The notes under the pieces are model-generated. The model was not told where the DNA came from, did no database searches, and worked only from the letters and a program-made list of their open reading frames with translations. A stretch of DNA of 64,000 nt from Acidobacteriota bacterium (GTDB lineage Bacteria; Acidobacteriota; Terriglobia; Terriglobales; Acidobacteriaceae): assembly GCA_013289685.1 (NCBI GenBank), contig JABCZL010000012.1:186001-250000 (forward strand), given 5' to 3'. How positions within the stretch are numbered: position 1 is the stretch's first letter; every line of letters starts with the position of its first letter. Positions 1-64,000 of this stretch are shown here, piece after piece. The translations under genes and the position numbers were made by a program.

Positions 1-37
1 TGCAGCGATCCTTTCCTTTGGTGTCTCCCATGCTCAT
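1..37 (-). CDS. Start of a probable antitoxin gene (partial, runs off the window)
   Basis: Only the first 12 codons are visible, beginning MSMGDTKGKDRC. An AAGGA ribosome site lies about 6 nt before the ATG and the gene starts 16 nt after the DUF4258 stop, so the two form one operon. DUF4258 toxins are commonly followed by a YgiT/MqsA-type zinc-finger antitoxin that begins with a cysteine pair; the Cys at codon 12 would fit. That identity is inference, because the rest of the gene is outside the window. Confidence 0.5.
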   Translation of the reverse strand, partial: MSMGDTKGKDRC

Positions 38-53
38 ATTCCTTCGCGTCTTC

Positions 54-374
54 CTAGTGAGAATCTCCGTCACTGAAAATGGTGATTAGAACGGCTTCGT
101 CATCCGAATTGAAGCAGAACACAATATGTATGATCTGGCCCTCTGGCGCGGTGCCGGTCATTCGGTACTTCCACTCGCCGGTCGAAATGTCGGGTTCCGG
201 TTCATCAAAGACATACCCCCGTCGAATAATGATCAGAGCGTCTACAATCGACAGGCCTTCTTTCTCCAACTCACGCCAGAAATGCCGGGTTGGTATGATT
301 CCGCCGTCTAGCGAGCACTCCCTGATCAGCCGCCCTGCGTCTTCTTTACTCCGGCGGCGGTCTTGGGGCTGCAT
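54..374 (-). CDS. DUF4258-family protein, probable RNase toxin of a toxin-antitoxin pair
   Basis: This 106-residue protein matches the DUF4258 pattern: a TRHFWREL segment near residue 29, a helix followed by RRG near residue 52, WKYRMTG near 68, and a hydrophobic C-terminal strand ending in VLITIF. The family shares the MqsR/RelE-like fold and members act as mRNA interferases or DNA/RNA toxins; no catalytic residue was verified here. A gene beginning 16 nt downstream is the likely antitoxin. A consensus promoter lies so close to the ATG that the mRNA would be almost leaderless. It opens a region rich in RNA-processing genes, which fits an RNase theme. Family call is good, activity is inferred. 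Confidence 0.75.
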   Translation of the reverse strand: MQPQDRRRSKEDAGRLIRECSLDGGIIPTRHFWRELEKEGLSIVDALIIIRRGYVFDEPEPDISTGEWKYRMTGTAPEGQIIHIVFCFNSDDEAVLITIFSDGDSH

Positions 375-380
375 GTTGGA

Positions 381-408
381 AATATACCATTAGATGGCAA
401 ATTGTCAA
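381..408 (-). promoter_or_regulatory. Sigma70-type promoter of the DUF4258 operon
   Basis: On the minus strand a perfect TTGACA (403-408) is followed after 16 bp by TATATT (381-386). The ATG (374-372) begins only 6 nt past the -10 box, so transcription would start at or next to the start codon. This predicts a leaderless toxin mRNA, consistent with the lack of a ribosome site before the toxin ORF and the clear one before the next gene. Confidence 0.65.
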
Positions 409-725
409 CTTTTTATTTTGGTCATAGTTTCGAGGAGTATGAAAACGGGGCATGGTTAGATATCGACAACTCGAAAGTTGAGGCCCCGACGGGAACCCCG
501 GCGCTAGAGATGGACTATTTTGTGACGCCTGAGACCAAGACGGCGAAATCACCTTGGGGTATTGACTGATTCACGAAGTCATGCCAGAGTGATAACTGAG
601 TTCTAGCAATGATGCGCAAACCCCATACCGATTGCTTCCCGACACCGGCCACGTTTACGTGGCAAGGAGCGGGGGAAGGTACGTTCATGTAACGGGGGCG
701 ATCCATAGCGCGTAGTTTTTTGTGA
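409..725. other. Intergenic stretch with no convincing gene
   Basis: This stretch separates the DUF4258 operon from the first tRNA array. Short ORFs on both strands lack ribosome sites and resemble no known family. No promoter for the tRNA array was clearly seen. Confidence 0.5.
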
Positions 726-758
726 GCCTCCGATACGAATCGGGGGCTTTTGCTTTTT
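726..758 (+). terminator. Rho-independent terminator
   Basis: A 9-bp stem (726-734 with 739-747, one G-T pair, ACGA loop) is followed by a T-rich tail. It shields the tRNA array from upstream transcription. A second perfect 8-bp hairpin (762-780, loop TGC) follows, only 8 nt before the first tRNA, and could be a processing signal. Confidence 0.6.
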
Positions 759-788
759 AGGGCGCATTCTGCGAATGCGCGGATAGCA

Positions 789-863
789 GGCGGCGTCGTC
801 TAACGGCCAGGATGCGGCCCTTTCAAGGCTGAGATGGGAGTTCGATTCTCCTCGCTGCTACCA
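789..863 (+). tRNA. tRNA-Glu (UUC)
   Basis: Seven-pair acceptor (GGCGGCG with CGCTGCT, two G-T), anticodon loop CTTTCAA, T-loop TTCGATT, discriminator A and encoded CCA. First gene of a 14-tRNA array. Confidence 0.9.
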
Positions 864-868
864 AAGTT

Positions 869-1060
869 ATGAGCACACAAACGATTGAACTCGAAGGCTT
901 TGAAATCGAGCTTGCATCGGAGCTTTACTGCGATCGGGGCCGGGATCACCGCGAATTGGTGGATCGTGCGCGTACGGATCGCAGGAGGCTCGGCCACAAC
1001 GTCGATGAATCGGCAGTGTTGTGCGTACGGTGCATGAAAGCAATCGCTCTGAAAGCGTGA
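869..1060 (+). CDS. Small hypothetical protein inside the tRNA array
   Basis: This 63-codon ORF begins 5 nt after tRNA-Glu and its TGA ends exactly one base before tRNA-Gln(UUG). The product is charged (many Arg, Asp and Glu) with a CVRC pair near the C-terminus. Codon use looks like that of the neighbouring genes, but there is no clear ribosome site and I recognise no family. It may be a real short gene or simply the largest spacer in the array, left open by chance. Low to moderate confidence. Confidence 0.35.
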   Translation: MSTQTIELEGFEIELASELYCDRGRDHRELVDRARTDRRRLGHNVDESAVLCVRCMKAIALKA

Positions 1061-1134
1061 TGCCGGGTCGTCTGGTGGCAGGACCCTGGACTTTGAATCC
1101 GGGTACGGGCGTTCGAATCGCTCCCCGGCAGCCA
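1061..1134 (+). tRNA. tRNA-Gln (UUG)
   Basis: Acceptor TGCCGGG pairs perfectly with CCCGGCA; anticodon loop CTTTGAA; T-loop TTCGAAT; discriminator G; encoded CCA. Confidence 0.9.
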
Positions 1135-1154
1135 GTTCTTTGACAATTTGAAAT

Positions 1155-1225
1155 TCCCTCTTCGTCCAATGGCAGGACGCTGCGCTCTGAACGCGGAAAT
1201 CGTGGTTCAAGTCCACGGGAGGGAG
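1155..1225 (+). tRNA. tRNA-Gln (CUG)
   Basis: Acceptor TCCCTCT pairs with GGAGGGA; anticodon loop CTCTGAA; T-loop TTCAAGT; discriminator G. The 3' end reads CC and then runs straight into the next tRNA, so a complete CCA is not encoded. Confidence 0.88.
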
Positions 1226-1227
1226 CC

Positions 1228-1301
1228 GGAGCTATGGTCTATCGGCAGGATGGCTGACCGTCTATCAGCAGGGACGGGTTCAATTCCCGTTAGCTCCGCC
1301 A
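1228..1301 (+). tRNA. tRNA-Asp (GUC) with C33
   Basis: Acceptor GGAGCTA pairs with TAGCTCC; anticodon stem GCTGA/TCAGC is perfect; loop CCGTCTA gives anticodon GTC with C rather than the near-universal T at position 33. T-loop TTCAATT; discriminator G; encoded CCA. It begins 2 nt after the body of tRNA-Gln(CUG). Confidence 0.82.
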
Positions 1302-1310
1302 TAAGTTTGC

Positions 1311-1385
1311 GGGAGATTCGTCCAGCGGCTAGGACACTGGCCTCCAGATCCAGTTACGAGGGTTCGAGTCCTTCATCTCCCGCCA
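1311..1385 (+). tRNA. tRNA-Trp (CCA), divergent
   Basis: Acceptor GGGAGAT pairs perfectly with ATCTCCC; T-loop TTCGAGT; discriminator G; encoded CCA. The anticodon stem has a C-T mismatch at 31:39 and the loop reads CTCCAGA, giving CCA with G37. The D-arm resembles the Glu/Gln class. Trp is the best reading of the anticodon, but charging identity is uncertain. Confidence 0.7.
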
Positions 1386-1388
1386 AGA

Positions 1389-1463
1389 GCGAGCATGGTA
1401 TAGCGGCTGGTGCCTCGGGCTTCCAACCCGATGACGCGAGTTCAACTCTCGCTGCTCGCTCCA
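1389..1463 (+). tRNA. tRNA-Gly (UCC)
   Basis: Acceptor GCGAGCA pairs with TGCTCGC; anticodon stem TCGGG/CCCGA; loop CTTCCAA; T-loop TTCAACT; discriminator T; encoded CCA. It starts 3 nt after tRNA-Trp. Confidence 0.9.
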
Positions 1464-1476
1464 TGATTTTGTGAGG

Positions 1477-1552
1477 GCGGAAGTCGTCTAGTGGCCAAGA
1501 CGCGACGTTGCCAACGTCGAGAGCGCGGGTTCGAGTTCCGCCTTCCGCTCCA
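1477..1552 (+). tRNA. tRNA-Gly (GCC)
   Basis: Acceptor GCGGAAG pairs with CTTCCGC; anticodon stem CGACG/CGTCG; loop TTGCCAA; T-loop TTCGAGT; discriminator T; encoded CCA. Confidence 0.9.
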
Positions 1553-1572
1553 GAATTAGTAAGTAGGTTTGA

Positions 1573-1648
1573 GGTGGTGTAGCCAAGACAGCAAGGCATC
1601 TCCCTGCAAAGGAGATCATCGGGAGTGCAATTCTCCCCACCGCCTCCA
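1573..1648 (+). tRNA. tRNA-Cys (GCA) with a TGC T-loop
   Basis: Acceptor GGTGGTG pairs with CACCGCC (one G-T); anticodon stem TCTCC/GGAGA; loop CTGCAAA; discriminator T; encoded CCA. The T-loop reads TGCAATT rather than TTC..., so position 55 is G. Confidence 0.85.
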
Positions 1649-1671
1649 GATTGGCGCGAAGAAGTTTTTGT

Positions 1672-1743
1672 GCTGGTGTAGCTCAGTGGGAAGAGCGCGG
1701 GCCTCGTAAGTCCGTGATCGGCGTTCGAATCGCCGCACCAGCT
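1672..1743 (+). tRNA. tRNA-Thr (CGU)
   Basis: Acceptor GCTGGTG pairs with CACCAGC; anticodon stem CGGGC/GTCCG; loop CTCGTAA; T-loop TTCGAAT; discriminator T. Only CC follows before the next tRNA begins, so CCA is incomplete. Confidence 0.88.
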
Positions 1744-1745
1744 CC

Positions 1746-1820
1746 GCTGGTATAGCTCAACGGGTAGAGCAGGCGCATGGTAAGCGCCCGACCGCAGTTC
1801 GAGGCTGCGTGCCAGCTCCA
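1746..1820 (+). tRNA. tRNA-Thr (GGU)
   Basis: Acceptor GCTGGTA pairs with TGCCAGC; anticodon stem GGCGC/GCGCC; loop ATGGTAA; T-loop TTCGAGG; discriminator T; encoded CCA. It begins 2 nt after the body of tRNA-Thr(CGU). Confidence 0.9.
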
Positions 1821-1826
1821 AGGTTT

Positions 1827-1900
1827 GCTGGTCTAGCACGGTGGCAGTGCAGAGAGCTTGTACCTCTGCGGCGAGTGTTCGATTCACTCGATCAGCTCCA
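1827..1900 (+). tRNA. tRNA-Thr (UGU)
   Basis: Acceptor GCTGGTC pairs with GATCAGC (one G-T); loop CTTGTAC gives TGT; the 27:43 pair is G-G. T-loop TTCGATT; discriminator T; encoded CCA. With its two neighbours it covers all Thr codons. Confidence 0.85.
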
Positions 1901-1908
1901 GATTCGAT

Positions 1909-1984
1909 GGCGGGATTGGCCGAATGGCTTAGGCGCTGGATTGTGGCTCCAGTCACGAGAGTTCGATTCTCTCATCTCGCCCCA
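1909..1984 (+). tRNA. tRNA-His (GUG)
   Basis: Acceptor GCGGGAT pairs with ATCTCGC, with the His-specific extra G at -1 opposite C73. Anticodon stem CTGGA/TCCAG, loop TTGTGGC; T-loop TTCGATT; encoded CCA. Confidence 0.9.
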
Positions 1985-1986
1985 AT

Positions 1987-2060
1987 GGGCGGTTCGTATA
2001 AGGGGATTACCCACGGCCTGCAACCGTGAAATGCGAGTTCGAGTCTCGCACCGTCCACCA
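1987..2060 (+). tRNA. tRNA-Ala (UGC) with C33
   Basis: Acceptor GGGCGGT pairs with ACCGTCC and includes the G3-T70 wobble that is the main alanine identity element; discriminator A. Anticodon stem CACGG/CCGTG; loop CCTGCAA gives TGC with C at position 33. T-loop TTCGAGT; encoded CCA. A Cys(GCA) reading would need a non-pairing stem, so Ala is preferred. Confidence 0.8.
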
Positions 2061-2066
2061 AAGTTT

Positions 2067-2140
2067 GGCTCGGGAACTCGACGGCAGAGTGCTGGTCTGA
2101 AAAGCCAGTGGATACGGTTCAATTCCGTGCCGAGCCACCA
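2067..2140 (+). tRNA. tRNA-Phe (GAA)
   Basis: Acceptor GGCTCGG pairs with CCGAGCC; anticodon stem CTGGT/GCCAG; loop CTGAAAA; T-loop TTCAATT; discriminator A; encoded CCA. Position 8 appears to be G rather than the usual T. Last gene of the first array. Confidence 0.88.
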
Positions 2141-2164
2141 GATTCGTGAAAGGCTGGGTACAAC

Positions 2165-2998
2165 ATGACACAGTCAGTCTTCTTCGACAGTCAGATCCCT
2201 ATCAGCGTCAGTGATGGTGTTATTCCTGCTGCCGATTGGAAGCGAGTACTTGAGAAGCTGGCGGGACGATACCGATATCGAGTCTCTTTCACGACCTTCA
2301 TGGAGATTGTGAATGCACTTGCGGGCGGCGACGAAGATCACTTTGACCAAAATCGGAAGCGGTTGCTGCTGTTGACCGATGTAGAAGCCTGTGAGTTTCT
2401 TCCGATGCCAGGCCAGTTCATTAGAACTGTGATGTTGGGCCTTCCGCCGGAGCGCCCAGAGTTTTCGCCTGAACGATTGCGGGGAGAGTGGATGCCAGTT
2501 ATCAGACGAGCTCGGGATAAGCACGATCTGTTATCGGGCAACGTTGTGATGGAGTCATTGTCCGGGGGAATAGACCTGACTTGTGGAATCGACCTCGCAA
2601 TGCTGAGAAAACAAATGCAAGACGGGAAGCAGCTTTGGGGGGAAGAGCTGAGACTTGCAAAGAATGGCCACAAGGAGATGCCTCCCGCAGAGCTGCACGC
2701 GGAGTTTATCTTGCAGTTTGATGTTCACGCACCTGGAACTCGGGAGAACGTCCAGAGAGTCTCCCGGTGTCTAGATGCAGCTTATTGCCATTTGGCGCAA
2801 ATTCACCACCAGAGCACGAAGGGAGCTTACAAGTTCGACAGCAACCTTCAGGACTGGATCGACAATCAGCAGCTCATGTATCTGGCTGATCCGGACCTGA
2901 CGTTCGTAACGGCAGACCGACGTTTGATTGCGAAGTTGGGCAAGAGCTTGGATCGACAAAGAGTGCGTGAGTTCACGGAGTTTGCGAAGACCATCTAG
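2165..2998 (+). CDS. PIN-like domain protein, putative RNase
   Basis: A 277-residue protein starting 24 nt after tRNA-Phe. The N-terminus has a strand ending in FFDSQIP, where PIN domains place the first acidic residue. FTTFMEIVNAL near residue 42 offers the conserved Glu, and a C-terminal TFVTADRRLIAKL segment near residue 250 resembles the closing Asp of a PIN site. The middle part (about 60-200) is longer than in VapC toxins and is not recognised. PIN proteins are metal-dependent RNases, many of which cut tRNA or rRNA. It sits between a tRNA array and rtcB, so it could process array transcripts, damage tRNA or trim broken ends. Fold assignment is from motifs only and the role is inference. 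Confidence 0.55.
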   Translation: MTQSVFFDSQIPISVSDGVIPAADWKRVLEKLAGRYRYRVSFTTFMEIVNALAGGDEDHFDQNRKRLLLLTDVEACEFLPMPGQFIRTVMLGLPPERPEFSPERLRGEWMPVIRRARDKHDLLSGNVVMESLSGGIDLTCGIDLAMLRKQMQDGKQLWGEELRLAKNGHKEMPPAELHAEFILQFDVHAPGTRENVQRVSRCLDAAYCHLAQIHHQSTKGAYKFDSNLQDWIDNQQLMYLADPDLTFVTADRRLIAKLGKSLDRQRVREFTEFAKTI

Positions 2999-3031
2999 AC
3001 CATTGTCAACCGAGGTTGAAGAGATTGTTTT

Positions 3032-4261
3032 ATGACGGATAACACTTATAGCGTAATTAAGCCCGAAACTGGTGTGCCCATCAAGGCCTGGACAAAGGGC
3101 GTTCCGCTGGAAGACGCAGCACGCCAGCAGCTTTTGAACGTCGCGCAGTTGCCGTTCATCTACAAGTGGGTGGCAGCGATGCCGGACGTGCACTGGGGAA
3201 TCGGCGCAACGGTTGGCAGCGTGATTCCAACTCGGGGCGCGATCATCCCCGCGGCGGTCGGGGTGGACATTGGCTGCGGCATGATGGCGGTACAGACTTC
3301 TCTGCACGCCAATCATCTCCCGGACAACCTGCACGGCATCCGTACGGCGATTGAGAAGGCGGTACCGCACGGGCGTACAGACAATGGACGCGCGAACGAC
3401 CGGGGTGCGTGGTCGGATGCCCCGTCGCACCACGCGAAGGTGTGGGCGAAGATGGAGCCGGCGTACAACGCAATCGTCGAGAAGTATCCCAAGTTGGATC
3501 ACAAGCAGCGCGTGAATCACCTGGGAACGCTTGGCACCGGGAACCACTTCATCGAGGTCTGTCTCGATGAGAACGAGAACGTCTGGTTCCTGCTGCACTC
3601 GGGATCGCGTGGTGTGGGCAATCGCTTCGGCACGTTCTTCATAGAGCTGGCCAAGAACGACATGCGCCAGTGGATGATCAATCTGCCGGACCAGGACCTC
3701 GCTTACCTGCCGCAGGGCACGGAGCACTTCGAGGATTACGTCCGCGCAGTGCACTGGGCGCAGGATTACGCCCTGGCCAACCGCGATCTGATGATGCAGA
3801 ACATGATCGCGGCGGTGCTGGGCTCGGAAGAAGTCCCGGCGTTCGAGGCCAATGTGGAAGTCGTGAGCTGCCATCACAACTACGTGACTTGGGAGCACCA
3901 TTATGGCGAGAACGTGCTCATCACGCGTAAGGGCGCAGTACGTGCGCGTGAAGGCGACATGGGAATTATTCCCGGGAGCATGGGAGCGCGTTCGTACATC
4001 GTGCGCGGCAAGGGCAATCCGGAGAGCTTCATGAGCTGTAGTCATGGGGCCGGACGTGCCATGTCGCGTACGGAAGCCAAGCGCCGCTTCACCTTGGACG
4101 ACCATGCCAAGGCAACGGCAGGTGTCGAGTGCCGCAAGGACGCGGACGTCATCGACGAAACGCCGATGGCGTACAAGTCCATCGACGCCGTGATGGAAGC
4201 GCAGCGCGACTTGGTAGACGTGGTACACACGTTGCGTCAGGTCGTGTGTGTCAAAGGGTAA
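3032..4261 (+). CDS. rtcB: RtcB family RNA-splicing ligase
   Basis: RtcB joins RNA 2',3'-cyclic phosphate or 3'-phosphate ends to 5'-OH ends using GTP and Mn2+. The 409-residue length is that of the E. coli enzyme (408). Key motifs are present: VGVDIGCGM near residue 77 with the metal-binding Asp and Cys, GTGNHFIEV near 170, LLHSGSRGVGN near 190, and SCSHGAGRAMSR near 337, whose His is the guanylylation site. It lies between two tRNA groups and faces the same way as them. No rtcR regulator or rtcA cyclase is visible, unlike the E. coli operon; here the context is tRNA genes and Hen1/Pnkp. The enzyme assignment is firm, and the likely substrate, cleaved tRNA, is inferred from context. Confidence 0.95.
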   Translation: MTDNTYSVIKPETGVPIKAWTKGVPLEDAARQQLLNVAQLPFIYKWVAAMPDVHWGIGATVGSVIPTRGAIIPAAVGVDIGCGMMAVQTSLHANHLPDNLHGIRTAIEKAVPHGRTDNGRANDRGAWSDAPSHHAKVWAKMEPAYNAIVEKYPKLDHKQRVNHLGTLGTGNHFIEVCLDENENVWFLLHSGSRGVGNRFGTFFIELAKNDMRQWMINLPDQDLAYLPQGTEHFEDYVRAVHWAQDYALANRDLMMQNMIAAVLGSEEVPAFEANVEVVSCHHNYVTWEHHYGENVLITRKGAVRAREGDMGIIPGSMGARSYIVRGKGNPESFMSCSHGAGRAMSRTEAKRRFTLDDHAKATAGVECRKDADVIDETPMAYKSIDAVMEAQRDLVDVVHTLRQVVCVKG

Positions 4262-4264
4262 ACG

Positions 4265-4288
4265 GGAGAGGGCTGAAAGGCCCTCTCC
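4265..4288 (+). terminator. Hairpin after rtcB
   Basis: A perfect 9-bp inverted repeat GGAGAGGGC/GCCCTCTCC with a TGAAAG loop starts 4 nt after the rtcB stop. There is no T-run, so it may be a processing or stabilising hairpin that separates rtcB from the following tRNA rather than a full terminator. Confidence 0.5.
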
Positions 4289-4295
4289 ATCAAAT

Positions 4296-4370
4296 CCGGG
4301 TGTAGGGTAGCGGCCACCCACATGTCTTGGGCACATGTCCACGCAGGTTCAACTCCTGCCACCCGGACCA
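4296..4370 (+). tRNA. tRNA-Pro (UGG)
   Basis: Acceptor CCGGGTG pairs with CACCCGG; anticodon stem CATGT/ACATG; loop CTTGGGC; T-loop TTCAACT; discriminator A; encoded CCA. Confidence 0.9.
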
Positions 4371-4390
4371 TCTTTCTATGTGAGTTTTGT

Positions 4391-4463
4391 GGCGCGATAG
4401 CAGCGAAGGACAATACGAGAGGCTCATGACCTCTAGATGCAGGTGCAAATCCTGTCCGCGCAA
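4391..4463 (+). tRNA. Divergent tRNA with CAU anticodon (Met or Ile2)
   Basis: Anticodon stem AGAGG/CCTCT with loop CTCATGA gives CAT. T-stem GCAGG/CCTGT encloses a TGCAAAT loop. Acceptor strands GGCGCGA and CCGCGCA pair only at positions 2-6, with mismatches at 1:72 and 7:66; a 1:72 mismatch is typical of initiator tRNA. The D-arm does not fold well and no CCA is encoded. It may be an initiator-like, Ile2 or decaying tRNA. Confidence 0.55.
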
Positions 4464-4533
4464 CAAAACGTTTTTACAATGCCGGCCTTGGTCGTAAAGG
4501 CTTGATCGCATCGAGTATCATTCGGACGCGAGT

Positions 4534-4833
4534 ATGAGTATGAAAGAGCTCACGCTAGACGGCGCAGGCTGGAGGAGCAAGGGTGACGTTTACAGTGCCT
4601 TCTTTCACGCTGTGGGCGCACCGGAGTGGCACGGTAGGAACTTCGATGCTCTCAATGACAGCATAGCAAGTGGTTCAATCAACGAGGTGGAAGTGCCGTA
4701 CAGGCTGGTGCTCAAGAACTACGACCTGATTAGCGGTGAGGCGAAAAAGATGACGGACGACTTCGTCGAGCTGATCCACGAAATTGCAGAGCGTGGCTGT
4801 CCGGTTGAGGTTCGTATAGAAAACGCTGCCTGA
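4534..4833 (+). CDS. Barstar-family protein (RNase inhibitor)
   Basis: A 99-residue protein with the barstar layout: an N-terminal strand ending in LTLDG, then GDVYSAFFHAVGAP and WHGRNFDALNDSI near residue 34 (the usual W-G-N-LDAL motif), and a C-terminal strand giving VEVRIENA. Barstars bind and block barnase-type secreted RNases; related proteins act as immunity to polymorphic toxins. No barnase-like gene is adjacent, so here it probably protects against an incoming RNase or works with the locus RNases. An alternative start lies two codons in (4540). Family confident, target unknown. Confidence 0.8.
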   Translation: MSMKELTLDGAGWRSKGDVYSAFFHAVGAPEWHGRNFDALNDSIASGSINEVEVPYRLVLKNYDLISGEAKKMTDDFVELIHEIAERGCPVEVRIENAA

Positions 4834-4846
4834 GAAGGACGAACGT

Positions 4847-5191
4847 ATGACGCGAAAATCAGCCATCCAGCTGCGACGACTACAGCGTTTGGAATCTGAG
4901 TTCCGTTTGCTCCTGCCTCCTGTGCTCAAGCAGTGTGCGGCTGGGCGTTGGGGCTTGTTCGGACAGAATGAACATCTCAAAGAAAGCAGGTATCTGCACT
5001 GGCCTGAGGCTGAACTATTGAAGAGTATGGCGCACGAAATCCGATTGATCCGACAGGACTTCGGACAAGCGAACCCACTTGTCGAACGATTTCTCGACGA
5101 CTGCTCGCTTCATAGCGCGAATGTGCCGGGTGAACCAAAGCTGGCACAAGCGTTGCTCGATGAAGTTGAGCGCGGTCGTTGCGCAACGTAG
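4847..5191 (+). CDS. Hypothetical protein
   Basis: A 114-residue protein starting 13 nt after the barstar stop, so probably cotranscribed. It is mostly helical with a basic start (MTRKSAIQLRRLQRL), a GRWGLFGQNE motif near residue 34, and a SMAHEIRLIRQDFGQANP segment near residue 65. I recognise no characterised family. Its place between barstar and hen1 suggests a part in the RNA-repair locus, but nothing in the sequence shows a catalytic site. Confidence 0.7.
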   Translation: MTRKSAIQLRRLQRLESEFRLLLPPVLKQCAAGRWGLFGQNEHLKESRYLHWPEAELLKSMAHEIRLIRQDFGQANPLVERFLDDCSLHSANVPGEPKLAQALLDEVERGRCAT

Positions 5192-5240
5192 GCAAACCGT
5201 ACGCACCTAACTGTGTAGTTTAGATTGGCATAATTCGACG

Positions 5241-6641
5241 ATGCTTCTGACAATTACAACTACGCATAACCCGGCAACAGACTTGGGCTATCTGCTTCAC
5301 AAGAACCCGACAAAGTTGCATTCGTTCGAGCTGTCGTTTGGGAAAGCACATGTTTTCTACCCGGAAGCGACCGCGGAAAGGTGCACGGCTGCCTTGTTGC
5401 TTGATGTCGATCCGATTGGATTGGTTCGCGGCAAGCGGGGTCAGCATGAGGGCGGAACTCTCGATCAGTATGTGAATGACCGGCCTTATGTTCTCTCTTC
5501 TTTTCTTAGCGTCGCCATGGGCCGAGCTTTCGGGACAGCCATGTCTGGCCGTAGTAAGGGGAGGCAAGAACTGGCGGACCAAGCGATGCCGTTAACGGCA
5601 ACCCTTACAGTCGTGGCTTGCCGCGCTGGTGAGGGGCTGATCCGCGAGCTATTCGAGCCCCTCGGGTACAGCGTGAGTACGGAGCATCATCCGCTCGACG
5701 AGAAATTCCCAGAGTGGGGGGAGGGACCGTACTACTCTGTGACCTTGGCGGGAACTTTCCGCTTGCAGGATCTGCTCAATCATCTCTACGTGCTTGTGCC
5801 GGTGCTGGATGCGGAGAAGCACTACTGGATTGGCAAGGACGAGGTTGAGAAACTCTTGCGCAAAGGGGAAGGCTGGCTGGCGTCGCATCCACACAAAGAG
5901 GCGATCGTAAAGCGGTACCTTCCGCGCCAGAGGCAATTGGCAAGAGAAGCACTCGCCAGGCTAGCGGAGGAAGACAACCCCGATCCTGACGCAACAGAGG
6001 AAGCTCACTCTGAAGAAGAAACGAAAATGGAGGAGCCGATTCGGCTCTGGCAGCAGCGCATGGGGGCAGTGGTTGCTGTGCTTCGATCCGTCGAGGCGAA
6101 GCGCGTCCTAGACCTTGGCTGCGGAGAAGGGAAACTCCTGCGAGCCCTGTTGGATGAGAAGTCACTGACAGAGATTGTGGGTATGGATGTTTCGTACCGG
6201 AGTCTTGAGATCGCGAGCCAACGTCTGCGAATCGACCGGATGCCCACGAAGCAGAAGGAGCGGCTGAAATTGATGCATGGTTCGCTGATGTATCGCGATA
6301 AACGCTTGGCCGGGTACGATGCGGCCACGGTCGTGGAAGTCATCGAACATCTGGATGCACCCCGGCTGTCGGCATTCGAGCGTGTTCTTTTCGAAGCGGC
6401 ACGTCCGAAAACGATTATCGTGACCACGCCCAACTGCGAGTACAACGTGAAGTTTGAAACCCTGCCGGCGGGAAAGTTTCGTCATAAAGATCACCGCTTT
6501 GAATGGACTCGGGAACAATTCAAGCAGTGGTCACGCCAACTCTCTGAACGGTTTGGGTACGCAGTAAGGTTTCTGCCCGTAGGAGAAGAAGATCCCCAAG
6601 TCGGTGCGCCCACACAAATGGGGGTCTTCAGTCTTGGTTAA
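5241..6641 (+). CDS. hen1: 3'-terminal RNA ribose 2'-O-methyltransferase Hen1
   Basis: Bacterial Hen1 adds a 2'-O-methyl group to the 3' end of a broken RNA before Pnkp seals it, so that the repaired junction cannot be cut again by the same ribotoxin. The 466-residue protein has the expected bacterial layout: an N-terminal ligase-activating domain (about 1-240), an acidic linker near 250, and a C-terminal methyltransferase. The latter shows the SAM motif VLDLGCGEGKLL near 293, VVEVIEHL near 365 and the metal-site KFRHKDHRFEW near 413, giving the Glu-Glu-His-His Mn site. It starts a four-gene run in which each gene overlaps the next, ending in pnkp. Assignment is firm. Confidence 0.95.
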   Translation: MLLTITTTHNPATDLGYLLHKNPTKLHSFELSFGKAHVFYPEATAERCTAALLLDVDPIGLVRGKRGQHEGGTLDQYVNDRPYVLSSFLSVAMGRAFGTAMSGRSKGRQELADQAMPLTATLTVVACRAGEGLIRELFEPLGYSVSTEHHPLDEKFPEWGEGPYYSVTLAGTFRLQDLLNHLYVLVPVLDAEKHYWIGKDEVEKLLRKGEGWLASHPHKEAIVKRYLPRQRQLAREALARLAEEDNPDPDATEEAHSEEETKMEEPIRLWQQRMGAVVAVLRSVEAKRVLDLGCGEGKLLRALLDEKSLTEIVGMDVSYRSLEIASQRLRIDRMPTKQKERLKLMHGSLMYRDKRLAGYDAATVVEVIEHLDAPRLSAFERVLFEAARPKTIIVTTPNCEYNVKFETLPAGKFRHKDHRFEWTREQFKQWSRQLSERFGYAVRFLPVGEEDPQVGAPTQMGVFSLG

Positions 6642-7584
6642 AAGCTCAAAATCGACTCTCCACCTGATTGTGCCCACGGGAACTCAGATCGTTTTGCGAA
6701 CAGATGTTTTCGTCCATGCTTCTCAGATAGAGTACCCCCGTGGCTCGGTAGCGGAGATCGTGCGCCCGCCCGATGACGGCGGCCACTCCTATCGCGCAAA
6801 GGTGACCGATGGAGCCGAGTTCAGCGTGCGGCGTCATGAATTCTCAATACTGAAGCAGGTAAAGGCAGGCCCAATGGGTGATCCTGCCCACGTGTTGGCA
6901 GAGTACGACCTCTACGAAAATGTGATTTATAAGTGCGTGGTCGGTTCCCAGGCCTACGGCTTGGAACGGGACAGTTCCGACGTAGACCGACGGGGCATCT
7001 ACCTAGCTCCCGCAGAACTGGAGTGGTCGTTGTACGGCGTCCCAGAGCAACTCGAAAGCAGAGAGAGCGAAGAGTGCTACTGGGAATTGAAAAAGTTTAT
7101 GGTTCTGGCTCTTAAGGCCAATCCAAACATTCTGGAGTGCCTCTACACGCCGATTATCGAAAAGCGGACACCGATTGCCGACGAGTTGTTGGCAAGACGT
7201 GAGATTTTCCTCTCGAAATTGGTCTATCAGACCTACAACGGCTACGTGATGTCGCAATTCAAGAAGTTAGAGCAGGATTTGCGGACTTCCGGGGAGATTA
7301 AATGGAAACACGCGATGCATCTGATTCGGCTGCTGCTGGAAGGTGTGACGATACTCAGAGACTGCTACGTCCCCGTACAGGTCTCGGAGCACCGTGACAC
7401 GTTGCTTGCCATCCGTGACGCGAGAATGACGTGGGAGGACGTGAATACCTGGAGACTCGCCCTGCATCGAGAGTTTGAAGAAGCGTTTCGCCTGACGAAG
7501 TTGCCTGATGAGCCCGATTACGCCGGGGCGAACAGTTTGCTGATAAAAGCGCGTCGCTCGACGGTCGGGGGTGCAAGCGCGTGA
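6604..7584 (+). CDS. RlaP-type nucleotidyltransferase of an RNA-repair operon
   Basis: Pol-beta superfamily nucleotidyltransferase (COG3541 type). After an N-terminal beta-rich domain (to about residue 85, with HPRG-like YPRGSVAEIV), the catalytic motif reads GSQAYGLERDSSDVD near residue 110, the G-S...D-x-D signature. A second motif, NILECLYTP, follows near 175. Such enzymes were predicted from genome context to modify RNA ends alongside RNA ligases (RlaP, Burroughs and Aravind). The listed GTG start overlaps hen1 by 38 nt; a TTG at 6634, overlapping the hen1 stop more tightly, fits the family N-terminus better. It overlaps the next gene by 4 nt. Family good, reaction unproven. Confidence 0.8.
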   Translation: MRPHKWGSSVLVKSSKSTLHLIVPTGTQIVLRTDVFVHASQIEYPRGSVAEIVRPPDDGGHSYRAKVTDGAEFSVRRHEFSILKQVKAGPMGDPAHVLAEYDLYENVIYKCVVGSQAYGLERDSSDVDRRGIYLAPAELEWSLYGVPEQLESRESEECYWELKKFMVLALKANPNILECLYTPIIEKRTPIADELLARREIFLSKLVYQTYNGYVMSQFKKLEQDLRTSGEIKWKHAMHLIRLLLEGVTILRDCYVPVQVSEHRDTLLAIRDARMTWEDVNTWRLALHREFEEAFRLTKLPDEPDYAGANSLLIKARRSTVGGASA

Positions 7585-8531
7585 ACGAACAGCTACTGCT
7601 TGCGGTCAAAGAACATCCGTATCCGCTCCTATTCGCAACGATCAGCGGAGCGCATCTCTACGGGTTTCCGTCGCCTGATTCTGACTATGACCTGAGGGGT
7701 GTTCACATCCTGCCCGCGGATGAAGTGCTTGGGCTGGGCTCAGTCCGCGACACCGTGGAGGTTTCCAAGAAAGAGCCTATCGACCTCGATCTGGTAACAC
7801 ATGACGTTGAAAAGTTCTTTAAGCTGCTTTTGAAGTCGAACGGATATGTCCTTGAGCAGTTGTACTCTCCACTCGTGGTGCATACGACACCGGAGCACGA
7901 AGAGTTGAAATGGATTGGGAAGGGCTGCGTCACCCGCCATCACGCGCATCATTATTTCGGGTTTGCCGAGAATCAATGGCGGCTCTTCCAGAAAGAGGAC
8001 CCGCCGAGGGTGAAGCCTCTCCTATATGTTTTTCGCGTGCTGCTGACGGGGGTTCATCTGATGCGGACGGGGGTAGTGGAAGCAAACTTGAATAGTCTGA
8101 ACGAGCAGTACAAGCTGGGTTACATACCGGAGCTGATTGAGCGGAAGACGCGGGGTGCCGAGCAGCAGACCCTGGACGCGACTGAAACTTCGTTCTACGC
8201 CAGCGAGTACGATCAGCTTCGCAAGAGACTTGAGGAAGAGGCGAGTAAGTCCTCGCTCCCTGAGTCTCAAACTGCGAGATCCGCGTTGAATGATCTGCTG
8301 GTTCGAATTCGTTTGAAAACCGTAGGTGTTCTTAGAGAACCCGGCACACAGTGCCCCGTCTGTCTGTTGCCTTATGCCTTTCAAGAACCGGGCGGACATC
8401 AGAACTGTTCTCAATGCGGATGGGAGGACGATCCGGCTCAGAGAGCTTGTCCGGACATGAGAGGGGGTGCTAACAAGCATTCGCTAGTGGAAGCAAGGGA
8501 GTCGTGGAGAGGCGCGAAAATCAGTCAATGA
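7581..8531 (+). CDS. Second RlaP-type nucleotidyltransferase fused to a CPCC zinc domain
   Basis: A paralogue of the preceding gene with the motif SGAHLYGFPSPDSDYDLRG near residue 23 (G...S-D-x-D) and NGYVLEQLYSP near 88, but without the N-terminal beta domain. From about residue 256 it carries a cysteine-rich CPCC domain: CPVC, then CSQCGWEDDPAQ and GGANKHSLVEARESW. CPCC domains normally occur as stand-alone proteins of unknown function, so this fusion is notable. The gene overlaps pnkp by an ATGA stop-start. Two divergent copies suggest division of labour, for instance acting on 5' and 3' ends or on different tRNAs; that is speculation. Confidence 0.8.
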   Translation: MNEQLLLAVKEHPYPLLFATISGAHLYGFPSPDSDYDLRGVHILPADEVLGLGSVRDTVEVSKKEPIDLDLVTHDVEKFFKLLLKSNGYVLEQLYSPLVVHTTPEHEELKWIGKGCVTRHHAHHYFGFAENQWRLFQKEDPPRVKPLLYVFRVLLTGVHLMRTGVVEANLNSLNEQYKLGYIPELIERKTRGAEQQTLDATETSFYASEYDQLRKRLEEEASKSSLPESQTARSALNDLLVRIRLKTVGVLREPGTQCPVCLLPYAFQEPGGHQNCSQCGWEDDPAQRACPDMRGGANKHSLVEARESWRGAKISQ

Positions 8532-11083
8532 ACATTACGATCCCAGAACTTTCATTGGTGGTACTCATCGGTCCTTCCGGCTGCGGTAAGTCGAGTTTCG
8601 CTCGGGGGAACTTCAAATCCACAGAGGTTCTCTCTTCAGACTTCTGTCGCGGTCTTGTGTCAGACGACGAGAATTCCCAAGAGGCGACGAATGATGCATT
8701 CGATGTCTTGCACTACGTCGCTCGCAAGAGGCTCGCTGCTGGCCGCCTGACCGTAGTTGACGCGACAAACGTCCAGCCTGAAGCGCGCAAGCCGCTAGTG
8801 GCGCTCGCTCGCGAGTTTCATGTTTTGCCGGTGGCGATCGTTCTGAACTTGCCAGAGAAGGTCTGCCACGAACGCAATCAGAGTCGGCCCGACCGCCAGT
8901 TCGGCCCTCACGTCATCAGAAACCAGTCCCAGCAACTGCGGCGTTCGCTACGGGGACTTGAACGTGAAGGCTTCCGCCATGTGTTCGTGCTGTCGAGTCC
9001 AGAGGAGGTCTCCTCGGTCACGATCGTACGACAACCGCTTTGGAATAACCTGAAACACGAGCATGGGCCGTTCGACATCATCGGGGACGTGCACGGTTGC
9101 TACGAAGAGTTGACCGCTTTGCTCGTTCAGCTCGGGTACAAGATCAATGAAGGACCGACAGCACCAAGTGTGACTCCTCCCGATGGACGCAGAGCGATTT
9201 TCGTTGGTGATTTGGTTGACCGCGGACCCAAGATTCCAGCAGTGCTGCGCCTGGTTATGAAAATGGTTGAAGACGGCACGGCGTTCTGCGTTCCTGGAAA
9301 TCATGACATGAAGCTGATGCGGAAACTGAAGGGACTCGATGTCCAGTTGACGCACGGATTGGCCGACTCCCTTGAACAGCTCGATAAGGAGACTCCTGAA
9401 TTCAAGCAGACGGTCATCAAGTTTCTCGACGATCTGGTCAGCCACTATGTATTCGACGAAGGGAAACTCGTGGTGGCACACGCCGGCATGAGAGAGGAGA
9501 TGCAGGGACGCGGCTCTGGCAAAGTGCGCGATTTTGCGCTCTATGGAGAGACCACCGGGGAGACGGACGAATACGGACTCCCAGTGCGCTACAACTGGGC
9601 GGCTGAGTATCGTGGCAAGGCGATGGTGGTTTATGGGCATACGCCGGTTGCCGAGCCGGAATGGCTGAACCGCACGATCAATATAGATACCGGGTGCGTG
9701 TTCGGCGGAAAATTGACTGCCCTCCGTTATCCCGAACGTGAATTGATGTCGGTTTCTTCTCTCCGAACCTATTACGAGTCGGCCAAGCCGTTCTTGTCCC
9801 CGGAGGAAATGGCACCAGCGCTGACCGCACAACAGCAACTGGATGACCTACTCGACATCGAGGATGTCATCGGCAAGAGGATTGTCAACACGCGGTTGCA
9901 CCGCAACATCACGATTCGAGAAGAGAATGCGATCACAGCCCTGGAGGTGATGAGCCGATTTGCAGTAAATCCAAAATGGCTCATCTATCTGCCGCCCACG
10001 ATGTCCCCATGTGAGACCAGTAAACGTGACGGACTGCTCGAACATCCTGAAGAAGCCTTTGCTTACTACCTGCACGAGGGTGTGCACAAGGTGGTCTGCC
10101 AACAGAAGCACATGGGGTCGCGAGGGGTAGTCGTTGTCTGTCGTGACGCCGATGTTGCCCGCAAACGGTTTGGAATTATGGAAGGCGAGCCTGGAGTCTG
10201 CTACACACGGACGGGACGGCGGTTCTTCAATGACGCGCCTCTAGAGTTGGAGTTTCTGGAAAAAGTCCGCAAGGCTGTAGAAGTGGCAGGCATTTGGGAA
10301 GAGCTGAAAACCGACTGGGTGTGCCTGGACTGCGAATTGATGCCATGGTCAGCCAAAGCACAGGAGTTGTTGCGCCAGCAATATGCTCCAACCGGGGCGG
10401 CCGCCCGAGCGGCGTTGCCGGTGGCGATTGCAGCGTTGCGATCGGCCTCGGAGAATCCGGAGGTAGCGGCGCTGGCGGAACAACACGTTCTGCGTAAGGA
10501 AGCCGCAGATCTCTATGTCGAGGCTTACCGACGATACTGCTGGACAGTGCGTTCTCTAGCCGACCTGAAACTGGCGCCTTTCCACCTGCTTGCCAGCGAG
10601 GGTGCCGTTCACACCGCGAAAGATCACCCATGGCACATGGGGACGCTTGCGCGAATCTGTCAGGCCGATACTGGTCTACTACTCGCAACACCATTTCAAG
10701 CTGTGGACCTCACCGACAGGGCCGACCAGGATAAAGGAATCAAATGGTGGGAGGAGTTGACGGCAAGTGGTGGTGAAGGCATGGTTGTTAAGCCGTTGGA
10801 CTTTGTGGCTAAGGGCCGGAAGGGATTGGTACAACCTGCCGTGAAGGTCCGTGGACGAGAATACTTGCGGATCATCTATGGCCCGGAATACACGCTTCCC
10901 GAGAACCTGCTGCGGCTAAAGAGTAGAGGGCTGGGCGCAAAGCGTTCGCTCGCGCTTCGGGAGTTTGCTTTGGGATTGGAGGCGCTGGAGCGGTTCGTTC
11001 ACCAAGAACCACTCCGCAGAGTTCACGAGTGTGTATTTGGAGTGCTTGCTCTAGAGAGCGAACCAGTCGATCCGCGACTGTAG
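8528..11083 (+). CDS. pnkp: Polynucleotide kinase-phosphatase-ligase Pnkp
   Basis: Three-domain RNA end-healing and sealing enzyme, 851 residues from the ATG that overlaps the upstream stop (C. thermocellum Pnkp: 870). The kinase has P-loop GPSGCGKSSF near residue 15. The Mn-dependent 2',3'-phosphatase has GDVHGCYEEL near 180, GDLVDRGP near 224 and GNHDMK near 254. The ligase/adenylyltransferase has nucleotidyl-lysine motif KHMGSR near 526, EGMVVKP near 750 and VKVRGREYLRI near 774. Pnkp needs Hen1 to activate its ligase, and hen1 starts the same operon. All catalytic motifs look intact. The substrate family, tRNA cut in the anticodon loop, is known for this system. Confidence 0.95.
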   Translation: MNITIPELSLVVLIGPSGCGKSSFARGNFKSTEVLSSDFCRGLVSDDENSQEATNDAFDVLHYVARKRLAAGRLTVVDATNVQPEARKPLVALAREFHVLPVAIVLNLPEKVCHERNQSRPDRQFGPHVIRNQSQQLRRSLRGLEREGFRHVFVLSSPEEVSSVTIVRQPLWNNLKHEHGPFDIIGDVHGCYEELTALLVQLGYKINEGPTAPSVTPPDGRRAIFVGDLVDRGPKIPAVLRLVMKMVEDGTAFCVPGNHDMKLMRKLKGLDVQLTHGLADSLEQLDKETPEFKQTVIKFLDDLVSHYVFDEGKLVVAHAGMREEMQGRGSGKVRDFALYGETTGETDEYGLPVRYNWAAEYRGKAMVVYGHTPVAEPEWLNRTINIDTGCVFGGKLTALRYPERELMSVSSLRTYYESAKPFLSPEEMAPALTAQQQLDDLLDIEDVIGKRIVNTRLHRNITIREENAITALEVMSRFAVNPKWLIYLPPTMSPCETSKRDGLLEHPEEAFAYYLHEGVHKVVCQQKHMGSRGVVVVCRDADVARKRFGIMEGEPGVCYTRTGRRFFNDAPLELEFLEKVRKAVEVAGIWEELKTDWVCLDCELMPWSAKAQELLRQQYAPTGAAARAALPVAIAALRSASENPEVAALAEQHVLRKEAADLYVEAYRRYCWTVRSLADLKLAPFHLLASEGAVHTAKDHPWHMGTLARICQADTGLLLATPFQAVDLTDRADQDKGIKWWEELTASGGEGMVVKPLDFVAKGRKGLVQPAVKVRGREYLRIIYGPEYTLPENLLRLKSRGLGAKRSLALREFALGLEALERFVHQEPLRRVHECVFGVLALESEPVDPRL

Positions 11084-11147
11084 ATTCTAGGCAGAATGCA
11101 CGGCATGTTGTTTGCTTTCGTAAGGTAATTTATTTGCCCGCTCGGGG

Positions 11148-11924
11148 CTAACCGCCTACCTCGACTGGCAGGCCCGCTTCATCAAAATCCTTGCATTCAA
11201 AACCGCCAACATTGACGGGATATCCGAGTTGATTTGAGATGATCCGGGTCCGGCCGATCGTCTGATCGTCGCACTCATGTGTATGGCCATACACCCAGAG
11301 GGCCGGCTGGTGGGTCTCAATGATCTCCACCATGTCCAGAGAATTGAACGCCGGCGTGAGAGAGCCTCCCTTGTATTTGGAATTGGGGTTGATGAGCGGT
11401 GCATTGTGGCTAATAACCACGCGTGGACCACTCAGATTCTTGCCAAACCAGTTCAGCAACTTCGACGCGAAGTTTTTATGCAACACAATCGAATCTGCTG
11501 GGGTGAAGGGCGTCTCGTCAGGGTTATAGATGAGGCGGTAATCGTTCATTTGAGAGCGGGCGGTCTCCATCGCGTGCAAATCGCCGCCGTTGAAATCCGT
11601 CCACATCGTGCCACCGAAGAAATTGACGCCCCCAATGCTGACCCCTTCATCAAGTAGCAGTTTCACATGCGGATGTCTATCTTCGAGCCACGCCTTGAAT
11701 CTATTGTCCTCTTCGTTCATTGGCCTCCGCGTGTAATATTCGTGGTTTCCCGTCACATAGAGGACTGGTTTCTTCCACTTCCGCATAATCTGGTCGAGCG
11801 GCTCATAATCCATGAGCGTGACGATATCGCCTGCCAGGATCATGACATCTCCGTTCGCTGCCGAAGGCAACATCCAGCCCGAGCCAAATTCAAGATGCAG
11901 GTCACTGTAAGTAATGATTCTCAT
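11148..11924 (-). CDS. Calcineurin-like metallophosphoesterase
   Basis: A 258-residue protein with the full metallophosphoesterase signature: YSDLHLEFG near residue 6 (D-x-H), AGDIV near 31 (G-D), VTGNHEYY near 58 (G-N-H-E), VISHNAPL near 170 and YGHTHECDD near 214 (G-H-x-H). It is convergent with pnkp. Similar stand-alone phosphoesterases occur with RNA-repair genes and could process 2',3'-cyclic ends, but the family is broad, covering DNA, RNA, nucleotide and protein substrates. No operon partner is evident on its strand. Activity as a metal-dependent phosphoesterase is well supported; the substrate is unknown. Confidence 0.85.
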   Translation of the reverse strand: MRIITYSDLHLEFGSGWMLPSAANGDVMILAGDIVTLMDYEPLDQIMRKWKKPVLYVTGNHEYYTRRPMNEEDNRFKAWLEDRHPHVKLLLDEGVSIGGVNFFGGTMWTDFNGGDLHAMETARSQMNDYRLIYNPDETPFTPADSIVLHKNFASKLLNWFGKNLSGPRVVISHNAPLINPNSKYKGGSLTPAFNSLDMVEIIETHQPALWVYGHTHECDDQTIGRTRIISNQLGYPVNVGGFECKDFDEAGLPVEVGG

Positions 11925-12144
11925 GCTCGTAAGAGAATGCTTGTTTGAACACGTCTTTTCCAGGTCCCAGACCCCTCAGAGAGCGATTCGATTCAGTGCG
12001 GAGCCCGGTTCGTACAACTAGAAACCTGACATCCCCGGATAGCTGAATAATAAGCCGAAACGCGAAGACCAAGTGTCATGGCTCTTCGACCGCAAATGCG
12101 GCGTGAAGCGCGGCCTTGACACTGGCCTGTGCCTGAATGCTCGC

Positions 12145-12696
12145 TCACGATCCTTGTTCCATTAGTTTCGACAAGTCTTCACGCTTGATGTCCCACGTTT
12201 CAGTTACGCGCCATGGATCGCCCGTCTCTAATGCCGCGTACCATGGCCAGTATGAGTCGCTCACCGGAACATAGGCCATGACCGCGCCGCGTCCGACCGT
12301 CCTTGAATTCCCGCTGTACCACACGAGCGCGTTGCCTGGTGCAGCTGTGGCAGCCTTACGGAGTAGAGCACGATTGCTCGGCATTTGAGTGTGAATGGGC
12401 TTGCCGTTAGCGACTTCCTCATAGGTCGGGGCTGCAAAGCTTCGTTGCGATACAACTCTCGACGGCACGAAAGGTGGGATCCTGATATTGTCTGCAGGCT
12501 CATTGCGGGGCTTGTTCCAGACGCCGAGCGCCCCGAGCGCCTTGCCAGAAAAGCCAAGCCAGTTCGAGCCGAACCAGTTGTTAATCTTGATCAAGACGAG
12601 AGTTTCAGGCAAATGGCGTCGAACAACTCCGTTCACCACCTGCTCGACATGCCTGATGAAGTCTGGTGCGTCATCGAATTCCGGTGTCATTTTCAT
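12145..12696 (-). CDS. Hypothetical protein downstream of the third tRNA group
   Basis: A 183-residue protein starting at the ATG at 12696; the longer open frame upstream runs through a tRNA gene and is not credible as coding. It has LVLIKINNWFGSNWLGF near residue 40 and a Trp/Tyr-rich stretch SYWPWYAAL near 152, followed by a charged C-terminus. I recognise no family. It lies 57 nt beyond the last tRNA of a minus-strand array, on the same strand, so it may be cotranscribed with the tRNAs. No catalytic motif can be named. Confidence 0.6.
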   Translation of the reverse strand: MKMTPEFDDAPDFIRHVEQVVNGVVRRHLPETLVLIKINNWFGSNWLGFSGKALGALGVWNKPRNEPADNIRIPPFVPSRVVSQRSFAAPTYEEVANGKPIHTQMPSNRALLRKAATAAPGNALVWYSGNSRTVGRGAVMAYVPVSDSYWPWYAALETGDPWRVTETWDIKREDLSKLMEQGS

Positions 12697-12753
12697 TTGT
12701 ATTGGCCATATGCGCCGCCGATGCTGCAATGAATCTCGGCGGATCAAGAAATC

Positions 12754-12830
12754 TGGTGCCAGCGGAGAGATTCGAACTCTCAAACACCTGTTTCTAAGAC
12801 AGGCTGCTATTCCAATTCGCACACGCTGGC
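12754..12830 (-). tRNA. tRNA-Leu (UAG) with a short variable arm
   Basis: Acceptor GCCAGCG pairs perfectly with CGCTGGC; anticodon stem CCTGT/ACAGG; loop CTTAGAA; T-stem GAGAG/CTCTC with TTCGAAT; discriminator A; encoded CCA. Only about 5 nt (TGTTT) separate the anticodon stem from the T-stem, whereas bacterial tRNA-Leu normally has a long class II arm. Confidence 0.85.
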
Positions 12831-12834
12831 ACTC

Positions 12835-12925
12835 TGGTGCACAGGGGAGGATTTGAACCTCCGCGTCCCACTGGGGGAGACCGGGTTACAGCCGGTCCGT
12901 TTCGGCCGGGCTCACGCACCTGTGC
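12835..12925 (-). tRNA. tRNA-Tyr (GUA)
   Basis: Acceptor GCACAGG pairs with CCTGTGC; loop CTGTAAC; long class II variable arm as expected for bacterial Tyr; T-loop TTCAAAT; discriminator A; encoded CCA. Confidence 0.9.
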
Positions 12926-12930
12926 AAACT

Positions 12931-13019
12931 TGGCGGAAGGTCGACGAATCGAACGCCCATCGCTCATCACGATGCCCCGGTTTTCAGGACCAGTTGCCGG
13001 CCATTCAGCAGTACCTTCC
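12931..13019 (-). tRNA. tRNA-Ser (UGA) with C33
   Basis: Acceptor GGAAGGT pairs with ACCTTCC; anticodon stem CTGGT/ACCGG; loop CCTGAAA gives TGA with C at position 33. Long class II variable arm and discriminator G fit Ser; one mismatch in the T-stem; encoded CCA. Confidence 0.82.
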
Positions 13020-13023
13020 GCAT

Positions 13024-13112
13024 TGGCGGAGAGTACGGGAGTTGAACCCGTTAGCCTCTTGCGAGAGCCCTTGTTTAGCAGACAAGTGCCTTACCGTCCG
13101 GCCCCACTCTCC
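13024..13112 (-). tRNA. tRNA-Ser (GCU)
   Basis: Acceptor GGAGAGT pairs with ACTCTCC; anticodon stem CTTGT/ACAAG; loop CTGCTAA; long variable arm; T-loop TTCAACT; discriminator G; encoded CCA. Confidence 0.9.
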
Positions 13113-13140
13113 GTTGAATTGTCAAAGAACAACAGAATTC

Positions 13141-13218
13141 TGGTAGGCCCGGTGGGAGTTGAACCCACAAAAAGGCTGCTCTTGAGGCAGCTGCGTATGC
13201 CAGTTCCGCCACGGGCCT
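13141..13218 (-). tRNA. tRNA-Leu (CAA) with a short variable arm
   Basis: Acceptor AGGCCCG pairs with CGGGCCT; anticodon stem GCTGC/GCAGC; loop CTCAAGA; T-stem GTGGG/CCCAC; discriminator A; encoded CCA. The D-arm is Leu-like, but the variable region is only about 5 nt (CTTTT). First gene of the minus-strand array. Confidence 0.85.
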
Positions 13219-13246
13219 GAAGCTATAAATTGTGCAGGAGTTAATA

Positions 13247-13268
13247 ACTCAGTCGGGATGGACTGAGT
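13247..13268. repeat. Perfect 8-bp inverted repeat upstream of tRNA-Leu(CAA)
   Basis: ACTCAGTC and GACTGAGT flank a 6-nt loop (GGGATG), 29 nt upstream of the first minus-strand tRNA. It could be an operator or a hairpin at the 5' end of the tRNA transcript. Confidence 0.5.
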
Positions 13269-13443
13269 CGTAATGACGATCGAAATTGAAGCAGGCGCTT
13301 CACAAAACTAATTTAGCATGAAACCGTTGGTGGTGCACGCGTTTTTCGTAGGCCAGCCTTGGAACGGCAGGCTATCCACGACTGATGGAGATTTGGCGCA
13401 GCAGAGGCCATTCGAGAGGAAACCAATTCGTTTTCCAAAGAGA

Positions 13444-13475
13444 CACCATCCCTAAGCCTTCGGCTTAGGTCGGTG
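13444..13475. repeat. Inverted repeat with TTC loop
   Basis: CCTAAGCC/GGCTTAGG form an 8-bp stem around TTC, extended after a 2-nt internal loop by CACC/GGTG. There is no T-run, so this is probably not a terminator. Confidence 0.55.
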
Positions 13476-13505
13476 CAATCCTAAATGGACTCGCGAACAC
13501 TGCTC

Positions 13506-13536
13506 GAACAGCCTCGAACGTGGTTCGAGGCTGTTC
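13506..13536. repeat. Perfect 14-bp inverted repeat with a 3-nt loop
   Basis: GAACAGCCTCGAAC and its exact complement flank GTG. GTTCGA-like half sites recur within the next 30 bases. Such a long perfect stem without a T-tail suggests a protein-binding palindrome or a stable RNA hairpin. Confidence 0.6.
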
Positions 13537-13677
13537 CAATGTAGTTCGTAGCACGTTCGATGGAAACGCCCCAAGAGGAATTGCCTCCTTTCCACGGAGT
13601 GATCGCCAAGCGGTGGAGTTGAGAAACTCTAAGGTTCTAGTTTAGAAAACTCACTTATCAAGCAACACCAAGTCCGG

Positions 13678-13707
13678 TTGACATGTCGTCGGTAGAGGCA
13701 CTAGACA
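13678..13707 (+). promoter_or_regulatory. Candidate promoter in the helicase leader
   Basis: TTGACA (13678-13683), 18-bp spacer, TAGACA (13702-13707). Transcription would start near 13714 and meet the hairpin at 13744, giving either a roughly 65-nt RNA or an attenuated leader. Confidence 0.4.
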
Positions 13708-13743
13708 ATCTCCTGGGGAGTGCTTAGTCTTGGCTTGTTACAG

Positions 13744-13777
13744 AGCCCTGCCTCCCCCAGGGGAGTCCAGGGCTTTT
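13744..13777 (+). terminator. Terminator-like hairpin upstream of the DUF4011 gene
   Basis: AGCCCTG pairs with CAGGGCT around an inner CTCCCC/GGGGAG stem, then TTTT. No protein gene precedes it on this strand, so it may terminate a small RNA or attenuate the helicase mRNA. Confidence 0.55.
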
Positions 13778-13852
13778 CCATTGCCGTGAGACGTGCCGAG
13801 CGGGATCGAGGCGGGACCGTTTCCACGTGCTAATATCCGTTTCGCGCCGAAG

Positions 13853-16800
13853 ATGTCGTCAGAAGAAAACAAACACGATACGTTTGAGGCTCCGAAGGTT
13901 AGCGAGGAGTTCTCTCTCGGTAACGTTCACACTGGGCTTGAGAAGATCCGCACGCGACTGCTGGACTTAACCGCTCGAAACAAACTTTTGAATTTCCGAC
14001 ATCCGAAGACGTCGTGTCTGCGGTTCGTGGATACCGCACTTGACACGCTGTTCCAGCACCTAATGGAGGGGAATACCTTTACTGTCGAGGCCGTTCCTGA
14101 GCCGGATGGCCTCGTGCGAGGTTCAGGCGATGCCCACCGGTTGACCGATGACGCTCAGGAAGAAGACAAAATTCCAGCGAAGGACTGCGCTGGTGGGCTT
14201 GGCTGGAGCACGGACTTTGATCTGGATTCGCCTGACGAACCACCGCGACTGCGCGTACTGGCATACCAAGACGATCTGGACAGGACCGCAAAAAAGATTA
14301 CGACTACAGCGCGGACCTCAATCGAGGAATCTGGTGCGAATATGCTTTATTTGTGCTTCGGATTCCTGGAGTGGAAGGATTCGGAGATCTCTCAAGCTTC
14401 CCATGCACCCCTTCTAATCATGCCGGTCACAATCGAGCGGGAGAAGGCCCCTCGAAATCAAGGATGGGTTTACGAAATCCAGTATTCGGGTGAAGACCTG
14501 ACGACCAACCTGTCTCTCGTAGAGAAGATGAAGCGAGACTTTGGCGTGGCGGTACCATACCTTCGTGAGGAGGACAGCCCGTCTTCTTATGCTGACGCTG
14601 TTCGCGAAGCCATTTCGAGTCGGCCAGGGTGGCAGGTCAGGAATTTTCTGACCCTGGCACTCCTGAGTTTCGGGAAACTTCTGATGTTCCTCGATCTCGA
14701 TCCTACGCGGTGGCCGGCCAAGGCGCGGATCACAGATCATTCCGTCATAAAGAACCTATTTGAAGGTGTTAAGGCATCAAGCGTTACGTTCCCTGACGAG
14801 TATCCAATAGACGATGAAGATCTCAAGACGCCGGTTCCGCGATTGTTCTATGACGCGGACAGTTCGCAGCACAGTGCGTTGATCGACGCCCTCAATGGCA
14901 AGAATTTGGTTATTGAGGGACCACCAGGAACAGGTAAATCCCAGAGCATCACGAACCTGATTGCCGCGGCGCTTCTAAAGGGGAAATCAGTCCTGTTCAT
15001 TGCAGAGAAGTTGGCCGCGCTAGAGGTCGTCTACCGCCGTCTCGACGCAATTGGCTTAGGTCTGTTTTGCTTAGAATTGCATAGCCACAAGACGCAGAAA
15101 CGAGAATTGCTAAACGGTCTCGAACGAAGATTGAGCGCGCGCAATACTTTCGGGGGTGCTCCGAATTTGGAATACAAACTGAGTCAGGCCAAGGAGACTA
15201 GAGGCCAACTCAACAAGTACGTTCGCCTGCTGAATCTACCCCACCCTCAGTTTGGAAGCACAACCTTCGAAATCATATGGGCCAAACACCGCGCGGCGAT
15301 GGCCCTCCCCGGCGAGGTCCCGGACCTAGATTCGTTAATGATTAGGGACGAGGACCGACTTAGCCGTCCTGCTTATGAGCGAGGCAAGCATGCCACGGAT
15401 CTTTTCGCTGTTATTACTAAGGAGATGTTCCAGAAATGGCCCATACTGAAAGAACATCCTTGGTACGGTGTCGAGTCAGCTGAGATCGGATATGCAGAAC
15501 AGGCCGACTTGCTCCGACTGGTCCGCAGCGGCGGTGATTTGGCGAACGCCTGTGCAGATGCCGTCGCGAAGCTCCAAGGAAGAGGATTCGTACTTGCCGG
15601 GACACTGGGCGAGTTGGAGTGGTGTCGTTCAGCCGAAGCGGGCCTTCCTGTTGCTAGCCCGAATCCTACGTTCGCTCTCTTGCCTGGGCTTCATTCAGAT
15701 ACCTCACGCCGGATTATTGGCGGCTTCTGCGACCAGATATCAAACTGGCGCAAGATTCGCGCTCAGATTTCGCAATTGGCCGATTTAAGCACAGCCACCC
15801 AAAGCTATCCTTCTTCTCTTCACGAACTTTCTTGCTTGGTGGATGGGAATGGCATCGGAGAGTTTTCCGCGTCGGAGATCAATGCCCATGCTACGAGAGT
15901 CAAAGAGCTACTTCATCAGATCCCTTATGCCACAAATTTGTCGTCTTGGGCGCATTCTAGTCTCTCACCGAAGGTTTCTAGCAGCCGTCAGGGCTTCAAT
16001 TTGCTGCGTGAAGCATTCAGCGCGCTCGCTACTGCTCCCGATGAGGAACTCAGCTACCGGCATTCAGCGCTACAGCGTGAATCCTCACCGACCGTAATCA
16101 GGTTGGCCCAGGAGAAAGCAGCTGATATCCGCGCCAGAGGCACAAAGCTCAGAGAACAGTTTGAACTGAGCAACCTTCCTTCGTCCGCCGAACTGCATGA
16201 TCATGCAGCCAATCTGTTGGAAAGCAACTCTGTCAGCCGTCTGTTTCGAAAAGATTGTCGAAATGCAAAGCGAATCTTTCGCCGGATTCTGAAAACACCT
16301 AGGAGGGTTGGTCACTCAGAGGCTATCTCAGGACTCAGGGACCTAGCGGAGTACGAGGATCGGCTCAGATCTTTCAATACCGACAAGCGTTTTAGCGAAG
16401 TCGCGGGAGTTCATTATGACGGCGTCAACACTCCTTGGCCGGCATTACTGCGTGTGGCGGAATGGCTCTCCGGTGCAAGTCTTAGTTTAGGGTCAGCGGG
16501 CAAAGAATTTCTGGACGTGCTCACCTCGATGCCGGTATCGGATTTTAGAACTTTGCGCCGACAGGTCGAAGGAAGGGGCGAGGAGGTCGACGCTCTGACC
16601 GGCATTTGCGATCTGGCCAAGCCGGCCACGGACGCCTTACCGGCTTCTATGAGGTGTTCGTGGGATGGGTCTTTGGAAGAATTCGGCGCCAATCTCAAGG
16701 GAGTAGACCGCAAACTGTCCCACCTGTCCACATTGGCAGGCCAGAGCGGGATAAAGAATTTTCTCAAGTTGGCTCATGCGGGAACGCTGCATGACTTATG

Positions 16801-18901
16801 CCGTGACGAGAGCCTATATGCGCGTGAGGTTGATCGCTTAACCAAAGAGCTCGGGTTAGCGAACGTCTGTGAAGGCCCAGACACAAACATTGACGCGATC
16901 GGCCAAGCGGTGGACTTCGCTGCCGAAGTCGACTCTGGTGCGCTTCCGCCCTCTGTTCGCTGTTGGCTGCTACAAGATTTCGACGCAAACTCTCCGTTAC
17001 TTCATACGGAGTTGAGTAGCTATATCGACCTGATGTCGGAACTTCAGCGAGCACTGCTGACTATAACCAAAATTGCCAAGCTGGATGCCGCGGGATTTTG
17101 GGGTTGTCAAACGATCTATGAAGTTCCGTTTATGGCAGTTGCTACTCGCTTAAGACGTGCACTGCATTGCCCTGACGATCTCCCCATGTTCGTCGACTGG
17201 CTTCGCTCATGGGATGAGTGCTCTGTGGCGACTTTGCCTGCGCTGCCACGCTTGGTTCTTAGCAATGCGGTAACGACTGACGCGGTGCCCCGAGTCTACG
17301 AATACCTTTTCTACAGTTCTCTGGCCACCAGTTGCATTAACGCTCATTCTGATCTGATGTTGTTTAAAGGGCTCGCTCACGAGAATGTGCGGGCCAGGTT
17401 TGCCGCGCTTGATAGAGAGATCATGTCGCTTAATGCTAAGTACGCGGCGTCCGTGCTTGACGCCCGTTCCGTTCCAATGGGCTCTCGATCTGGCCCCATA
17501 GGTCAATGGAGTGACCTTTCGCTTATCGATCATGAGCTAGCGAAACAGAAACGCCACGTGCCGATACGGCAACTCGTGAACCGAGCGGGCGATGCCCTGA
17601 AAGCGCTTAAACCATGTTTCATGATGAGCCCGTTGTCGGTAGCTCAGTACCTAGAGCCAGGCAGGCTAGTTTTCGATCTCGTTGTCATGGATGAGGCATC
17701 CCAACTCAAGCCGGAAGACGCCCTCGGTGCAATCGCACGAGGAGGGCAATTGGTTGTTGTTGGAGATCCGAAGCAGCTTCCTCCGACCACATTCTTTGAA
17801 CGAGTAATGGACGACGGGGATGTGACCGACGATGATCTTACGGCTGCGGAGGACGCTGAAAGCATTCTTGATGTCGCCACGTCGGTGTATCAACCGATCA
17901 GGCGATTGCGCTGGCATTATCGTTCACGCCACCACAGCCTAATAGAGTTTTCAAACCACGAATTCTACAAAAACCTAGTCGTGTTCCCGTCCGCATATTC
18001 GGATCATCCAGGATTGGGAGTGAAGCTCATCGAAGTCCCAGATGGACGATTTGTCAATCGTAGGAATGTCGTTGAAGCACAAAACGTGGTTCGTGCAGCG
18101 GTCGAACACATGCGCGTACATCCGCAAGAGAGCCTCGGAATCGTGGCATTAAACTTTGAACAACGTGAACTGATAGACGACTTGCTTGACCAGGAAATCA
18201 TGAATGATCCCCACGCGGAGGCGTTTGTATCGGACTGGCGGGGGAAGTCGGAACCGTTGTTTGTCAAGAACTTGGAATATGTACAAGGCGATGAGCGGGA
18301 CGTGATTTTCATTTCGACGACCTACGGACCAAATGAGCAGGGCAAGCAATTCCAGAGGTTTGGACCAATCAACGGACCACAGGGCCATCGACGGCTGAAT
18401 GTCCTGTTCACGCGTGCCAAGAGGCGAGTCGAAGTGTTTTCGTCCCTACAAGCTAACAACATCGTGACAGACAGCGCCTCTTGGGGAGTGAAGGTTCTCC
18501 GACAATACTTGGAATTTGCCAAGAATGGCACAATCCCCGAGATACCCGGAGCGGGAGGCGAACCTGACAGCGATTTCGAGATTTCGGTGGGGTATATTCT
18601 CAAGTCGGCAGGGTATGAAATTGTGCCTCAAGTGGGCGTTGCAGGATTCTCCATCGACATCGGCGTTAAAGACTCGGCCAATTCAGGTCGATACCTCGCA
18701 GGAATCGAGTGCGATGGCGCAGCTTATCACTCAGCGAAGTCAGCCCGCGATCGCGATCGTCTACGCCAGGAGATCCTTGAGAGCCACGGCTGGAAAATCT
18801 ATAGAGTCTGGTCAACAGATTGGTTTAAGAATAAACGGCATGAGGAGACTCGACTGTTGCAGTTTCTATCCGCCGCGCAACTAGAAGCAGCCCGCGCCTG
18901 A
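13853..18901 (+). CDS. DUF4011 / superfamily 1 helicase / Vsr-like nuclease fusion, defence protein
   Basis: A 1,682-residue protein from ATG 13853 (GTG at 13793 is also open). The N-terminal DUF4011 region starts at about residue 25 (LLDLTARNKLLNF). The SF1 helicase has Walker A GPPGTGKSQS near 356, Walker B VVMDEASQ near 1277, GDPKQLPPTTFF near 1303 and WHYRSRHHSLIEF near 1354. A long, poorly conserved helical insert lies between about 480 and 1230. The C-terminal Vsr/MTES_1575-type nuclease (about 1585-1670) has SIDIGV, GIECDGAAYH and an R-D-R-D-R-L helix ending in VWSTDWF. This DUF4011-helicase-Vsr layout was reported as the single-gene anti-phage system hhe. All motifs look intact, and a structured leader precedes it. 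Confidence 0.85.
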   Translation: MSSEENKHDTFEAPKVSEEFSLGNVHTGLEKIRTRLLDLTARNKLLNFRHPKTSCLRFVDTALDTLFQHLMEGNTFTVEAVPEPDGLVRGSGDAHRLTDDAQEEDKIPAKDCAGGLGWSTDFDLDSPDEPPRLRVLAYQDDLDRTAKKITTTARTSIEESGANMLYLCFGFLEWKDSEISQASHAPLLIMPVTIEREKAPRNQGWVYEIQYSGEDLTTNLSLVEKMKRDFGVAVPYLREEDSPSSYADAVREAISSRPGWQVRNFLTLALLSFGKLLMFLDLDPTRWPAKARITDHSVIKNLFEGVKASSVTFPDEYPIDDEDLKTPVPRLFYDADSSQHSALIDALNGKNLVIEGPPGTGKSQSITNLIAAALLKGKSVLFIAEKLAALEVVYRRLDAIGLGLFCLELHSHKTQKRELLNGLERRLSARNTFGGAPNLEYKLSQAKETRGQLNKYVRLLNLPHPQFGSTTFEIIWAKHRAAMALPGEVPDLDSLMIRDEDRLSRPAYERGKHATDLFAVITKEMFQKWPILKEHPWYGVESAEIGYAEQADLLRLVRSGGDLANACADAVAKLQGRGFVLAGTLGELEWCRSAEAGLPVASPNPTFALLPGLHSDTSRRIIGGFCDQISNWRKIRAQISQLADLSTATQSYPSSLHELSCLVDGNGIGEFSASEINAHATRVKELLHQIPYATNLSSWAHSSLSPKVSSSRQGFNLLREAFSALATAPDEELSYRHSALQRESSPTVIRLAQEKAADIRARGTKLREQFELSNLPSSAELHDHAANLLESNSVSRLFRKDCRNAKRIFRRILKTPRRVGHSEAISGLRDLAEYEDRLRSFNTDKRFSEVAGVHYDGVNTPWPALLRVAEWLSGASLSLGSAGKEFLDVLTSMPVSDFRTLRRQVEGRGEEVDALTGICDLAKPATDALPASMRCSWDGSLEEFGANLKGVDRKLSHLSTLAGQSGIKNFLKLAHAGTLHDLCRDESLYAREVDRLTKELGLANVCEGPDTNIDAIGQAVDFAAEVDSGALPPSVRCWLLQDFDANSPLLHTELSSYIDLMSELQRALLTITKIAKLDAAGFWGCQTIYEVPFMAVATRLRRALHCPDDLPMFVDWLRSWDECSVATLPALPRLVLSNAVTTDAVPRVYEYLFYSSLATSCINAHSDLMLFKGLAHENVRARFAALDREIMSLNAKYAASVLDARSVPMGSRSGPIGQWSDLSLIDHELAKQKRHVPIRQLVNRAGDALKALKPCFMMSPLSVAQYLEPGRLVFDLVVMDEASQLKPEDALGAIARGGQLVVVGDPKQLPPTTFFERVMDDGDVTDDDLTAAEDAESILDVATSVYQPIRRLRWHYRSRHHSLIEFSNHEFYKNLVVFPSAYSDHPGLGVKLIEVPDGRFVNRRNVVEAQNVVRAAVEHMRVHPQESLGIVALNFEQRELIDDLLDQEIMNDPHAEAFVSDWRGKSEPLFVKNLEYVQGDERDVIFISTTYGPNEQGKQFQRFGPINGPQGHRRLNVLFTRAKRRVEVFSSLQANNIVTDSASWGVKVLRQYLEFAKNGTIPEIPGAGGEPDSDFEISVGYILKSAGYEIVPQVGVAGFSIDIGVKDSANSGRYLAGIECDGAAYHSAKSARDRDRLRQEILESHGWKIYRVWSTDWFKNKRHEETRLLQFLSAAQLEAARA

Positions 18902-18924
18902 GTCCATATACTCCAAGGTGCATA

Positions 18925-18971
18925 TTGACATCTTACGCAATATGCGTAACAATATACGCAATATGCGTAAC
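18925..18971 (+). promoter_or_regulatory. Promoter with two phased palindromic operators
   Basis: TTGACA at 18925-18930 is followed by two identical 17-base copies of TACGCAATATGCGTAAC at 18934 and 18955. Their arms TACGCA/TGCGTA are palindromic and the copies are exactly 21 bp (two helical turns) apart. They cover the spacer, the expected -10 region and the probable ATG at 18963. This is what an autorepressed toxin-antitoxin promoter looks like. Confidence 0.65.
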
Positions 18972-19565
18972 TCGTCGGTGTTAACCGCGCTGTTCCCACA
19001 CGTGCGCCAAGGTGTGCTCGCGGCTACGCTCACACAGCCAAGCAAGTGGTGGTATCTGTCGGAGCTTGCTGATCGTCTCGGGACGACCCCATCCAGCCTT
19101 CAGCGGGAACTGTCATCCCTGGTGGCAAGCGGCATATTAACGCACCGCCGTGAAGGTACAAGGGCCTACTTCAAAGCAGAGACCAGATCCCCGGTATTCC
19201 GAGAACTGCAGCAACTGTTCGAGAAAACCGCAGGTCTCATTTCGATTGTGAAGCAGATACTGGAGCCCTTCGGAGACAAAATCCAATGTGCTTTTGTCTA
19301 CGGCTCCGTTGCGCGAAACCGGGAGCATGCGACGAGTGACGTGGATTTGATGGTCGTCGGCAAAGCTGGTCTTGCTGACCTGTCTTCGGCACTGCGCAAC
19401 GCGGAGCAACGCCTCGGGAGGGAAGTGAATGCCACGGTCTATTCCCAGGAAGAGTTTCGTGAGAAGGTGAAGTCGCATGATCATTTCCTGACAACCGTTT
19501 TGAAGGGGCGCAAGCATTTTGTGAGAGGAGCCCAGAGTGACTTGGACGAACTTGTTGGCAAATAA
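18963..19565 (+). CDS. HTH-nucleotidyltransferase, MntA-like antitoxin
   Basis: A 200-residue protein from ATG 18963 (an open frame extends 15 codons upstream through the operators). The N-terminal winged helix-turn-helix (about 15-75: WWYLSELADRLGTTPSSLQREL, then GILTHRREG) is of the ArsR type. The C-terminal half is a minimal nucleotidyltransferase with YGSVARNREHATSDVDLMV near residue 115 (G-S...D-x-D) and ATVYSQEEF near 162. In MntA-HepT systems the antitoxin inactivates the HEPN RNase by adding AMP. The HTH plus the palindromes at its promoter suggest it also represses its own operon. It overlaps the next gene by 29 nt. Confidence 0.75.
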   Translation: MRNSSVLTALFPHVRQGVLAATLTQPSKWWYLSELADRLGTTPSSLQRELSSLVASGILTHRREGTRAYFKAETRSPVFRELQQLFEKTAGLISIVKQILEPFGDKIQCAFVYGSVARNREHATSDVDLMVVGKAGLADLSSALRNAEQRLGREVNATVYSQEEFREKVKSHDHFLTTVLKGRKHFVRGAQSDLDELVGK

Positions 19566-19983
19566 GGAAGCCCAGAAACACAAAGCCTCCAAGAAGGAAT
19601 TAGACAATATGCGGGCCCTGATCGCCCGCGACCTAGCGGACGCGAGTCTTGCTGGCCTCTCAGCAGATCGGAGATTCGCCACTGCTTACAACGCAGCACT
19701 CCAGGCCGCCAACATGGCGATTGCCTGTGCGGGATATCGGATCATGAGCAAGGTTGGACATCACCGGGTGTCGTTAGAGAGCACGAAACTTGTGTTGGGC
19801 AAACCCGTTCACAAGTACGCCGATTATTTCGAAACCTGTCGGCGAAAGCGAAATACGATCGACTACACCTTCTCCAACGTCGCGACGGAGACGGAAGCAA
19901 AGGAGATCCTCATCCAAGCGCAACAGTTTTATCGCGAGGTCGAGGACTGGATTACCAAGAACCATCCCACGCTCAAGGAGTAG
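19537..19983 (+). CDS. HEPN-like protein, putative HepT-type RNase toxin
   Basis: A 148-residue all-helical protein translated from a GTG inside the upstream nucleotidyltransferase gene. A basic N-terminal helix, a central AYNAALQAANMAIACAGYR helix near residue 50 and CRRKRNTIDYTF near residue 103 resemble HEPN domains. The canonical R-x(4-6)-H RNase motif here reads R-N-T-I-D-Y, with Tyr in place of His, so catalysis is uncertain. Pairing with an MNT nucleotidyltransferase is the hallmark of these toxin-antitoxin modules, several of which cut tRNA. That would fit the tRNA-repair island about 6 kb away. Confidence 0.6.
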   Translation: MTWTNLLANKEAQKHKASKKELDNMRALIARDLADASLAGLSADRRFATAYNAALQAANMAIACAGYRIMSKVGHHRVSLESTKLVLGKPVHKYADYFETCRRKRNTIDYTFSNVATETEAKEILIQAQQFYREVEDWITKNHPTLKE

Positions 19984-20099
19984 ATTTGGTTATTGTTTCA
20001 AGACGGAGCCGAATGCCACGCACAGGCAGCGCAGACTAGGATCAGGCGAACCGAGAGTGAGAATAACAAAGGGGTACAGCCGAGGCCATACCCCTCAGG

Positions 20100-20326
20100 C
20101 TATCGGTTGTAATGGTTTCGCTGCATTCCGTCATACCGACCGGTTTGCATGCAGCATTTCTTGAAACTTACGTCCGGAACCGCATGGGCACGGATCGTTC
20201 CGGCCCAACTTCTCAAAGAGCTCCTTATCGCCGTGTACAACGCGGAAACCCGCGCTTTACGTTGGTCTCGGATGGGAAGCCCTTCCGGCGTTTGCTGGTG
20301 ACCTCGTAGAAAAAGTCGTCTCTCAC
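20100..20326 (-). pseudogene. Decayed SEC-C zinc-motif gene
   Basis: Reading from a GTG at 20326 with a strong GGAGGA ribosome site, the product starts VRDDFFYEVTSKRRKGFPSE. After a frame change it continues [20 protein letters not shown] and PCGSGRK, and after a second change [13 protein letters not shown]. The pieces join into a normal SEC-C zinc-binding protein ([18 protein letters not shown] type), so two frameshifts have inactivated it. The IS66 left end lies 15 nt before its start. Confidence 0.6.
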
Positions 20327-20398
20327 GGCCGTCCTCCTTCGTAAGCGTCTGACCAACACACCTGTTCGACAGGCGGGGGTCTGTGTTGAAGTGTCCGG

Positions 20399-20761
20399 AT
20401 GACCGCAAAAACAGAGTTGTCAGCGCCCAAGCGACGTACCCGTGCGGAGGTTCAGCAGTTGGTGGCCGAGTTTGTGAGCAGCGGGATGCGGCGGAGCGAG
20501 TTTTGCAAGAGTCGAGGATTGAGCTTCAGCACCCTGGATCGCCATCTGAAAAAGTGGCGTTGGAAGAGAAGGCGTAGACCAGCTTCTTCGGCCGGGCGGT
20601 TGGTGAAGGTGGAGTTGGCCGCCAGAAAATCGCCGCCGACGCAGCACGAACCGAGTTGCGGGCTGGCCGTGGTGCTGTCGGGCGATCGCCGGATCGAAGT
20701 GCAACGTGATTTTGATATGAATACGTTCGAGCGCCTGGTGAATGCACTGGAGCGGGTGTAA
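20399..20761 (+). CDS. tnpA: IS66 accessory protein TnpA
   Basis: A 120-residue protein with an N-terminal helix-turn-helix (RTRAEVQQLVAEFVSSG, SRGLSFSTLDRHL) and a basic tail, typical of IS66 orf1. It is needed with TnpB for efficient IS66 movement, though its exact role is unclear. TnpB starts 3 nt after its stop. Confidence 0.88.
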   Translation: MTAKTELSAPKRRTRAEVQQLVAEFVSSGMRRSEFCKSRGLSFSTLDRHLKKWRWKRRRRPASSAGRLVKVELAARKSPPTQHEPSCGLAVVLSGDRRIEVQRDFDMNTFERLVNALERV

Positions 20762-20764
20762 GCC

Positions 20765-21139
20765 GTGTTTGGACTGGGTCCAGCCACACGGATCTATCTG
20801 GCTGCCGGAGTCACCGACATGCGCAAGGGGTTCGAGGGGCTGTACGGTCTGGTCCGGGATCGTTTGTCGTGTGAGCCTCTTAGCGGGCACCTGTTCTTGT
20901 TCTGCAACGGCCAGCGCAATCGGCTGAAGGTCCTCGTTTGGGACGGAAGCGGACTCTGGGTCTGTGCCAAGAGGTTGGAGAAAGGGCGCTTCACCTGGCC
21001 GCGATCCGGCGATGCGCAGGGCAAGGTCGTCCTGAGTCACGAAGAGCTCTCCTTATTACTCGGTGGTATCGATCTGGCCAAGACCAAGCACAAGCGGTGG
21101 TACCGGAAAGGGTCCCCGGAAGGACATGCCGCCGCATGA
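20765..21139 (+). CDS. tnpB: IS66 Orf2 protein TnpB
   Basis: A 124-residue IS66 Orf2-like protein starting at GTG. Characteristic motifs are TRIYLAAGVTDMRKGFEGL near residue 9, LFLFCNGQRNRLKVLVWDGSG near 47, and a C-terminal HKRWYRKG. Full length for the family and apparently intact. Confidence 0.92.
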   Translation: MFGLGPATRIYLAAGVTDMRKGFEGLYGLVRDRLSCEPLSGHLFLFCNGQRNRLKVLVWDGSGLWVCAKRLEKGRFTWPRSGDAQGKVVLSHEELSLLLGGIDLAKTKHKRWYRKGSPEGHAAA

Positions 21140-21192
21140 GTTACTTGGTTGCTTGAACGTTTCGATCAACTCTGGTAAATCAGTAACCCATT

Positions 21193-22719
21193 GTGAGTGC
21201 GCCTCCCATTCCTTCAGCGCCAGCCGACCTGGAACTCATCGCACAACTGAAGAGCCAGTTACAGTATGCGGAGCTGAGGATTCGTGTGCTGGAAGAGCGT
21301 CTGCGGCTGATGCGGATCGAGAACTATGGAGCGGGCGGCGAAAAGCTCCCCCACGCGCAAATGGTACTGTTCGACCTTGAGCCGGTCATCAGTGAAGTGA
21401 TCATGGAGGCCGAGAGTAAACCCGAGCCAGTGCGGCGCTCGACAAAGACCTCCTGTAAGCATCCAGGCCGCCAAGACTTGCCTCCGAATCTCCCTCATGT
21501 AGAGCGGATTCTGCCTTGCACACCGGATCAGCGCGTGTGCAAGCGCTGCGGCAAAGAGACCGTGGTGATCGGCTATGAGGAGAGTTCCCAGTTGGATGTT
21601 GAGCCAGCGAAGTACTTCGTGCTGGTTACGAAACGCGAGAAACGGGCTTGCCGGAATTGTGAGGAACTCGGAGTGGTCGCGGCACCACTGCCACCACGGA
21701 TCATCGAGAAGTGCTTGGCTAGCGACCGGATCGTCATCGACACCGTCGCCAGCAAATATTGCAATCATGCTCCCCTTTACCGACAGAGCGTGATTCTAGA
21801 AAGAGACAGTGGCCTGGAAATCAGCCGCGCGACGCTGGACGGCTGGATCCTCAAAGTCGGCGAGTTGCTGATCCCGATGGTCGCGGCAATGAGGCGCGAG
21901 TTGATCAGCGGCAGTTACATCCAGGCGGATGAAACCCCGGTGGATGTGCAGATGCGTGAGGGCCGTGGACAGAATCACCAAGCATATCTCTGGCAATACA
22001 GTCGCCCTGGAGGAAGCGCGGTATTTGACTTCCGGCTAGGCCGTGGACGCGATGGACCGAAGCGGTTCTTAGGACAGTTCGAAGGCATTCTACAAACTGA
22101 CGGATACGCCGCTTATGACCAGATCGGCGGGCCGAGGATGGTGCATGCCACGTGTTGGGCTCATGCTAGAAGGCAGTTTTTCGAGGCGGTGCAGCTAAAT
22201 CCCCGAGACCCGGTTGCAACTCCGATCGTGGCGCGGATGGACGAACTGTTTGCCGTCGATGCGGAAGCTCGCCGCAAAACGCTGACTACTGCGGCGCGCC
22301 ATGCCGAGCGTCAGGAAAGAGCCAAGCCTCTCCTCGACGATATTCATAGCAAGATCGCGGCAGCCCGGTCGATTGCTTTGCCCTCCAGTACACTTAGCAA
22401 AGCCTGCCAGTACGCGCTCACGCTTTGGAGGAAACTTACACGATTCCTGGAATATCCGGAACTTGAGCTGAGCAACAACCTGGCGGAGAATTCAATGCGT
22501 CCGGTAGCTCTGGGTCGGAAGAACTGGATCCACATCGGCAGTCCCTTCGCAGGACCGAAGGTTGCAGCGATCCTCTCGGTCGTGGAAAGCTGCCGCAGGT
22601 TGAAACTTCCCGTGCGCAACTATCTGGTTTCGGTCCTTCCCGGGCTTGCTGATCTTCCGATCCGCCGCCTGCCCGACCTTACTCCCGCAGCGTGGGTCGC
22701 CCAGCATTCTATCGAGTAG
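21193..22719 (+). CDS. tnpC: IS66 transposase TnpC
   Basis: A 508-residue DDE transposase starting at GTG. The N-terminal coiled region (about 10-45) is followed by a zinc-ribbon (CKRCG, CRNC near residues 113-160). The catalytic core shows YIQADETPVD near residue 240, LQTDGYAAYD near 300 and LAENSMRPVALGRKNW near 435, supplying Asp, Asp and Glu, then the IS66 C-terminal domain. No frameshift is seen, so the transposase could be active. Confidence 0.93.
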   Translation: MSAPPIPSAPADLELIAQLKSQLQYAELRIRVLEERLRLMRIENYGAGGEKLPHAQMVLFDLEPVISEVIMEAESKPEPVRRSTKTSCKHPGRQDLPPNLPHVERILPCTPDQRVCKRCGKETVVIGYEESSQLDVEPAKYFVLVTKREKRACRNCEELGVVAAPLPPRIIEKCLASDRIVIDTVASKYCNHAPLYRQSVILERDSGLEISRATLDGWILKVGELLIPMVAAMRRELISGSYIQADETPVDVQMREGRGQNHQAYLWQYSRPGGSAVFDFRLGRGRDGPKRFLGQFEGILQTDGYAAYDQIGGPRMVHATCWAHARRQFFEAVQLNPRDPVATPIVARMDELFAVDAEARRKTLTTAARHAERQERAKPLLDDIHSKIAAARSIALPSSTLSKACQYALTLWRKLTRFLEYPELELSNNLAENSMRPVALGRKNWIHIGSPFAGPKVAAILSVVESCRRLKLPVRNYLVSVLPGLADLPIRRLPDLTPAAWVAQHSIE

Positions 22720-22782
22720 AGCCAGCGTTATTTGGATCGAAATCGAGGGCACAATGCCGTTCTCTTGTTTTGAGGGAGAAAC

Positions 22783-25638
22783 TCAGCCGCGAGCGGTAGT
22801 GGCCTTGCGTGCAATGAGGTTGTAGCCTTTGGCTTTGGCGTCCGCTTCGATCGCGGTCAAGTGCTGGCGTCCGGCCGTGATTTGGCCGGCCTTCATTTCG
22901 ATTTCAGCGAGCGCGAGACGCGCATCGAGTTCGATGCCCATATAACCTAGCTCTCGCGATTTCGTAATGATGACGACCAGTTCCTTGCGTGCCGCGATCC
23001 CGGCGGCGGAGTGGGCAGGATTTGTTTCAGCGGTCTCGATGCGCGCTGCGGTGATGGCGGCTGGCCAGCGGATGTTTGGATCCTCGCTCTTGGCGGCGAG
23101 AGCGTGTTGCATCGCCTCTTTCGCTGCCACTGCTTTACCCTCCGCAAGTAGGGCGCGGGCGAGGACGCACCAAGCCTGAGTTTCATCGTCGTGGATTTTC
23201 TGTTTCTGAAAAACCTCAAGAGTTTGCCTGACTGCGGTTTCTTGTTCGGTGGGAGAACGCCCATCTTCAAGCGACAGATCCGCGAGGGCGAGCTGAGCTT
23301 CAGCGATAGGTATCTTGTCGCCCCTCGGAATCCGCATGGCTAGCGCCTGCTCGTACAGCTTCCGGGCGCCCGAAAAATCGGCCTGCTCGATCAGCAGGCT
23401 ACCCAACCCCAACCTGGCATAAGGAGTTCCCCAGACGTCCCCATGTTTCTGCCAGAGCGCGATGACTTGTTCGAATTCCTGCTTCGCGCCCGCCAAGTCT
23501 CCTTGCAAATGGTGAATACCCGCGATGTTCAGGTTTGTGAGGGCCGCATATCCGTAATCTTCGTTGTCCCGACCCACCCTCAGTGATTCCTCATAGAGTT
23601 GGAGGGCGCCTCGCAGATCCCCTTGATTCATTCGGGCACCGGCAAGGTTCGACATCGCTAAAGTCAGGTTCCTGGTGTCATCGAGGCGCCGCCAAATGGC
23701 CACGGACTCGCGTTCCAGTTTCTCGCCGGCGGCGGCATCGTCCGTCACGATAGCGAGGTTGTCGAAAGCCAGGGCCAGACCCACTTCGGATCCATTCCTG
23801 CGGAAAATGCTTTGCGCTGCTTTTATCAGGCGTCTAGCTTCCGGAGCATCCGTTTGAGCGATCACCACCCCCCACGTGAGCAAAGTCCGGCCTTCGCGCT
23901 CCTGATCCCCGGTTGCTGCGGAAATCTCCCGCGCCTCGCGACAGGCAGAGACCGCATTCTGCACTTGCTGAATATCACTGAACATCCGACACTGCTTTTG
24001 CAGCGTATCGGCTAGGATCTCACGGGATCCCAGCGCCTTCGCCTTCTCCACCGCCCGCGCCAGCGGTTGTTCCTGATGCTTGGCATCGCCCAGCACCCTC
24101 CACGCATCCGCTTCCACAATTTCGATACGAGGATCGTCAGGCGCCGGAGGCGGAAGCTTGCGCAGTGATTCGACAGTGGCCAGAGAGTCATTTCCTTTGT
24201 TCCCGCGAGCTTGCACGTCTGCCAGCTTCAGCCCGTAATCGACGTTGTCAGGAAACAACGTGAACAGCGCGCGATAGACTTCGGTCGCCTTTCCGTATTC
24301 ATGACTGATGGAACGATACCGGCCTTCCACCACTAACCTGTCTTCACGCGAGAGATTGCCGGACAGGTCGTATCCTTGCCGCGCCTCCTCTTGCGCCTTC
24401 TTGTCGTAGCCCAAGCGGGACCACGCTTCGGCCAGAGCCGAGTGAGCCAGCGAATACTTTGGGTCGGCAGCGATCGCCCGTTGCAGAAGATCGCGGGCTT
24501 CGAGGGCGTCGAACACGCGTAGCCGGGCAAGCCCCTCCGAATAAAGGCGGGCAGCGTCACGGTTGGAAGGCAAGGAGCCGCGGACGCTCACCGCCTCCAC
24601 CGGAGAAACTGCTTCCACGCCAAGCTTTTCGCGCAACCGGGAACCAGCCTGTGTCACCATGTCAAACAGGTCGGACTCGCTTCCAACCACCGCGACGTCA
24701 GCAAGCGTTTCCCCGGCGACTGTATCTTGCAGGCGCAGGTCGAGACGGATGCGAGTGCCGGGTTTTTCGCCGAGCGCGGTGTAGGAGCCGAGGACGATCA
24801 AGTCGCTGTCCAAGTCCTTATGCAGTCGTGCCAGTGTGTCTCTGGAGAGGCTGTCAGCGTCGGCCAGAGGAAGATCGAGTTTGGTGCGCGAGATGTCCTC
24901 TCCCGATACCAGGCGCAGCTTTTCTCCCGCCTCCAGTTCGGTGCTTAACATCTCCGCCAGCGCCGTGGATATCCATCCTTCTTCCGGACGGCCCGACAGG
25001 TTGCGAAAACCAAGAACGGCGATGGAACGACGAGGAGGTGTTGCAGTCAAGGGGATGGCCACTGAGCTCGCCGGCCGCGGGGCGTGGTAAAGCTGCTTCC
25101 ACACGTAGATCCCTGCAACCGCGATCCCAGCTACGGCTAAGACCGCGACCTGTCTCATGCCCGTCCGACGCCGGGGGTCGGGCAAGCTGAGCTGTTGTTT
25201 TTCTTCCGTGATGACGCTGGTCTGAATCGTCTGCTGCTGGAAAATCACTCCGCCGGGGCCGTGGTTGGCGGCAGTCGCTGCATCCGGGACGACGGCCAGG
25301 CTCCCTTGGGGCACTACCCGCACCGGCGCGACGAACTGATAGCCCTTCCCCGGCAGGGTGACGATGTAGCTGTTGTTGCCGGGCTTCTCTTCCAATGCCC
25401 GCCGCAGCGCCGAAATACTTTGCGCCAGGTTGTTCTCGTCCACATGCGCGTCCTGCCAGACGTTTTCCAGCAGTTCGTTCCGGGTGAGAACCTTTCCGGA
25501 GTTTTGCACCAGGTACAGCAGCACATCGAAGGCCCGGAAGTTGAGCGCGACGATCTCTTCTTCGCGCCGGAGGGTGCGCGCGCGGGCATCAATCTGAAAC
25601 TCCCCGAATTGGAATACCCCTTCTGTTTTCATTGACAT
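22783..25638 (-). CDS. Winged-helix transcriptional regulator with TPR domain
   Basis: A 951-residue protein. Residues about 5-105 form an OmpR/CadC-type winged helix (FQFGEFQIDARARTL; ENVWQDAHVDENNLAQSISALRRAL). One transmembrane helix follows near 170 (VAVLAVAGIAVAGIYVW). A periplasmic region begins SIAVLGFRNLSG near 205, as in adenylate-cyclase-linked TPR proteins, then many TPR repeats to the end. This membrane-spanning one-component layout is very common in Acidobacteriota. Ligand and targets are unknown. The region upstream is shared with a small divergent zinc-ribbon ORF. Confidence 0.85.
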   Translation of the reverse strand: MSMKTEGVFQFGEFQIDARARTLRREEEIVALNFRAFDVLLYLVQNSGKVLTRNELLENVWQDAHVDENNLAQSISALRRALEEKPGNNSYIVTLPGKGYQFVAPVRVVPQGSLAVVPDAATAANHGPGGVIFQQQTIQTSVITEEKQQLSLPDPRRRTGMRQVAVLAVAGIAVAGIYVWKQLYHAPRPASSVAIPLTATPPRRSIAVLGFRNLSGRPEEGWISTALAEMLSTELEAGEKLRLVSGEDISRTKLDLPLADADSLSRDTLARLHKDLDSDLIVLGSYTALGEKPGTRIRLDLRLQDTVAGETLADVAVVGSESDLFDMVTQAGSRLREKLGVEAVSPVEAVSVRGSLPSNRDAARLYSEGLARLRVFDALEARDLLQRAIAADPKYSLAHSALAEAWSRLGYDKKAQEEARQGYDLSGNLSREDRLVVEGRYRSISHEYGKATEVYRALFTLFPDNVDYGLKLADVQARGNKGNDSLATVESLRKLPPPAPDDPRIEIVEADAWRVLGDAKHQEQPLARAVEKAKALGSREILADTLQKQCRMFSDIQQVQNAVSACREAREISAATGDQEREGRTLLTWGVVIAQTDAPEARRLIKAAQSIFRRNGSEVGLALAFDNLAIVTDDAAAGEKLERESVAIWRRLDDTRNLTLAMSNLAGARMNQGDLRGALQLYEESLRVGRDNEDYGYAALTNLNIAGIHHLQGDLAGAKQEFEQVIALWQKHGDVWGTPYARLGLGSLLIEQADFSGARKLYEQALAMRIPRGDKIPIAEAQLALADLSLEDGRSPTEQETAVRQTLEVFQKQKIHDDETQAWCVLARALLAEGKAVAAKEAMQHALAAKSEDPNIRWPAAITAARIETAETNPAHSAAGIAARKELVVIITKSRELGYMGIELDARLALAEIEMKAGQITAGRQHLTAIEADAKAKGYNLIARKATTARG

Positions 25639-25833
25639 CGAGACGTTCAGAACTTTTCAGAAGCTTTCAAAATGATTCACTGGCCTTTTTTGTGAGACTG
25701 CCGCAACATTCGCGGCCAGTAATAGGGGGGCCGTACGACACGACTTTACCAGTGGTTCTCGGAGTGGGCAAGCGTCTTCCGTTCTGACCCGCCTGAAAGC
25801 GGCACCAGGCGCACGATCCGGACCGAGGTCACC

Positions 25834-25974
25834 GTGCAGAGGCAAGGTACCACCCTGCTGGTGGGGGGCGCGGCGGCGGACTTCGATATCTGCCCATTCT
25901 GCGGAACCAAGCTGTCCCCGGAGCAGGCAGAACATGCACGGCTCAGTCTGCCCAAGGGCCCGATTTCGGCATGA
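25834..25974 (+). CDS. Small zinc-ribbon protein, start uncertain
   Basis: From a GTG at 25834 the frame gives 46 residues with FDICPFCGTKLSPEQAEHARL near the middle, a CxxC zinc-knuckle. The frame is open and protein-like further upstream (SDPPESGTRRTIRTEVTV), back to about 25728, but contains no ATG, GTG or TTG. The N-terminus may therefore be lost or use an unusual start. It resembles small Acidobacteriota proteins with a short beta strand and a C-terminal Cys pair. Low confidence. Confidence 0.35.
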   Translation: MQRQGTTLLVGGAAADFDICPFCGTKLSPEQAEHARLSLPKGPISA

Positions 25975-26061
25975 CCAGCGAGGAGTCGGAAAACGATCCC
26001 GCCGATTCCCCTAAAGGGCTTTTCAGAACCAAGGATTCACAAACTTCGATTCGAGGACGTC

Positions 26062-28233
26062 ATGAACAGATTAAGGATGCTAGTTTCGTCTGCCGTACTT
26101 ATCTTCACTTTCGTCTTTGGAGCGAGCCTTGCCCACGGACAAATCACGCCCAGTGCTGACGCTTACACCAACACCGCTTCGCCAAGCACGAACTACGGAG
26201 CGGCAGTAACCCTCAACGTCGAAAGTGCTTCGCAGACCGCCTACATCCAATTCGATCTATCCGCGATTCCCACCGGCTACACCGGCGCCAACATCGCCAA
26301 AGCCAGCCTGAAACTCTACGTCAACGCCGTCAGCACGGCGGGAAGTTTCAACATTGATTACGTCGATGGTGCGTGGACGGAGTCGACCATCAACGCCAAC
26401 CTTCTTCCCGCGATGGGAACCACGATCGCCAGCAGCGTTCCCCTGGTCAAGTCGAATGCGCATGACTACATCATCGTCGACATTACTCCGGCGGTGGCTG
26501 CATGGCTCAACGGCAGTCAAGCCAATGACGGCATTGCACTCGTGGCCAACAGTCCGCTGAGTTGCAGTTTCACGAGCAAGGAAAGCACCACCTACAGCCA
26601 TTCCCCGGAACTGGACATCGTGTTCCTCGGCAACGGCACGCAAGGACCTGCCGGACCACAAGGCCCTGAAGGTCCGCAAGGCCCGCAAGGTGTTTCCGGA
26701 CCGAGCGGTCCAGTGGGTCCGCAAGGCCCTGTTGGTCCGGCCGGAATCAACAATCGCGGAACCTGGGTTGCAACCACGACCTACCAGATCAACGACTCCG
26801 TTGCCTACGCGGGCGCGTCGTGGATCGCCCTTGCGGTGAATACCGATTCCGCCCCCGGCCCGATCAATACCAACTGGCAGTTGATGGCTGCGAAAGGCAT
26901 GAACAACCAGGGCAGCTGGGTTTCCTCGGTCAACTATCAAGTGGACGATGCGGTGACCGACGGCGGCCAGTTCTGGATCGCAGTTGCTGTGAATACGCAG
27001 TCGGAACCGTCGATTCTCAATCCCAATTGGCAACTCGTCGCCGCCAGTGGAGCCGCTGGTCCCGCGGGAGCCGCAGGTCCGCAAGGGCCCGCTGGACAAA
27101 CTGGACAAACCGGTTCAACCGGACCAGCCGGACAGACGGGACCGCAAGGATCTCAAGGCGCAGCCGGACCACAGGGGCCGATTGGTCTGACCGGAGCCAC
27201 GGGATCTCAGGGTGCGACCGGGGCCACCGGCCTGATGGGTCTCACGGGTCCGCAAGGACCACAAGGCGCGCAAGGTCTTGCAGGAACAAACGGCACAGGA
27301 TTCAACTTCCGCAATACCTTCGCCACGAGTGCGACCTACGCCGTGAATGATGTCGCCACTTACAACGGATCAACCTACGTAGCGATCGCGGCCAATGGCC
27401 CAAGCTCGCAAACTCCAGATCAAGATCCATCCGCCTGGAGCGTGATGGCGCAACAGGGCGCGACCGGACAAACGGGGGCGCAAGGCGCTACGGGTAACAC
27501 GGGGACACAAGGGCCGACCGGCTCGACGGGAGCCACGGGGGCTACAGGGGCGACGGGTCCGCAAGGTGTGACCGGCGCAACAGGACCGCAAGGGCCCGTG
27601 GGCACGACTGGTGCACAAGGACCGCAAGGGCCGCAAGGGCCAAGCGGATCAAGCGCCGTCCAGGTCTACACGACACCCGGTACGACGCAGTTCGTGGTTC
27701 CACCCGGCGTCAATCTCATGGTTGTAGAGATGATCGGCGGCGGCGGCGCCGGGAGCGGCGGGTCCGTCGTCCTTGGGCAGGCTTTCGGCGGCTACGGCGG
27801 TGGCAGCGGCGCATATGGGAAAGCTTTTGTCAGCGTCACGCCCGGCGCGACCTACAACATCAACGTCGGAACTGGCGGTACTGGAGTCGCCGGCGGCAAC
27901 GGAGGACCTGGAGCCAACTCGAGTATCAGCGATAGCAGCGCCACCATTCTGGCCTATGCCAACGGCGGAGGTGGGGGCGCCCCCTTCACCGGGAGCAGTG
28001 GAGGGGCCGGTGGCGGCGGTTCCATCCCGGGAAACATGGGACCCTTCGCGATGGCCGGAAACGCCGGCGGTGCTCAAGTCGGCAACGTTGCCAATGGCGG
28101 CGCTGGCGGCGCTGGAATCATAAACGGACAGCAGGTCGGGGCTGGTGGCAGCGGGGCGGCTGGCCAGGCGCCCCCGAACGCGCAGTTACCGGGCGCGAAC
28201 GGCACCGCGGGTTGGGTGCTGGTTACGTACTGA
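26062..28233 (+). CDS. Secreted DNRLRE / collagen-like protein
   Basis: A 723-residue exported protein. The signal peptide spans about residues 1-28 (ending AHG). A DNRLRE domain (about 30-190) is a beta-sandwich found in bacterial surface and carbohydrate-acting proteins. Collagen-like Gly-Pro-Gln triplets occur in three blocks (about 195-225, 335-410 and 470-530). Between them lie three copies of a carbohydrate-binding-like module with W.....Y.....V..G..W.A and P......W. The C-terminal 180 residues are Gly-rich with GGGGAGSGG runs. It is probably a surface or matrix protein; the function is inferred only from architecture. Confidence 0.75.
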
Positions 28234-28460
28234 GGCGTGCACCCTGATCGAACTAGGAGAACGGAGGCGGACGGTTCGGTTTCCTATCCGCCTCGTACTC
28301 TCGCAGCCGGTCGACAAGGAACAGAGATGCAGTTCGAGCAGATCAGTCTGCGAGCGGAGTTGGACCAAGCGTGCCTCGGCTTCGACAACGACGCACCGAG
28401 TTTCGGTTGTCCGATCGTACCAAGGGACCATGCTTCACAAATCTACTAAGGAGAATTTTC

Positions 28461-29219
28461 ATGAAACGCTTGTTCGGAGTCATGCTGTTGATGTTGGGCT
28501 TAGTGGTCGTAGCGGTTGCCATCGCGTCTCTTTCGAGCCATCCCGCCGCGGCTGCAAGTAAACCGCCAGCCCTTCCGCCGATTTCGGTTTCGGTCGCGAA
28601 CACGCCGAACGTCAATGCCAACATAACCAACGCGTCGTTGCCGGTTACGGGAAGTGTCAGTGCTGCCGTCTCCGGGACAGTGAACGCCAACATCATCAAC
28701 GCCTCCATACCCGTGACTGGTACGTTGAGCGCCACTCTTGCCCCCGGCGCCAGCGTCACCGTCGCCAACCCCTCGCTGGCCGTTACCAACCCCCCCGGCA
28801 CTACTCACATGAGCCAGGACGTCAACAATCTGATCACCTTGTGGTCGGGATACGCGCCCAATAGTACCGTCTTCCCCAGTTCAACCTGCACGGGCGGCTT
28901 AGAGCAAGTCACTCCCGCAGGCACTCCCTCCCAATCCTGTTATACGGTGCCGCCGGGGATGCTTCTCGTGGTTACGGATATTCAGTTCACCACTTATTCC
29001 GCTTCGGGGTCCGGCTCCGGGGACGCTGCTCTCGTTCTGGACGGAGGCTACCATTACTACAATCAGAAAGCATATGACGGCAATGGAATTGTCACATTAC
29101 ATGACTACTTCACCACGGGTATGGTCTTTAACCATTCACCCACCTTTCAAGTCGACGTCTTGGGACAATTTGTCTTCTACAACCTGACCCTACAGGGCTA
29201 TCTGGTATCGAGCAACTAG
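28461..29219 (+). CDS. Exported hypothetical protein
   Basis: A 252-residue protein from ATG 28461, chosen for its AAGGAG ribosome site and the signal-like segment FGVMLLMLGLVVVAVAIASL. The N-terminal part carries repeated NAN-I-NASLPVTG units with Ala/Ser/Thr-rich spacing, the C-terminal half a beta-rich module. No known domain recognised. It follows the collagen-like gene and precedes another exported protein, suggesting a cell-surface gene group. Confidence 0.65.
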   Translation: MKRLFGVMLLMLGLVVVAVAIASLSSHPAAAASKPPALPPISVSVANTPNVNANITNASLPVTGSVSAAVSGTVNANIINASIPVTGTLSATLAPGASVTVANPSLAVTNPPGTTHMSQDVNNLITLWSGYAPNSTVFPSSTCTGGLEQVTPAGTPSQSCYTVPPGMLLVVTDIQFTTYSASGSGSGDAALVLDGGYHYYNQKAYDGNGIVTLHDYFTTGMVFNHSPTFQVDVLGQFVFYNLTLQGYLVSSN

Positions 29220-29319
29220 TGAGCTGTTGGGATAGGTCCCGATAGCTCGGAGATAGACGTCAACAACCATTAACAAGACTGGCTGGATCAATAAAGATCT
29301 GCAACGAGAGGAAATCACA

Positions 29320-29850
29320 ATGAAACACGTCGGCAAGTTTCTCTTACTAGTAATCATGGGCTTTGGGCTGTTCGCCATCGCTTTACCCGTGAAACAGTCG
29401 TGGACAACCTTCAAGGTCTCAGCTGACAGCAGCTGCCGGACCGTAAGGGGCACGATCAACAGCGTGTTCACCACACAGAACTGCACAAGCCCTATAGGAC
29501 TCTGCACCGTTGGCACCATCACGGGTTCGGGCCTGCTCGATGGAAATACTACTTTCGTCGCCTTGGGCGAGGCTCCGTCGGCGGGCATGCCTGGGATCGA
29601 ACCCGCGGCCAACCTTTCCTACTCTGGTCAGCTCACCATCGTGGCGCGGCGCGGCACTCTGGTGACAAACGATCTCGGTGTTCTCGATGCCGCCCATTTG
29701 GCGTTCACAGAAATGGAACGCCCCAGTTCTGGAACGGGTGTGTTCGCGAATCCGGGAAACACCGCCTTCTTCATCTCGGGATCCATTGTTGACAACGGGC
29801 AAGGCTTCCAGGGGGACCTGTCAGGCATCGCCTGTTTTGACGGCCAATAG
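29320..29850 (+). CDS. Exported hypothetical protein
   Basis: A 176-residue protein preceded by AGAGGAAA. The N-terminal hydrophobic stretch (FLLLVIMGFGLFAIALP) looks like a signal peptide. The mature part has a Cys pair (CRTVRG ... QNCTSPIGLCTVG) and beta-type sequence resembling secreted allene-oxide-cyclase-like barrels, but this is not certain. Same orientation and spacing as its neighbours. Confidence 0.6.
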   Translation: MKHVGKFLLLVIMGFGLFAIALPVKQSWTTFKVSADSSCRTVRGTINSVFTTQNCTSPIGLCTVGTITGSGLLDGNTTFVALGEAPSAGMPGIEPAANLSYSGQLTIVARRGTLVTNDLGVLDAAHLAFTEMERPSSGTGVFANPGNTAFFISGSIVDNGQGFQGDLSGIACFDGQ

Positions 29851-29972
29851 CCGTCACCGTCGATGCGGATAGCCCGGAGATAAGTAAAGCGGTGCTGGTA
29901 GATGACAACGCAGCTGAATCGGGGCGGCCAAGCCTGGGCCTCTGGCCGCCTCAGAAAACGACGAGGCACTTT

Positions 29973-32900
29973 ATGAAACCAGTTCGCGTAGTAATGCTTT
30001 CACTCTCAATGGTGCTGCTGTGCGGTTTGTTCAGTGCTGCGCGGCAGAGTGCGACGACGGCCGCGAATGCGACAGTGCCGCCGTTGATTCCGTTCTCCAG
30101 CGTCGCCACCGATGAGGGTGGCAGTTCCCTGAGCGGCGTGGTCAATCTCACCTTCTCGCTCTATGCAGCGCAGCAGGGCGGCGCGCCGCTGTGGACCGAG
30201 ACGCAGAATAATATTCAGCTCGACGCCACCGGACATTACTCTGTGCAGCTCGGCATCACTCAACTCAACGGCGTGCCCACAACTTTGTTCACCACGGGCG
30301 AAGCTCGCTGGCTGGGTGTACGGATCGCTGAGCAAGTCGAGCAGCCGCGTGTACTGCTGCTCAGCGTGCCCTATGCGTTGAAGGCCGGGGATGCGGCAAC
30401 CATCGGTGGACTGCCACCCTCCGCCTTCGTGCTGGCGGCTCCGCCGTCAAGCTCACCGGCGGTCACGCCTCTCGATGCGGGTGCGACACTGCAAAGCTCA
30501 GCCCCTCCGCCAACGGGAGGCCCAGTCACTGGCACCGGCACGCTCAACTTCCTGCCGCTGTGGGATTCCACCTCCGACATCATCAGCTCGGTTGTGTTCC
30601 AGTCGGCCACGTCGCCGTTCAAGATTGGCATCAACACCACCACCCCCGCCACCACGCTCGACGTGAAAGGCTCAGGCACCATCCGCGGCACGCTGAGCTT
30701 GCCCGCCACCGGCACGGCGACCGCGACCAAGTCTGCCAACTCCCAGCCGATGACTCTCGCGGCCTCGGCATTCAACACCACATCGGGTAAAGCTACGGCG
30801 GAAACTTTTCAGTTGCAAGCCGAGCCCGTCGGCAATGACACGCCGACGAATTCTGCCACTCTCAATCTTCTGTTCGGCTCGGGCACGACCAAGCCAGCCG
30901 AGACCGGGCTGAACATTGCCAGCACCGGAGTCATCACGTTTAACGCGGCGCAGACTTTTCCCAACACCATCACCGGCATCACCACCGCACCCGGCTCCGG
31001 TCTGATCGGAGGCGCCACCAGCGGCACACCTTCTTTGAGTCTGTTGAATAATTGCAACACCAATCAGGTGCTGCAGTGGAACGGCACGGCCTGGGCGTGT
31101 GCAACCGTCAGCGGCGGCGGCGGATCGGGCACTGTGACCAGCGTGGCCACCGGCCTGGGCTTGTTTGGCGGTCCCATTACCACCAGCGGCACGCTGACCA
31201 TCGACACCACTGTGGTGCCGCAACTGGCCGCGGCCACAAACACGTTCACCGGAACCGTGAACGCCAACGTAGTCAACGCCACCACCGGATTCGACATTGC
31301 AGGCGTTCCGTTTGACTCCGGCTCGCCGTTCACCGGCAGCGGGCTGGGCAACTCCTATCTTGGATTCGCGGGTAACACGAAGACGACCGGCCAGGGCAAT
31401 GTCGGCGCCGGTTGGGCAGCTCTTCTTGCCAACACCACGGGAACTTACAACACGGCGGTGGGTGTGAGCTCGCTTTTCACCAACACCACAGGAGTACAGA
31501 ACACCGCGGTGGGATATGACGCCCTGTTCGCTAACGTTGGCGGTAGCACTGCTCCCCTTGGAAGCAACAACACAGCGATCGGGTTTGGGGCCGCCTATAT
31601 GAACAGTACCGGCTACAACAACACCGCCATTGGCTACGAGGCACTGTACGACAACATCGGCGGTCTCGGGAACACGGCCATCGGCGCCGGATCGCTCTTT
31701 AACAACACCACTACCGGCAATTTCAACACGGCAATCGGCTACCAGGCCGGGCCCACCACCAATCTCACCAACAGTACCGCCATTGGCTACCAAGCCTTAG
31801 TCAGCGAAAGCAACGCCCTGGTGCTGGGCGGCACCGGAGCCAACGCCGTCAAAGTCGGCATCGGCACCTCTGCGCCCGCCTACACGCTGGATGCGGCTGG
31901 AACTATTCGGTCCTCCACCGGCGGCTTCATGTTTCCGGATGGCACCACCCAAACCACAGCCGCCACCGGAGGAGGCGGCTCGATCACCGGAGTCACCGCA
32001 GGCACCGGTCTCACCGGTGGCGGCACCAGCGGCAATGTCACGCTGAGCATCAACACCGCCGTGATTCCAGAACTGAGCTCGGCCAACGCGTTCAGCGGGA
32101 CCATCACTGCCGGAACCTCCAGCAGCAGCAGCTTCGGAGTATTGGGCGAATCGAACGCCGCCTCGGGGCAAAACTATGGCGTGGGCGGTCTTGCGCAGTC
32201 CCCTTCCGGGTACGGCGTTTGGGGTCTGAACACGGCATCCGGCGGCATAGGAGTCTACGGTTTCGATAGCGCAGGAACGGGCGTTTCCGGCAGCGGCGGG
32301 ACCGGCGTTTCTGGCACCGGAGTGACCTATGGCGTCAACGGAACCGCCACCGGGGCAGGTTCCTCGGGCGTGTACGGAACCGCCCCGCAGTATGGCGTCC
32401 AAGGGCTTGCCACAGGCAACGGGAGCGGCGTGTTCGGCGCCGGGGCCGATGGCGTGTACGGCATCGGAACAATCAACGGCGTGTACGGCACCGGATCCAA
32501 TGGCGTCAACGGCGCCGGAACAGTCTTCGGCGTCGTCGGCAACGCAACGGCGGCAAGTTCCACGGGCGTGTACGGAAGTGCTCCGCAATACGGAGTCCAG
32601 GGCTTCGCCACGGGGAGTGGCAGCACGGTTGGCGTAACTGGCGTCGGCGCCATTGGCCTGCAGGGAAGCGGCACTGCCGACGGCGTCTACGGCACGGCGA
32701 CGGGAGGCGGCAGCACGGTTGGCGTCTACGGAACCGGGCCCATTGGCGTCTACGGCAACGGAGCAACCAACGGGGGTACTGGAATTGAGGGGTGGGGAGG
32801 TGAAGGCAGCGAAGGCGACGCCTCTGGCGGTGCCGGGGGAGTTTTCGTGGGGGCCGAGGGAAACGAAGGTGGCGTTGGGGCAACTTTTCAAGGGGGCAGC

Positions 32901-33686
32901 GCCTTCAGCGAAGGCAGTGCGGGCGGCGATGGGATGAGTGCATGGCCGGGCTATTCAGGGAACACGGCGGCCTATGCCGGGTACTTCAGCGGCAACATCG
33001 ATGTCACCGGTTCAACCGAGGACAGTTCTTACGAGCTCAAAATCGACCACCCCCTCGATCCCGGCAATAAATATCTGTACCACTCTTCCGTCGAATCCTC
33101 GGAGATGATGAACATCTACACCGGCAACGTCACCACCGATGGCCAGGGACTGGCCACGGTGCAACTGCCGGATTGGTTTGAGGCGGTCAACACCGACTTT
33201 CGCTACCAGTTGACCGTGATGGGTCAATTCGCCCAAGCCATCGTGGACAGCAAAGTCGCCAGCCATCGGTTCAGCATCAGGACGGACAAACCGAATGTGG
33301 AAGTCTCCTGGCAAATCACGGGAGTCCGCCAGGACGCTTACGCCAAGGCGCATCCTCTGGTCGTCGAACCAGCGAAAGACGCGCGCGAACGCGGCCACTA
33401 CATCCATCCCGAACTATATGGCGCACCGGTGGAGCAGAGCGTCGAGTGGGCGCGCCATCCAGAAATCATGAAGAGGATGCAGGAAACCAGAGCCCGGCAG
33501 TTGGCCGCAGCGCAGAGTCAGACATCCACGATCCGCGCCGAAACCCTGCCGCTGGCAGTGCCGCCAACGCCGAAACCGATGCCCCAGAGGCTGCCCACGC
33601 CTCGGGTAGCTCCGGTCCGGCCCGCGGCAGGCGCAAAGCCGACAGTCCGGGCTGAACTGCAACCGTCGCCTCCGCAACCCAGGTAA
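29973..33686 (+). CDS. Giant secreted repeat protein with YadA-like head repeats
   Basis: A 1,237-residue protein from ATG 29973, with a signal peptide (MLSLSMVLLCGLFSAARQ). Residues about 30-140 form the domain common at the start of such Acidobacteriota proteins (SVPYALKAGDAATIGGLPPSAF). Residues about 480-600 hold NTAVGYDAL / NTAIGYEAL trimeric-autotransporter head repeats. From about 715 to 940 there are G-V-Y-G/N/V-G-type repeats, then a compact domain (SYELKIDHPLDPGNKYLYHS near 1015) and a Pro-rich tail. No outer-membrane anchor is evident at the C-terminus. Probably a fibrous surface or extracellular protein. Confidence 0.7.
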   Translation: MKPVRVVMLSLSMVLLCGLFSAARQSATTAANATVPPLIPFSSVATDEGGSSLSGVVNLTFSLYAAQQGGAPLWTETQNNIQLDATGHYSVQLGITQLNGVPTTLFTTGEARWLGVRIAEQVEQPRVLLLSVPYALKAGDAATIGGLPPSAFVLAAPPSSSPAVTPLDAGATLQSSAPPPTGGPVTGTGTLNFLPLWDSTSDIISSVVFQSATSPFKIGINTTTPATTLDVKGSGTIRGTLSLPATGTATATKSANSQPMTLAASAFNTTSGKATAETFQLQAEPVGNDTPTNSATLNLLFGSGTTKPAETGLNIASTGVITFNAAQTFPNTITGITTAPGSGLIGGATSGTPSLSLLNNCNTNQVLQWNGTAWACATVSGGGGSGTVTSVATGLGLFGGPITTSGTLTIDTTVVPQLAAATNTFTGTVNANVVNATTGFDIAGVPFDSGSPFTGSGLGNSYLGFAGNTKTTGQGNVGAGWAALLANTTGTYNTAVGVSSLFTNTTGVQNTAVGYDALFANVGGSTAPLGSNNTAIGFGAAYMNSTGYNNTAIGYEALYDNIGGLGNTAIGAGSLFNNTTTGNFNTAIGYQAGPTTNLTNSTAIGYQALVSESNALVLGGTGANAVKVGIGTSAPAYTLDAAGTIRSSTGGFMFPDGTTQTTAATGGGGSITGVTAGTGLTGGGTSGNVTLSINTAVIPELSSANAFSGTITAGTSSSSSFGVLGESNAASGQNYGVGGLAQSPSGYGVWGLNTASGGIGVYGFDSAGTGVSGSGGTGVSGTGVTYGVNGTATGAGSSGVYGTAPQYGVQGLATGNGSGVFGAGADGVYGIGTINGVYGTGSNGVNGAGTVFGVVGNATAASSTGVYGSAPQYGVQGFATGSGSTVGVTGVGAIGLQGSGTADGVYGTATGGGSTVGVYGTGPIGVYGNGATNGGTGIEGWGGEGSEGDASGGAGGVFVGAEGNEGGVGATFQGGSAFSEGSAGGDGMSAWPGYSGNTAAYAGYFSGNIDVTGSTEDSSYELKIDHPLDPGNKYLYHSSVESSEMMNIYTGNVTTDGQGLATVQLPDWFEAVNTDFRYQLTVMGQFAQAIVDSKVASHRFSIRTDKPNVEVSWQITGVRQDAYAKAHPLVVEPAKDARERGHYIHPELYGAPVEQSVEWARHPEIMKRMQETRARQLAAAQSQTSTIRAETLPLAVPPTPKPMPQRLPTPRVAPVRPAAGAKPTVRAELQPSPPQPR

Positions 33687-34196
33687 GGGTTGCAGGCCGA
33701 TGACAACCTGCGCTGAAACCGAGTGGGCCAAGGCTGCAAGCCACGGTCCCCCTCAGCGCAGATGGTGAACAGGGATCGTGCTAGGGAAGCAGTAGCAAAC
33801 GGGAAAGCATAGAAACGCCGCTGGGTCGCTCGGGCAGCTTTTCTTTGTGAAAGAACCCCGTCAGGGGAGCGCACCTGCACCGAAGCTTCTTGGGACGGTT
33901 TCTTCTTGCCTGCACGCGGAATCTGTGGAGAGGCGGAGAGCGGAGTTAAGGGCGCGTAACAGAACCATCAGCCTCAATGTGGGACAGGTGTGTTGGTCGA
34001 ACGCTTACCCCCTCCTTCTAGATGGATTTGCCCGTCACATCAAAGAAAGTGAGCCGCTGAGCCATTATAGCCGGCGGTTTGGGGGTCGATGTGGGGCGCA
34101 ACTGCCAACAAGAAATAGTCGGGAGGCCATTGGCGACGCGAAAATCTTCAGAGCGGTAGCGATATCATTAAGTGGCCCAGCTTAGTGGCTCGGAGA
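33687..34196. other. Intergenic stretch with no recognised gene
   Basis: Between the giant repeat protein and the PhyH gene. The open frames here lack ribosome sites and similarity to known families. No strong repeat or promoter was noticed. Confidence 0.5.
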
Positions 34197-34898
34197 ATGT
34201 CCTCACTACCAAATTCTGCAACGAAGCAGCGCATCGATGCCCACGGCTTTGCCGTGGTACCAGGAGCACTTCGCCAAAACGAAATGGACACTCTGAGGGC
34301 TGATATAGATAAAACGCCCCTACGCCGTAGCCGAGCGGGTGCCCGTCATATGTTGGGAAATGCGAGCGTGTCAGCGCTGGCGTCGGATCCCAGGCTGCTA
34401 AACATTGCCTGTCGGGTTCTCGGTGCCGAAGCTCGCCCATTTCGAGCAACTCTGTTCGATAAATCTCCAACTTCCAACTGGCTGGTTGTCTGGCATCAAG
34501 ATACGGCGTTGCCATTGCTAGAACGTCATGAGCTGCCCGGTTGGGGACCATGGTCCGTTAAGGAGGGCGTTATCTATGCGCACGCCCCAGCAACGGCTCT
34601 GGAGCAAGTTCTCGCGTTGCGTGTTCACCTCGATGAATCGAGTGATAAAAATGGGCCACTACGCGTGCTTCCGGGAACGCACCTAATGGGCGTCCTCACC
34701 GACGATGCGATTGAGCAACTGGCATCACAAATCGCTGCTGTCGATTGTGTGGTCCCTGCCGGAGGAGTCATTGCGATGCGGCCTCTGATCGTACATGCCT
34801 CCTCAAAATCGCTGATCGAGGCGCCGAGACGCGTCTTGCACATCGAATACGCGGCTCGCATGGTCATGGCGGACTCTCTCGAACTCGCGAAGGCTTGA
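34197..34898 (+). CDS. Phytanoyl-CoA dioxygenase (PhyH) family protein
   Basis: A 233-residue Fe(II)/2-oxoglutarate dioxygenase-like protein from ATG 34197. The N-terminus has DAHGFAVVPGAL, the metal-binding pair is in VWHQDTALP near residue 100 (H-x-D), the distal His is in RPLIVHASS near residue 200, and an Arg follows in RRVLHIEY for 2-oxoglutarate. The substrate cannot be told; the family hydroxylates many small molecules. It stands alone, with no biosynthetic neighbours. Confidence 0.8.
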   Translation: MSSLPNSATKQRIDAHGFAVVPGALRQNEMDTLRADIDKTPLRRSRAGARHMLGNASVSALASDPRLLNIACRVLGAEARPFRATLFDKSPTSNWLVVWHQDTALPLLERHELPGWGPWSVKEGVIYAHAPATALEQVLALRVHLDESSDKNGPLRVLPGTHLMGVLTDDAIEQLASQIAAVDCVVPAGGVIAMRPLIVHASSKSLIEAPRRVLHIEYAARMVMADSLELAKA

Positions 34899-34955
34899 TG
34901 ACTCGAAACCCCCGCCAGTTCCTTCCTCATTTGTGAATCTGCGACACTTTTCGCA

Positions 34956-36119
34956 CTAACGTCCTGGCCAATGCCAGGTGACAGCGCCAAGCTTTCCCGC
35001 ATCGGCTATTGTGGTCTCACCGAGTATTTTCTTGAGGGTGATTGAATGACATCCCGATTGTTCCGCAAGTGCTGAAATGAGTCGTGTGGCATGAGTTACC
35101 ACAATGATCTGCGTCCGTTCTGATGCTCGCCCGATTAGGCGTGCAAGAGCACCGAGGAGATCGGGATGAAGGCTCGTCTCAGGCTCATTCAAGACCATTA
35201 CCGCGGGTGGCCTTGGTGTCAAAAGGGCGGCGATCCATAACAAGTACCGTAGGGTTCCGTCCGACAACTCCGCTGTGCCAAGCGGTCGGAGCAAACCGTG
35301 CTGAGCCATTGTCAGCGCGAAGCGGCCCTCGGTGTTCTCTACTGATACGCGGCTCCCCGGAAAAGCGTCCTCAATAGCCACCCCAAGCAAGTCACTTGCG
35401 CCGATCTCGTGGATTGTTTGGATTGCCGCCGCAAGATCGGAACCATCGTTGCCGAGTATGGGTGTCAAAGTGCCAACTTGAGGCGAGCGCACTGGTGCGT
35501 CAGCGTCTGTCCTAAAGTGATCATAAAAACGCCAATTGCGAATCGACTCTCGCAACGTCAGCATCTCTGGTGCATTTCGAGGATCGGACACATGGGTCAT
35601 CATGCTGTCGAAGTTTGAGAGACAATCGGTCACAACGTTCCAAGTGTTGTCCTCCCTTCGGATTTGAACAAGAGGACCCTTCCGATCCACGAGCATCGCA
35701 CTCGGACGAAGTACCGAGCCATGCCAGATGCATTCACGCTTGATCTGAGGATCAAGGCTAAAGGCTGACAAGCCGGGAGGCGGGAGGCCGAGGTCAATCA
35801 GATAACCATATTCATCGCCGGCAAATCCGAGACGCAAGGTTATCGGGTGTTTTCGTCTCGTTCCTTGAATTGGGTGATCACCAGACTTCATTGACCGCGA
35901 GAAGGACTCTGGTCCGGCCCATAGGGTTGACTGCAGGCCGCCTTCGCGCGCAACTGACGAGACCACACGGCCTTGCGCGGTATCGGCAAGAAGACGTAGC
36001 GCCCGATACAGATTTGACTTCCCGCTCCCGTTAGAGCCCGTGACGACATTGAGCTTTTGCAAAGGAACGACAAGGTCTCGCAATGATCGGTAGTTGGAGA
36101 TGGCAACGGTTGTCAACAT
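34956..36119 (-). CDS. AAA15/RecF-like ATPase
   Basis: A 387-residue ABC-type ATPase: NYRSLRDL near residue 9, Walker A TGSNGSGKSN near 28, signature-like ELSDGTLRYLLW near 285, Walker B VMVLNEPETSLHP near 307 and H-loop VVTHATRL near 344. This OLD/RecF-like COG4637 type is often found on mobile elements and in defence loci with a nuclease partner, but no nuclease domain is fused here. Walker B reads NEPE rather than DEPE, a common variant. Next on the same strand is another AAA ATPase 26 nt away, so they may form an operon. Confidence 0.75.
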   Translation of the reverse strand: MLTTVAISNYRSLRDLVVPLQKLNVVTGSNGSGKSNLYRALRLLADTAQGRVVSSVAREGGLQSTLWAGPESFSRSMKSGDHPIQGTRRKHPITLRLGFAGDEYGYLIDLGLPPPGLSAFSLDPQIKRECIWHGSVLRPSAMLVDRKGPLVQIRREDNTWNVVTDCLSNFDSMMTHVSDPRNAPEMLTLRESIRNWRFYDHFRTDADAPVRSPQVGTLTPILGNDGSDLAAAIQTIHEIGASDLLGVAIEDAFPGSRVSVENTEGRFALTMAQHGLLRPLGTAELSDGTLRYLLWIAALLTPRPPAVMVLNEPETSLHPDLLGALARLIGRASERTQIIVVTHATRLISALAEQSGCHSITLKKILGETTIADAGKLGAVTWHWPGR

Positions 36120-36145
36120 GCTTCACTGGCAAATTCTCGTCGGGT

Positions 36146-37504
36146 TCAATGCACTGCTGTGGGAGTAACGTCCGCTGCACCAAGGAGCTTGGCGTTCAAC
36201 GACCCTCCAGTGAATAACATCTCCTCCAGAGCGGCGTTCACGTCGGCAAGTTGCAACCGACCGTCACCGCCATTTTGGATGTAGAACTGAGCTGCCCTGC
36301 GCATCAGTTCCTTGATGAAAGCGGCGGCCTTATCCGTTCTGCGAACGATCGTCTCCACGACGCTCTCGTCCAATGGAAGTCCACAGGCGTAGAGGCGCAC
36401 CAGCAATCTCCGGCCGTTTTCGTCGGGCAGCGGAAATTCGATTGCCTGATCGATACGCCCTGGCCTCGACGCGAGTGCCGCCTCCAATGAATCGGGACGA
36501 TTTGTTGTAAGGATAAACAGAACTGCTGCGTCTTCACGAAGCCCATCCATTTCGTTCAACAGTTTGTTGAGAATACTTTCGTCACAAGGGCCGTACATGG
36601 TTTCTCGGGCGCGTGCAATGAGGTCCACATCCTCAATCACGATCATCGCGGGCTGGAGGAAGCGGGCAAGCTGAAAATAGCGATCCAGGAGCCCGACTTG
36701 CTCTGCGGTAACTAAGAGTGTTGTGTGATCTGGCAATTGGCCGGCCAGATAGTGAATTGTGTGGGTCTTTCCTGTTCCGGGCGGCCCATAAAAGAGGAGG
36801 CCCTTCTTGATAGGCAGACCGAGCTTCCTGAGCCGCTCACGTTGGCGGACAAAGTCCCCGATATTCCGATCGAGAAGTTGTAGCGTCTTTTCCGGTAGGA
36901 TCACCTCATCACGTTGCACATTGCGGAGTTTGTGGACACGCAAGGGGCCGTGGTGCCCAGAATAGCGATCTGGACTTTCAAGCGAAATCACCTTGCCTCG
37001 GTAGGAGGCTGTCTGCCGCACCAACGCTTCAAGTTCGTCAAGGAGTCGGCGGGAAAGGTGAGAGCCATCTTCTCCCGGAGGTACGGCGATCTCGATGTGA
37101 GTCCCTTCAGCGTGTCCAAAGCGAAAGGCAGAACTCAGCAAAAGCGCAAATGGTACCGCGCCGTCCTGGACAAGCCAAAGTCCCTGTCGAAGGCAGCGAG
37201 CAGGTAAAGTCTCTCCGATGTCGATCTCGTCATTCTGTAGAGGACCGATCACCACTGGAAAATGCTGATTTCCCAATAGGTGGGCCACCGTCAGAGTTTC
37301 ATGTTGATACTGGGTGTGAACTCCGACCAGCTTGGCCTTTGGATGTTTCGCGAACATTTTGTCCAACGCAAGCTGGACGTCCACCCGCGCTGTCACCGGA
37401 AACGTGCGGCTAGCGGTGATCAAGTCCTGCAACGGGCGTTTTCCGAAGTGGCGTTTTAGCGCGGTCTCTGCCAGCGGAACTACCGCTTTCCTGGTCTTCT
37501 TCAT
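36146..37504 (-). CDS. AAA+ ATPase (CDC48/BCS1-like)
   Basis: A 452-residue protein with an N-terminal beta-rich region of unknown role and a C-terminal AAA+ module: Walker A YGPPGTGKTHT near residue 245, Walker B MIVIEDVDL near 300, sensor 1 ILTTNRPD near 342 and arginine finger ASRPGRIDQ near 353. Such proteins remodel protein complexes. No protease or membrane segment is present. It lies upstream of the TraKLM-like genes in the opposite order of an IncP operon and may be cargo or a maintenance function of the mobile element. Confidence 0.75.
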   Translation of the reverse strand: MKKTRKAVVPLAETALKRHFGKRPLQDLITASRTFPVTARVDVQLALDKMFAKHPKAKLVGVHTQYQHETLTVAHLLGNQHFPVVIGPLQNDEIDIGETLPARCLRQGLWLVQDGAVPFALLLSSAFRFGHAEGTHIEIAVPPGEDGSHLSRRLLDELEALVRQTASYRGKVISLESPDRYSGHHGPLRVHKLRNVQRDEVILPEKTLQLLDRNIGDFVRQRERLRKLGLPIKKGLLFYGPPGTGKTHTIHYLAGQLPDHTTLLVTAEQVGLLDRYFQLARFLQPAMIVIEDVDLIARARETMYGPCDESILNKLLNEMDGLREDAAVLFILTTNRPDSLEAALASRPGRIDQAIEFPLPDENGRRLLVRLYACGLPLDESVVETIVRRTDKAAAFIKELMRRAAQFYIQNGGDGRLQLADVNAALEEMLFTGGSLNAKLLGAADVTPTAVH

Positions 37505-37597
37505 TCGCGAATACCTTTCAATTCTGAAGACAAATAATACTCTGCGATCAGGCCATTGCTGAACTCCCAGCGAGTGCTCGCCGCTGCTGTCCCTGTC

Positions 37598-37948
37598 TCA
37601 ATGGTGCTTTGCATGCCGCTGCGGAACGACTTGCTGCGGAGGAGCTTCCGGTATTAGCGTCTGTTGCGACTGGGCAGCAGTCGGCGCTTCCGGCGTTCCT
37701 TGTCGCATGTTGGCAAACCACGTACCCAAAGCGAATCCCAGTGCTAGTGCGGCACTGGCAACGACAGGCAGCCAAATCGCCCAAACCTGCTTTTCCAGCC
37801 TAACAAGGAAATCGTCCATCTGCTGCGCCCTAGTGGTCATGCTCCGCAGGAGCGACTCATTGGCGCTTCTGACCTTTTCGATCACTCCGATGTCAGGGTG
37901 AGCTACTTCTCGTAGCACGTTCACAAGTTGCTCTTGAACGGAGTTCAT
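37598..37948 (-). CDS. Small membrane protein of the Tra-like operon
   Basis: A 116-residue protein: a helical N-terminus (about 1-50), one transmembrane helix (IWLPVVASAALALGFALG near residue 57) and a Pro/Gln-rich tail ending RHAKHH. It is the fourth gene of a TraK-TraL-TraM-like set. The C-terminal half has a diverged copy at 54123-54296, with long identical DNA stretches, so the gene family has travelled with at least two elements here. Role unknown. Confidence 0.6.
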   Translation of the reverse strand: MNSVQEQLVNVLREVAHPDIGVIEKVRSANESLLRSMTTRAQQMDDFLVRLEKQVWAIWLPVVASAALALGFALGTWFANMRQGTPEAPTAAQSQQTLIPEAPPQQVVPQRHAKHH

Positions 37949-37964
37949 TTCAGAACAGGACTGG

Positions 37965-38414
37965 TCAAGCGCTTTTGGCCGTATCCGGCAGACCGGACTG
38001 CTGAAAGCACTGTCGCAGGCTCTCGCCCAGAAGCTTCGCTATGCGTGGCGGGTCCAAACCTGTTTCCAATTCCTTCGGCAACTGCGCAATCCGTGAATCA
38101 AGGTGGGATGTGTATCTTGCCATTCGCCTCTCGACTTCATTGGCCTGAGACACAGCACTTTCTAGAATCTTCCGCAAAGACTTGCGTTCTACAGCGATCT
38201 CTGCGGGCGCTTCTCGCGTGAGCAACGCGAGGATCCCCATTGCTTCCAGTACCCTGAGCATTTCGTCGTTTGGGCTGAGTGTACGTGTGTGAGCGATGAC
38301 CCTGTAGTATTCCGTCTGCCGTTCAGCGGGCACCAGTCCTGCCAGTTCATCGAACAGTGTTTTGCTCTCGGACTCTGCGCCCGCCAAATTGAGGAGTTCC
38401 TGATCGGGGCTCAT
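37965..38414 (-). CDS. TraM-like transfer accessory protein
   Basis: A 149-residue helical protein overlapping the ParA-like gene by 4 nt. I see no catalytic motif. Size (IncP TraM: about 145 residues), position after a TraL-like ATPase and the oriT-proximal location suggest the IncP TraM counterpart. The assignment rests on synteny rather than sequence recognition. Confidence 0.5.
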   Translation of the reverse strand: MSPDQELLNLAGAESESKTLFDELAGLVPAERQTEYYRVIAHTRTLSPNDEMLRVLEAMGILALLTREAPAEIAVERKSLRKILESAVSQANEVERRMARYTSHLDSRIAQLPKELETGLDPPRIAKLLGESLRQCFQQSGLPDTAKSA

Positions 38415-39142
38415 GGTAGGAACATCTCCTTCGCCCGGTCGAATTCCGAGAACAGACGCCGTCGATAGCTTTCCGCGCGCATAACAATCGAAGCGCGCTT
38501 CAATTCGTTGACGGCATTCTGCCTCGTGGCAACCTGACCTAGCCGGACTCCGTGTTGCCGTGCTGGGTTCTCCAGTTCTGCCAAACGAAATTCCATACGA
38601 ATCACGCTCGGCGATAGCGCTTCGCGGAAACGAATGGCCTGCTCAGCTGAGTCCCAATAGCTAAAGTCTGCCTGAGGACTTGTCGCATTCTGGACAATCA
38701 GATACTGCGTCCGCTCCTGCAGTCGGTTGGCCCAGGCAAGGACACTCTCAACGCTTGCCGGGTCTGGTGTGACAACGCCTACAGCAGTGAAGCGCGCGCC
38801 GGTTGCCGAGACATCGTCATACATCGCGTCGAACCAATCACTCGCTACTTGCCCCGAACCGGCTCCCATGTCGGCGAGGATGATCGCCGCGCCGGATTCG
38901 AGGTGATCTACGAACGCGTCGAGACCGGCTGGCGTGTGAATATTCACCTTGGCTACTGACCCGTTGAAGAAGTGCTTGAGCGAGCCCCGTGCCTTGTTTT
39001 CTGTATCGAGGTCGAGCAGTGTGAACGGAATCTCATGGGCTTCGAACCACTCGGCCAGGGCGACCATCAGGCCGGTCTTGCCAACTCCGCCTTTGCCACC
39101 CATCGTGAAAACGACTCGCTTGTTCTTTGTTTGGGTGTTCAT
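38411..39142 (-). CDS. ParA/MinD-like ATPase, TraL-like
   Basis: A 243-residue P-loop ATPase with deviant Walker A GGKGGVGKTGLM near residue 16, LLDLDTEN near 42 (A' motif) and ADMGAG near 90. The length equals IncP TraL (about 241 residues), a ParA-family protein encoded between TraK and TraM. It overlaps both neighbours by 4 nt, a tight operon. It could alternatively be a plasmid-partition ATPase, but no ParB or centromere array is present. Confidence 0.7.
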   Translation of the reverse strand: MNTQTKNKRVVFTMGGKGGVGKTGLMVALAEWFEAHEIPFTLLDLDTENKARGSLKHFFNGSVAKVNIHTPAGLDAFVDHLESGAAIILADMGAGSGQVASDWFDAMYDDVSATGARFTAVGVVTPDPASVESVLAWANRLQERTQYLIVQNATSPQADFSYWDSAEQAIRFREALSPSVIRMEFRLAELENPARQHGVRLGQVATRQNAVNELKRASIVMRAESYRRRLFSEFDRAKEMFLP

Positions 39143-39558
39143 CGCGATCCTCCTTGGCTGACGAGTTTCAACGGCTCGCTTTCCTCAAAGTGAAAGTGCT
39201 TGGGTTTTCCTTTCTGCTCGACTGGTTTTGCTTTGAGCGCCGCGATTCGCGATGCAACGTCGTCGTGACTCAAACGCGTGTTCAACGACGATTCCGGTTC
39301 GAGCGGTGGCAGTTCGTACTGCACCTGCTTTCGGTGTTTGGCGCGAACCTTGATGAAGGAGTGAATCGTGCTGACTGCTACGTCGAGGCCTACACGCTCG
39401 TGAAGAATGCGGACGATGTCGCGGTAGGTGCAGCCCTTCCGCCGAAGCTGGCGGATGAGTTCGCGGTGAGTTTCGAGTTTGGAGCGGGGTGATTTCTGCG
39501 GGATCGAATCCAGCAGGGAAACAAGAGTCGGGTCCATGATTTTCAGGCTCCTTGGCAC
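39139..39558 (-). CDS. TraK-like putative oriT-binding protein
   Basis: A 139-residue basic protein with a helix-turn-helix-like stretch from about residue 25 (ETHRELIRQLRRKGCTYRDI ... VSTIHSFIKVR) and a charged, mostly disordered tail. IncP TraK (134 residues) binds oriT and is followed by TraL and TraM, as here. The repeats just upstream of its start would be its binding sites. The assignment is by synteny, size and DNA-binding look. Confidence 0.55.
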   Translation of the reverse strand: MPRSLKIMDPTLVSLLDSIPQKSPRSKLETHRELIRQLRRKGCTYRDIVRILHERVGLDVAVSTIHSFIKVRAKHRKQVQYELPPLEPESSLNTRLSHDDVASRIAALKAKPVEQKGKPKHFHFEESEPLKLVSQGGSR

Positions 39559-39568
39559 CTGGCCATCA

Positions 39569-39611
39569 CAGTCCGTTAACAGTCCGATAACCCGTCTCCA
39601 CAGTCCGATAA
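39569..39611. repeat. Phased 11-bp direct repeats, candidate oriT / TraK sites
   Basis: CAGTCCGTTAA at 39569, then CAGTCCGATAA at 39580 and at 39601. Start-to-start spacing is 11 and 21 bp, one and two helical turns. A GCCCT-AG-AGGGC inverted repeat and CTATCC follow at 39614-39630, loosely recalling a nic region. They lie between the TraK-like start and the att relic. No relaxase gene is seen. Confidence 0.5.
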
Positions 39612-39669
39612 GTGCCCTAGAGGGCTATCCGTACCGTTTAATTTCAATCAGTTACGAACTCTAGGACGA

Positions 39670-39713
39670 CTTTCACGGCGGTAACACGGGTTCAAATCCC
39701 GTCGGGGACGCCA
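39670..39713 (+). other. 3' half of a tRNA-Glu gene, attachment-site relic
   Basis: From CTTTCACGGCGG to the terminal CCA the sequence matches the 3' part of a bacterial tRNA-Glu(UUC): anticodon loop, variable loop, T-arm with TTCAAAT and acceptor end GGGGACG. The 5' half is absent. This is the duplicated end left by an element that integrated in a tRNA-Glu gene. The intact tRNA would lie at the other boundary, outside this window. Confidence 0.7.
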
Positions 39714-40737
39714 ACCTTGACAAGATCGTCCGCATCATTCAAAGTGTCGCTTAAATCCTGCATGATCGACGTGTTTTGTGAGTTCAAAAAGCCCATAGAG
39801 TGAGACCACACCAAACCGTTAGGAAAGAGCATCGAGCATAGCTCCCGACGTTCGCTCAGTCCGGCCTTGGCCCATGCAGCAGGAAGGTCGATCAACTCAC
39901 GCTGCGTCTGAGCGACGAGTTCTTCCATCGTGCAACGCTCTGATTCCAAAGCACTAAGCTGTCCTTCAATCAGAGCAATTTCCTCAGTGATGTTCTGCTT
40001 CAGTGCAGCGAAATCCTCCTCGGCCAACTCGCCCTTCAGTTTTGCCTTGATCGCTTCGGAGTTCAAATGGCGTTGCTCCTGTAATCGGATGGTCAACGCG
40101 CGGGAAGTCTGTTTCGCCTGCTCCTGCCTCGTTGCCCAGACTTCTTTGGCAATATCAGGTAACAGCGCCAGATACTCTACGGTTGGCTGGTACATGCCAA
40201 TCCACATCACGAAGGCGTTCTCCAGTTCCTCCGCAGGAACGAACACGGAGCGGCACCCCGGCTTATAGCACCAGTAGTAGCGGAACTTCTTTTTGGCGAT
40301 TCCCGCAGTCAGGCCCTTATTGCACTTTGCGCAGCGGATGAACTGGCGCAGCGGGAACTTTGGGTTCAGCACTTGGCGCGTCTGAGCGGTCTTCGAGCGG
40401 CCCGTCAGAACTTCTTGCACCTTGTCGAACAGCTGCTGGGTCACGATAGGCGGGTGAACACCGCGCACCACGAGATCGCCCGACTTCACCCAACCAGCAT
40501 AAAGCGGGTTGCGGAGCATCGCGTGCCACGTTTGCCTTGGCAGCATCGCCCCTCGCTCCGTTCGTAAGCCAAGCGCCGTGATGGTGCGGAGTACATCGTC
40601 AGCGTTGTAGTTCCCAGATGCCATCAACTCAAAGCCTTTGCGTACCAAAGGAGCACGCTCTCCATCAATCTTGATCGTTGAGCCTGCCCCATTCTTCGGG
40701 TTCGTATACTGACACGCGCATAAATTAGATCATCCAT
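39692..40737 (-). pseudogene. Large serine recombinase with deleted catalytic domain
   Basis: The start MDDLIYARVS (40737 leftward) is the classic resolvase N-terminus, but it then shifts frame and jumps to a C-terminal part that reads NPKNGAGSTIKIDGERAPLV. The remainder is intact: recombinase domain, zinc ribbon (CAKCNKG, CYKPGC), a long coiled coil (about 35 kDa) and the end VGVPDGI, encoded inside the tRNA-Glu relic. Most of the roughly 150-residue catalytic domain, beyond the YARVS serine, is missing, so the enzyme cannot work. Termination inside the att sequence suggests the recombinase belonged to an element using this site. Confidence 0.75.
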
Positions 40738-40798
40738 GACTGGGCCGATTCTAACCTGTAACGCCAACTAGGAGAAAGAGCACTGCCGTGCCAGACGG

Positions 40799-41227
40799 GT
40801 GCCTGGCGGGGGTGGTGGAGTGGTCGGAGGCGTCCCGGGTGGCATTCCAGGCGGTCAGCTTGGGGGAGTGATTGGAGGGATCGTCAGTGCCACTTCAAGT
40901 CCTGCGTATGTACCCAAGTTACAACCGGTCATGCCGCAACGGATCCGCATCTCGCAAGGCGTAACCAAGGGCTTGCTGATCCAAAAGATACAACCGCAGT
41001 ATCCAGTGCTCGCTAAGGCCGCTCGCGTTCAGGGGGATGTCGTTCTCAGCGCTATTATCAGCAAAGAGGGCAACATCGAGAATCTTCAGCTGGTAAGTGG
41101 GCACCCGATGCTGGTACCAGCGGCCATTGAGACTGTGAAACAGTGGCGTTACCGGCCCTACCTTTTGAACGGACAACCAGTCGAAGTGGAGACCACCATC
41201 ACAGTCACTTTCGAGTTGACTCAGTGA
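40799..41227 (+). pseudogene. TonB C-terminal fragment
   Basis: A 142-codon open frame with a VPGG/GGVIGG linker followed by an intact TonB C-terminal domain (PQYPVLAKAARVQGDVVL near residue 65, then VETVKQWRYRP and VTFEL). The transmembrane start and Pro-rich region expected for an energy transducer are missing, and the frame runs upstream without a start towards the recombinase. The truncation probably marks the element insertion or deletion junction near 40.79 kb. Confidence 0.65.
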
Positions 41228-41252
41228 AGAGTAAGTAGTGGAAGGGGCGATT

Positions 41253-41735
41253 ATGATGCTTTCCTACAGATTGGTGCGGTTGATTGAAAGCAATGCTGAC
41301 ATGCTGGCCACGGGGCTGGAGAGGAAGGTAATGTCTTCCGCTTGCATGAGTAGCTCTCACACTATTCCCACCCATGAATTGCGGGAGCGTGTCTACGAAA
41401 TCTATCGTCACCTGGGCGATTGGTTGCTTGCCAAGAACCAGCAGGACATTGAGCAGCGTTATCGGGAAATCGGGGCGCGGCGCGCAATACAAAAGCTGCC
41501 ACTGCCCGAAGTGATCCAGGCGATTGTGCTGACCAAGGAAAATCTTTGGGATTATCTGAAAGCCGAAGCTGTGCTCGACTGCGCAGTTGAAATCATGAGT
41601 GAGCTGGAACTGCTGCAGATGGTGGAGCAGTTTTTCGATCGCGCCATTTATTTTGCCACAGTCGGTTACGAGGAACAGTTGGAGCATATCAGGTCGCAAG
41701 AGCACAAAGCAGAACACGAAGTTGTGGCAGGCTAG
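41253..41735 (+). CDS. RsbRD-N-like hypothetical protein
   Basis: A 160-residue helical protein from ATG 41253 (GTG at 41238 is open too). It has ELRERVYEIYRHLGDWL near residue 45, RYREIGARRAIQKLP near 70 and EVIQAIVLTKENLWDYL near 86. This matches the N-terminal RsbRD/globin-like sensor domain of RsbT co-antagonists in length and motif spacing. No STAS domain follows. It may sense a signal for the stress genes that follow. Confidence 0.55.
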   Translation: MMLSYRLVRLIESNADMLATGLERKVMSSACMSSSHTIPTHELRERVYEIYRHLGDWLLAKNQQDIEQRYREIGARRAIQKLPLPEVIQAIVLTKENLWDYLKAEAVLDCAVEIMSELELLQMVEQFFDRAIYFATVGYEEQLEHIRSQEHKAEHEVVAG

Positions 41736-41798
41736 CAATATTCCAGCTCGGACTTTGCTTACCCCCTCTACTATCCTCCATCGACAGTCCCGTTGACT

Positions 41799-41816
41799 TG
41801 GTGACCGAAATCACAA
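41799..41816. promoter_or_regulatory. CRP/FNR-type palindrome upstream of the usp gene
   Basis: GTGA-CCGAAA-TCAC, the GTGA-N6-TCAC pattern bound by CRP/FNR-family regulators, about 75 bp before the universal stress protein start. Two more copies lie near 46.2-46.3 kb. Confidence 0.5.
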
Positions 41817-41887
41817 ACTAGAGTGACAGTGCGCATGGCTGAAATCCTTCCAAAGGGTCAGGCTGATGTTGGGTGTGGAGGCGTCAT

Positions 41888-42856
41888 ATGACAGTCTTGG
41901 AGTACACACAAGACACGCCCGAAGCCCGGAAGCAACCTTCCGCTATCTCTCTAAACAATGTGCTGTACGCCACGGACTTCTCAGCAAGGTCGGAATCGGC
42001 GTTTCCCTATGCGACTGCAATCTGCCGGCGTTTCGGCAGCACATTGCATCTCGCACACGTCCTCTCCGATACGAATGTGCTGCTTATGACCGGCGGCGTT
42101 GACTACGTAAGTGTGGACACGATCTACGAAGATGCCCGTTGCGAAGCGCGGGAAAAGATCCAGCAGCTTGCAACTCGCTTGGGGAAAATTCCACACCAGA
42201 CCTACCTTCGGCATGGGCAAGTGTGGACGAATCTGAGCAGCATTGTCCGCGAGAAAAACATTGACCTGATCGTGCTCGGAACTCACGGCCGCACTGGATT
42301 CGGCAAGTTGATTCTGGGTTCCGTCGCCGAGGATATTCTCCGGCACGCTCCCTGTCCTGTTCTGACCGTCGGGCCAAGGGTTTGTGGCCGGGCCAGGCTG
42401 CCGAATTTTCGCACCAACGGTGGAGAATTAGCGCCGGTCGAACTGGACCTGCGGCATATTCTTTATGCCACAAATGTCGCTCCGGTCTCACCGGAGGTAG
42501 CGTCGCTCGCAATTGCGCTGGCCACCGATTTTGAAGCGCAACTGACGCTGATGCACGTGATTGAGAGATACACGAACCCGCACGACCGCCCGGCGCTGAT
42601 CGAAGCTGGAGCCGAGCGGTTGCAGGCCATAGTGCCAAGGGATGTAAGGCTGACTGCACCTGAAATCGTAGTGGAAGTTGGTTCGGCGCCAGAATGCATC
42701 GTGAAAGTAGCGCGGGAACGCGAAGCCGATCTGATTGTGCTGGGAGCGCATCCCGCCAATCTAACAACGCATCTGCCCTGGACGACTGTGCACGATGTTG
42801 TAGCGCACGCACCCTGCCCGGTCCTGACCGTGCGTGCCGAGCGAGGTGATCTATGA
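41888..42856 (+). CDS. Tandem universal stress protein
   Basis: A 322-residue protein with two UspA domains. The first (about 20-150) starts VLYATDFSARSESAF and keeps the ATP-binding signature GTHGRTGFGKLILGS. The second (about 185-320) starts ILYATNVAPVSPEV, but its loop GAHPANLTTHLPW has lost the glycines. Such tandem proteins are induced by hypoxia, starvation and other stresses. It overlaps the next gene by 4 nt. Confidence 0.88.
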   Translation: MTVLEYTQDTPEARKQPSAISLNNVLYATDFSARSESAFPYATAICRRFGSTLHLAHVLSDTNVLLMTGGVDYVSVDTIYEDARCEAREKIQQLATRLGKIPHQTYLRHGQVWTNLSSIVREKNIDLIVLGTHGRTGFGKLILGSVAEDILRHAPCPVLTVGPRVCGRARLPNFRTNGGELAPVELDLRHILYATNVAPVSPEVASLAIALATDFEAQLTLMHVIERYTNPHDRPALIEAGAERLQAIVPRDVRLTAPEIVVEVGSAPECIVKVAREREADLIVLGAHPANLTTHLPWTTVHDVVAHAPCPVLTVRAERGDL

Positions 42857-43419
42857 CAGGAACCATTCTTTTCGTCATTGCCCTTCTCGCGATGGCTGTA
42901 GGACTGTTCGTGTTCCGTGCGATTCCCGGCATGCGGGCGTACTTCGAATATCGAGGTAAGCGCCTCATCACCTGCCCGGAAACTCACAAACCTGCGGCTG
43001 TCGATGTTGCGGCTGTCGAAGCGGCTGTTGGCGCGTTTGTCTCCGAGCCTGCTCTGCGTCTCAAGCAATGCTCACGTTGGCCCGAGCGTCAGGATTGCGG
43101 TCAGGAATGCCTGCAGCAGATTGAAGTGGACCCCCAAAACTGCCTCGTCTGGAATATCGTCGCGAACTGGTACGAAGGCAAAAAGTGCGTCTACTGTCAC
43201 AAGACCTTCGGCAAACTCAACCATCTTGATCATGCTCCGGCGCTGCTCAGCCCAGACCACAAGACAGTGGAGTGGAGAGAGTTGTGCCCCGAGCAGCTTC
43301 CCGACATATTTTCTACTCACAGCCCGGTGTGCTGGAACTGTCATGTGGCTCAGACATTTCGCCGTCTGTATCCGGAACTTGTTGTGGAGCGGGAACAGGA
43401 GCCAAAGCGCATGATGTGA
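42853..43419 (+). CDS. Membrane-anchored protein with two CxxCH motifs
   Basis: A 188-residue protein with an N-terminal membrane anchor (ILFVIALLAMAVGLFVF) and a Cys-rich soluble part containing CVYCHKT near residue 117 and CWNCHVA near residue 162, both c-type haem motifs. Further cysteines occur in QCSRWPERQDCGQEC near 78. It may be a small dihaem cytochrome or a Zn-binding protein. It sits between a stress protein and an alcohol dehydrogenase in an operon-like order. Function unknown. Confidence 0.6.
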   Translation: MTGTILFVIALLAMAVGLFVFRAIPGMRAYFEYRGKRLITCPETHKPAAVDVAAVEAAVGAFVSEPALRLKQCSRWPERQDCGQECLQQIEVDPQNCLVWNIVANWYEGKKCVYCHKTFGKLNHLDHAPALLSPDHKTVEWRELCPEQLPDIFSTHSPVCWNCHVAQTFRRLYPELVVEREQEPKRMM

Positions 43420-43496
43420 CGGGACGGCGCAGAAGAAAGAGGTCCAGCCGCAGCCGGGAAAAATCCAATCTGAGACACGCGGAAGAGGAGGCACTT

Positions 43497-44594
43497 ATGA
43501 CGACCATGGCACCGCAACTATTGGAACGTAAATCAAAGTCCATTGCAACTATGCGGGCGCTTGTATTCCACGGCCCAAACCAAATTGCAATTGAAAACGT
43601 ACCGGTTCCCAGAGCAGGCGTCGGAGAAGCCGTCATTCGAGTCACCCTGACCACGATTTGCGGAACTGACATTCACATTGTGAAGGGCGAGTACAAAGTG
43701 CGTCCCGGCCTAGTCATTGGACATGAACCGGTCGGGGTAATTCACGAACTGGGTGACGGATTGACTGGGTACCGAGTCGGCGAACGCGTCTTGGTCGGCG
43801 CCATTACACCGTGTGGCCAGTGCGGAAGCTGCCTGAGCGGGCAGTGGTTACAGTGCGGCGGTCCGATCGGTGGGTGGAAATTTGGAAACACCATTCACGG
43901 CGCGCAGGCGGAGTATCTGCTCGTGCCAAACGCGCAGGCCAACCTTGCAAGAATCCCGGATGAACTCAGTGATGAACAGGTGGTTCTGCTGGCGGACATT
44001 GCCTCGACGGGCATTTCTGCGGCCGAAAGCGCAGATCTAAGAATAGGCGACACGACTGCGGTTTTCGCGCAAGGCCCGATTGGGCTCTGTGCGACGGCGG
44101 GCGCTCGGCTTAAAGGCGCAAGCCTCATTATTGGAGTTGAGTGCGACCCCGCGCGGGCGGCTATGGCCAAAAAGATGGGTGCCGACATTGTGCTTGATTT
44201 CAAAAAGTGCGATGTGGTCGCAGAAGTTCTTCGCCTTACCGATGGCAGGGGTGTGGATGTGGCCATTGAAGCCCTGGGTACACAATCCACGTTCGAAAGC
44301 GCTCTCCGCGTTCTCCGGCCCGGAGGCACGCTTAGCAGCCTGGGCGTGTACTCGGGAAAGTTATCCGTGCCTCTTGAGCCGTTTGCTGCTGGTCTGGGCG
44401 ATCACAAGATCGTCACAACTCTATGCCCAGGCGGGAAGGAACGGATGCGGCGATTGATGGAAATGGTGCTTCATCGTCGGCTGGATCTGACGCCATTGCT
44501 CACGCATCGCTTCAAACTCGAGCAAATTACCGATGCATACCGGCTCTTTGCCGAGCATCGCGACGGTGTCCTCAAAGTGGCCATCGAGCCGTAA
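43497..44594 (+). CDS. Zinc-dependent alcohol dehydrogenase
   Basis: A 365-residue MDR-family enzyme from ATG 43497, which follows a GGAGG site. Catalytic-Zn motif GTDIHIVKGEYKV near residue 60 and GHEPVGVI near 82; structural-Zn cysteines in CGQCGSCLSGQWLQC near 118; NAD-binding segment FAQGPIGLCATAGARLKG near 195. Oxidises or reduces small alcohols; the exact substrate is unclear. In stress/redox clusters of this kind the enzyme probably helps dispose of reducing power. Confidence 0.88.
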   Translation: MTTMAPQLLERKSKSIATMRALVFHGPNQIAIENVPVPRAGVGEAVIRVTLTTICGTDIHIVKGEYKVRPGLVIGHEPVGVIHELGDGLTGYRVGERVLVGAITPCGQCGSCLSGQWLQCGGPIGGWKFGNTIHGAQAEYLLVPNAQANLARIPDELSDEQVVLLADIASTGISAAESADLRIGDTTAVFAQGPIGLCATAGARLKGASLIIGVECDPARAAMAKKMGADIVLDFKKCDVVAEVLRLTDGRGVDVAIEALGTQSTFESALRVLRPGGTLSSLGVYSGKLSVPLEPFAAGLGDHKIVTTLCPGGKERMRRLMEMVLHRRLDLTPLLTHRFKLEQITDAYRLFAEHRDGVLKVAIEP

Positions 44595-44625
44595 GTGTGT
44601 TACGTGGTGGACTAAGCAAAACGAT

Positions 44626-44655
44626 TGCGCGGCGGTGAGAACTTACCGCCGCGCA
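44626..44655. terminator. Bidirectional terminator
   Basis: A perfect 11-bp stem (TGCGCGGCGGT with its complement) and 8-nt loop between the convergent alcohol dehydrogenase and stress-protein genes, followed by a T-rich stretch. Confidence 0.7.
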
Positions 44656-44701
44656 TTGTTGGCTCTCTGGGTTACACAAGTTACATTCGCATTTCCCATC
44701 C

Positions 44702-45658
44702 TCAATGATGAACTGTCAGAACCGGGCATTTGGCGTGGCAGATCACTTCATGGGTGAGGGCCCACGGCATGTGCGCGGCCATTCGCGGGGAGGGCGTTCG
44801 GTTTGCGCCCATGACAATCAGATCAACTCCGTGCATCGCCGCTGCGTCTAGGATCCCTTCTGGCAGGAAGTCCGTCCCGGCCACACATTCCGGCTCGGCC
44901 ACCAGACTTGTGTTGGCTGGAACCAGTTCCCTGAGTTTTCTCACGCTCTCGTCTCTCATCGTTCGCTGCCATTCCGTAAGTTTCTTAGCAGTGTAGGAAA
45001 ATGGGCCGTAGACTGCGGGGCCAAAGTCAGCAATCGGCATGGGCTGGATCATGTGCAGAAGCACAAGTTTTGCGTGGTATTCTTCCGCCAGAGATAGGGC
45101 GTATGGGAAAGCCTTGGCGGAGGCTGGTCCGAAATCAGTTGCGAAGAGAATCCGCTTGAAGTCCACAGTCCCCGAGTCCGCAGGCGGTACATGCGGACCC
45201 ACAGTGAGCACGGGACACGAAGCCGAGTGTAAGACCTCTTCGGCGACGGATCCCAGGGCCAACTTCTTCAGTCCGCCTCTTCCGCGTGTGCCCAGCACCA
45301 GGAGGTCGGCGTTTTCCCGTTGACTTACTGATGCCAGAACCTCCCAGACCGGACCCTGTTCAAGCAGAAGATCATGTTCGAGATCATTCAGTCCTGCCTT
45401 CTTGCCCAGGTTCTTCATCTGCTGCTCGGCTTCGAGCCGGCGACGATCTAGTTCCCTTGGCCATGGTTCCATGGGGATCGGCTCGCGCGGTTCCGGCTGA
45501 ATTGCGTGTACGACGGAGAGCGGGCAACTGTACCTGTATGCAATCGCGAGAGCGTATGCGAGGGCTCGTTCTGAAGCATCTGAAAAGTCTGTGCCAATCA
45601 AAACGTGCTTAAAACCGATACATTGTTTTGGATCATGCACTTGTGCAATCGTGGACAT
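44702..45658 (-). CDS. Tandem universal stress protein
   Basis: A 318-residue protein with two UspA domains: VLIGTDFSDASERAL at residue 19 and ILFATDFGPASAKAF near 170. The first domain keeps GTRGRGGLKKLALGS, while the second (GANRTPSPRMAAHMPW) is degenerate, as in the other tandem Usp in this block. It is convergent with the alcohol dehydrogenase and likely shares its stress regulon. Confidence 0.88.
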   Translation of the reverse strand: MSTIAQVHDPKQCIGFKHVLIGTDFSDASERALAYALAIAYRYSCPLSVVHAIQPEPREPIPMEPWPRELDRRRLEAEQQMKNLGKKAGLNDLEHDLLLEQGPVWEVLASVSQRENADLLVLGTRGRGGLKKLALGSVAEEVLHSASCPVLTVGPHVPPADSGTVDFKRILFATDFGPASAKAFPYALSLAEEYHAKLVLLHMIQPMPIADFGPAVYGPFSYTAKKLTEWQRTMRDESVRKLRELVPANTSLVAEPECVAGTDFLPEGILDAAAMHGVDLIVMGANRTPSPRMAAHMPWALTHEVICHAKCPVLTVHH

Positions 45659-45716
45659 AAGTACCTCCTTCGCGCTTCAAGCGCGGAAATGCCGCGATAC
45701 AATCGTTCGCAAGCCG

Positions 45717-46136
45717 TTACCAGATAGGCGTGCCATCCTTGTCGCGGAACGTGAAGGTTTCTGTGCCGCGAGTCACTTCACGGGCAAAAATGGTCTCCAC
45801 ACCTTCAAACTGCAGCTTGACGCCAATCACCGTGATGGCATCGCCCTTATTGAAGAACAGATCGTAGTTCTTTACGAACTTAGTCGTCGCCAGATGCACT
45901 TCGATCGTCTTGTTCGGAGACAATCTCAAAATCAGGTGCGAACCCAATCCACCACTCATGGGGCACTGACGGTCCTTTACCTCTTCGACGGTTCCTTTGA
46001 ACACGGCTTCCGCCGCTGGATCATACTTCGGAACCGCAACGTTAGGCTCTGACTTCTGGGCCCCAGCGGCCAGGGCGGTCGTCAGAACCAGGCCAATAAT
46101 CGCAAGAATATTAACGATGATGCGCGAGGTTTTCAT
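45717..46136 (-). CDS. Exported hypothetical protein, OB-fold-like
   Basis: A 139-residue protein with a signal peptide (IIVNILAIIGLVLTTALAAGA). The mature part is beta-rich, VFKGTVEEVKDRQCP ... LILRLSPNKTIEVHL ... GDAITVIGVKLQF, ending FRDKDGTPIW, a pattern of small periplasmic OB-fold proteins. The function is unknown. It is divergent from the cytochrome gene, and the shared upstream region holds CRP/FNR-like palindromes. Confidence 0.65.
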   Translation of the reverse strand: MKTSRIIVNILAIIGLVLTTALAAGAQKSEPNVAVPKYDPAAEAVFKGTVEEVKDRQCPMSGGLGSHLILRLSPNKTIEVHLATTKFVKNYDLFFNKGDAITVIGVKLQFEGVETIFAREVTRGTETFTFRDKDGTPIW

Positions 46137-46478
46137 GAACTACCTCCTCTTTACCACCGGAACGCTGAGCTTTCCACACTTAGTGTGGTCCTCTTATATC
46201 CATGGCGCTGTGACCAGGATCACCGAGCGCCGTGATAGGGCCCTCGCTTCCTGCGTGTTTACCCCTAAGGCCCGGAGTCACGATTGAGGGTGATGGGAAT
46301 CACTGCGACTGTTCTCTGAAATGTTGAAACTTTCAGCTAGGCAGCCACTGAGTTGTCGAGTTCTCGCAACAATTCTTTGGAATCCTTGTTTTTCTGTTCA
46401 TATTCGCAATGGACTAGGAACGCGAGACAACGGCTGCTTAGGCTGGGTTGAGATTTTTATAGGAGAGGAACCGAAGTC
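46137..46478. other. Regulatory intergenic region
   Basis: Between the divergent exported protein and cytochrome c genes; no ORF of interest. It carries the two GTGA-N6-TCAC palindromes listed separately. Confidence 0.55.
46209..46304. promoter_or_regulatory. Two CRP/FNR-type palindromes
   Basis: TGTGA-CCAGGA-TCACC (46209-46224) and GGTGA-TGGGAA-TCACT (46289-46304), centres 80 bp apart, in the divergent promoter region. Their pattern matches the site at 41.8 kb, suggesting one regulator for the stress/redox block. Confidence 0.5.
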
Positions 46479-46795
46479 ATGAGGACGACAAAGCTGCTGA
46501 TGCTGGTAATGACAATCGCGGTGGCCCTGTTCATTCTTATTCCAAAGCTGTCATGGGCTGCCGATGACGGAGCGACGATCTATAAAGCAAAATGCGCCGC
46601 CTGCCACGGGGCGGATGCTACGGGCAAGCCTGCAGCCAAGATTCCGAGCCTGGTTTCGGATGAGGCCAAGAAAGTTCGGACGATGATCTGACCAAAGCCG
46701 TTACGGAGAAGGCGAAGCACCCGGCTCCTATAAAGAGTCTAGCCCCTGACCAGGTGAAGGCGGTCGTTCAGTACGTTCGCAGCTTACAGAAGTAG
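46479..46795 (+). pseudogene. Cytochrome c, frameshifted
   Basis: It starts with a signal peptide (LMLVMTIAVALFILIPKLSWA) and the haem motif CAACHGADATGKP, with ribosome site AGGAGAGG. The frame stops after VRTMI. Shifting frame at the preceding codons restores DDLTKAVTEKAKHPAPIKSL and a normal class I cytochrome c ending AVVQYVRSLQK, stop at 46795. Either a real frameshift mutation or a sequencing error. In the repaired form it would be a soluble monohaem cytochrome. Confidence 0.7.
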
Positions 46796-47149
46796 TCATG
46801 GCATTGGCGGTTCCTCTTTGCGCATCCCCCGCTGCAAACGGTTCACGGGCGGCGGGTGAAGAAAGCGGGAGGACGAGTATGAGGATGTTCGGCTCAATTC
46901 GGCGGAAGGGAGATAAACCTCGCCGACCTGTGGTTTGCCGGCAATCTCCTCGCCTCGCTGCTCTGCCAGGAGGGACAGCCCCGCCGGGTCCGGTTGCTCA
47001 CCACTCCGGACCCTGCCTTCTTGTTTCAGCCGACCATACTGAAGTGGTCCACACGGTTCTCGATTGCGCTGCGCCCCGGCGTGGGGTTTCCTCGTATTTC
47101 ATTCCGACGGAGCACAAATCACGTTGGGGAGCAGCGAGGAGAAATTTCC
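46796..47149. other. Gap with no recognised gene
   Basis: ORFs in this stretch are unlike known proteins. It might be the remnant of a catalytic subunit that normally accompanies the Fe-S and NrfD genes, but I found no motif to support that. Confidence 0.4.
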
Positions 47150-47932
47150 ATGAGTAAGGCGCTCCTTTATGACGCGACCATGTGCATCGGTTGCAAGCAG
47201 TGTGAAGTTGCCTGCGCGGAACAAAACAAGCTGCCCTATGACGACAAGGTAGCAGCAGAGTCGGTGCAATCGGAGCACAAGTATACGGTCGTCATGACCA
47301 AGAACGACAAATTCATGCGCCGGCTGTGCATGCACTGTGAACATCCGGCTTGCGCCTCGGCTTGTCCGGTGGGCGCGTTTCATAAGACTAAGGAAGGTCC
47401 CGTTGTATACGACGTCTGGAAGTGCATCGGCTGCCGATACTGCATGGTGGCATGCGCGTTTGCCCAGCCGAAATACGAGTGGCATTCTCTGAATCCGCGA
47501 GTCCGCAAATGTATTATGTGCCCCGACCGAGTGGTTGCCGGCAAGCAGACGGCTTGCGCTGAGATTTGTCCGACGGGCGCCACGAAGTTTGGCGATCGCG
47601 ACGATCTCATCAAAGAAGCGCAAGACCGCATCCGCCAGAATCCGTCGACGTACCTGCCTCGCATTTACGGCCTTCACGAAGTGGGAGGAACGTGTGTCCT
47701 CATCCTCTCCAGCGTGAATGTGGAAGAGTACGGCTATCCCGCATCGAACAAAATCGGCGACACTCCAATGCCGGAATACACCGGACGTGTCATGGAAAAG
47801 ATTCCAGACTTCATTCCGGTGTGGTCATTAGTGCTGGGAGGCATTTATTGGATTTCACATCGCCGCCAGGAAGTGGCAGCCGCTGAAACCGCAGAAAGAG
47901 TAGAAGACGAAGGGAACAGGAGTAAGGGATGA
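47150..47932 (+). CDS. 4Fe-4S ferredoxin-type electron-transfer subunit (HybA/DmsB-like)
   Basis: A 260-residue protein from ATG 47150 with the four-cluster layout of HybA/NrfC/PsrB: CIGCKQCEVAC near residue 12, CMHCEHPACASACPVGA near 63, CIGCRYCMVAC near 94 and a last Cys group CIMCPDRV ... CAEICPTGA near 121. A C-terminal membrane anchor (WSLVLGGIYWISH) is visible. It passes electrons between a catalytic subunit and the quinone-reactive NrfD-type membrane protein encoded next (4-nt overlap). No catalytic subunit is adjacent. Confidence 0.88.
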   Translation: MSKALLYDATMCIGCKQCEVACAEQNKLPYDDKVAAESVQSEHKYTVVMTKNDKFMRRLCMHCEHPACASACPVGAFHKTKEGPVVYDVWKCIGCRYCMVACAFAQPKYEWHSLNPRVRKCIMCPDRVVAGKQTACAEICPTGATKFGDRDDLIKEAQDRIRQNPSTYLPRIYGLHEVGGTCVLILSSVNVEEYGYPASNKIGDTPMPEYTGRVMEKIPDFIPVWSLVLGGIYWISHRRQEVAAAETAERVEDEGNRSKG

Positions 47933-49110
47933 AGATCAAGCTGACCTTCTGGAGAGTCGTGTTCATTGTGATCATGGGCATGGGACTGTACTCCACGTTT
48001 GTTCGCTATTCTCATGGACTGGGCGCAGTTTCAAACATGTCGGATCGGTTTCCCTGGGGACTCTGGATTGGCTTCGACTGCCTGTGTGGCGTCATGTTGG
48101 CGGCGGGTGGCTTCTGTGTGATTGGCGCTGTCTATCTGTTCAACATCCAGAGGTTGCACAGCGTCGTGCGCCCCGCGGTGTTAACAGCATTCCTGGGCTA
48201 TCTGCTTTTTATCGTCGGCCTGCTGTTTGACCTTGGGCGCCCCTGGTACATCTGGCATCAGCTCATCTACATGAATCCGCACTCCGTCATGTTCGAGGTC
48301 GGCATGTGTGTGATGGCCTACACCACTGTGCTCTTCTTCGAGTTCCTCCCCAACGTGCTGGAACGTTTCAACCTGAAGGCTCCCATTCGGTGGATCAAAA
48401 GGATCTACGCCGTGCTGGTCGTGCTGGGAATTTTGCTCTCCACCTTGCACCAAAGTTCGCTCGGATCCCTGTATCTGATCATGCCGAGCGAGCTGCATCC
48501 GTTTTGGTACACGCCCGCGTTGCCATTCCTTTTCTTCGGATCGGCAATCGCAGTTGGATTAGCCATGACCATCTTCGAGTCTACGCAAAGCGCGAAAGCC
48601 TTCGGCCGTCACCTTGAACTCCCGGTTCTGGTCGAACTGGGCGGCGCTTTGCTGGTGGCTCTATGGGTGAATGCTCTGCTGCGCTTCGAAGACTACTTCC
48701 ATCGTAGCCTACTGGGTCAAATCATCAAACCCAGCTATGAGGCGTATTTTCTGTGGCTCGAACTGGCACTGGCCTTCGTGATTCCGATCAGCATGCTCAG
48801 CTTCAAGAAGGTCAGACTATCGCCCAACGGCTTGTATCTGGCCTCGGTCATCAGCTTGCTCGGGTTCATTACCAACCGTCTCAATGTGAGCCTCATCGGC
48901 TTCGAGACCTACGTCGGCCATCACTACATCCCGAAGTGGACGGAGTTCTCAGTGACGCTCATGATTATCGCGATGGGCTTCGCCCTTTTCGGGGTGGCGG
49001 TGAAGCACCTCCCTATTTTTCCCCAAGAAAACCATGTAGTCGAGCAGCGTGTCCGAACCAAGCCTGAACCCCTAGTCGGTACGGTGGTACTAGGCCATGC
49101 GGGAGATTGA
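47929..49110 (+). CDS. NrfD/HybB-type membrane subunit
   Basis: A 393-residue integral membrane protein with about ten hydrophobic helices, starting LTFWRVVFIVIMGMGLYSTF and holding SDRFPWGLWIGFD near residue 38, the HybB-like motif. HybB/NrfD proteins exchange electrons with quinone for hydrogenases or reductases. The gene overlaps its Fe-S partner by 4 nt and the following sensor kinase by 14 nt, so redox complex and regulator are likely cotranscribed. Confidence 0.88.
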   Translation: MKIKLTFWRVVFIVIMGMGLYSTFVRYSHGLGAVSNMSDRFPWGLWIGFDCLCGVMLAAGGFCVIGAVYLFNIQRLHSVVRPAVLTAFLGYLLFIVGLLFDLGRPWYIWHQLIYMNPHSVMFEVGMCVMAYTTVLFFEFLPNVLERFNLKAPIRWIKRIYAVLVVLGILLSTLHQSSLGSLYLIMPSELHPFWYTPALPFLFFGSAIAVGLAMTIFESTQSAKAFGRHLELPVLVELGGALLVALWVNALLRFEDYFHRSLLGQIIKPSYEAYFLWLELALAFVIPISMLSFKKVRLSPNGLYLASVISLLGFITNRLNVSLIGFETYVGHHYIPKWTEFSVTLMIIAMGFALFGVAVKHLPIFPQENHVVEQRVRTKPEPLVGTVVLGHAGD

Positions 49111-50764
49111 ACCAGTTCGCGCAAGTTTGCGACAGAAGCGAGTGACCCACAGCATCAGCGCAAAGTTGATCGGGTCGCTGTCGGCGGTGATGCTCGTCAT
49201 TTTTGCGCTTCTCGGATACCTGAACATCCGATTGCACCGCCAGCATCTGGAAGCCGCCACATTGGCCAGCGCCGAGCGCGTCAGTGACGTCATCAAGCGC
49301 AGCACTACTTATTACATGCTGCGCAACGATCGCGAAGGCCTCTACCACGCGATCCAAACCATGGCCGACGAGCCCGGCATGGTCAAGGTGCGCATCCTCG
49401 ATCAGGAGGGGCGGATTAGTTACTCCACCGATCCGGCGGAGGTCAGCCACGTACTCGATAAGTCGGCAGAGGCTTGCTACGGCTGTCACATTCAATCGCA
49501 GCCGCTGACGCGCCTGAATCGTCCCGACCGCTTTCGCATTTATCGGAATGGCGGCGGACAGCGTGTGCTGGGTGTTATCACCCCCATCGAAAATCAGCCC
49601 AGTTGCTCCAACGCCGACTGTCACGCACATCCTGCTAGCCAGCAGGTCCTAGGAGTGCTGGATACCAATCTTTCGCTGGCGAAAGCGGACGCGCAACTTG
49701 CGGTCAGCAGCACCCGCATGTTCGTTTATACGGCGGGAGCAATGCTGATTGTGGCCGTATTAAGCTGGTTATTCGTGTGGCGAGAGGTCGGCCAACCGAT
49801 CAAGGCGCTGAAGAAGGGCACAGAGTATCTTTCCCAAGGAAATCTTGGCTACCAGATTGAGGTGCGATCCAACGACGAAGTGGGGGACCTGGCTCACTCC
49901 TTCAACAGCATGAGCCTTCAGTTGCGCGCAGCAAATGAAGAAATCGTCACCTGGGCAAAGACCCTAGAAGATCGGGTCGCGAAGAAGACACGCGAACTCA
50001 AGAGCACGCACGACCACATGCTGCATGTGGAAAAGATGGCTTCGATGGGCAAAATGGCGGCTGTAGTTGCTCACGAGGTCAACAACCCTCTCTCCGGCAT
50101 CCTGACCTATGCCAAGCTGTTGCGAAAGTGGGTGGGGTCGGGCCAAGCTGAGCACGAAAAACGCGAAGAGGCCATGGAATGTCTGGAGCTCATCGCTGCG
50201 GAAAGCCGGCGCTGTGGTGATTTGATCAAGAATCTCTTGAGTCTCTCGCGCACGGCCCCCATGAATGTGTTGTCGACCGACCCGCACGAAGTGATCGATC
50301 GTTCTCTGCTTCTGGTGCGGCATCAACTGGAACTTGGCGGAATCGAGCTGCAACTGAAGCTTGCCGAAGATCTGCCTCGCGTACCCTGCGATCCTGCGCA
50401 GATCGAACAAGTCCTGCTCGCGCTGATCATGAATGCGATCGACGCCATGCCACGGGGCGGGACTCTCTGGATTGAGACTCAGCTAACTCACGATGAGGTC
50501 GAGATCAAGGTGCGGGACGATGGAGCCGGCATCGCTCTTGATGTACTGCCGCAGATATTCGAACCTTTTATGACGACGAAAGAGAATGGCCACGGAGTCG
50601 GGCTGGGCCTGGCCATCAGCCTCGGCATTGTGGAGCGCCATAACGGGCGCATCGAAGTCGAATCACAGTTGGGCCGGGGCACCACCTTCACCGTGACCCT
50701 GCCAACTCAAGGCCCCGAAGCTTCGCTGACATCGGTCGGCGACGCCGCGGTGAAGGTGAGGTGA
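49097..50764 (+). CDS. Histidine kinase with periplasmic haem-type motifs
   Basis: A 555-residue kinase: TM1 near residue 25, periplasmic domain to about 205, TM2, HAMP (REVGQPIKALKKG near 230), HisKA with VVAHEVNNPLSG near 325 (phospho-His) and a HATPase domain (MNAIDAMP, DDGAGI, GVGLGL). The periplasmic part contains CYGCH near 128 and CSNADCH near 174, c-type haem attachment motifs (CxxCH and a CxxxxCH variant). A haem would let it sense redox state, O2, NO or CO. It lies between the NrfD gene and its sigma-54 response regulator. Kinase certain, haem inferred. Confidence 0.88.
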   Translation: MREIEPVRASLRQKRVTHSISAKLIGSLSAVMLVIFALLGYLNIRLHRQHLEAATLASAERVSDVIKRSTTYYMLRNDREGLYHAIQTMADEPGMVKVRILDQEGRISYSTDPAEVSHVLDKSAEACYGCHIQSQPLTRLNRPDRFRIYRNGGGQRVLGVITPIENQPSCSNADCHAHPASQQVLGVLDTNLSLAKADAQLAVSSTRMFVYTAGAMLIVAVLSWLFVWREVGQPIKALKKGTEYLSQGNLGYQIEVRSNDEVGDLAHSFNSMSLQLRAANEEIVTWAKTLEDRVAKKTRELKSTHDHMLHVEKMASMGKMAAVVAHEVNNPLSGILTYAKLLRKWVGSGQAEHEKREEAMECLELIAAESRRCGDLIKNLLSLSRTAPMNVLSTDPHEVIDRSLLLVRHQLELGGIELQLKLAEDLPRVPCDPAQIEQVLLALIMNAIDAMPRGGTLWIETQLTHDEVEIKVRDDGAGIALDVLPQIFEPFMTTKENGHGVGLGLAISLGIVERHNGRIEVESQLGRGTTFTVTLPTQGPEASLTSVGDAAVKVR

Positions 50765-52158
50765 TTCAAGTGAGCACACAGGGAAAGCTTTTAATCGTGG
50801 ACGACGAACTCAGCGTGCGCGACTCGCTGAGTAAATGGTTTCGCGAAGAGGGTTATGAAGTGGCCGCGACGGAAAACGCCAGCGACGCCCTCACCCGATT
50901 GGCCGAGCAGCGCTGGGATGCAGCCCTGGTGGATATCAAAATGCACGGCACCGACGGCATCGAACTACAGCGCCGTATGCACGAGGTTGATCCAGAGCTG
51001 GTCGTGATCATCATGACCGGCTATGCATCGGTCGAGACCGCGGTCGCAGCGCTCAAGAACGGCGCCTATGACTATGTGACCAAGCCGCTGGACCCGGATG
51101 ACATCGCACACCTGGTGAAGAACGCTCTCGCGCATAAGCGGACGGTCCGAGAGAATGTACTACTGCGCGAGACGGTTGCCGAAGTTGCGCGTCCGGGAGA
51201 ACTGATTGGACAAAGCACTCCCATGCGCAAGATTTTTGACGCCATTGACACCGTTGGGCCCACCGACGCAACTGTGTTGATCACTGGCGAGAGCGGCACC
51301 GGCAAGGAACTGGTGGCGCGAGCGATCCATCAGGCCAGTTCGCGAAGATTTCATCCGATGGTCGTCATTCATTGCGGCGCGCTCACTGAGACGCTTCTCG
51401 AAAGCGAACTCTTCGGCCACGAAAAAGGTGCCTTTACCGGCGCTCAGTACCGCAAGAAAGGCAAATTCGAGATTGCCGAAGGTGGAACGGTGTTCCTGGA
51501 CGAGATCGGCGACATTACCCTGAAGACCCAGACCGATCTGCTGCGGGTGCTGCAGGAGCGCGAGATCACCCGCGTAGGCGGCAATCAAATCATCAAGGTG
51601 GACTTCCGCTGCGTCGCCGCCACCAACAAAGATCTGGAAAGGTTGATCGAAGAAGGAAAATTCCGGCCCGATCTTTTCTATCGGCTGAATGTCTTCCGCA
51701 TCGAACTCCCCCCGTTGCGCGCGCGGCGCGAGGATATCCCGCCGCTCGTGGATCACTTCGTTCGCAAGTTCTCTCTGGCCATGAATAAGCGCATCACGCG
51801 GGTTTCACCTTCGGCCATGAATCAGTTGCAGCAGCAACCCTGGCTTGGCAACGTCCGTGAACTGGAGAATGCGGTGGAACGCGCCATGGTCGTGGGACAG
51901 GAGCCGGAGTTGCGCGAGCAGGATTTCATCTTCAAGCCACAAAGCGATGTTCGCCCCGGCGGTTCGAGCAAGACCCTGGAGGACACGGAGCGCGCTCATA
52001 TCCTACGGGTCGTGGAGGAATGTGGCGGCAATCAGAGCCACGCCGCGGACGTACTCGATATCGACCGGGTCACGCTCTATCACAAATTGAAGAAATACGG
52101 CTGGACTCGCACCTCGCTCGATCGAGACAAGAAGCCCGCTGAAATCACCACCCGATGA
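50761..52158 (+). CDS. Sigma-54-dependent response regulator (NtrC family)
   Basis: A 465-residue regulator: receiver domain with LIVDDEL near residue 11 and Asp in ALVDIKMHG near 57; AAA+ domain with Walker [14 protein letters not shown] near 178, GAFTGA loop near 221 and [12 protein letters not shown] near 240; Fis-type HTH at the end ([20 protein letters not shown]). It overlaps its kinase by 4 nt. No clear -24/-12 promoter was found nearby, so targets are unknown. Confidence 0.92.
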
Positions 52159-52167
52159 AGGCATGCC

Positions 52168-52734
52168 ATGAAGCTGCTGCAACTCTTGCCGATCGGGAAT
52201 GTGGATGACGGGCTGTTGAAAGATCTGAGTCCCGCAGTCGAAGAAATCCTTTCCGTTCCCTGCAAAGTGCTTCCTGTCCGACTGGATCCAGAGTTTGCCT
52301 TCCATGGCGAACGGCAACAGTATCACTCTTCAGAAATCCTGCAGCGGATGCAAGGCTTGGTTACTGCCGACTCCTGGCGAATGCTGGGCATTGCGGCCGT
52401 GGATCTGTACATCCCGATTCTTACCTTCGTGTTCGGCGAGGCGCAGATGGGTGGCCCTTGTGCCGTGCTCTCGTCTCACCGGCTGCGCGAAGAATTCTAT
52501 GGCCTTCCATATGACTCCGAACTATTTCGGAGTCGCCTGATCAAGGAAGGCGTGCATGAATTGGGACATACTCTAAACCTGCCTCACTGCGATGACTACC
52601 GCTGTGTCATGGCCTCTTCGCATGCCGTGGAATGGATCGACCTCAAGGACAGCGCACTATGTAAATCGTGCTGGGCTGCGGTGATGCCGACGACACAAGT
52701 CGGGTTGGCGAAAAAAACCGGTAAAGGGCCTTGA
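52168..52734 (+). CDS. amzA: Archaemetzincin-family metalloprotease
   Basis: A 188-residue protein carrying the archaemetzincin signature HELGHTLNLPHC near residue 131 (HExxHxxxxxH, the third His being followed by Cys) and the trailing C...CVMASSH ... CKSC pattern that binds a second zinc. The family is mostly archaeal and eukaryotic, with scattered bacterial members, and its substrate is unknown. It starts 9 nt after the response regulator, so it may be part of the redox operon. Confidence 0.85.
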   Translation: MKLLQLLPIGNVDDGLLKDLSPAVEEILSVPCKVLPVRLDPEFAFHGERQQYHSSEILQRMQGLVTADSWRMLGIAAVDLYIPILTFVFGEAQMGGPCAVLSSHRLREEFYGLPYDSELFRSRLIKEGVHELGHTLNLPHCDDYRCVMASSHAVEWIDLKDSALCKSCWAAVMPTTQVGLAKKTGKGP

Positions 52735-52763
52735 GACAAATCTGATTCCTAAATCAAGGGGAA

Positions 52764-52798
52764 CAAAACTCCGGCCACCCGGTGTCCTGGCTGTTTTG
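52764..52798. terminator. Probable bidirectional terminator
   Basis: An imperfect stem with A-rich and T-rich flanks (CAAAAC ... GTTTTG) between the convergent amzA and H-protein-like genes. Confidence 0.5.
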
Positions 52799-52884
52799 CC
52801 TTGGATCCGCGTGGCCGTTGTTTCAGCGGTCCTCTCTTTTTACGGCGGCCGATACATGTTCGGCGCGCGGGCCGTGAGCTCGAC

Positions 52885-53562
52885 TTATGACAGGAAGAAC
52901 TCTTTCGCCAGGGGCAGCCACTCTTGGTCTGGGATGTGGTTCGTGAGGTTATCCATGGCGACTCCTCCATCCTGCGCCAGCGCTCCAGCGAACGCCGGCA
53001 TATGGCGCTGCAGGCGGCTTGCCGATTCCTCGGTCCACCAGCGGGCGAGCGCGCCTCCGAGCAAATTGCGAAAGCTTGTCTTGCTATCGGGGGCTTGCAC
53101 CGTGAGCAGCCAGCCTTCGCCGTAGGGATCGCGAAGCGCAAGCTTCGGATTGCGCACAATCGCTTCGTTGATGTCGGACACTGTGCCCTCGATGGGCGAA
53201 ATCATGTCGACTCCGCAACCGTCGCTATGAATTGTGCACAGCTTCTGGCCCTGCCGAATCCACTGCCCCCGTTGCGGCAGCATGATGTGCTCTATTTTGC
53301 CGGTCAGCTTGGAAGCAAAATCGTCCATGCCGACCCTCACTAGGTTGGGGCTCTCACTCAACGCCCACGTGTGACCGGGGTGGTAGCGCAAGTTTTCCGG
53401 CACCTCGAAACCGCCGACCAAGGCTGGCTGTAAGCGTGGCACTGCCGAGTCCCGCTTCGAACTAGACACTTGCAACGCGGGCTGTGCAGCCACGTGGCGA
53501 GTGCGGAAATAATCGATCAGCAAGAAGATTGCGAATGTGACGAGAACCAGTAGGACTGTCAT
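52885..53562 (-). CDS. Membrane-anchored GcvH-like protein without the lipoyl lysine
   Basis: A 225-residue protein: an N-terminal membrane anchor (LLVLVTFAIFLLIDYF), then a glycine-cleavage H-protein fold from about residue 55 (YHPGHTWAL, LPQRGQWIRQGQKL, SPIEGTVSDINEAI, DPYGEGWLLTV). In true H-proteins the segment E-S-V-K-A holds the lipoylated Lys; here it reads HSDGCGVDM with no Lys, a Cys nearby instead. It therefore cannot act in glycine cleavage in the usual way. Similar membrane H-like proteins accompany redox complexes. Function unknown. Confidence 0.75.
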   Translation of the reverse strand: MTVLLVLVTFAIFLLIDYFRTRHVAAQPALQVSSSKRDSAVPRLQPALVGGFEVPENLRYHPGHTWALSESPNLVRVGMDDFASKLTGKIEHIMLPQRGQWIRQGQKLCTIHSDGCGVDMISPIEGTVSDINEAIVRNPKLALRDPYGEGWLLTVQAPDSKTSFRNLLGGALARWWTEESASRLQRHMPAFAGALAQDGGVAMDNLTNHIPDQEWLPLAKEFFLS

Positions 53563-54122
53563 AAGTCACCTCGTCGGAGCGCCGTGTTGCAAGCCACTCA
53601 CACTTTTCTAGAGGCAATCGCGATGCCAAGACGAAGCGGGTCGGCAATGAATCGGCTTGCAGACGGCGATCTTCCCCAAAATCAGGCGGATAGACGAAGT
53701 AGCCCCTCGCATCCCGGACTATCGCGAAGAATTCGTCAACTGGGTCTTGATGGAAATCGCAACAGGTCAAAAGACGTTTTGGGCACTTTCTGGGAAGCAA
53801 CTAGTAGAGCCACAACTTATAGTCAAGGACTTACGGATGTCGAGAGCGGGTGATGAAGTTCACAACAGCGAAGTTGAAGAATGCAACCTGATCTTATCGC
53901 CCACTGCGGTATTCTCCGAGTCGCGTTTCCAGCGCACAAACCTGGCGCTCGATCAATAACTTCCCATCCTTCCGCATCTGGGAGATAGAGAGTTTGGCAC
54001 CGCACAGCTGGCGGAGATCTCGATTCGCGCCGTCGCCCGTTTGGAAGCCTCCACGATCGAAAACCACGATGTCGAAACGCCTGAGGACAATGTCTTAAAG
54101 CTTCATGGCGACGGCTCTTCGC
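53563..54122. other. Degenerate stretch with short open frames
   Basis: No intact gene recognised. The frame at 53657-53959 (100 codons, EEFVNWVLMEIATGQKTFWALSG) looks protein-like but has no clear start or family. Probably gene remnants at the edge of an old insertion. Confidence 0.45.
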
Positions 54123-54296
54123 TCAATGGTGCTTTGCACTTCGCTGCGGAAGCGCCGGGGCGGGTACCTCCGGAGCCGCCGGACCCTGTTGTGACTGGGC
54201 CGCGCTTGGTGTCTGCGGTGTCGCTTGCCGTTCGCTGGCAAACCAAGTGCCCAAGAAGAAGCCCAATGCGAGGGCGGCACTGGCAACGACAGGCAA
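54123..54296 (-). pseudogene. 3' fragment of a copy of the small Tra-operon membrane protein
   Basis: On the minus strand the frame reads PVVASAALALGFFLGTWFAS and ends ALPQRSAKHH. This mirrors the C-terminal half of the gene at 37598-37948, and near-identical DNA starts at GCACTGGCAACGACAGGCA in both. The 5' half is absent; the similarity stops at 54296, where a LysR fragment begins. Confidence 0.75.
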
Positions 54297-54930
54297 TCAC
54301 GACTGGGTTTCCACGATGCTTGCGATCCGGCTTCCTTTGTATCCGATGTATCCGAGGCTCGGAATTCGACTAAAGACTCAGTTTGTAATGGAGTCGGTCC
54401 ATAGCGTCCTTGTTGGAGAAGTCAACCTCGCCTTGGTGACGGCGCCACCGCAGGATGCTCAGATCACGGCTGTGCCTTTTGCTCCCGCTCCGCTCTATGC
54501 TGTACTCCCAGAGAACCACCCCGCTGCTCACAAAGAACGCCTGGTTCTCCATGATCTGGCCAAGGATGAGTGGATTCTGTTTCCGAGACGTTTTGATCCG
54601 ATCGTCTTTGAGGCAATCATGGATGCAGCACAACGTGGGTCCATCGCTCCCAAGCACGCTCACGATGCCATCGCGCCACAGCAGGCAGTGGACCTAGTAT
54701 TGGAGCACGTAGGCGTCGCCATCCTCACGCAGCCCACTGCGCCAGGCCTTCATCCTGACGGTGTGGTCGTAAAGCTGCTTTCCGATGCATCGTTGTGCTT
54801 CAAAACATGCGTGATCCTGAGAGCCGATAACACGTCCCGGCTCATAGAGGAATACGTTCGAATGTTCCTTCGCAAATATGCGCCGCAGCGCCTGCCACTA
54901 AAGCGAACGGAATTATCGCTGTCCGCCTGA
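54297..54930 (+). pseudogene. LysR-type regulator, C-terminal fragment
   Basis: The frame matches the effector-binding domain of LysR regulators (LVGEVNLALVTAPPQDAQITAVPFA, HDLAKDEWILFPRRFDP, VLEHVGVAILTQPTA) but lacks the N-terminal helix-turn-helix. It fuses directly to the mobile-element remnant at 54296, so the gene was cut by the insertion or a deletion. Confidence 0.75.
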
Positions 54931-54975
54931 GTTGTCAGGATGAAAGAGGCAATCCCAACGCCGCGCCGGCTTTAA

Positions 54976-55605
54976 GTGTTGTGCTGCGTGGCTGAAGTGA
55001 CGTGTTATTCTTTGCCTTCACTTAGCGCCGCGAAGCAGGGCGCGGGTCAGTGCGTTGCCGACGTCCTGCGGCCCGAGGCCAAGAATGCGGTGGCTGCGAT
55101 GCGGCACATGGGGTTAAAAATCGTTGTGATCAGTGGAGACACCCAAGGAGTGACTTCCTCTGTGGGGCGCGATCTCGGAGTCGATGAAGCAGTCGGTAAA
55201 CTTCTGCCCGAGCAGAAAGCAGAATGGGTTAGTGGTCTGCGCAGTAAGAATCGAAAGGTCGCAATGGTCGGCGACGGAATCAACGATGCTCCCGCTCTGG
55301 TGGAAGCCAACGTTGGAATCGCAATGGGCTCAGGAACGGACGTGGCCAGGGAGAGCGCAGACGTGATCTTGATCGGAAGCGATCTGTCCAAGCTAGTGGA
55401 AACCTTGCGGGTTGCGCGACGATGCCACGGGATCATTATGCAGAATTTCGTCGGCACGCTGGTCGTGGACAGCATAGGGGTCGGCATGGCAGCGTTTGGC
55501 TTGCTGAATCCGCTGCTCGCAGCCTTCATTCACGTTACTTCGGAATTGGCCTTCATTCTGAATTCCACAAGATTGTTGCCTCGCACGTCTGCGATCGGGC
55601 GATGA
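54976..55605 (+). pseudogene. Heavy-metal P-type ATPase, C-terminal fragment
   Basis: Contains only the P-domain end (VVISGDTQGVTSSVGRDLGV, KVAMVGDGINDAPAL) and the last two transmembrane helices. The N-terminal metal-binding domains, the CPC membrane segment and the DKTG phosphorylation site are missing. It resembles CopA-type Cu+ exporters. Another truncated gene in this graveyard. Confidence 0.75.
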
Positions 55606-55676
55606 GTTCTGGACCGTGCCGCGAACTGGGTATCCGTCGCGTGGTGATGAGAAAGTTGTACAGGAATTGGTCTAGT

Positions 55677-56061
55677 ATGCCGAACACGAGTATAGATTGT
55701 CCGCTCAAGACCAGGCGCCTCGTAGTCGGGCAGATTACGATCTGCCGAGGCTGCTGTTGCGGCGATATCGAGCGGGGGTTCCCCGAGGTTCCGGTGGAAT
55801 GGCTGAAGAGTGAATGGCGGAAAAGGGGGACTTCTGAAGCGAGTCCAATTGACCATCAGCGGTTGTGTCGGACCCTGTGATGTGCCAAACGTGGTCGTGA
55901 TCACTACCTCATAGGGCACGGAGTGGCTGGGGAATATTGTTAAATTCGACCAGTATCGTAGCTTGCTTGAGTGGGCTGTTCTGTGTCGGGATGCAGGCGA
56001 GATGTTAACACTCCCGCGCGAATTCCATGAATGCAGGATCAGCCCGTTTCGTTCAAGCTAA
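55677..56061 (+). pseudogene. (2Fe-2S) ferredoxin-domain gene with frameshift and stop
   Basis: The first frame gives ITICRGCCCGDIERGFPEVP to WRKRG. Shifting frame at a G-run continues LLKRVQLTISGCVGPCDVPN and VVVITTS. After an in-frame TAG it goes on EWLGNIVKFDQYRSLLEWAV to PFRSS. Together this is a thioredoxin-like 2Fe-2S ferredoxin (C...CCC and C...C motifs), now broken twice. Confidence 0.6.
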
Positions 56062-56100
56062 AATGACACGATCAAGACTTGGGCTGGAGAGTCACAGACG

Positions 56101-56211
56101 ATGCAATTGAAGGTGCGCCTGGGCGAGGCGACATACGTTTTGGTCGGAGTCGGCGTCTCAGGTCTAGTAGTTCTTGCGATTGCCTACTTCGTTTATTCGT
56201 GCTGGAAGTAG
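56101..56211 (+). CDS. Possible 36-residue membrane peptide
   Basis: ATG at 56101 opens 36 codons with one transmembrane helix (YVLVGVGVSGLVVLAIAYFV) and a CWK end. A GGAGAG site lies about 11 nt upstream. Size and isolation make it a weak call. Confidence 0.35.
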   Translation: MQLKVRLGEATYVLVGVGVSGLVVLAIAYFVYSCWK

Positions 56212-56840
56212 TTCCGACCCGGTAGCGTCAGTGTCGGTCTTCCACCCTCTGACACCGTCGATCGGTACTCGCTCCTTCCTCGCAGAGCACACCTGCCTTC
56301 ACTCAAATTTAGAACGCCTTCCTCCATGACAATTCGGCAGCTCTCCCGTTAGCTGGTCTGTCGGTGTAGCGAACCAGCACGCGGGAAGCAGATCTTCACG
56401 AAGAGTCCCTGACGTCCAGAATCATTCGCCAGCCGAGCGATGCTAAGGTGTCGCCGATATCATCGTGTAATTGTCTTGTCTGAACTTTTCTGGTGTCATC
56501 GTTCCATCGCGGCCACGCAGGGCGTTCCGTCCAAAGATCGCCTCGCCCGTGGCTGGAAGCGGTGTGGTGAATGCGGGTGCGATGGTGACACTGCCTCCGA
56601 TTGCGCCTGACGGATAGAGATAAAGTGCACATTGGGCACGACATCCGGGCGCTGGACGCTACCATCGGTGGAGGCATCGGCCGACACAGGCCGGGCGTCA
56701 GGCAGTTGACTCGGCGCAATTGTCCGCTGTTAAATTGCGAAAGTGTTCTGTGGGGAATCGAGGCGGACGGTCTGCGCCCCCGCGGCAGCCGTGCGCCTCA
56801 AAGAAGCGAAACCAAAATCTCGTCCACGCGGCTGTCAAGC
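56212..56840. other. Intergenic stretch with no recognised gene
   Basis: Long antisense ORFs here lack features of real genes. Possibly remnants belonging to the degenerate zone. Confidence 0.45.
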
Positions 56841-57209
56841 ATGATCAGAAATGGACTCATCGCGACTTGCTTTGTCTGTCTCTTAAGCGCAGGAACTGAT
56901 CGTGCTCATGGCCTAGACCCAAGCAAACGCCTGACCCAATACCGCCATAATGTGTGGCGAGTTCAAGACGGCTTCTTTCCGGGCAGTCCATCTTGGGCCT
57001 CGCAAACTGCCGACGGCTATCTGTGGGTCGTAACATCGAGTGGAGTCTTCCGCTTTGATGGCGTTCGCTTCGTCCCCTGGTCGCCTCCGCCGTCAGCTTC
57101 GAATGACACCGAATTTTCGAGCCTGCAAAGAGCGGGGGATTTTGGATCAACGACGGTCTTGGACTTAGTCATATACGAGGCGATCGCATCGTTTCGCATA
57201 TCAACTTAG
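56841..57209 (+). pseudogene. N-terminal remnant of a propeller-type sensor kinase
   Basis: Starts with a signal peptide (LIATCFVCLLSAGTDRAHG) and the entry of a two-component-regulator propeller (YRHNVWRVQDGFFPGSPSWA, TADGYLWVVTSSGVFRFDG). A frameshift near 57130 then breaks it (restored frame: GGFWINDGLGLSHIRGDRIV) and nothing follows. It looks like a truncated relative of the intact kinase at 58.3 kb. Confidence 0.65.
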
Positions 57210-57225
57210 GGGTGGTGGGTCCCTA

Positions 57226-58338
57226 GTGAGAAATCATCTTCGAAGAATTGCACAGTTCGATCGCGAATACATAGGCGGACGTAGCAGGCTGATGCTGGCT
57301 CTGATTATGGCTTGTGGCGCCCTCGCGGGTTGTCACTCCCGGCAAACCGACGCCAAACCAGCCATTGAGTTTACCAAGATTCCACCCGCGGCGCAGGGCG
57401 GCCGAGAGAGGGTCGATACGATCGCAGGCCGTGTCAGAAACGCCCGCCCGGGGCAGCAAATTGTGATTTATGCGCACAGCGGGCAATGGTGGGTGCAGCC
57501 CTGGCCTGAGCGCCCGTTCATTCCCATCAAAGCGGATTCAACGTGGAGCACGGAAACTCATCTGGGGTTTGACTATGCTGCGTTACTCGTGGAGCCTGAT
57601 TATCATCCGTTACCCGAAATAGATGTAGCTCCGACTCAGGGCGGTTCCGTTGCCCTCGTAACCATCGTCAAGGGTACCGGGACACCGCAATTGGCTCCCA
57701 CCGGCTCGCTTAAGTTCAGTGGTTACGATTGGAGTGTTCGTGTGATTGAGAGTGACAAGGGAGGCCTAAGCAACCTCTACGATCCCGAAAATGCGTGGAC
57801 CGATGCCAAGGGCGCGCTCCACATGCGAATTACAAGGAAGTCGGGTAAATGGTCTTGTGCAGAAATATTCTTGGGGCGCACTCTCGGGTATGGCACGTAT
57901 TCGGTCACTGTACGCGATACGTCCCATCTGGAACCGGCCGCGGTCTTCAGCATGTTTACCTTCGACGACTCAAATAGCGAGCAGCACTTTCGGGAAATGG
58001 ACGTAGAGGTTGGTGGGCGGGACGCTGAGAACAAAAATAATACGCGGTACACAATTCAACCGCTCTACATTCCCGGGAACCTATACACATTTGCGGCGCC
58101 CGCAGGCCCGTTGACATTTGTCCTGCGCTGGGAATCTGGTCATGCAACTTTCAAGACTTTTCGCGGAAGATCTTCGGGCGCGGGAGCGCCACTCGTTTCC
58201 GAACATGAGTTCACATCTACGATACCCGTACCCGGCGAGGCGATGCCCCGTCTGATTTTTTATGTCGTTGCGAGCGACAAAAATCCTATGCAGAAGCCAA
58301 GCGAGGTGGTGGTTGAGAAGTTCGCATACCTTCCGTGA
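57226..58338 (+). CDS. Lipoprotein with a GH16-like domain
   Basis: A 370-residue protein with lipobox LAGC near residue 33. A first beta domain (about 55-150) is followed from about 165 by a concanavalin-like fold: SLKFSGYDWSV, YDPENAWTDAKGALHMRI, FREMDVEVGG near 262 and a C-terminal EVVVEKFAYLP. The M-D-V-E-V segment occupies the place of the GH16 E-x-D-x-x-E active site, but only partly matches, so hydrolase activity is uncertain. It lies just upstream of a propeller kinase and overlaps its open frame. Confidence 0.65.
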   Translation: MRNHLRRIAQFDREYIGGRSRLMLALIMACGALAGCHSRQTDAKPAIEFTKIPPAAQGGRERVDTIAGRVRNARPGQQIVIYAHSGQWWVQPWPERPFIPIKADSTWSTETHLGFDYAALLVEPDYHPLPEIDVAPTQGGSVALVTIVKGTGTPQLAPTGSLKFSGYDWSVRVIESDKGGLSNLYDPENAWTDAKGALHMRITRKSGKWSCAEIFLGRTLGYGTYSVTVRDTSHLEPAAVFSMFTFDDSNSEQHFREMDVEVGGRDAENKNNTRYTIQPLYIPGNLYTFAAPAGPLTFVLRWESGHATFKTFRGRSSGAGAPLVSEHEFTSTIPVPGEAMPRLIFYVVASDKNPMQKPSEVVVEKFAYLP

Positions 58339-61300
58339 GAATGCTTGTGGAAGACGGCTTCTACTCAGGTGGGCCATTACCAGCCTCGCCGCTCTCTGCT
58401 TGACTGTTTCAGCGTCTGCCGTAGATCCTGCCCGGGACGTGTCGCAATATCTCCGCGAGTCGTGGGGAGCAGAGAAAGGCTTCCCGGGCGAATCTATAAC
58501 GGCCATCGCGCAGACTTCCAATGGCTATCTCTGGATAGGGACGGATAAGGACCTCGTTCGTTTCGACGGTTTCAATTTTCGTGAGTTTGAATGGGCCCAC
58601 CCGGATCCAATCGGGATTGGCCCTGTGCGAACGCTCGTAGTGGATGCAAGCGATAACCTTTGGATCTTGCTACAAAACACCCAAGTCTTTCGTTACCACA
58701 ATGGAATCTTCGAGCCTATCCGCGGCTGGGCTGAGGGCGGCACAACCGCAATGGCACGGGGAAGCTCCGGTGCTGTTTTGCTCTCATCATCAGCTGCGGG
58801 AACTCTAACATACGGCGGGAACGGCTTTCGGAGCCTGTCGTCCGCAGCTCTTCTCACCGACGCTGCAAGGGCTCCTCATGAGCAAGCAACTCCCTTCAGT
58901 TGGTTTGATCGTCTGGCGTCACCCACCTTGCTGGTGATCTCTATGGCGCAGACTGACGACGGAAAGATTTGGCTTGCCACGGAGCATCGAGGGCTCTTCT
59001 ATCTCCAGCAGGGCCACATTTCGAGCGTTTCCAATGGAGGGGCTGTTACGACGATTCACTGTTTTCTGCCTCTTAAGAACTCGGAACTGTGGCTCGGGAC
59101 GGCGAATGGCGTGTTGCGCTGGAATGGAACAGAGCTTAGTTCGGCAGGTGTACCGTCATCTCTCCTCAATCTCGACGTGCTCTCCATGCTTCGCGACCGG
59201 GACTTGAACATCTGGATTGGCACGAGCCGCGGATTGTTTCGGTACAACGCGAATGGGGTTTCTTTACTGGGTGCTCACGAAACCAGGGGGCCAGTGACTG
59301 CGCTCTTCGAAGATCGGGAGGGAAGCATCTGGTTCGGTAGCGCACGCGGCCTCGAACGACTGCGCGACAGCGACTTTGTTACGTACTCTATTCCCAATTC
59401 GAAATCGCAAAGCACGGGGCCGGTATACGTTGACTCCCGCGGTCGCACTTGGATTGCACCCATTGAGGGCGGTTTGCGGTGGTTGAAGGGAGAAAAAAAT
59501 GGGGCTGTCACCGCCGCTGGGATCGCCAACGACGTCGTCTACTCCATTACTGGCACTGACAAGGATGATGTTTGGCTGGGACGACAACAGGGTGGACTCA
59601 CCCATCTGCGGTACTCAGGCACTTCGTTTACAGCTAAGACCTACATAAAGGCGGACGGCCTGGTGCAAAACAGCGTTTACGCTGTTTATGAAAGTCGGGA
59701 TGGCACGGTGTGGTCCGGTACCCTGAGTGGCGGCATCAGCGAACTCAAGGGGGGACACTTCACGAACTATACAACGACCGACGGCCTCCCCTCCAATACC
59801 GTCTCCTCAATCGCCGAGGGGCCCGACGGTACTATATGGTTCGGCACACCGAAAGGCCTCAGCGAGTTCTCGAAGAACCACTGGCGAACTTATGGCGTCC
59901 GCGATGGTCTCGTTTCCCAAGATATCAACTGCCTGCTCGAGGACTCCGGTGGTGTTCTTTGGATTGGCACTGCGGGAGGCTTGGCCTTTCTTCGTAACGG
60001 GCGCGTTCAAACTCCTCCAGGCACTCAATCGTGGCTGACCGAGCCCATCTTTGGAATAGCGGAGGATGGTAGCGGATCGCTGTGGATAGCAACGAGTGCT
60101 CGAGTGCTGCGAGCACGGCGAGCCAGTTTGACGAGCAATAAGGTACTCGAGGATTCAGCTTTTCGGATGTATGGGCGGGACAATGGCTTGGCAGGCACCG
60201 AAGGCGTCAAGCGCTTCCGCTCTGTCCTCGCAGACTCTCAGGGAAACGTTTGGTTTTCGACAACTCATGGCCTCTCGGTTGTGAATCCAGATCGAAGCGC
60301 TGTGAACTCATTTCCGCCATTGTTGCGCGTCGAGACGGTTGCGGTGGATGGCAATGAAGTCAATTTGGAACAGCCGATCCGGTTTCCATCTGGCAAGCAC
60401 AGAATCGTGTTTCATTATTTGGGGTTGACTCTCGCAAGTCCTGAGCGCATCCGTTATCGTTATTGGCTCGATGGTTTTGACCGGGGATGGAGTGACGCCA
60501 CAAGCAATCGAGAAGCCGCCTTCGCCAATCTGAGCCCAGGTAGGTACCGGTTTCGACTAATGTGCAGCAACAGTGACAGCATATTGAACACTGAAGGCGC
60601 CTCGATTGATTTCTCCGTTCTGCCCACGTTTTATCAGACGACCTGGTTCCGTATGTTAGGTGTTACTGCGTTCTTAACATTACTCTGGAGCATTTATCAA
60701 CTTCGAGTTCAGCAACTGCAGCGTCGGTTCAATATTGCTTTGGAAGCGCGCGTGAACGAACGCACGCGCATCGCGCGCGACCTGCACGATACCCTGCTCC
60801 AGAGTTTCAACGCACTTTTGCTTCGTTTCCAGGCAGCGTCAGATTTGTTTAGTGCTCATTCAGATGAGGCGAAAGGTGTTCTCGATAGTGCGATCGATCA
60901 AACTGCTCAGGCGCTCATCGAAGGGAGAGACGCTGTGCAGCAGTTGCGCTCGACGAGCCTGGGCAGCAACGACCTGGTAGGCGCGCTTGGTTCACTTGGG
61001 AAGGCGCTGGCTGCCGATGGATCGAACGGTGATGCCCCAGCCTATCATCTTGAAGTGGAAGGCACGCCCCGGGATCTTCTTCCAATCACGAGGGATGAAG
61101 TTTATCGAATTGCGGGCGAGGCCTTGCGAAACGCATTCCGGCACGCACGAGCCCGGAACCTCGAAGTTGAAATCCATTATGATACGCGGCAACTTCGATT
61201 GCGGATCCGGGACGACGGACAAGGGATCGACCCACAACTTCTTCGCACCGATGGACTCTCCGGACACTATGGTTTAAGCGGGATGCGTGAACGTGCTCAA

Positions 61301-61444
61301 TCTTTAGGGGGCGAGCTCACTATCTGGAGCGAAGTGAATTCAGGTACTGAGATCGATCTTACTGTTCCTTCTTCCGTCGCTTACACGAAGCCCGGTCTTT
61401 CCCGTTTGCGGATTCTAACGAAACGAAGCCAGACAAGATCATGA
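58262..61444 (+). CDS. Two-component propeller sensor histidine kinase
   Basis: A 1,060-codon frame (a TTG at 58312 could be the real start, since the first part overlaps the upstream gene). Signal-like segment SLAALCLTVSASA, then about 14 regulator-propeller repeats (GYLWIGTDKDLVRF, IWIGTSRGLFRY, TIWFGTPKGLSEF), a Y_Y_Y domain near 720 (YRYWLDGFDRGWSD), one TM near 800, and a HisKA_3 domain with RIARDLHDTLLQSF near 840 and HATPase (AGEALRNAFRHA, RDDGQGI, GLSGMRERA). HTCS-like sensors of this type monitor sugars or other periplasmic ligands. Confidence 0.85.
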   Translation: MSLRATKILCRSQARWWLRSSHTFRENACGRRLLLRWAITSLAALCLTVSASAVDPARDVSQYLRESWGAEKGFPGESITAIAQTSNGYLWIGTDKDLVRFDGFNFREFEWAHPDPIGIGPVRTLVVDASDNLWILLQNTQVFRYHNGIFEPIRGWAEGGTTAMARGSSGAVLLSSSAAGTLTYGGNGFRSLSSAALLTDAARAPHEQATPFSWFDRLASPTLLVISMAQTDDGKIWLATEHRGLFYLQQGHISSVSNGGAVTTIHCFLPLKNSELWLGTANGVLRWNGTELSSAGVPSSLLNLDVLSMLRDRDLNIWIGTSRGLFRYNANGVSLLGAHETRGPVTALFEDREGSIWFGSARGLERLRDSDFVTYSIPNSKSQSTGPVYVDSRGRTWIAPIEGGLRWLKGEKNGAVTAAGIANDVVYSITGTDKDDVWLGRQQGGLTHLRYSGTSFTAKTYIKADGLVQNSVYAVYESRDGTVWSGTLSGGISELKGGHFTNYTTTDGLPSNTVSSIAEGPDGTIWFGTPKGLSEFSKNHWRTYGVRDGLVSQDINCLLEDSGGVLWIGTAGGLAFLRNGRVQTPPGTQSWLTEPIFGIAEDGSGSLWIATSARVLRARRASLTSNKVLEDSAFRMYGRDNGLAGTEGVKRFRSVLADSQGNVWFSTTHGLSVVNPDRSAVNSFPPLLRVETVAVDGNEVNLEQPIRFPSGKHRIVFHYLGLTLASPERIRYRYWLDGFDRGWSDATSNREAAFANLSPGRYRFRLMCSNSDSILNTEGASIDFSVLPTFYQTTWFRMLGVTAFLTLLWSIYQLRVQQLQRRFNIALEARVNERTRIARDLHDTLLQSFNALLLRFQAASDLFSAHSDEAKGVLDSAIDQTAQALIEGRDAVQQLRSTSLGSNDLVGALGSLGKALAADGSNGDAPAYHLEVEGTPRDLLPITRDEVYRIAGEALRNAFRHARARNLEVEIHYDTRQLRLRIRDDGQGIDPQLLRTDGLSGHYGLSGMRERAQSLGGELTIWSEVNSGTEIDLTVPSSVAYTKPGLSRLRILTKRSQTRS

Positions 61445-62073
61445 ATACGGGAACGAAATCGATTCGCATCCTGGCCGTCGATGACCACCCAACATTCCGT
61501 CTAGGAATCGCCGGTCTTGTAGCTGCCCAATCTGATATGTGTCTGGTCGCGGAAGCGGCGAATGGGCAGGAGGCGATTCAGCAGTTTCGTGCACATCTTC
61601 CAGACATAACCTTGATGGATTTGCAGATGCCAGAAATGAACGGTTTGGATGCCATGATTGCTATTCGCGCTGAATTCCCTGACGCTCGAATGATTGTGCT
61701 GACAACTTATATGGGCGACGTTCAGGTGGTGCGCGCTCTAAAAGCAGGCGCCCGCGGCTACCTTCTCAAGAATTCTTTGCATAAGGAACTCACCGATACA
61801 ATCCGAGCGGTCCATGCAGGAAGGAAAGTACTTTCTTCCGAGGTCTCCTGCCAACTTGCAGAACATGCGGGCGAGGATGCGTTGACACCAGCAGAAATCC
61901 GAGTTCTACGGCTGATTGCTGAGGGATATGCCAACAAGGAAATCGGTGCGCAGCTCGCAATCAGCGAAGAAACGATCAAGAGCCAGGTTAGAAGCATCCT
62001 TTCAAAACTGAGCGCCAATGATCGAACCCATGCAGCATTGATTGGGTTGAGGCGCGGCATCTTCGAACTTTAA
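61441..62073 (+). CDS. NarL/FixJ-family response regulator
   Basis: A 210-residue regulator: receiver with VDDHPTFRLG near residue 13 and phospho-Asp in TLMDLQMPEMNG near 57; LuxR-type HTH (LTPAEIRVLRLIAEGYANKEIG near 145, ISEETIKSQVRSIL). The ATGA overlap with the kinase gene shows it is the cognate partner. HisKA_3 kinases typically pair with this family. Confidence 0.92.
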   Translation: MNTGTKSIRILAVDDHPTFRLGIAGLVAAQSDMCLVAEAANGQEAIQQFRAHLPDITLMDLQMPEMNGLDAMIAIRAEFPDARMIVLTTYMGDVQVVRALKAGARGYLLKNSLHKELTDTIRAVHAGRKVLSSEVSCQLAEHAGEDALTPAEIRVLRLIAEGYANKEIGAQLAISEETIKSQVRSILSKLSANDRTHAALIGLRRGIFEL

Positions 62074-62091
62074 TCACTCGAAAGAGTGATT
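62072..62091 (+). terminator. Hairpin after the response regulator
   Basis: A 7-bp stem AATCACT/AGTGATT around CGAAAG overlaps the stop codon; a T-run comes about 10 nt later. A weak terminator. Confidence 0.45.
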
Positions 62092-62150
62092 CAGGCCGAC
62101 CTTTTTAGGCTTTCGCCCGGATTTCAGAAGATTCATCATCTCAATCTGGT

Positions 62151-62537
62151 GTGCAGCGCCTATTCTCAACATTCGCTCGTGGCTGGCCCGGGGTCGGGCT
62201 CCTTTTGCTGCGAGTTGCTGCAGGCAGTTCATTAATCGCCCGTAGCATTCTGGTGTTGGGGAATACACCCACCTTCGGAACTGGCTTCTTCCATCTCTTA
62301 ATCGCAACTGCCGGACTACTGCTAATCGCAGGATTATGGACTCCCGTAGTTGCGGCCGCTATGGTGCTCCTTGAATTGTGGCGAATCATTTCACGATATG
62401 GGGATCCTGCAACCGACATTCTGCTCTGTACCCTCGCCCTGGCGATTGCTCTGCTTGGGCCCGGAGCCTGGTCGGTAGATGCTCGCCTTTTTGGATGGAA
62501 GCGAATAGATATCGACACTCGAAAGAACAAGCGCTAA
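62151..62537 (+). CDS. DoxX-like membrane protein
   Basis: A 128-residue protein with four hydrophobic helices: GVGLLLLRVAAGSSLIARS, FFHLLIATAGLLLIAGLWTP, a third with AAAMVLLELW and ILLCTLALAIALLGPGAWSVDARLFG at the end. The R...G motif in helix 1 and the P-G-A-W-S-x-D-A tail fit the DoxX/DoxD family, linked to thiosulfate or quinone redox and oxidative-stress responses. The specific role is not evident. Confidence 0.75.
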   Translation: MQRLFSTFARGWPGVGLLLLRVAAGSSLIARSILVLGNTPTFGTGFFHLLIATAGLLLIAGLWTPVVAAAMVLLELWRIISRYGDPATDILLCTLALAIALLGPGAWSVDARLFGWKRIDIDTRKNKR

Positions 62538-62694
62538 CTACCTCGGAAGTGTAACCGAATTACCCTCCCAATCCAGTGAAACCTGACCCTCGATCTAGGT
62601 TTGTCGGAAATCGGAATCGATCGCATAGTGTCCGAAGAAAGGCCGACGAGGATCACCGAATCGGCAAACTTTGGATTACGAAGGAGAATGTTCC

Positions 62695-63720
62695 ATGATT
62701 CGTCGTGTTTTTGCCTTGCCTATCTATGTGGGAATCGCGTTGTTGCTGATTTCGAATGCGGCCCACGCTCAATACAAACTCACAAATCTCGTTTCAAACC
62801 AGGTCCATACCGCCCATAACGATGATCCTCTTCTTGCGAACGGTTGGGGTATCGCGCACGGCCCCGGACCTTGGTGGGTGTCCGATGAGGCGTCGGGGTG
62901 GTCGACTCTCTACGACGGCACGGGAGCTCATCAGACTCCGACGGTGTTGGTTCCGTCGGCGACGGGCGTCGGGCCCGGAAGCCCAACCGGAATTGTCTTT
63001 AACGGCTCGACCGACTTCGAGGTTCAAGGACAGCTGGCACACTTTATATTTGCCACCCTGGACGGCACGATTAGTTCATGGTCTCCAACAGTGAATCCCA
63101 ACCTCGCGTTCATCATGGTAAACAACAATTCCATGGGCGCACAGTATACGGGTTTAGCCGTTAGCACCGAGACTTCCGGGAACCAACTCTATGCAGCCGA
63201 TCTTGCCCATGCCAGAGTCGATGTCTTCGATGGCACCTACAGTTACGTCAACTCCTTCACCGATCCGAGCCTTCCTTCAGGTTATGCACCCTTCGGCCTT
63301 CAGGACATCAACGGTCTGGTGTACGTATCGTTTGCCCCGACCGATGGCAGTCCGACTGGCTTTGTGGACATATTCAAAGAGGACGGTACCTTTGTCCGCC
63401 AACTCATTAACGGCAAGCCGCTGGCCCAGCCCTGGGGTTTGACCGTCGCTCCTAGGAATTTCGGCCCGCTCAGCAATACGTTGCTCATCTCCAACAACAC
63501 CAACAGTGGAGAAATTAATGCCTTCAACATCGAGACCGGGCAATTTGTGGGCACGCTGAAGGGCTCCGACCGGAAGCCAATTTGCATCGATCAGTTGTGG
63601 GGAATCGAATTCGGCGGAGGAGATGCCAAGAATGGAAATACAAATCAGCTGTTCTTTGCAGCCGGTCCGCACAACAATCTAGCAGGTACTTTTGGGGTCA
63701 TCGAGTACAAGCCGGAATGA
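62695..63720 (+). CDS. TIGR03118-family secreted protein
   Basis: A 341-residue exported protein from ATG 62695, preceded by AAGGAG. Signal peptide ending AHAQ, then YKLTNLVSNQ, LLANGWGIAHGPGPWWVSD, TGIVFNG, GLAVSTETSGNQLYAADLA, QDINGLVYVSFA and QLWGIEFGGGDA. These match the TIGR03118 beta-propeller family found in Acidobacteriota and other soil bacteria. Function unknown. Confidence 0.85.
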   Translation: MIRRVFALPIYVGIALLLISNAAHAQYKLTNLVSNQVHTAHNDDPLLANGWGIAHGPGPWWVSDEASGWSTLYDGTGAHQTPTVLVPSATGVGPGSPTGIVFNGSTDFEVQGQLAHFIFATLDGTISSWSPTVNPNLAFIMVNNNSMGAQYTGLAVSTETSGNQLYAADLAHARVDVFDGTYSYVNSFTDPSLPSGYAPFGLQDINGLVYVSFAPTDGSPTGFVDIFKEDGTFVRQLINGKPLAQPWGLTVAPRNFGPLSNTLLISNNTNSGEINAFNIETGQFVGTLKGSDRKPICIDQLWGIEFGGGDAKNGNTNQLFFAAGPHNNLAGTFGVIEYKPE

Positions 63721-63753
63721 TGCAGCAACCGGGCGGAGGTGACCGCTGTGGTG

Positions 63754-63779
63754 GAGGAGAGAGGTGAGACTCTCTCCTC
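63754..63779 (+). terminator. Terminator-like hairpin
   Basis: GAGGAGAGAG/CTCTCTCCTC forms a 10-bp stem with a 6-nt loop, followed by TTCCT, 34 bp after the TIGR03118 gene. Confidence 0.6.
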
Positions 63780-63842
63780 TTCCTAAGACCTCCCCATACA
63801 ACAATGCGTGACCACTTCTAATGAAGCGGAGAAGAGGACATC

Positions 63843-64000
63843 ATGACGCAGAGTGAATCACTTTCCAATTCGTTGTACGCCGACCAGACGCACTTAGCCG
63901 AGCGCGAGTTATCAGCGTTCATCGCTGCGGTAGCAGAGTTGTTCGGTGCAGATCAGGCCAGAATGTCAGCAGAGGATTGGCTCGACGAATCGGGATTAAT
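63843..64000 (+). CDS. Partial hypothetical protein at the window edge
   Basis: The ATG at 63843 opens a frame (MTQSESLSNSLYADQTHLAE, then ELSAFIAAVAELFGADQA) that continues past the window. The purine-rich AGAAGAGGA upstream may be its ribosome site. The family is not recognisable from 52 codons. Confidence 0.55.
   Translation, partial: MTQSESLSNSLYADQTHLAERELSAFIAAVAELFGADQARMSAEDWLDESGL

What the first reader, a model, noticed from the sequence alone, without database searches (positions are those of the whole stretch)
789..13218. tRNA arrays combined with a complete RNA-repair system
Seen: 21 tRNA genes in three groups frame rtcB, hen1, two RlaP-like nucleotidyltransferases and pnkp, plus a PIN-like protein, a barstar and a phosphoesterase. 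Known: Pnkp/Hen1 and RtcB repair tRNAs cut by ribotoxins, with the Hen1 methyl mark preventing re-cutting; tRNA arrays on mobile DNA are known but their role is debated. Inference: the island acts as one tRNA resilience system, replacing lost tRNAs while repairing cut ones, against phage-triggered or toxin anticodon nucleases. In this window no tRNA is seen for Arg, Lys, Asn or Val, nor an Ile with a standard anticodon, so the set is selective. I know of no described system with this combination.
Basis: partly seen in the sequence, partly recalled or inferred. Interest (0 to 1): 0.95.

Follow-up and report, generated by a model that had tools for sequence, protein, structure and literature searches.

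The report
Mobile tRNA backup with depletion sensors
An integrated element in a soil bacterium carries 32 extra tRNA genes covering all 20 amino acids in three groups, and in front of each group sits a tiny gene rich in that same group's amino acids, which likely senses when those tRNAs run out and would switch on replacements, with RNA-repair genes lying downstream of one group.

Summary
In detail: 21 tRNA genes in the window flank rtcB, hen1, two RlaP genes and pnkp. The claim that the set is selective fails. About 3-4 kb left of the window lies another array with exactly the "missing" amino acids (Asn, Met, Val, Ile, Lys, Arg), so the island has 32 tRNA genes covering all 20 amino acids. 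It sits on a ~50.5 kb integrative element (integrase, relaxase, 45-bp att repeats).

New here: each array is preceded by a leader ORF whose codons match that array. Array 1 (N,M,I,V,K,R): MTIQTKSIMRRRVNRARPSGLV. Array 2 (E,Q,D,W,G,C,T,H,A,F,P): MMRKPHTDCFPTPATFTWQGAGEGTFM. Array 3 (L,Y,S): MKRLLQFRSSLRLSPSRLSY. The sets partition the 20 amino acids. The leader-set match was reached by 0 of 200,000 shuffles. Leader 1 occurs at 20 places in 16 of 398 family genomes. Arrays 1 and 2 have terminators; array 1 also a competing antiterminator.

Inferred: ribosome-mediated attenuation senses tRNA depletion and releases replacements. RtcB is the usual repair partner; Hen1-Pnkp is optional. Most Hen1 loci elsewhere lack arrays. 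Array 3 lacks a clear terminator, the array 2 antiterminator is weak, and there are no expression data.

The parts
609..692 (+). leader ORF 2: MMRKPHTDCFPTPATFTWQGAGEGTFM. (Features of the same system OUTSIDE the window, in contig C12 coordinates, window = C12 minus 186000: host tRNA-Glu 175116-175193 with attL 175150-175194; integrase 175137-176420 (-); MobF relaxase 179041-181839 (-); array 1 -10 box 181985-181993, leader ORF 1 182005-182073, terminator 182112-182144, array 1 tRNAs 182158-183094, all (+); ThiF/E2 cargo 183115-185248 (-).)
   Evidence: for the outside features
724..759 (+). terminator hairpin of array 2 with T-run
   Evidence: 11 pairs; -17.8 kcal/mol
789..2140 (+). array 2: Glu, Gln x2, Asp, Trp, Gly x2, Cys, Thr x3, His, Ala, Phe
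869..1060 (+). 63-aa CxxC small protein between tRNA-Glu and tRNA-Gln
   Evidence: in frame and conserved in 5 of 7 loci examined, including the window
2165..2998 (+). PIN-like protein (variable cargo)
3032..4261 (+). RtcB RNA ligase (usual partner)
   Evidence: dN/dS 0.03-0.06
4296..4370 (+). tRNA-Pro(UGG)
4391..4464 (+). tRNA with CAU anticodon (weak, 32 bits)
   Evidence: a tRNA hit also lies just behind tRNA-Pro in G819
4534..4833 (+). barstar-like protein (variable cargo)
5241..6641 (+). Hen1 3'-terminal RNA 2'-O-methyltransferase
6604..8531 (+). two RlaP-like nucleotidyltransferases
8504..11083 (+). Pnkp kinase-phosphatase-ligase
11148..11924 (-). calcineurin-like phosphoesterase, shared with G488 and G489
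12754..13218 (-). array 3: Leu(CAA), Ser(GCU), Ser(UGA), Tyr, Leu(UAG)
13241..13303 (-). leader ORF 3 (GTG start): MKRLLQFRSSLRLSPSRLSY
13310..13318 (-). extended -10 promoter TGCTAAATT of array 3
   Evidence: this box or a variant 6 nt from the leader start in 4 of 4 loci
39670..39714 (+). attR: 45-bp exact repeat of the tRNA-Glu 3' part; right end of the element

Best explanation
This is an integrated element whose 32 tRNA genes, covering all 20 amino acids by anticodon, lie in three arrays, each preceded by a leader ORF rich in codons for that same array's amino acids, and it likely works as a tRNA backup that ribosome stalling would switch on when those tRNAs are depleted. Shown: the gene content, the att repeats, the partition of the 20 amino acids among the arrays, the leader-array match, its conservation at up to 20 loci, and terminator hairpins before arrays 1 and 2. 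Inferred: transcription starts at the conserved -10 box a few bases before the leader; a ribosome that completes the leader would let the terminator form; a ribosome stalled for want of a tRNA would leave the antiterminator free, so polymerase reads into the array and makes the missing tRNAs. RtcB, and here also Hen1, RlaP and Pnkp, lie downstream of array 2 on the same strand, so they would be made at the same time and mend cut tRNAs, with Hen1 marking repaired ends against recutting. The likely trigger is tRNA cleavage by anticodon nucleases of phage defence or rival toxins; antibiotics or amino-acid starvation would also trigger it.
For: Partition: the three arrays hold disjoint amino-acid sets of 6, 11 and 3. 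No amino acid is split over arrays among the 31 genes tested, seen in 0 of 100,000 shuffles; the weak CAU tRNA at 4391 was left out of that test. Leader match: residues of leaders 1-3 against array sets 1-3 give [12,6,3],[4,22,0],[5,3,11]; the diagonal of 45 of 66 was reached by 0 of 200,000 shuffles, maximum 40. Background: of 4,844 other ORFs of 15-40 codons (nested starts counted apart), the own-set fraction plus full amino-acid coverage of leader 1 is matched by 1, of leader 2 by 0, of leader 3 by 0. Isoacceptors: leader 1 reads AGA CGG CGC in a row, for three different Arg tRNAs; leader 2 uses ACC, ACA and ACG, for its three Thr tRNAs. Recurrence: the leader-1 DNA occurs at 20 places in 16 of 398 genomes of the family, window included; the reversed pattern showed 0. 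tRNA-Asn follows at 18 of 20. The leader ORF differs from the window's at 0-9 of 69 bases, DNA upstream of the -10 box at 4-15 of 20-21. G488 and G830 have 0 changes in the ORF although rtcB dS is 0.57-0.59. Co-variation: G899 lost tRNA-Trp and its leader has no Trp codon; decayed G884 lacks both too; the six loci with the codon have the tRNA. RNA: leader-1 terminators of -15.9 to -27.1 kcal/mol in 19 loci (about -10 in G409); antiterminator duplexes average -24.6 against -12.8 (sd 3.4) for shuffled partners. In a co-transcriptional model of leader 1 the terminator arm is 62-77% sequestered when the ribosome stalls at codons 1-12 and 28-42% at codons 13-17 (means over 20 loci).
Against: No expression, translation or charging data. 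At equilibrium the terminator still wins in most loci (leader 1: 0.75-0.90 for stalls at codons 1-14, mean of the ten loci with 22-residue leaders; leader 2 mostly above 0.85, with dips at codons 1-2 in some loci and near zero only in decayed G884). So the switch must be kinetic. In the kinetic model untranslated leader 1 scores 0.63, hardly different from an early stall, and codons 18-23 give 0.41-0.54; for leader 2 the drop is small, 0.62-0.72 to 0.45-0.52. Antiterminator partners from other loci pair almost as well as own ones (-23.4 against -24.6), so co-evolution of the pairing is not shown. Array 3 has no T-run terminator; its hairpin lies inside the leader ORF. Leaders also hold off-set residues: 9 of 21, 4 of 26 and 8 of 19. 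If real, the CAU tRNA downstream of array 2 breaks the partition. A promoter-like site before hen1 (5225-5254, 9 of 12) could serve the repair genes alone. Arrays occur without repair genes (G489-L176), and leader 1 without an array (G409). The family is found in one bacterial family so far. The Trp co-variation is probably one event (Fisher p 0.036 if independent). I recognised no such leaders at the Planctomycetota array or the C17 prophage array.
Confidence: 0.7

Rival explanations
1. The arrays are decoy or nuclease-resistant tRNAs of phage type, carried by the element to survive host or rival anticodon nucleases; the leaders only keep them silent.
For: Array tRNAs are only 62-79% identical to housekeeping tRNAs with the same anticodon. 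C33 replaces U33 in 4 of 28 ARAGORN-called island tRNAs against 1 of 46 others (one search counts the host tRNA-Glu with the island; corrected: Fisher p 0.065 for this genome alone, 0.02 with the Planctomycetota array, 6 of 31, added). Array tRNA-Leu are 77-78 nt against 85-89 in the host. The element also matches defence models. Phage tRNAs with anticodon-loop changes are proposed to escape anticodon nucleases (PMC10264068, passages read).
Against: 24 of 28 loops keep U33, and many loops equal the host's. Decoys for a few nucleases would not need all 20 amino acids or amino-acid-matched leaders.
Confidence: 0.3
2. The arrays correct codon usage for genes of the element or ease its establishment in new hosts, and the repair genes are unrelated defence cargo that shares a hot spot.
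For: The element looks mobile by its gene content and the module sits in different backbones: the integrase near the G488 copy is only 28% identical. Cargo between the parts varies. Arrays exist without repair genes (L176), and hen1-pnkp without arrays (L055, 88% identical Hen1).
Against: Codon supplementation does not predict leaders that encode the array's own amino acids, nor strong purifying selection on rtcB beside array 2 (dN/dS 0.03-0.06).
Confidence: 0.15
3. The leader ORFs are conserved for RNA structure or for protein binding, and the amino-acid match is a by-product.
For: Leader 1 is conserved at nucleotide level, and its end pairs with the terminator arm.
Against: The match holds for three unrelated leaders and three disjoint sets (0 of 200,000 shuffles). 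Variable codons of leader 1 mostly toggle among codons of array 1 (codon 4: AAG, AGG, CGG or CGA in 14 of 20 loci).
Confidence: 0.1

Closest known systems
Anabaena PCC 7120 long tRNA operon (trn, 26 tRNAs, delta plasmid) and its repressor TrcR (PMC10272220, passages read)
   Same: A dense array of extra tRNA genes on a plasmid; silent until translational stress; rtcB (all3526) is repressed by the same regulator.
   Different: A single operon controlled by a protein repressor; rtcB lies on the chromosome. Here there are three amino-acid-partitioned arrays with leader ORFs and rtcB lies behind array 2.
Ribosome-mediated attenuators of amino-acid operons (trp, his, leu; recalled)
   Same: Leader ORF rich in the regulated amino acids, terminator, competing antiterminator.
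   Different: Controls tRNA genes, not biosynthesis; each leader samples 3 to 11 amino acids at once.
Bacterial Pnkp/Hen1 RNA repair with immunity (PMC4411300, passages read)
   Same: hen1 and pnkp in one gene row; full-length TIGR04074 and TIGR04075 matches.
   Different: Here they are linked to tRNA arrays and RtcB; elsewhere in this island family they are optional.
Jumbo phage XacN1: 56 tRNA genes plus PNKP and Hen1-like ORFs (PMC5852040, passages read)
   Same: Large tRNA set and RNA-repair genes in one mobile genome.
   Different: No tRNA found by ARAGORN within 6 kb of its hen1; Hen1 matches only over query residues 271-450; it is a phage, and its tRNA region was not examined here.
Mycobacterium tRNA array units (PMC5966550; searched for RtcB, RNA ligase, leader, promoter and Hen1, no occurrence)
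   Same: Dense tRNA arrays on chromosomes, phages and plasmids (abstract start in listing).
   Different: None of those words occurs in the main text.

Membership tests
Ribosome-mediated transcription attenuator | short leader ORF at the 5' end of the transcript | tested here: met
   ORF starts 9-11 nt (20 of 20 loci, array 1) or 6 nt (4 of 4, array 3) after a conserved -10 box; the transcription start itself was not measured
Ribosome-mediated transcription attenuator | leader codons match the regulated product | tested here: met
Ribosome-mediated transcription attenuator | intrinsic terminator between leader and first gene | tested here: inconclusive
   met for arrays 1 and 2, not met for array 3
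Ribosome-mediated transcription attenuator | mutually exclusive antiterminator | tested here: inconclusive
   strong duplex for array 1; weak for array 2; not modelled for array 3
Ribosome-mediated transcription attenuator | expression rises when the sensed tRNA is short | not testable with these tools
   needs reporters or RNA-seq
Mobile tRNA array / long tRNA operon | many dense extra tRNA genes on mobile DNA | tested here: met
   32 tRNAs; integrase, relaxase, 45-bp att repeats
Mobile tRNA array / long tRNA operon | silent and induced by translational stress | not testable with these tools
   no expression data
Pnkp/Hen1 RNA repair | full-length hen1 and pnkp in one gene row | tested here: met
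   two RlaP genes lie between them here
Rtc operon (rtcBA with RtcR; features recalled) | rtcA and rtcR beside rtcB | tested here: not met
   neither among the ten proteins tested in window 2165-12822
Phage-type nuclease-resistant tRNAs | anticodon-loop changes that block cleavage | tested here: inconclusive
   C33 in 4 of 28 island against 1 of 46 other tRNAs, p 0.065; cleavage not tested

The most novel reading that the evidence does not exclude
A new kind of bacterial self-defence: a mobile, autonomous tRNA-homeostasis module in which three leader-peptide switches together sample all 20 amino acids, each releasing exactly the tRNAs whose absence stalled the ribosome, coupled to RNA ligase and methyl-marking repair, so that a cell whose tRNAs are destroyed by anticodon nucleases can rebuild its decoding set.
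Probability: 0.55. Interest if true: 0.96.

Novelty: new variant of a known kind. Interest (0 to 1): 0.9.

Why it matters
The role of tRNA arrays on mobile DNA is debated. Leaders that spell out each array's own amino acids make the question directly testable: they predict which depletion switches on which array. If true, attenuation, known from amino-acid operons, also guards the tRNA pool itself. It would also give a natural set of sensors for tRNA depletion, and place RtcB and Pnkp/Hen1 repair next to de novo replacement in one response. The parts are known kinds; the combination, and the partition of all 20 amino acids over three switches, did not appear in the listings of my nine paper searches of an open-access library. 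Several of those listings were capped, and the library misses most subscription journals.

Tried and rejected
Selective tRNA set: rejected once the contig left of the window was read. A general hen1-array link: rejected (see first-reader verdict). Phage or plasmid homologues of array 2: plasmids 0 matches, phages 5 records with matches to one or two tRNAs only, exact back-translated leader patterns 0 in viral contigs. Leader family outside the bacterial family: only one 3-mismatch hit, without tRNAs in its 3 kb, in 392 phylum genomes. RtcB in phages: 650 records have it, but the one record opened, phiCbK, shows no annotated tRNA within 15 kb of rtcB. A single leader for the Planctomycetota array: its gaps hold long inverted repeats, no convincing leader. 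UAU tRNA as a Ser-type allo-tRNA: a long variable arm fits, but I read its acceptor as about 7/5 with A73, so identity is left open.

Limits of the counts: one search's E-value tally (279 of 396 genomes) is mostly other methyltransferases; only the 11 over the cut-off were used. In one search the terminator search for G409 picked a wrong hairpin; its terminator value there is not used, but G409 is in the antiterminator mean. In some searches one query (orf12145) was out of frame; its single short match was ignored. Only 6 of 17 plasmid hen1 loci were opened. One of 23 further Planctomycetota genomes (G634, split match) was not opened with flanks. Flanks were short where contigs end. Host tRNAs: 45 called in 40 stretches, of which two look doubtful, plus Trp and Gly in two more. 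No host Asp, Ile-GAU or Ala-UGC was among them, but one search scored only 150 of 234 candidates and the assembly is in contigs, so absence is not shown.

Full report
CHECK OF THE OBSERVATION. All 21 tRNAs and the named genes are present. The window is C12:186001-250000 of a 6.85-Mb, 48-contig genome. Of the ten proteins tested in 2165-12822, five are RNA-repair matches: RtcB, Hen1, two RlaP, Pnkp. The PIN assignment is plausible but weak.

WHAT LIES OUTSIDE THE WINDOW. Left of it are a tyrosine integrase (C12:175137-176420, minus) beside a host tRNA-Glu (175116-175193), a MobF relaxase (179041-181839, minus), and a second array of ten ARAGORN tRNAs (182158-183094): Asn, Met, Val, Ile-GAU, Lys x2, Arg x4. 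Between Met and Val lies a UAU tRNA with a long variable arm, called by ARAGORN in six relatives and compared across nine loci including this one. A 45-bp exact repeat of the tRNA-Glu 3' part at 39670-39714 marks the right end, so the element is about 50.5 kb. The genome has other tRNAs: 45 ARAGORN calls in 40 stretches outside the island and the C17 prophage, two of them doubtful, and two more later. Other cargo matches defence models: an Hhe/PDC-S37-like helicase-nuclease, a PDC-M05A-like nucleotidyltransferase, an E1-like ThiF protein, an AAA ATPase.

THE LEADERS. Each array starts with a leader ORF at the edge of conserved DNA; arrays 1 and 3 have a conserved extended -10 box just before it, array 2 a less regular promoter region, and arrays 1 and 2 a terminator hairpin behind it. 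Leader 1 (C12:182005-182073), MTIQTKSIMRRRVNRARPSGLV, precedes Asn, Met, Ile, Val, Lys, Arg. Leader 2, MMRKPHTDCFPTPATFTWQGAGEGTFM, precedes Glu, Gln, Asp, Trp, Gly, Cys, Thr, His, Ala, Phe, with Pro behind rtcB here and directly in the array in G489 and G899. Leader 3, MKRLLQFRSSLRLSPSRLSY, precedes Leu, Ser, Tyr. The sets are disjoint and sum to 20. Own-set residues are 12 of 21, 22 of 26 and 11 of 19. The diagonal total of 45 of 66 was reached by 0 of 200,000 shuffles, and no amino acid is split between arrays in the 31 genes tested (0 of 100,000 shuffles; the weak CAU tRNA at 4391 was left out). Among 4,844 background ORFs from about 184 kb, nested starts counted apart, 29, 12 and 3 reach the own-set fractions of leaders 1, 2 and 3; adding full amino-acid coverage leaves 1, 0 and 0.

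CONSERVATION. A 26-base piece of leader 1 hits 20 places in 16 of 398 genomes of the family, the reversed pattern none. Four genomes carry two copies. Flanks were fetched for all (own locus). tRNA-Asn follows in 18 of 20; G428's contig ends too soon and G409 has no tRNA downstream. Leader 2 was found in 8 loci and leader 3 in 4. DNA upstream of the -10 box differs from the window's at 10-15 of 20-21 bases in 16 of 19 other loci and at 4-6 of 21 in three (G987, G1022b, G830), while the leader ORF differs at 0-9 of 69. So the module sits in different backbones, and G987 and G830 share this one: they also carry the relaxase, 89-98% identical. G899 lacks both tRNA-Trp and the Trp codon of leader 2; the decayed G884 lacks both too; six loci have both.

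RNA MODEL. For leader 1 the end of the ORF pairs with the 5' arm of the terminator: mean duplex energy -24.6 kcal/mol in 20 loci against -12.8 (sd 3.4) for shuffled partners; partners taken from other loci give -23.4, so co-evolution is not shown. When transcription is modelled to stop at that arm, the mean probability that it is already held by upstream RNA is 0.62-0.77 for stalls at codons 1-12, 0.28-0.42 at codons 13-17, 0.41-0.54 at codons 18-23 and 0.63 without a ribosome. Leader 2 gives 0.62-0.72 at codons 1-24 and 0.45-0.52 at codons 25-26, but at equilibrium its terminator wins in most loci and positions. Array 3 has no T-run terminator. Attenuation is therefore reasonably supported for array 1, possible for array 2, and open in mechanism for array 3.

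THE REPAIR GENES. RtcB follows array 2 intact in 6 of 9 readable loci (window included), as a fragment in one, and not at all in two. Hen1 and Pnkp are in 4 of the 9 (G000, G488, G489-L054, G830). RtcB and Hen1 are under strong purifying selection (dN/dS 0.03-0.06) and Pnkp a little less (0.09-0.10). PIN, barstar, RlaP and the ThiF/E2 cassette of this window were not found in the fetched G488 and G489 stretches. Between array 2 and pnkp on the + strand only two weak terminator-like sites appear, inside coding sequence, and one promoter-like site lies before hen1; such sites are no more common in the region than in shuffles. A joint transcript is thus possible but unproven.

GENERALITY. hen1 loci elsewhere rarely have arrays: 3 of 80 in named genomes, two of these being this island family and one an unrelated 33-tRNA array in a Planctomycetota genome; 0 of 10, 0 of 22, 0 of 6 and 0 of 2 in the other samples. 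That one independent case is suggestive, not proof of a general link.

HOW IT MOST LIKELY WORKS. Translation of the leaders reports on the tRNA pool. While tRNAs suffice, ribosomes finish the leader and polymerase stops. When a tRNA is missing, the ribosome stalls, the antiterminator forms and the array is transcribed. Because each leader holds codons for its whole array, loss of any of several tRNAs would release the group. RtcB, and where present Hen1-Pnkp, would then mend cut tRNAs. Hen1 marking of repaired RNA against recutting is known (PMC4411300, passages). The trigger in nature is unknown; cleavage by anticodon nucleases is favoured because of the repair genes and the defence cargo.

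COMPARISON. The nearest known systems are the Anabaena trn operon with TrcR, amino-acid attenuators (recalled), Pnkp/Hen1 cassettes and tRNA-rich phages. None of the passages read describes leader ORFs that match a tRNA array, and no such report stood in the listings of nine searches of an open-access library. I rate it a new variant of known kinds by its parts, with a novel whole.

Noticed in passing
L011 (contig C17:12001-32000), 8584-19676: A separate prophage-like stretch with 11 tRNA hits, a Ro60/TROVE protein, an adenylosuccinate-synthetase-like gene and a protein with 2'-5' ligase/Acb1-like and Mu F-like parts; a second tRNA-plus-RNA-binding combination in the same genome.
   Followed up: partly
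window 12754-12830 and 13141-13218; L170 14763-15652: Array tRNA-Leu lack the long variable arm (77-78 nt here, 73-75 nt in the Planctomycetota array) while host tRNA-Leu are 85-89 nt.
   Followed up: partly
L009 16328-16421 and relatives: A UAU tRNA with a long variable arm and what I read as a 4-nt D-loop is present in nine loci compared, with a diverged relative in the C17 prophage. A review names UAU as a predominant anticodon of 8/4 allo-tRNAs, which occur in Acidobacteria among others (PMC7609411, passages). Its amino acid is open.
   Followed up: partly
island tRNAs Val, Ile, Asp, Ala: C33 instead of the near-universal U33 (recalled), and a pyrimidine at position 37 in tRNA-Asp.
   Followed up: partly
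window 869-1060: A 63-aa protein with CxxC motif between tRNA-Glu and tRNA-Gln, conserved in 5 of 7 loci; broken in G819, absent in G899.
   Followed up: partly
L170 12069-15495: Several gaps of 100-160 bp in the Planctomycetota array hold long inverted repeats, by my reading of the sequences.
   Followed up: no
L176 (G489:C430): A second array copy whose space between tRNA-Pro and tRNA-Leu holds what look like an ABC transporter and a CPBP-type membrane protein (my reading of the translations) instead of repair genes.
   Followed up: partly
window 39692-40648: A serine-recombinase-like ORF (Recombinase and Zn-ribbon domains) overlaps attR; a relative (41%) lies beside tRNA-Glu in G489.
   Followed up: no
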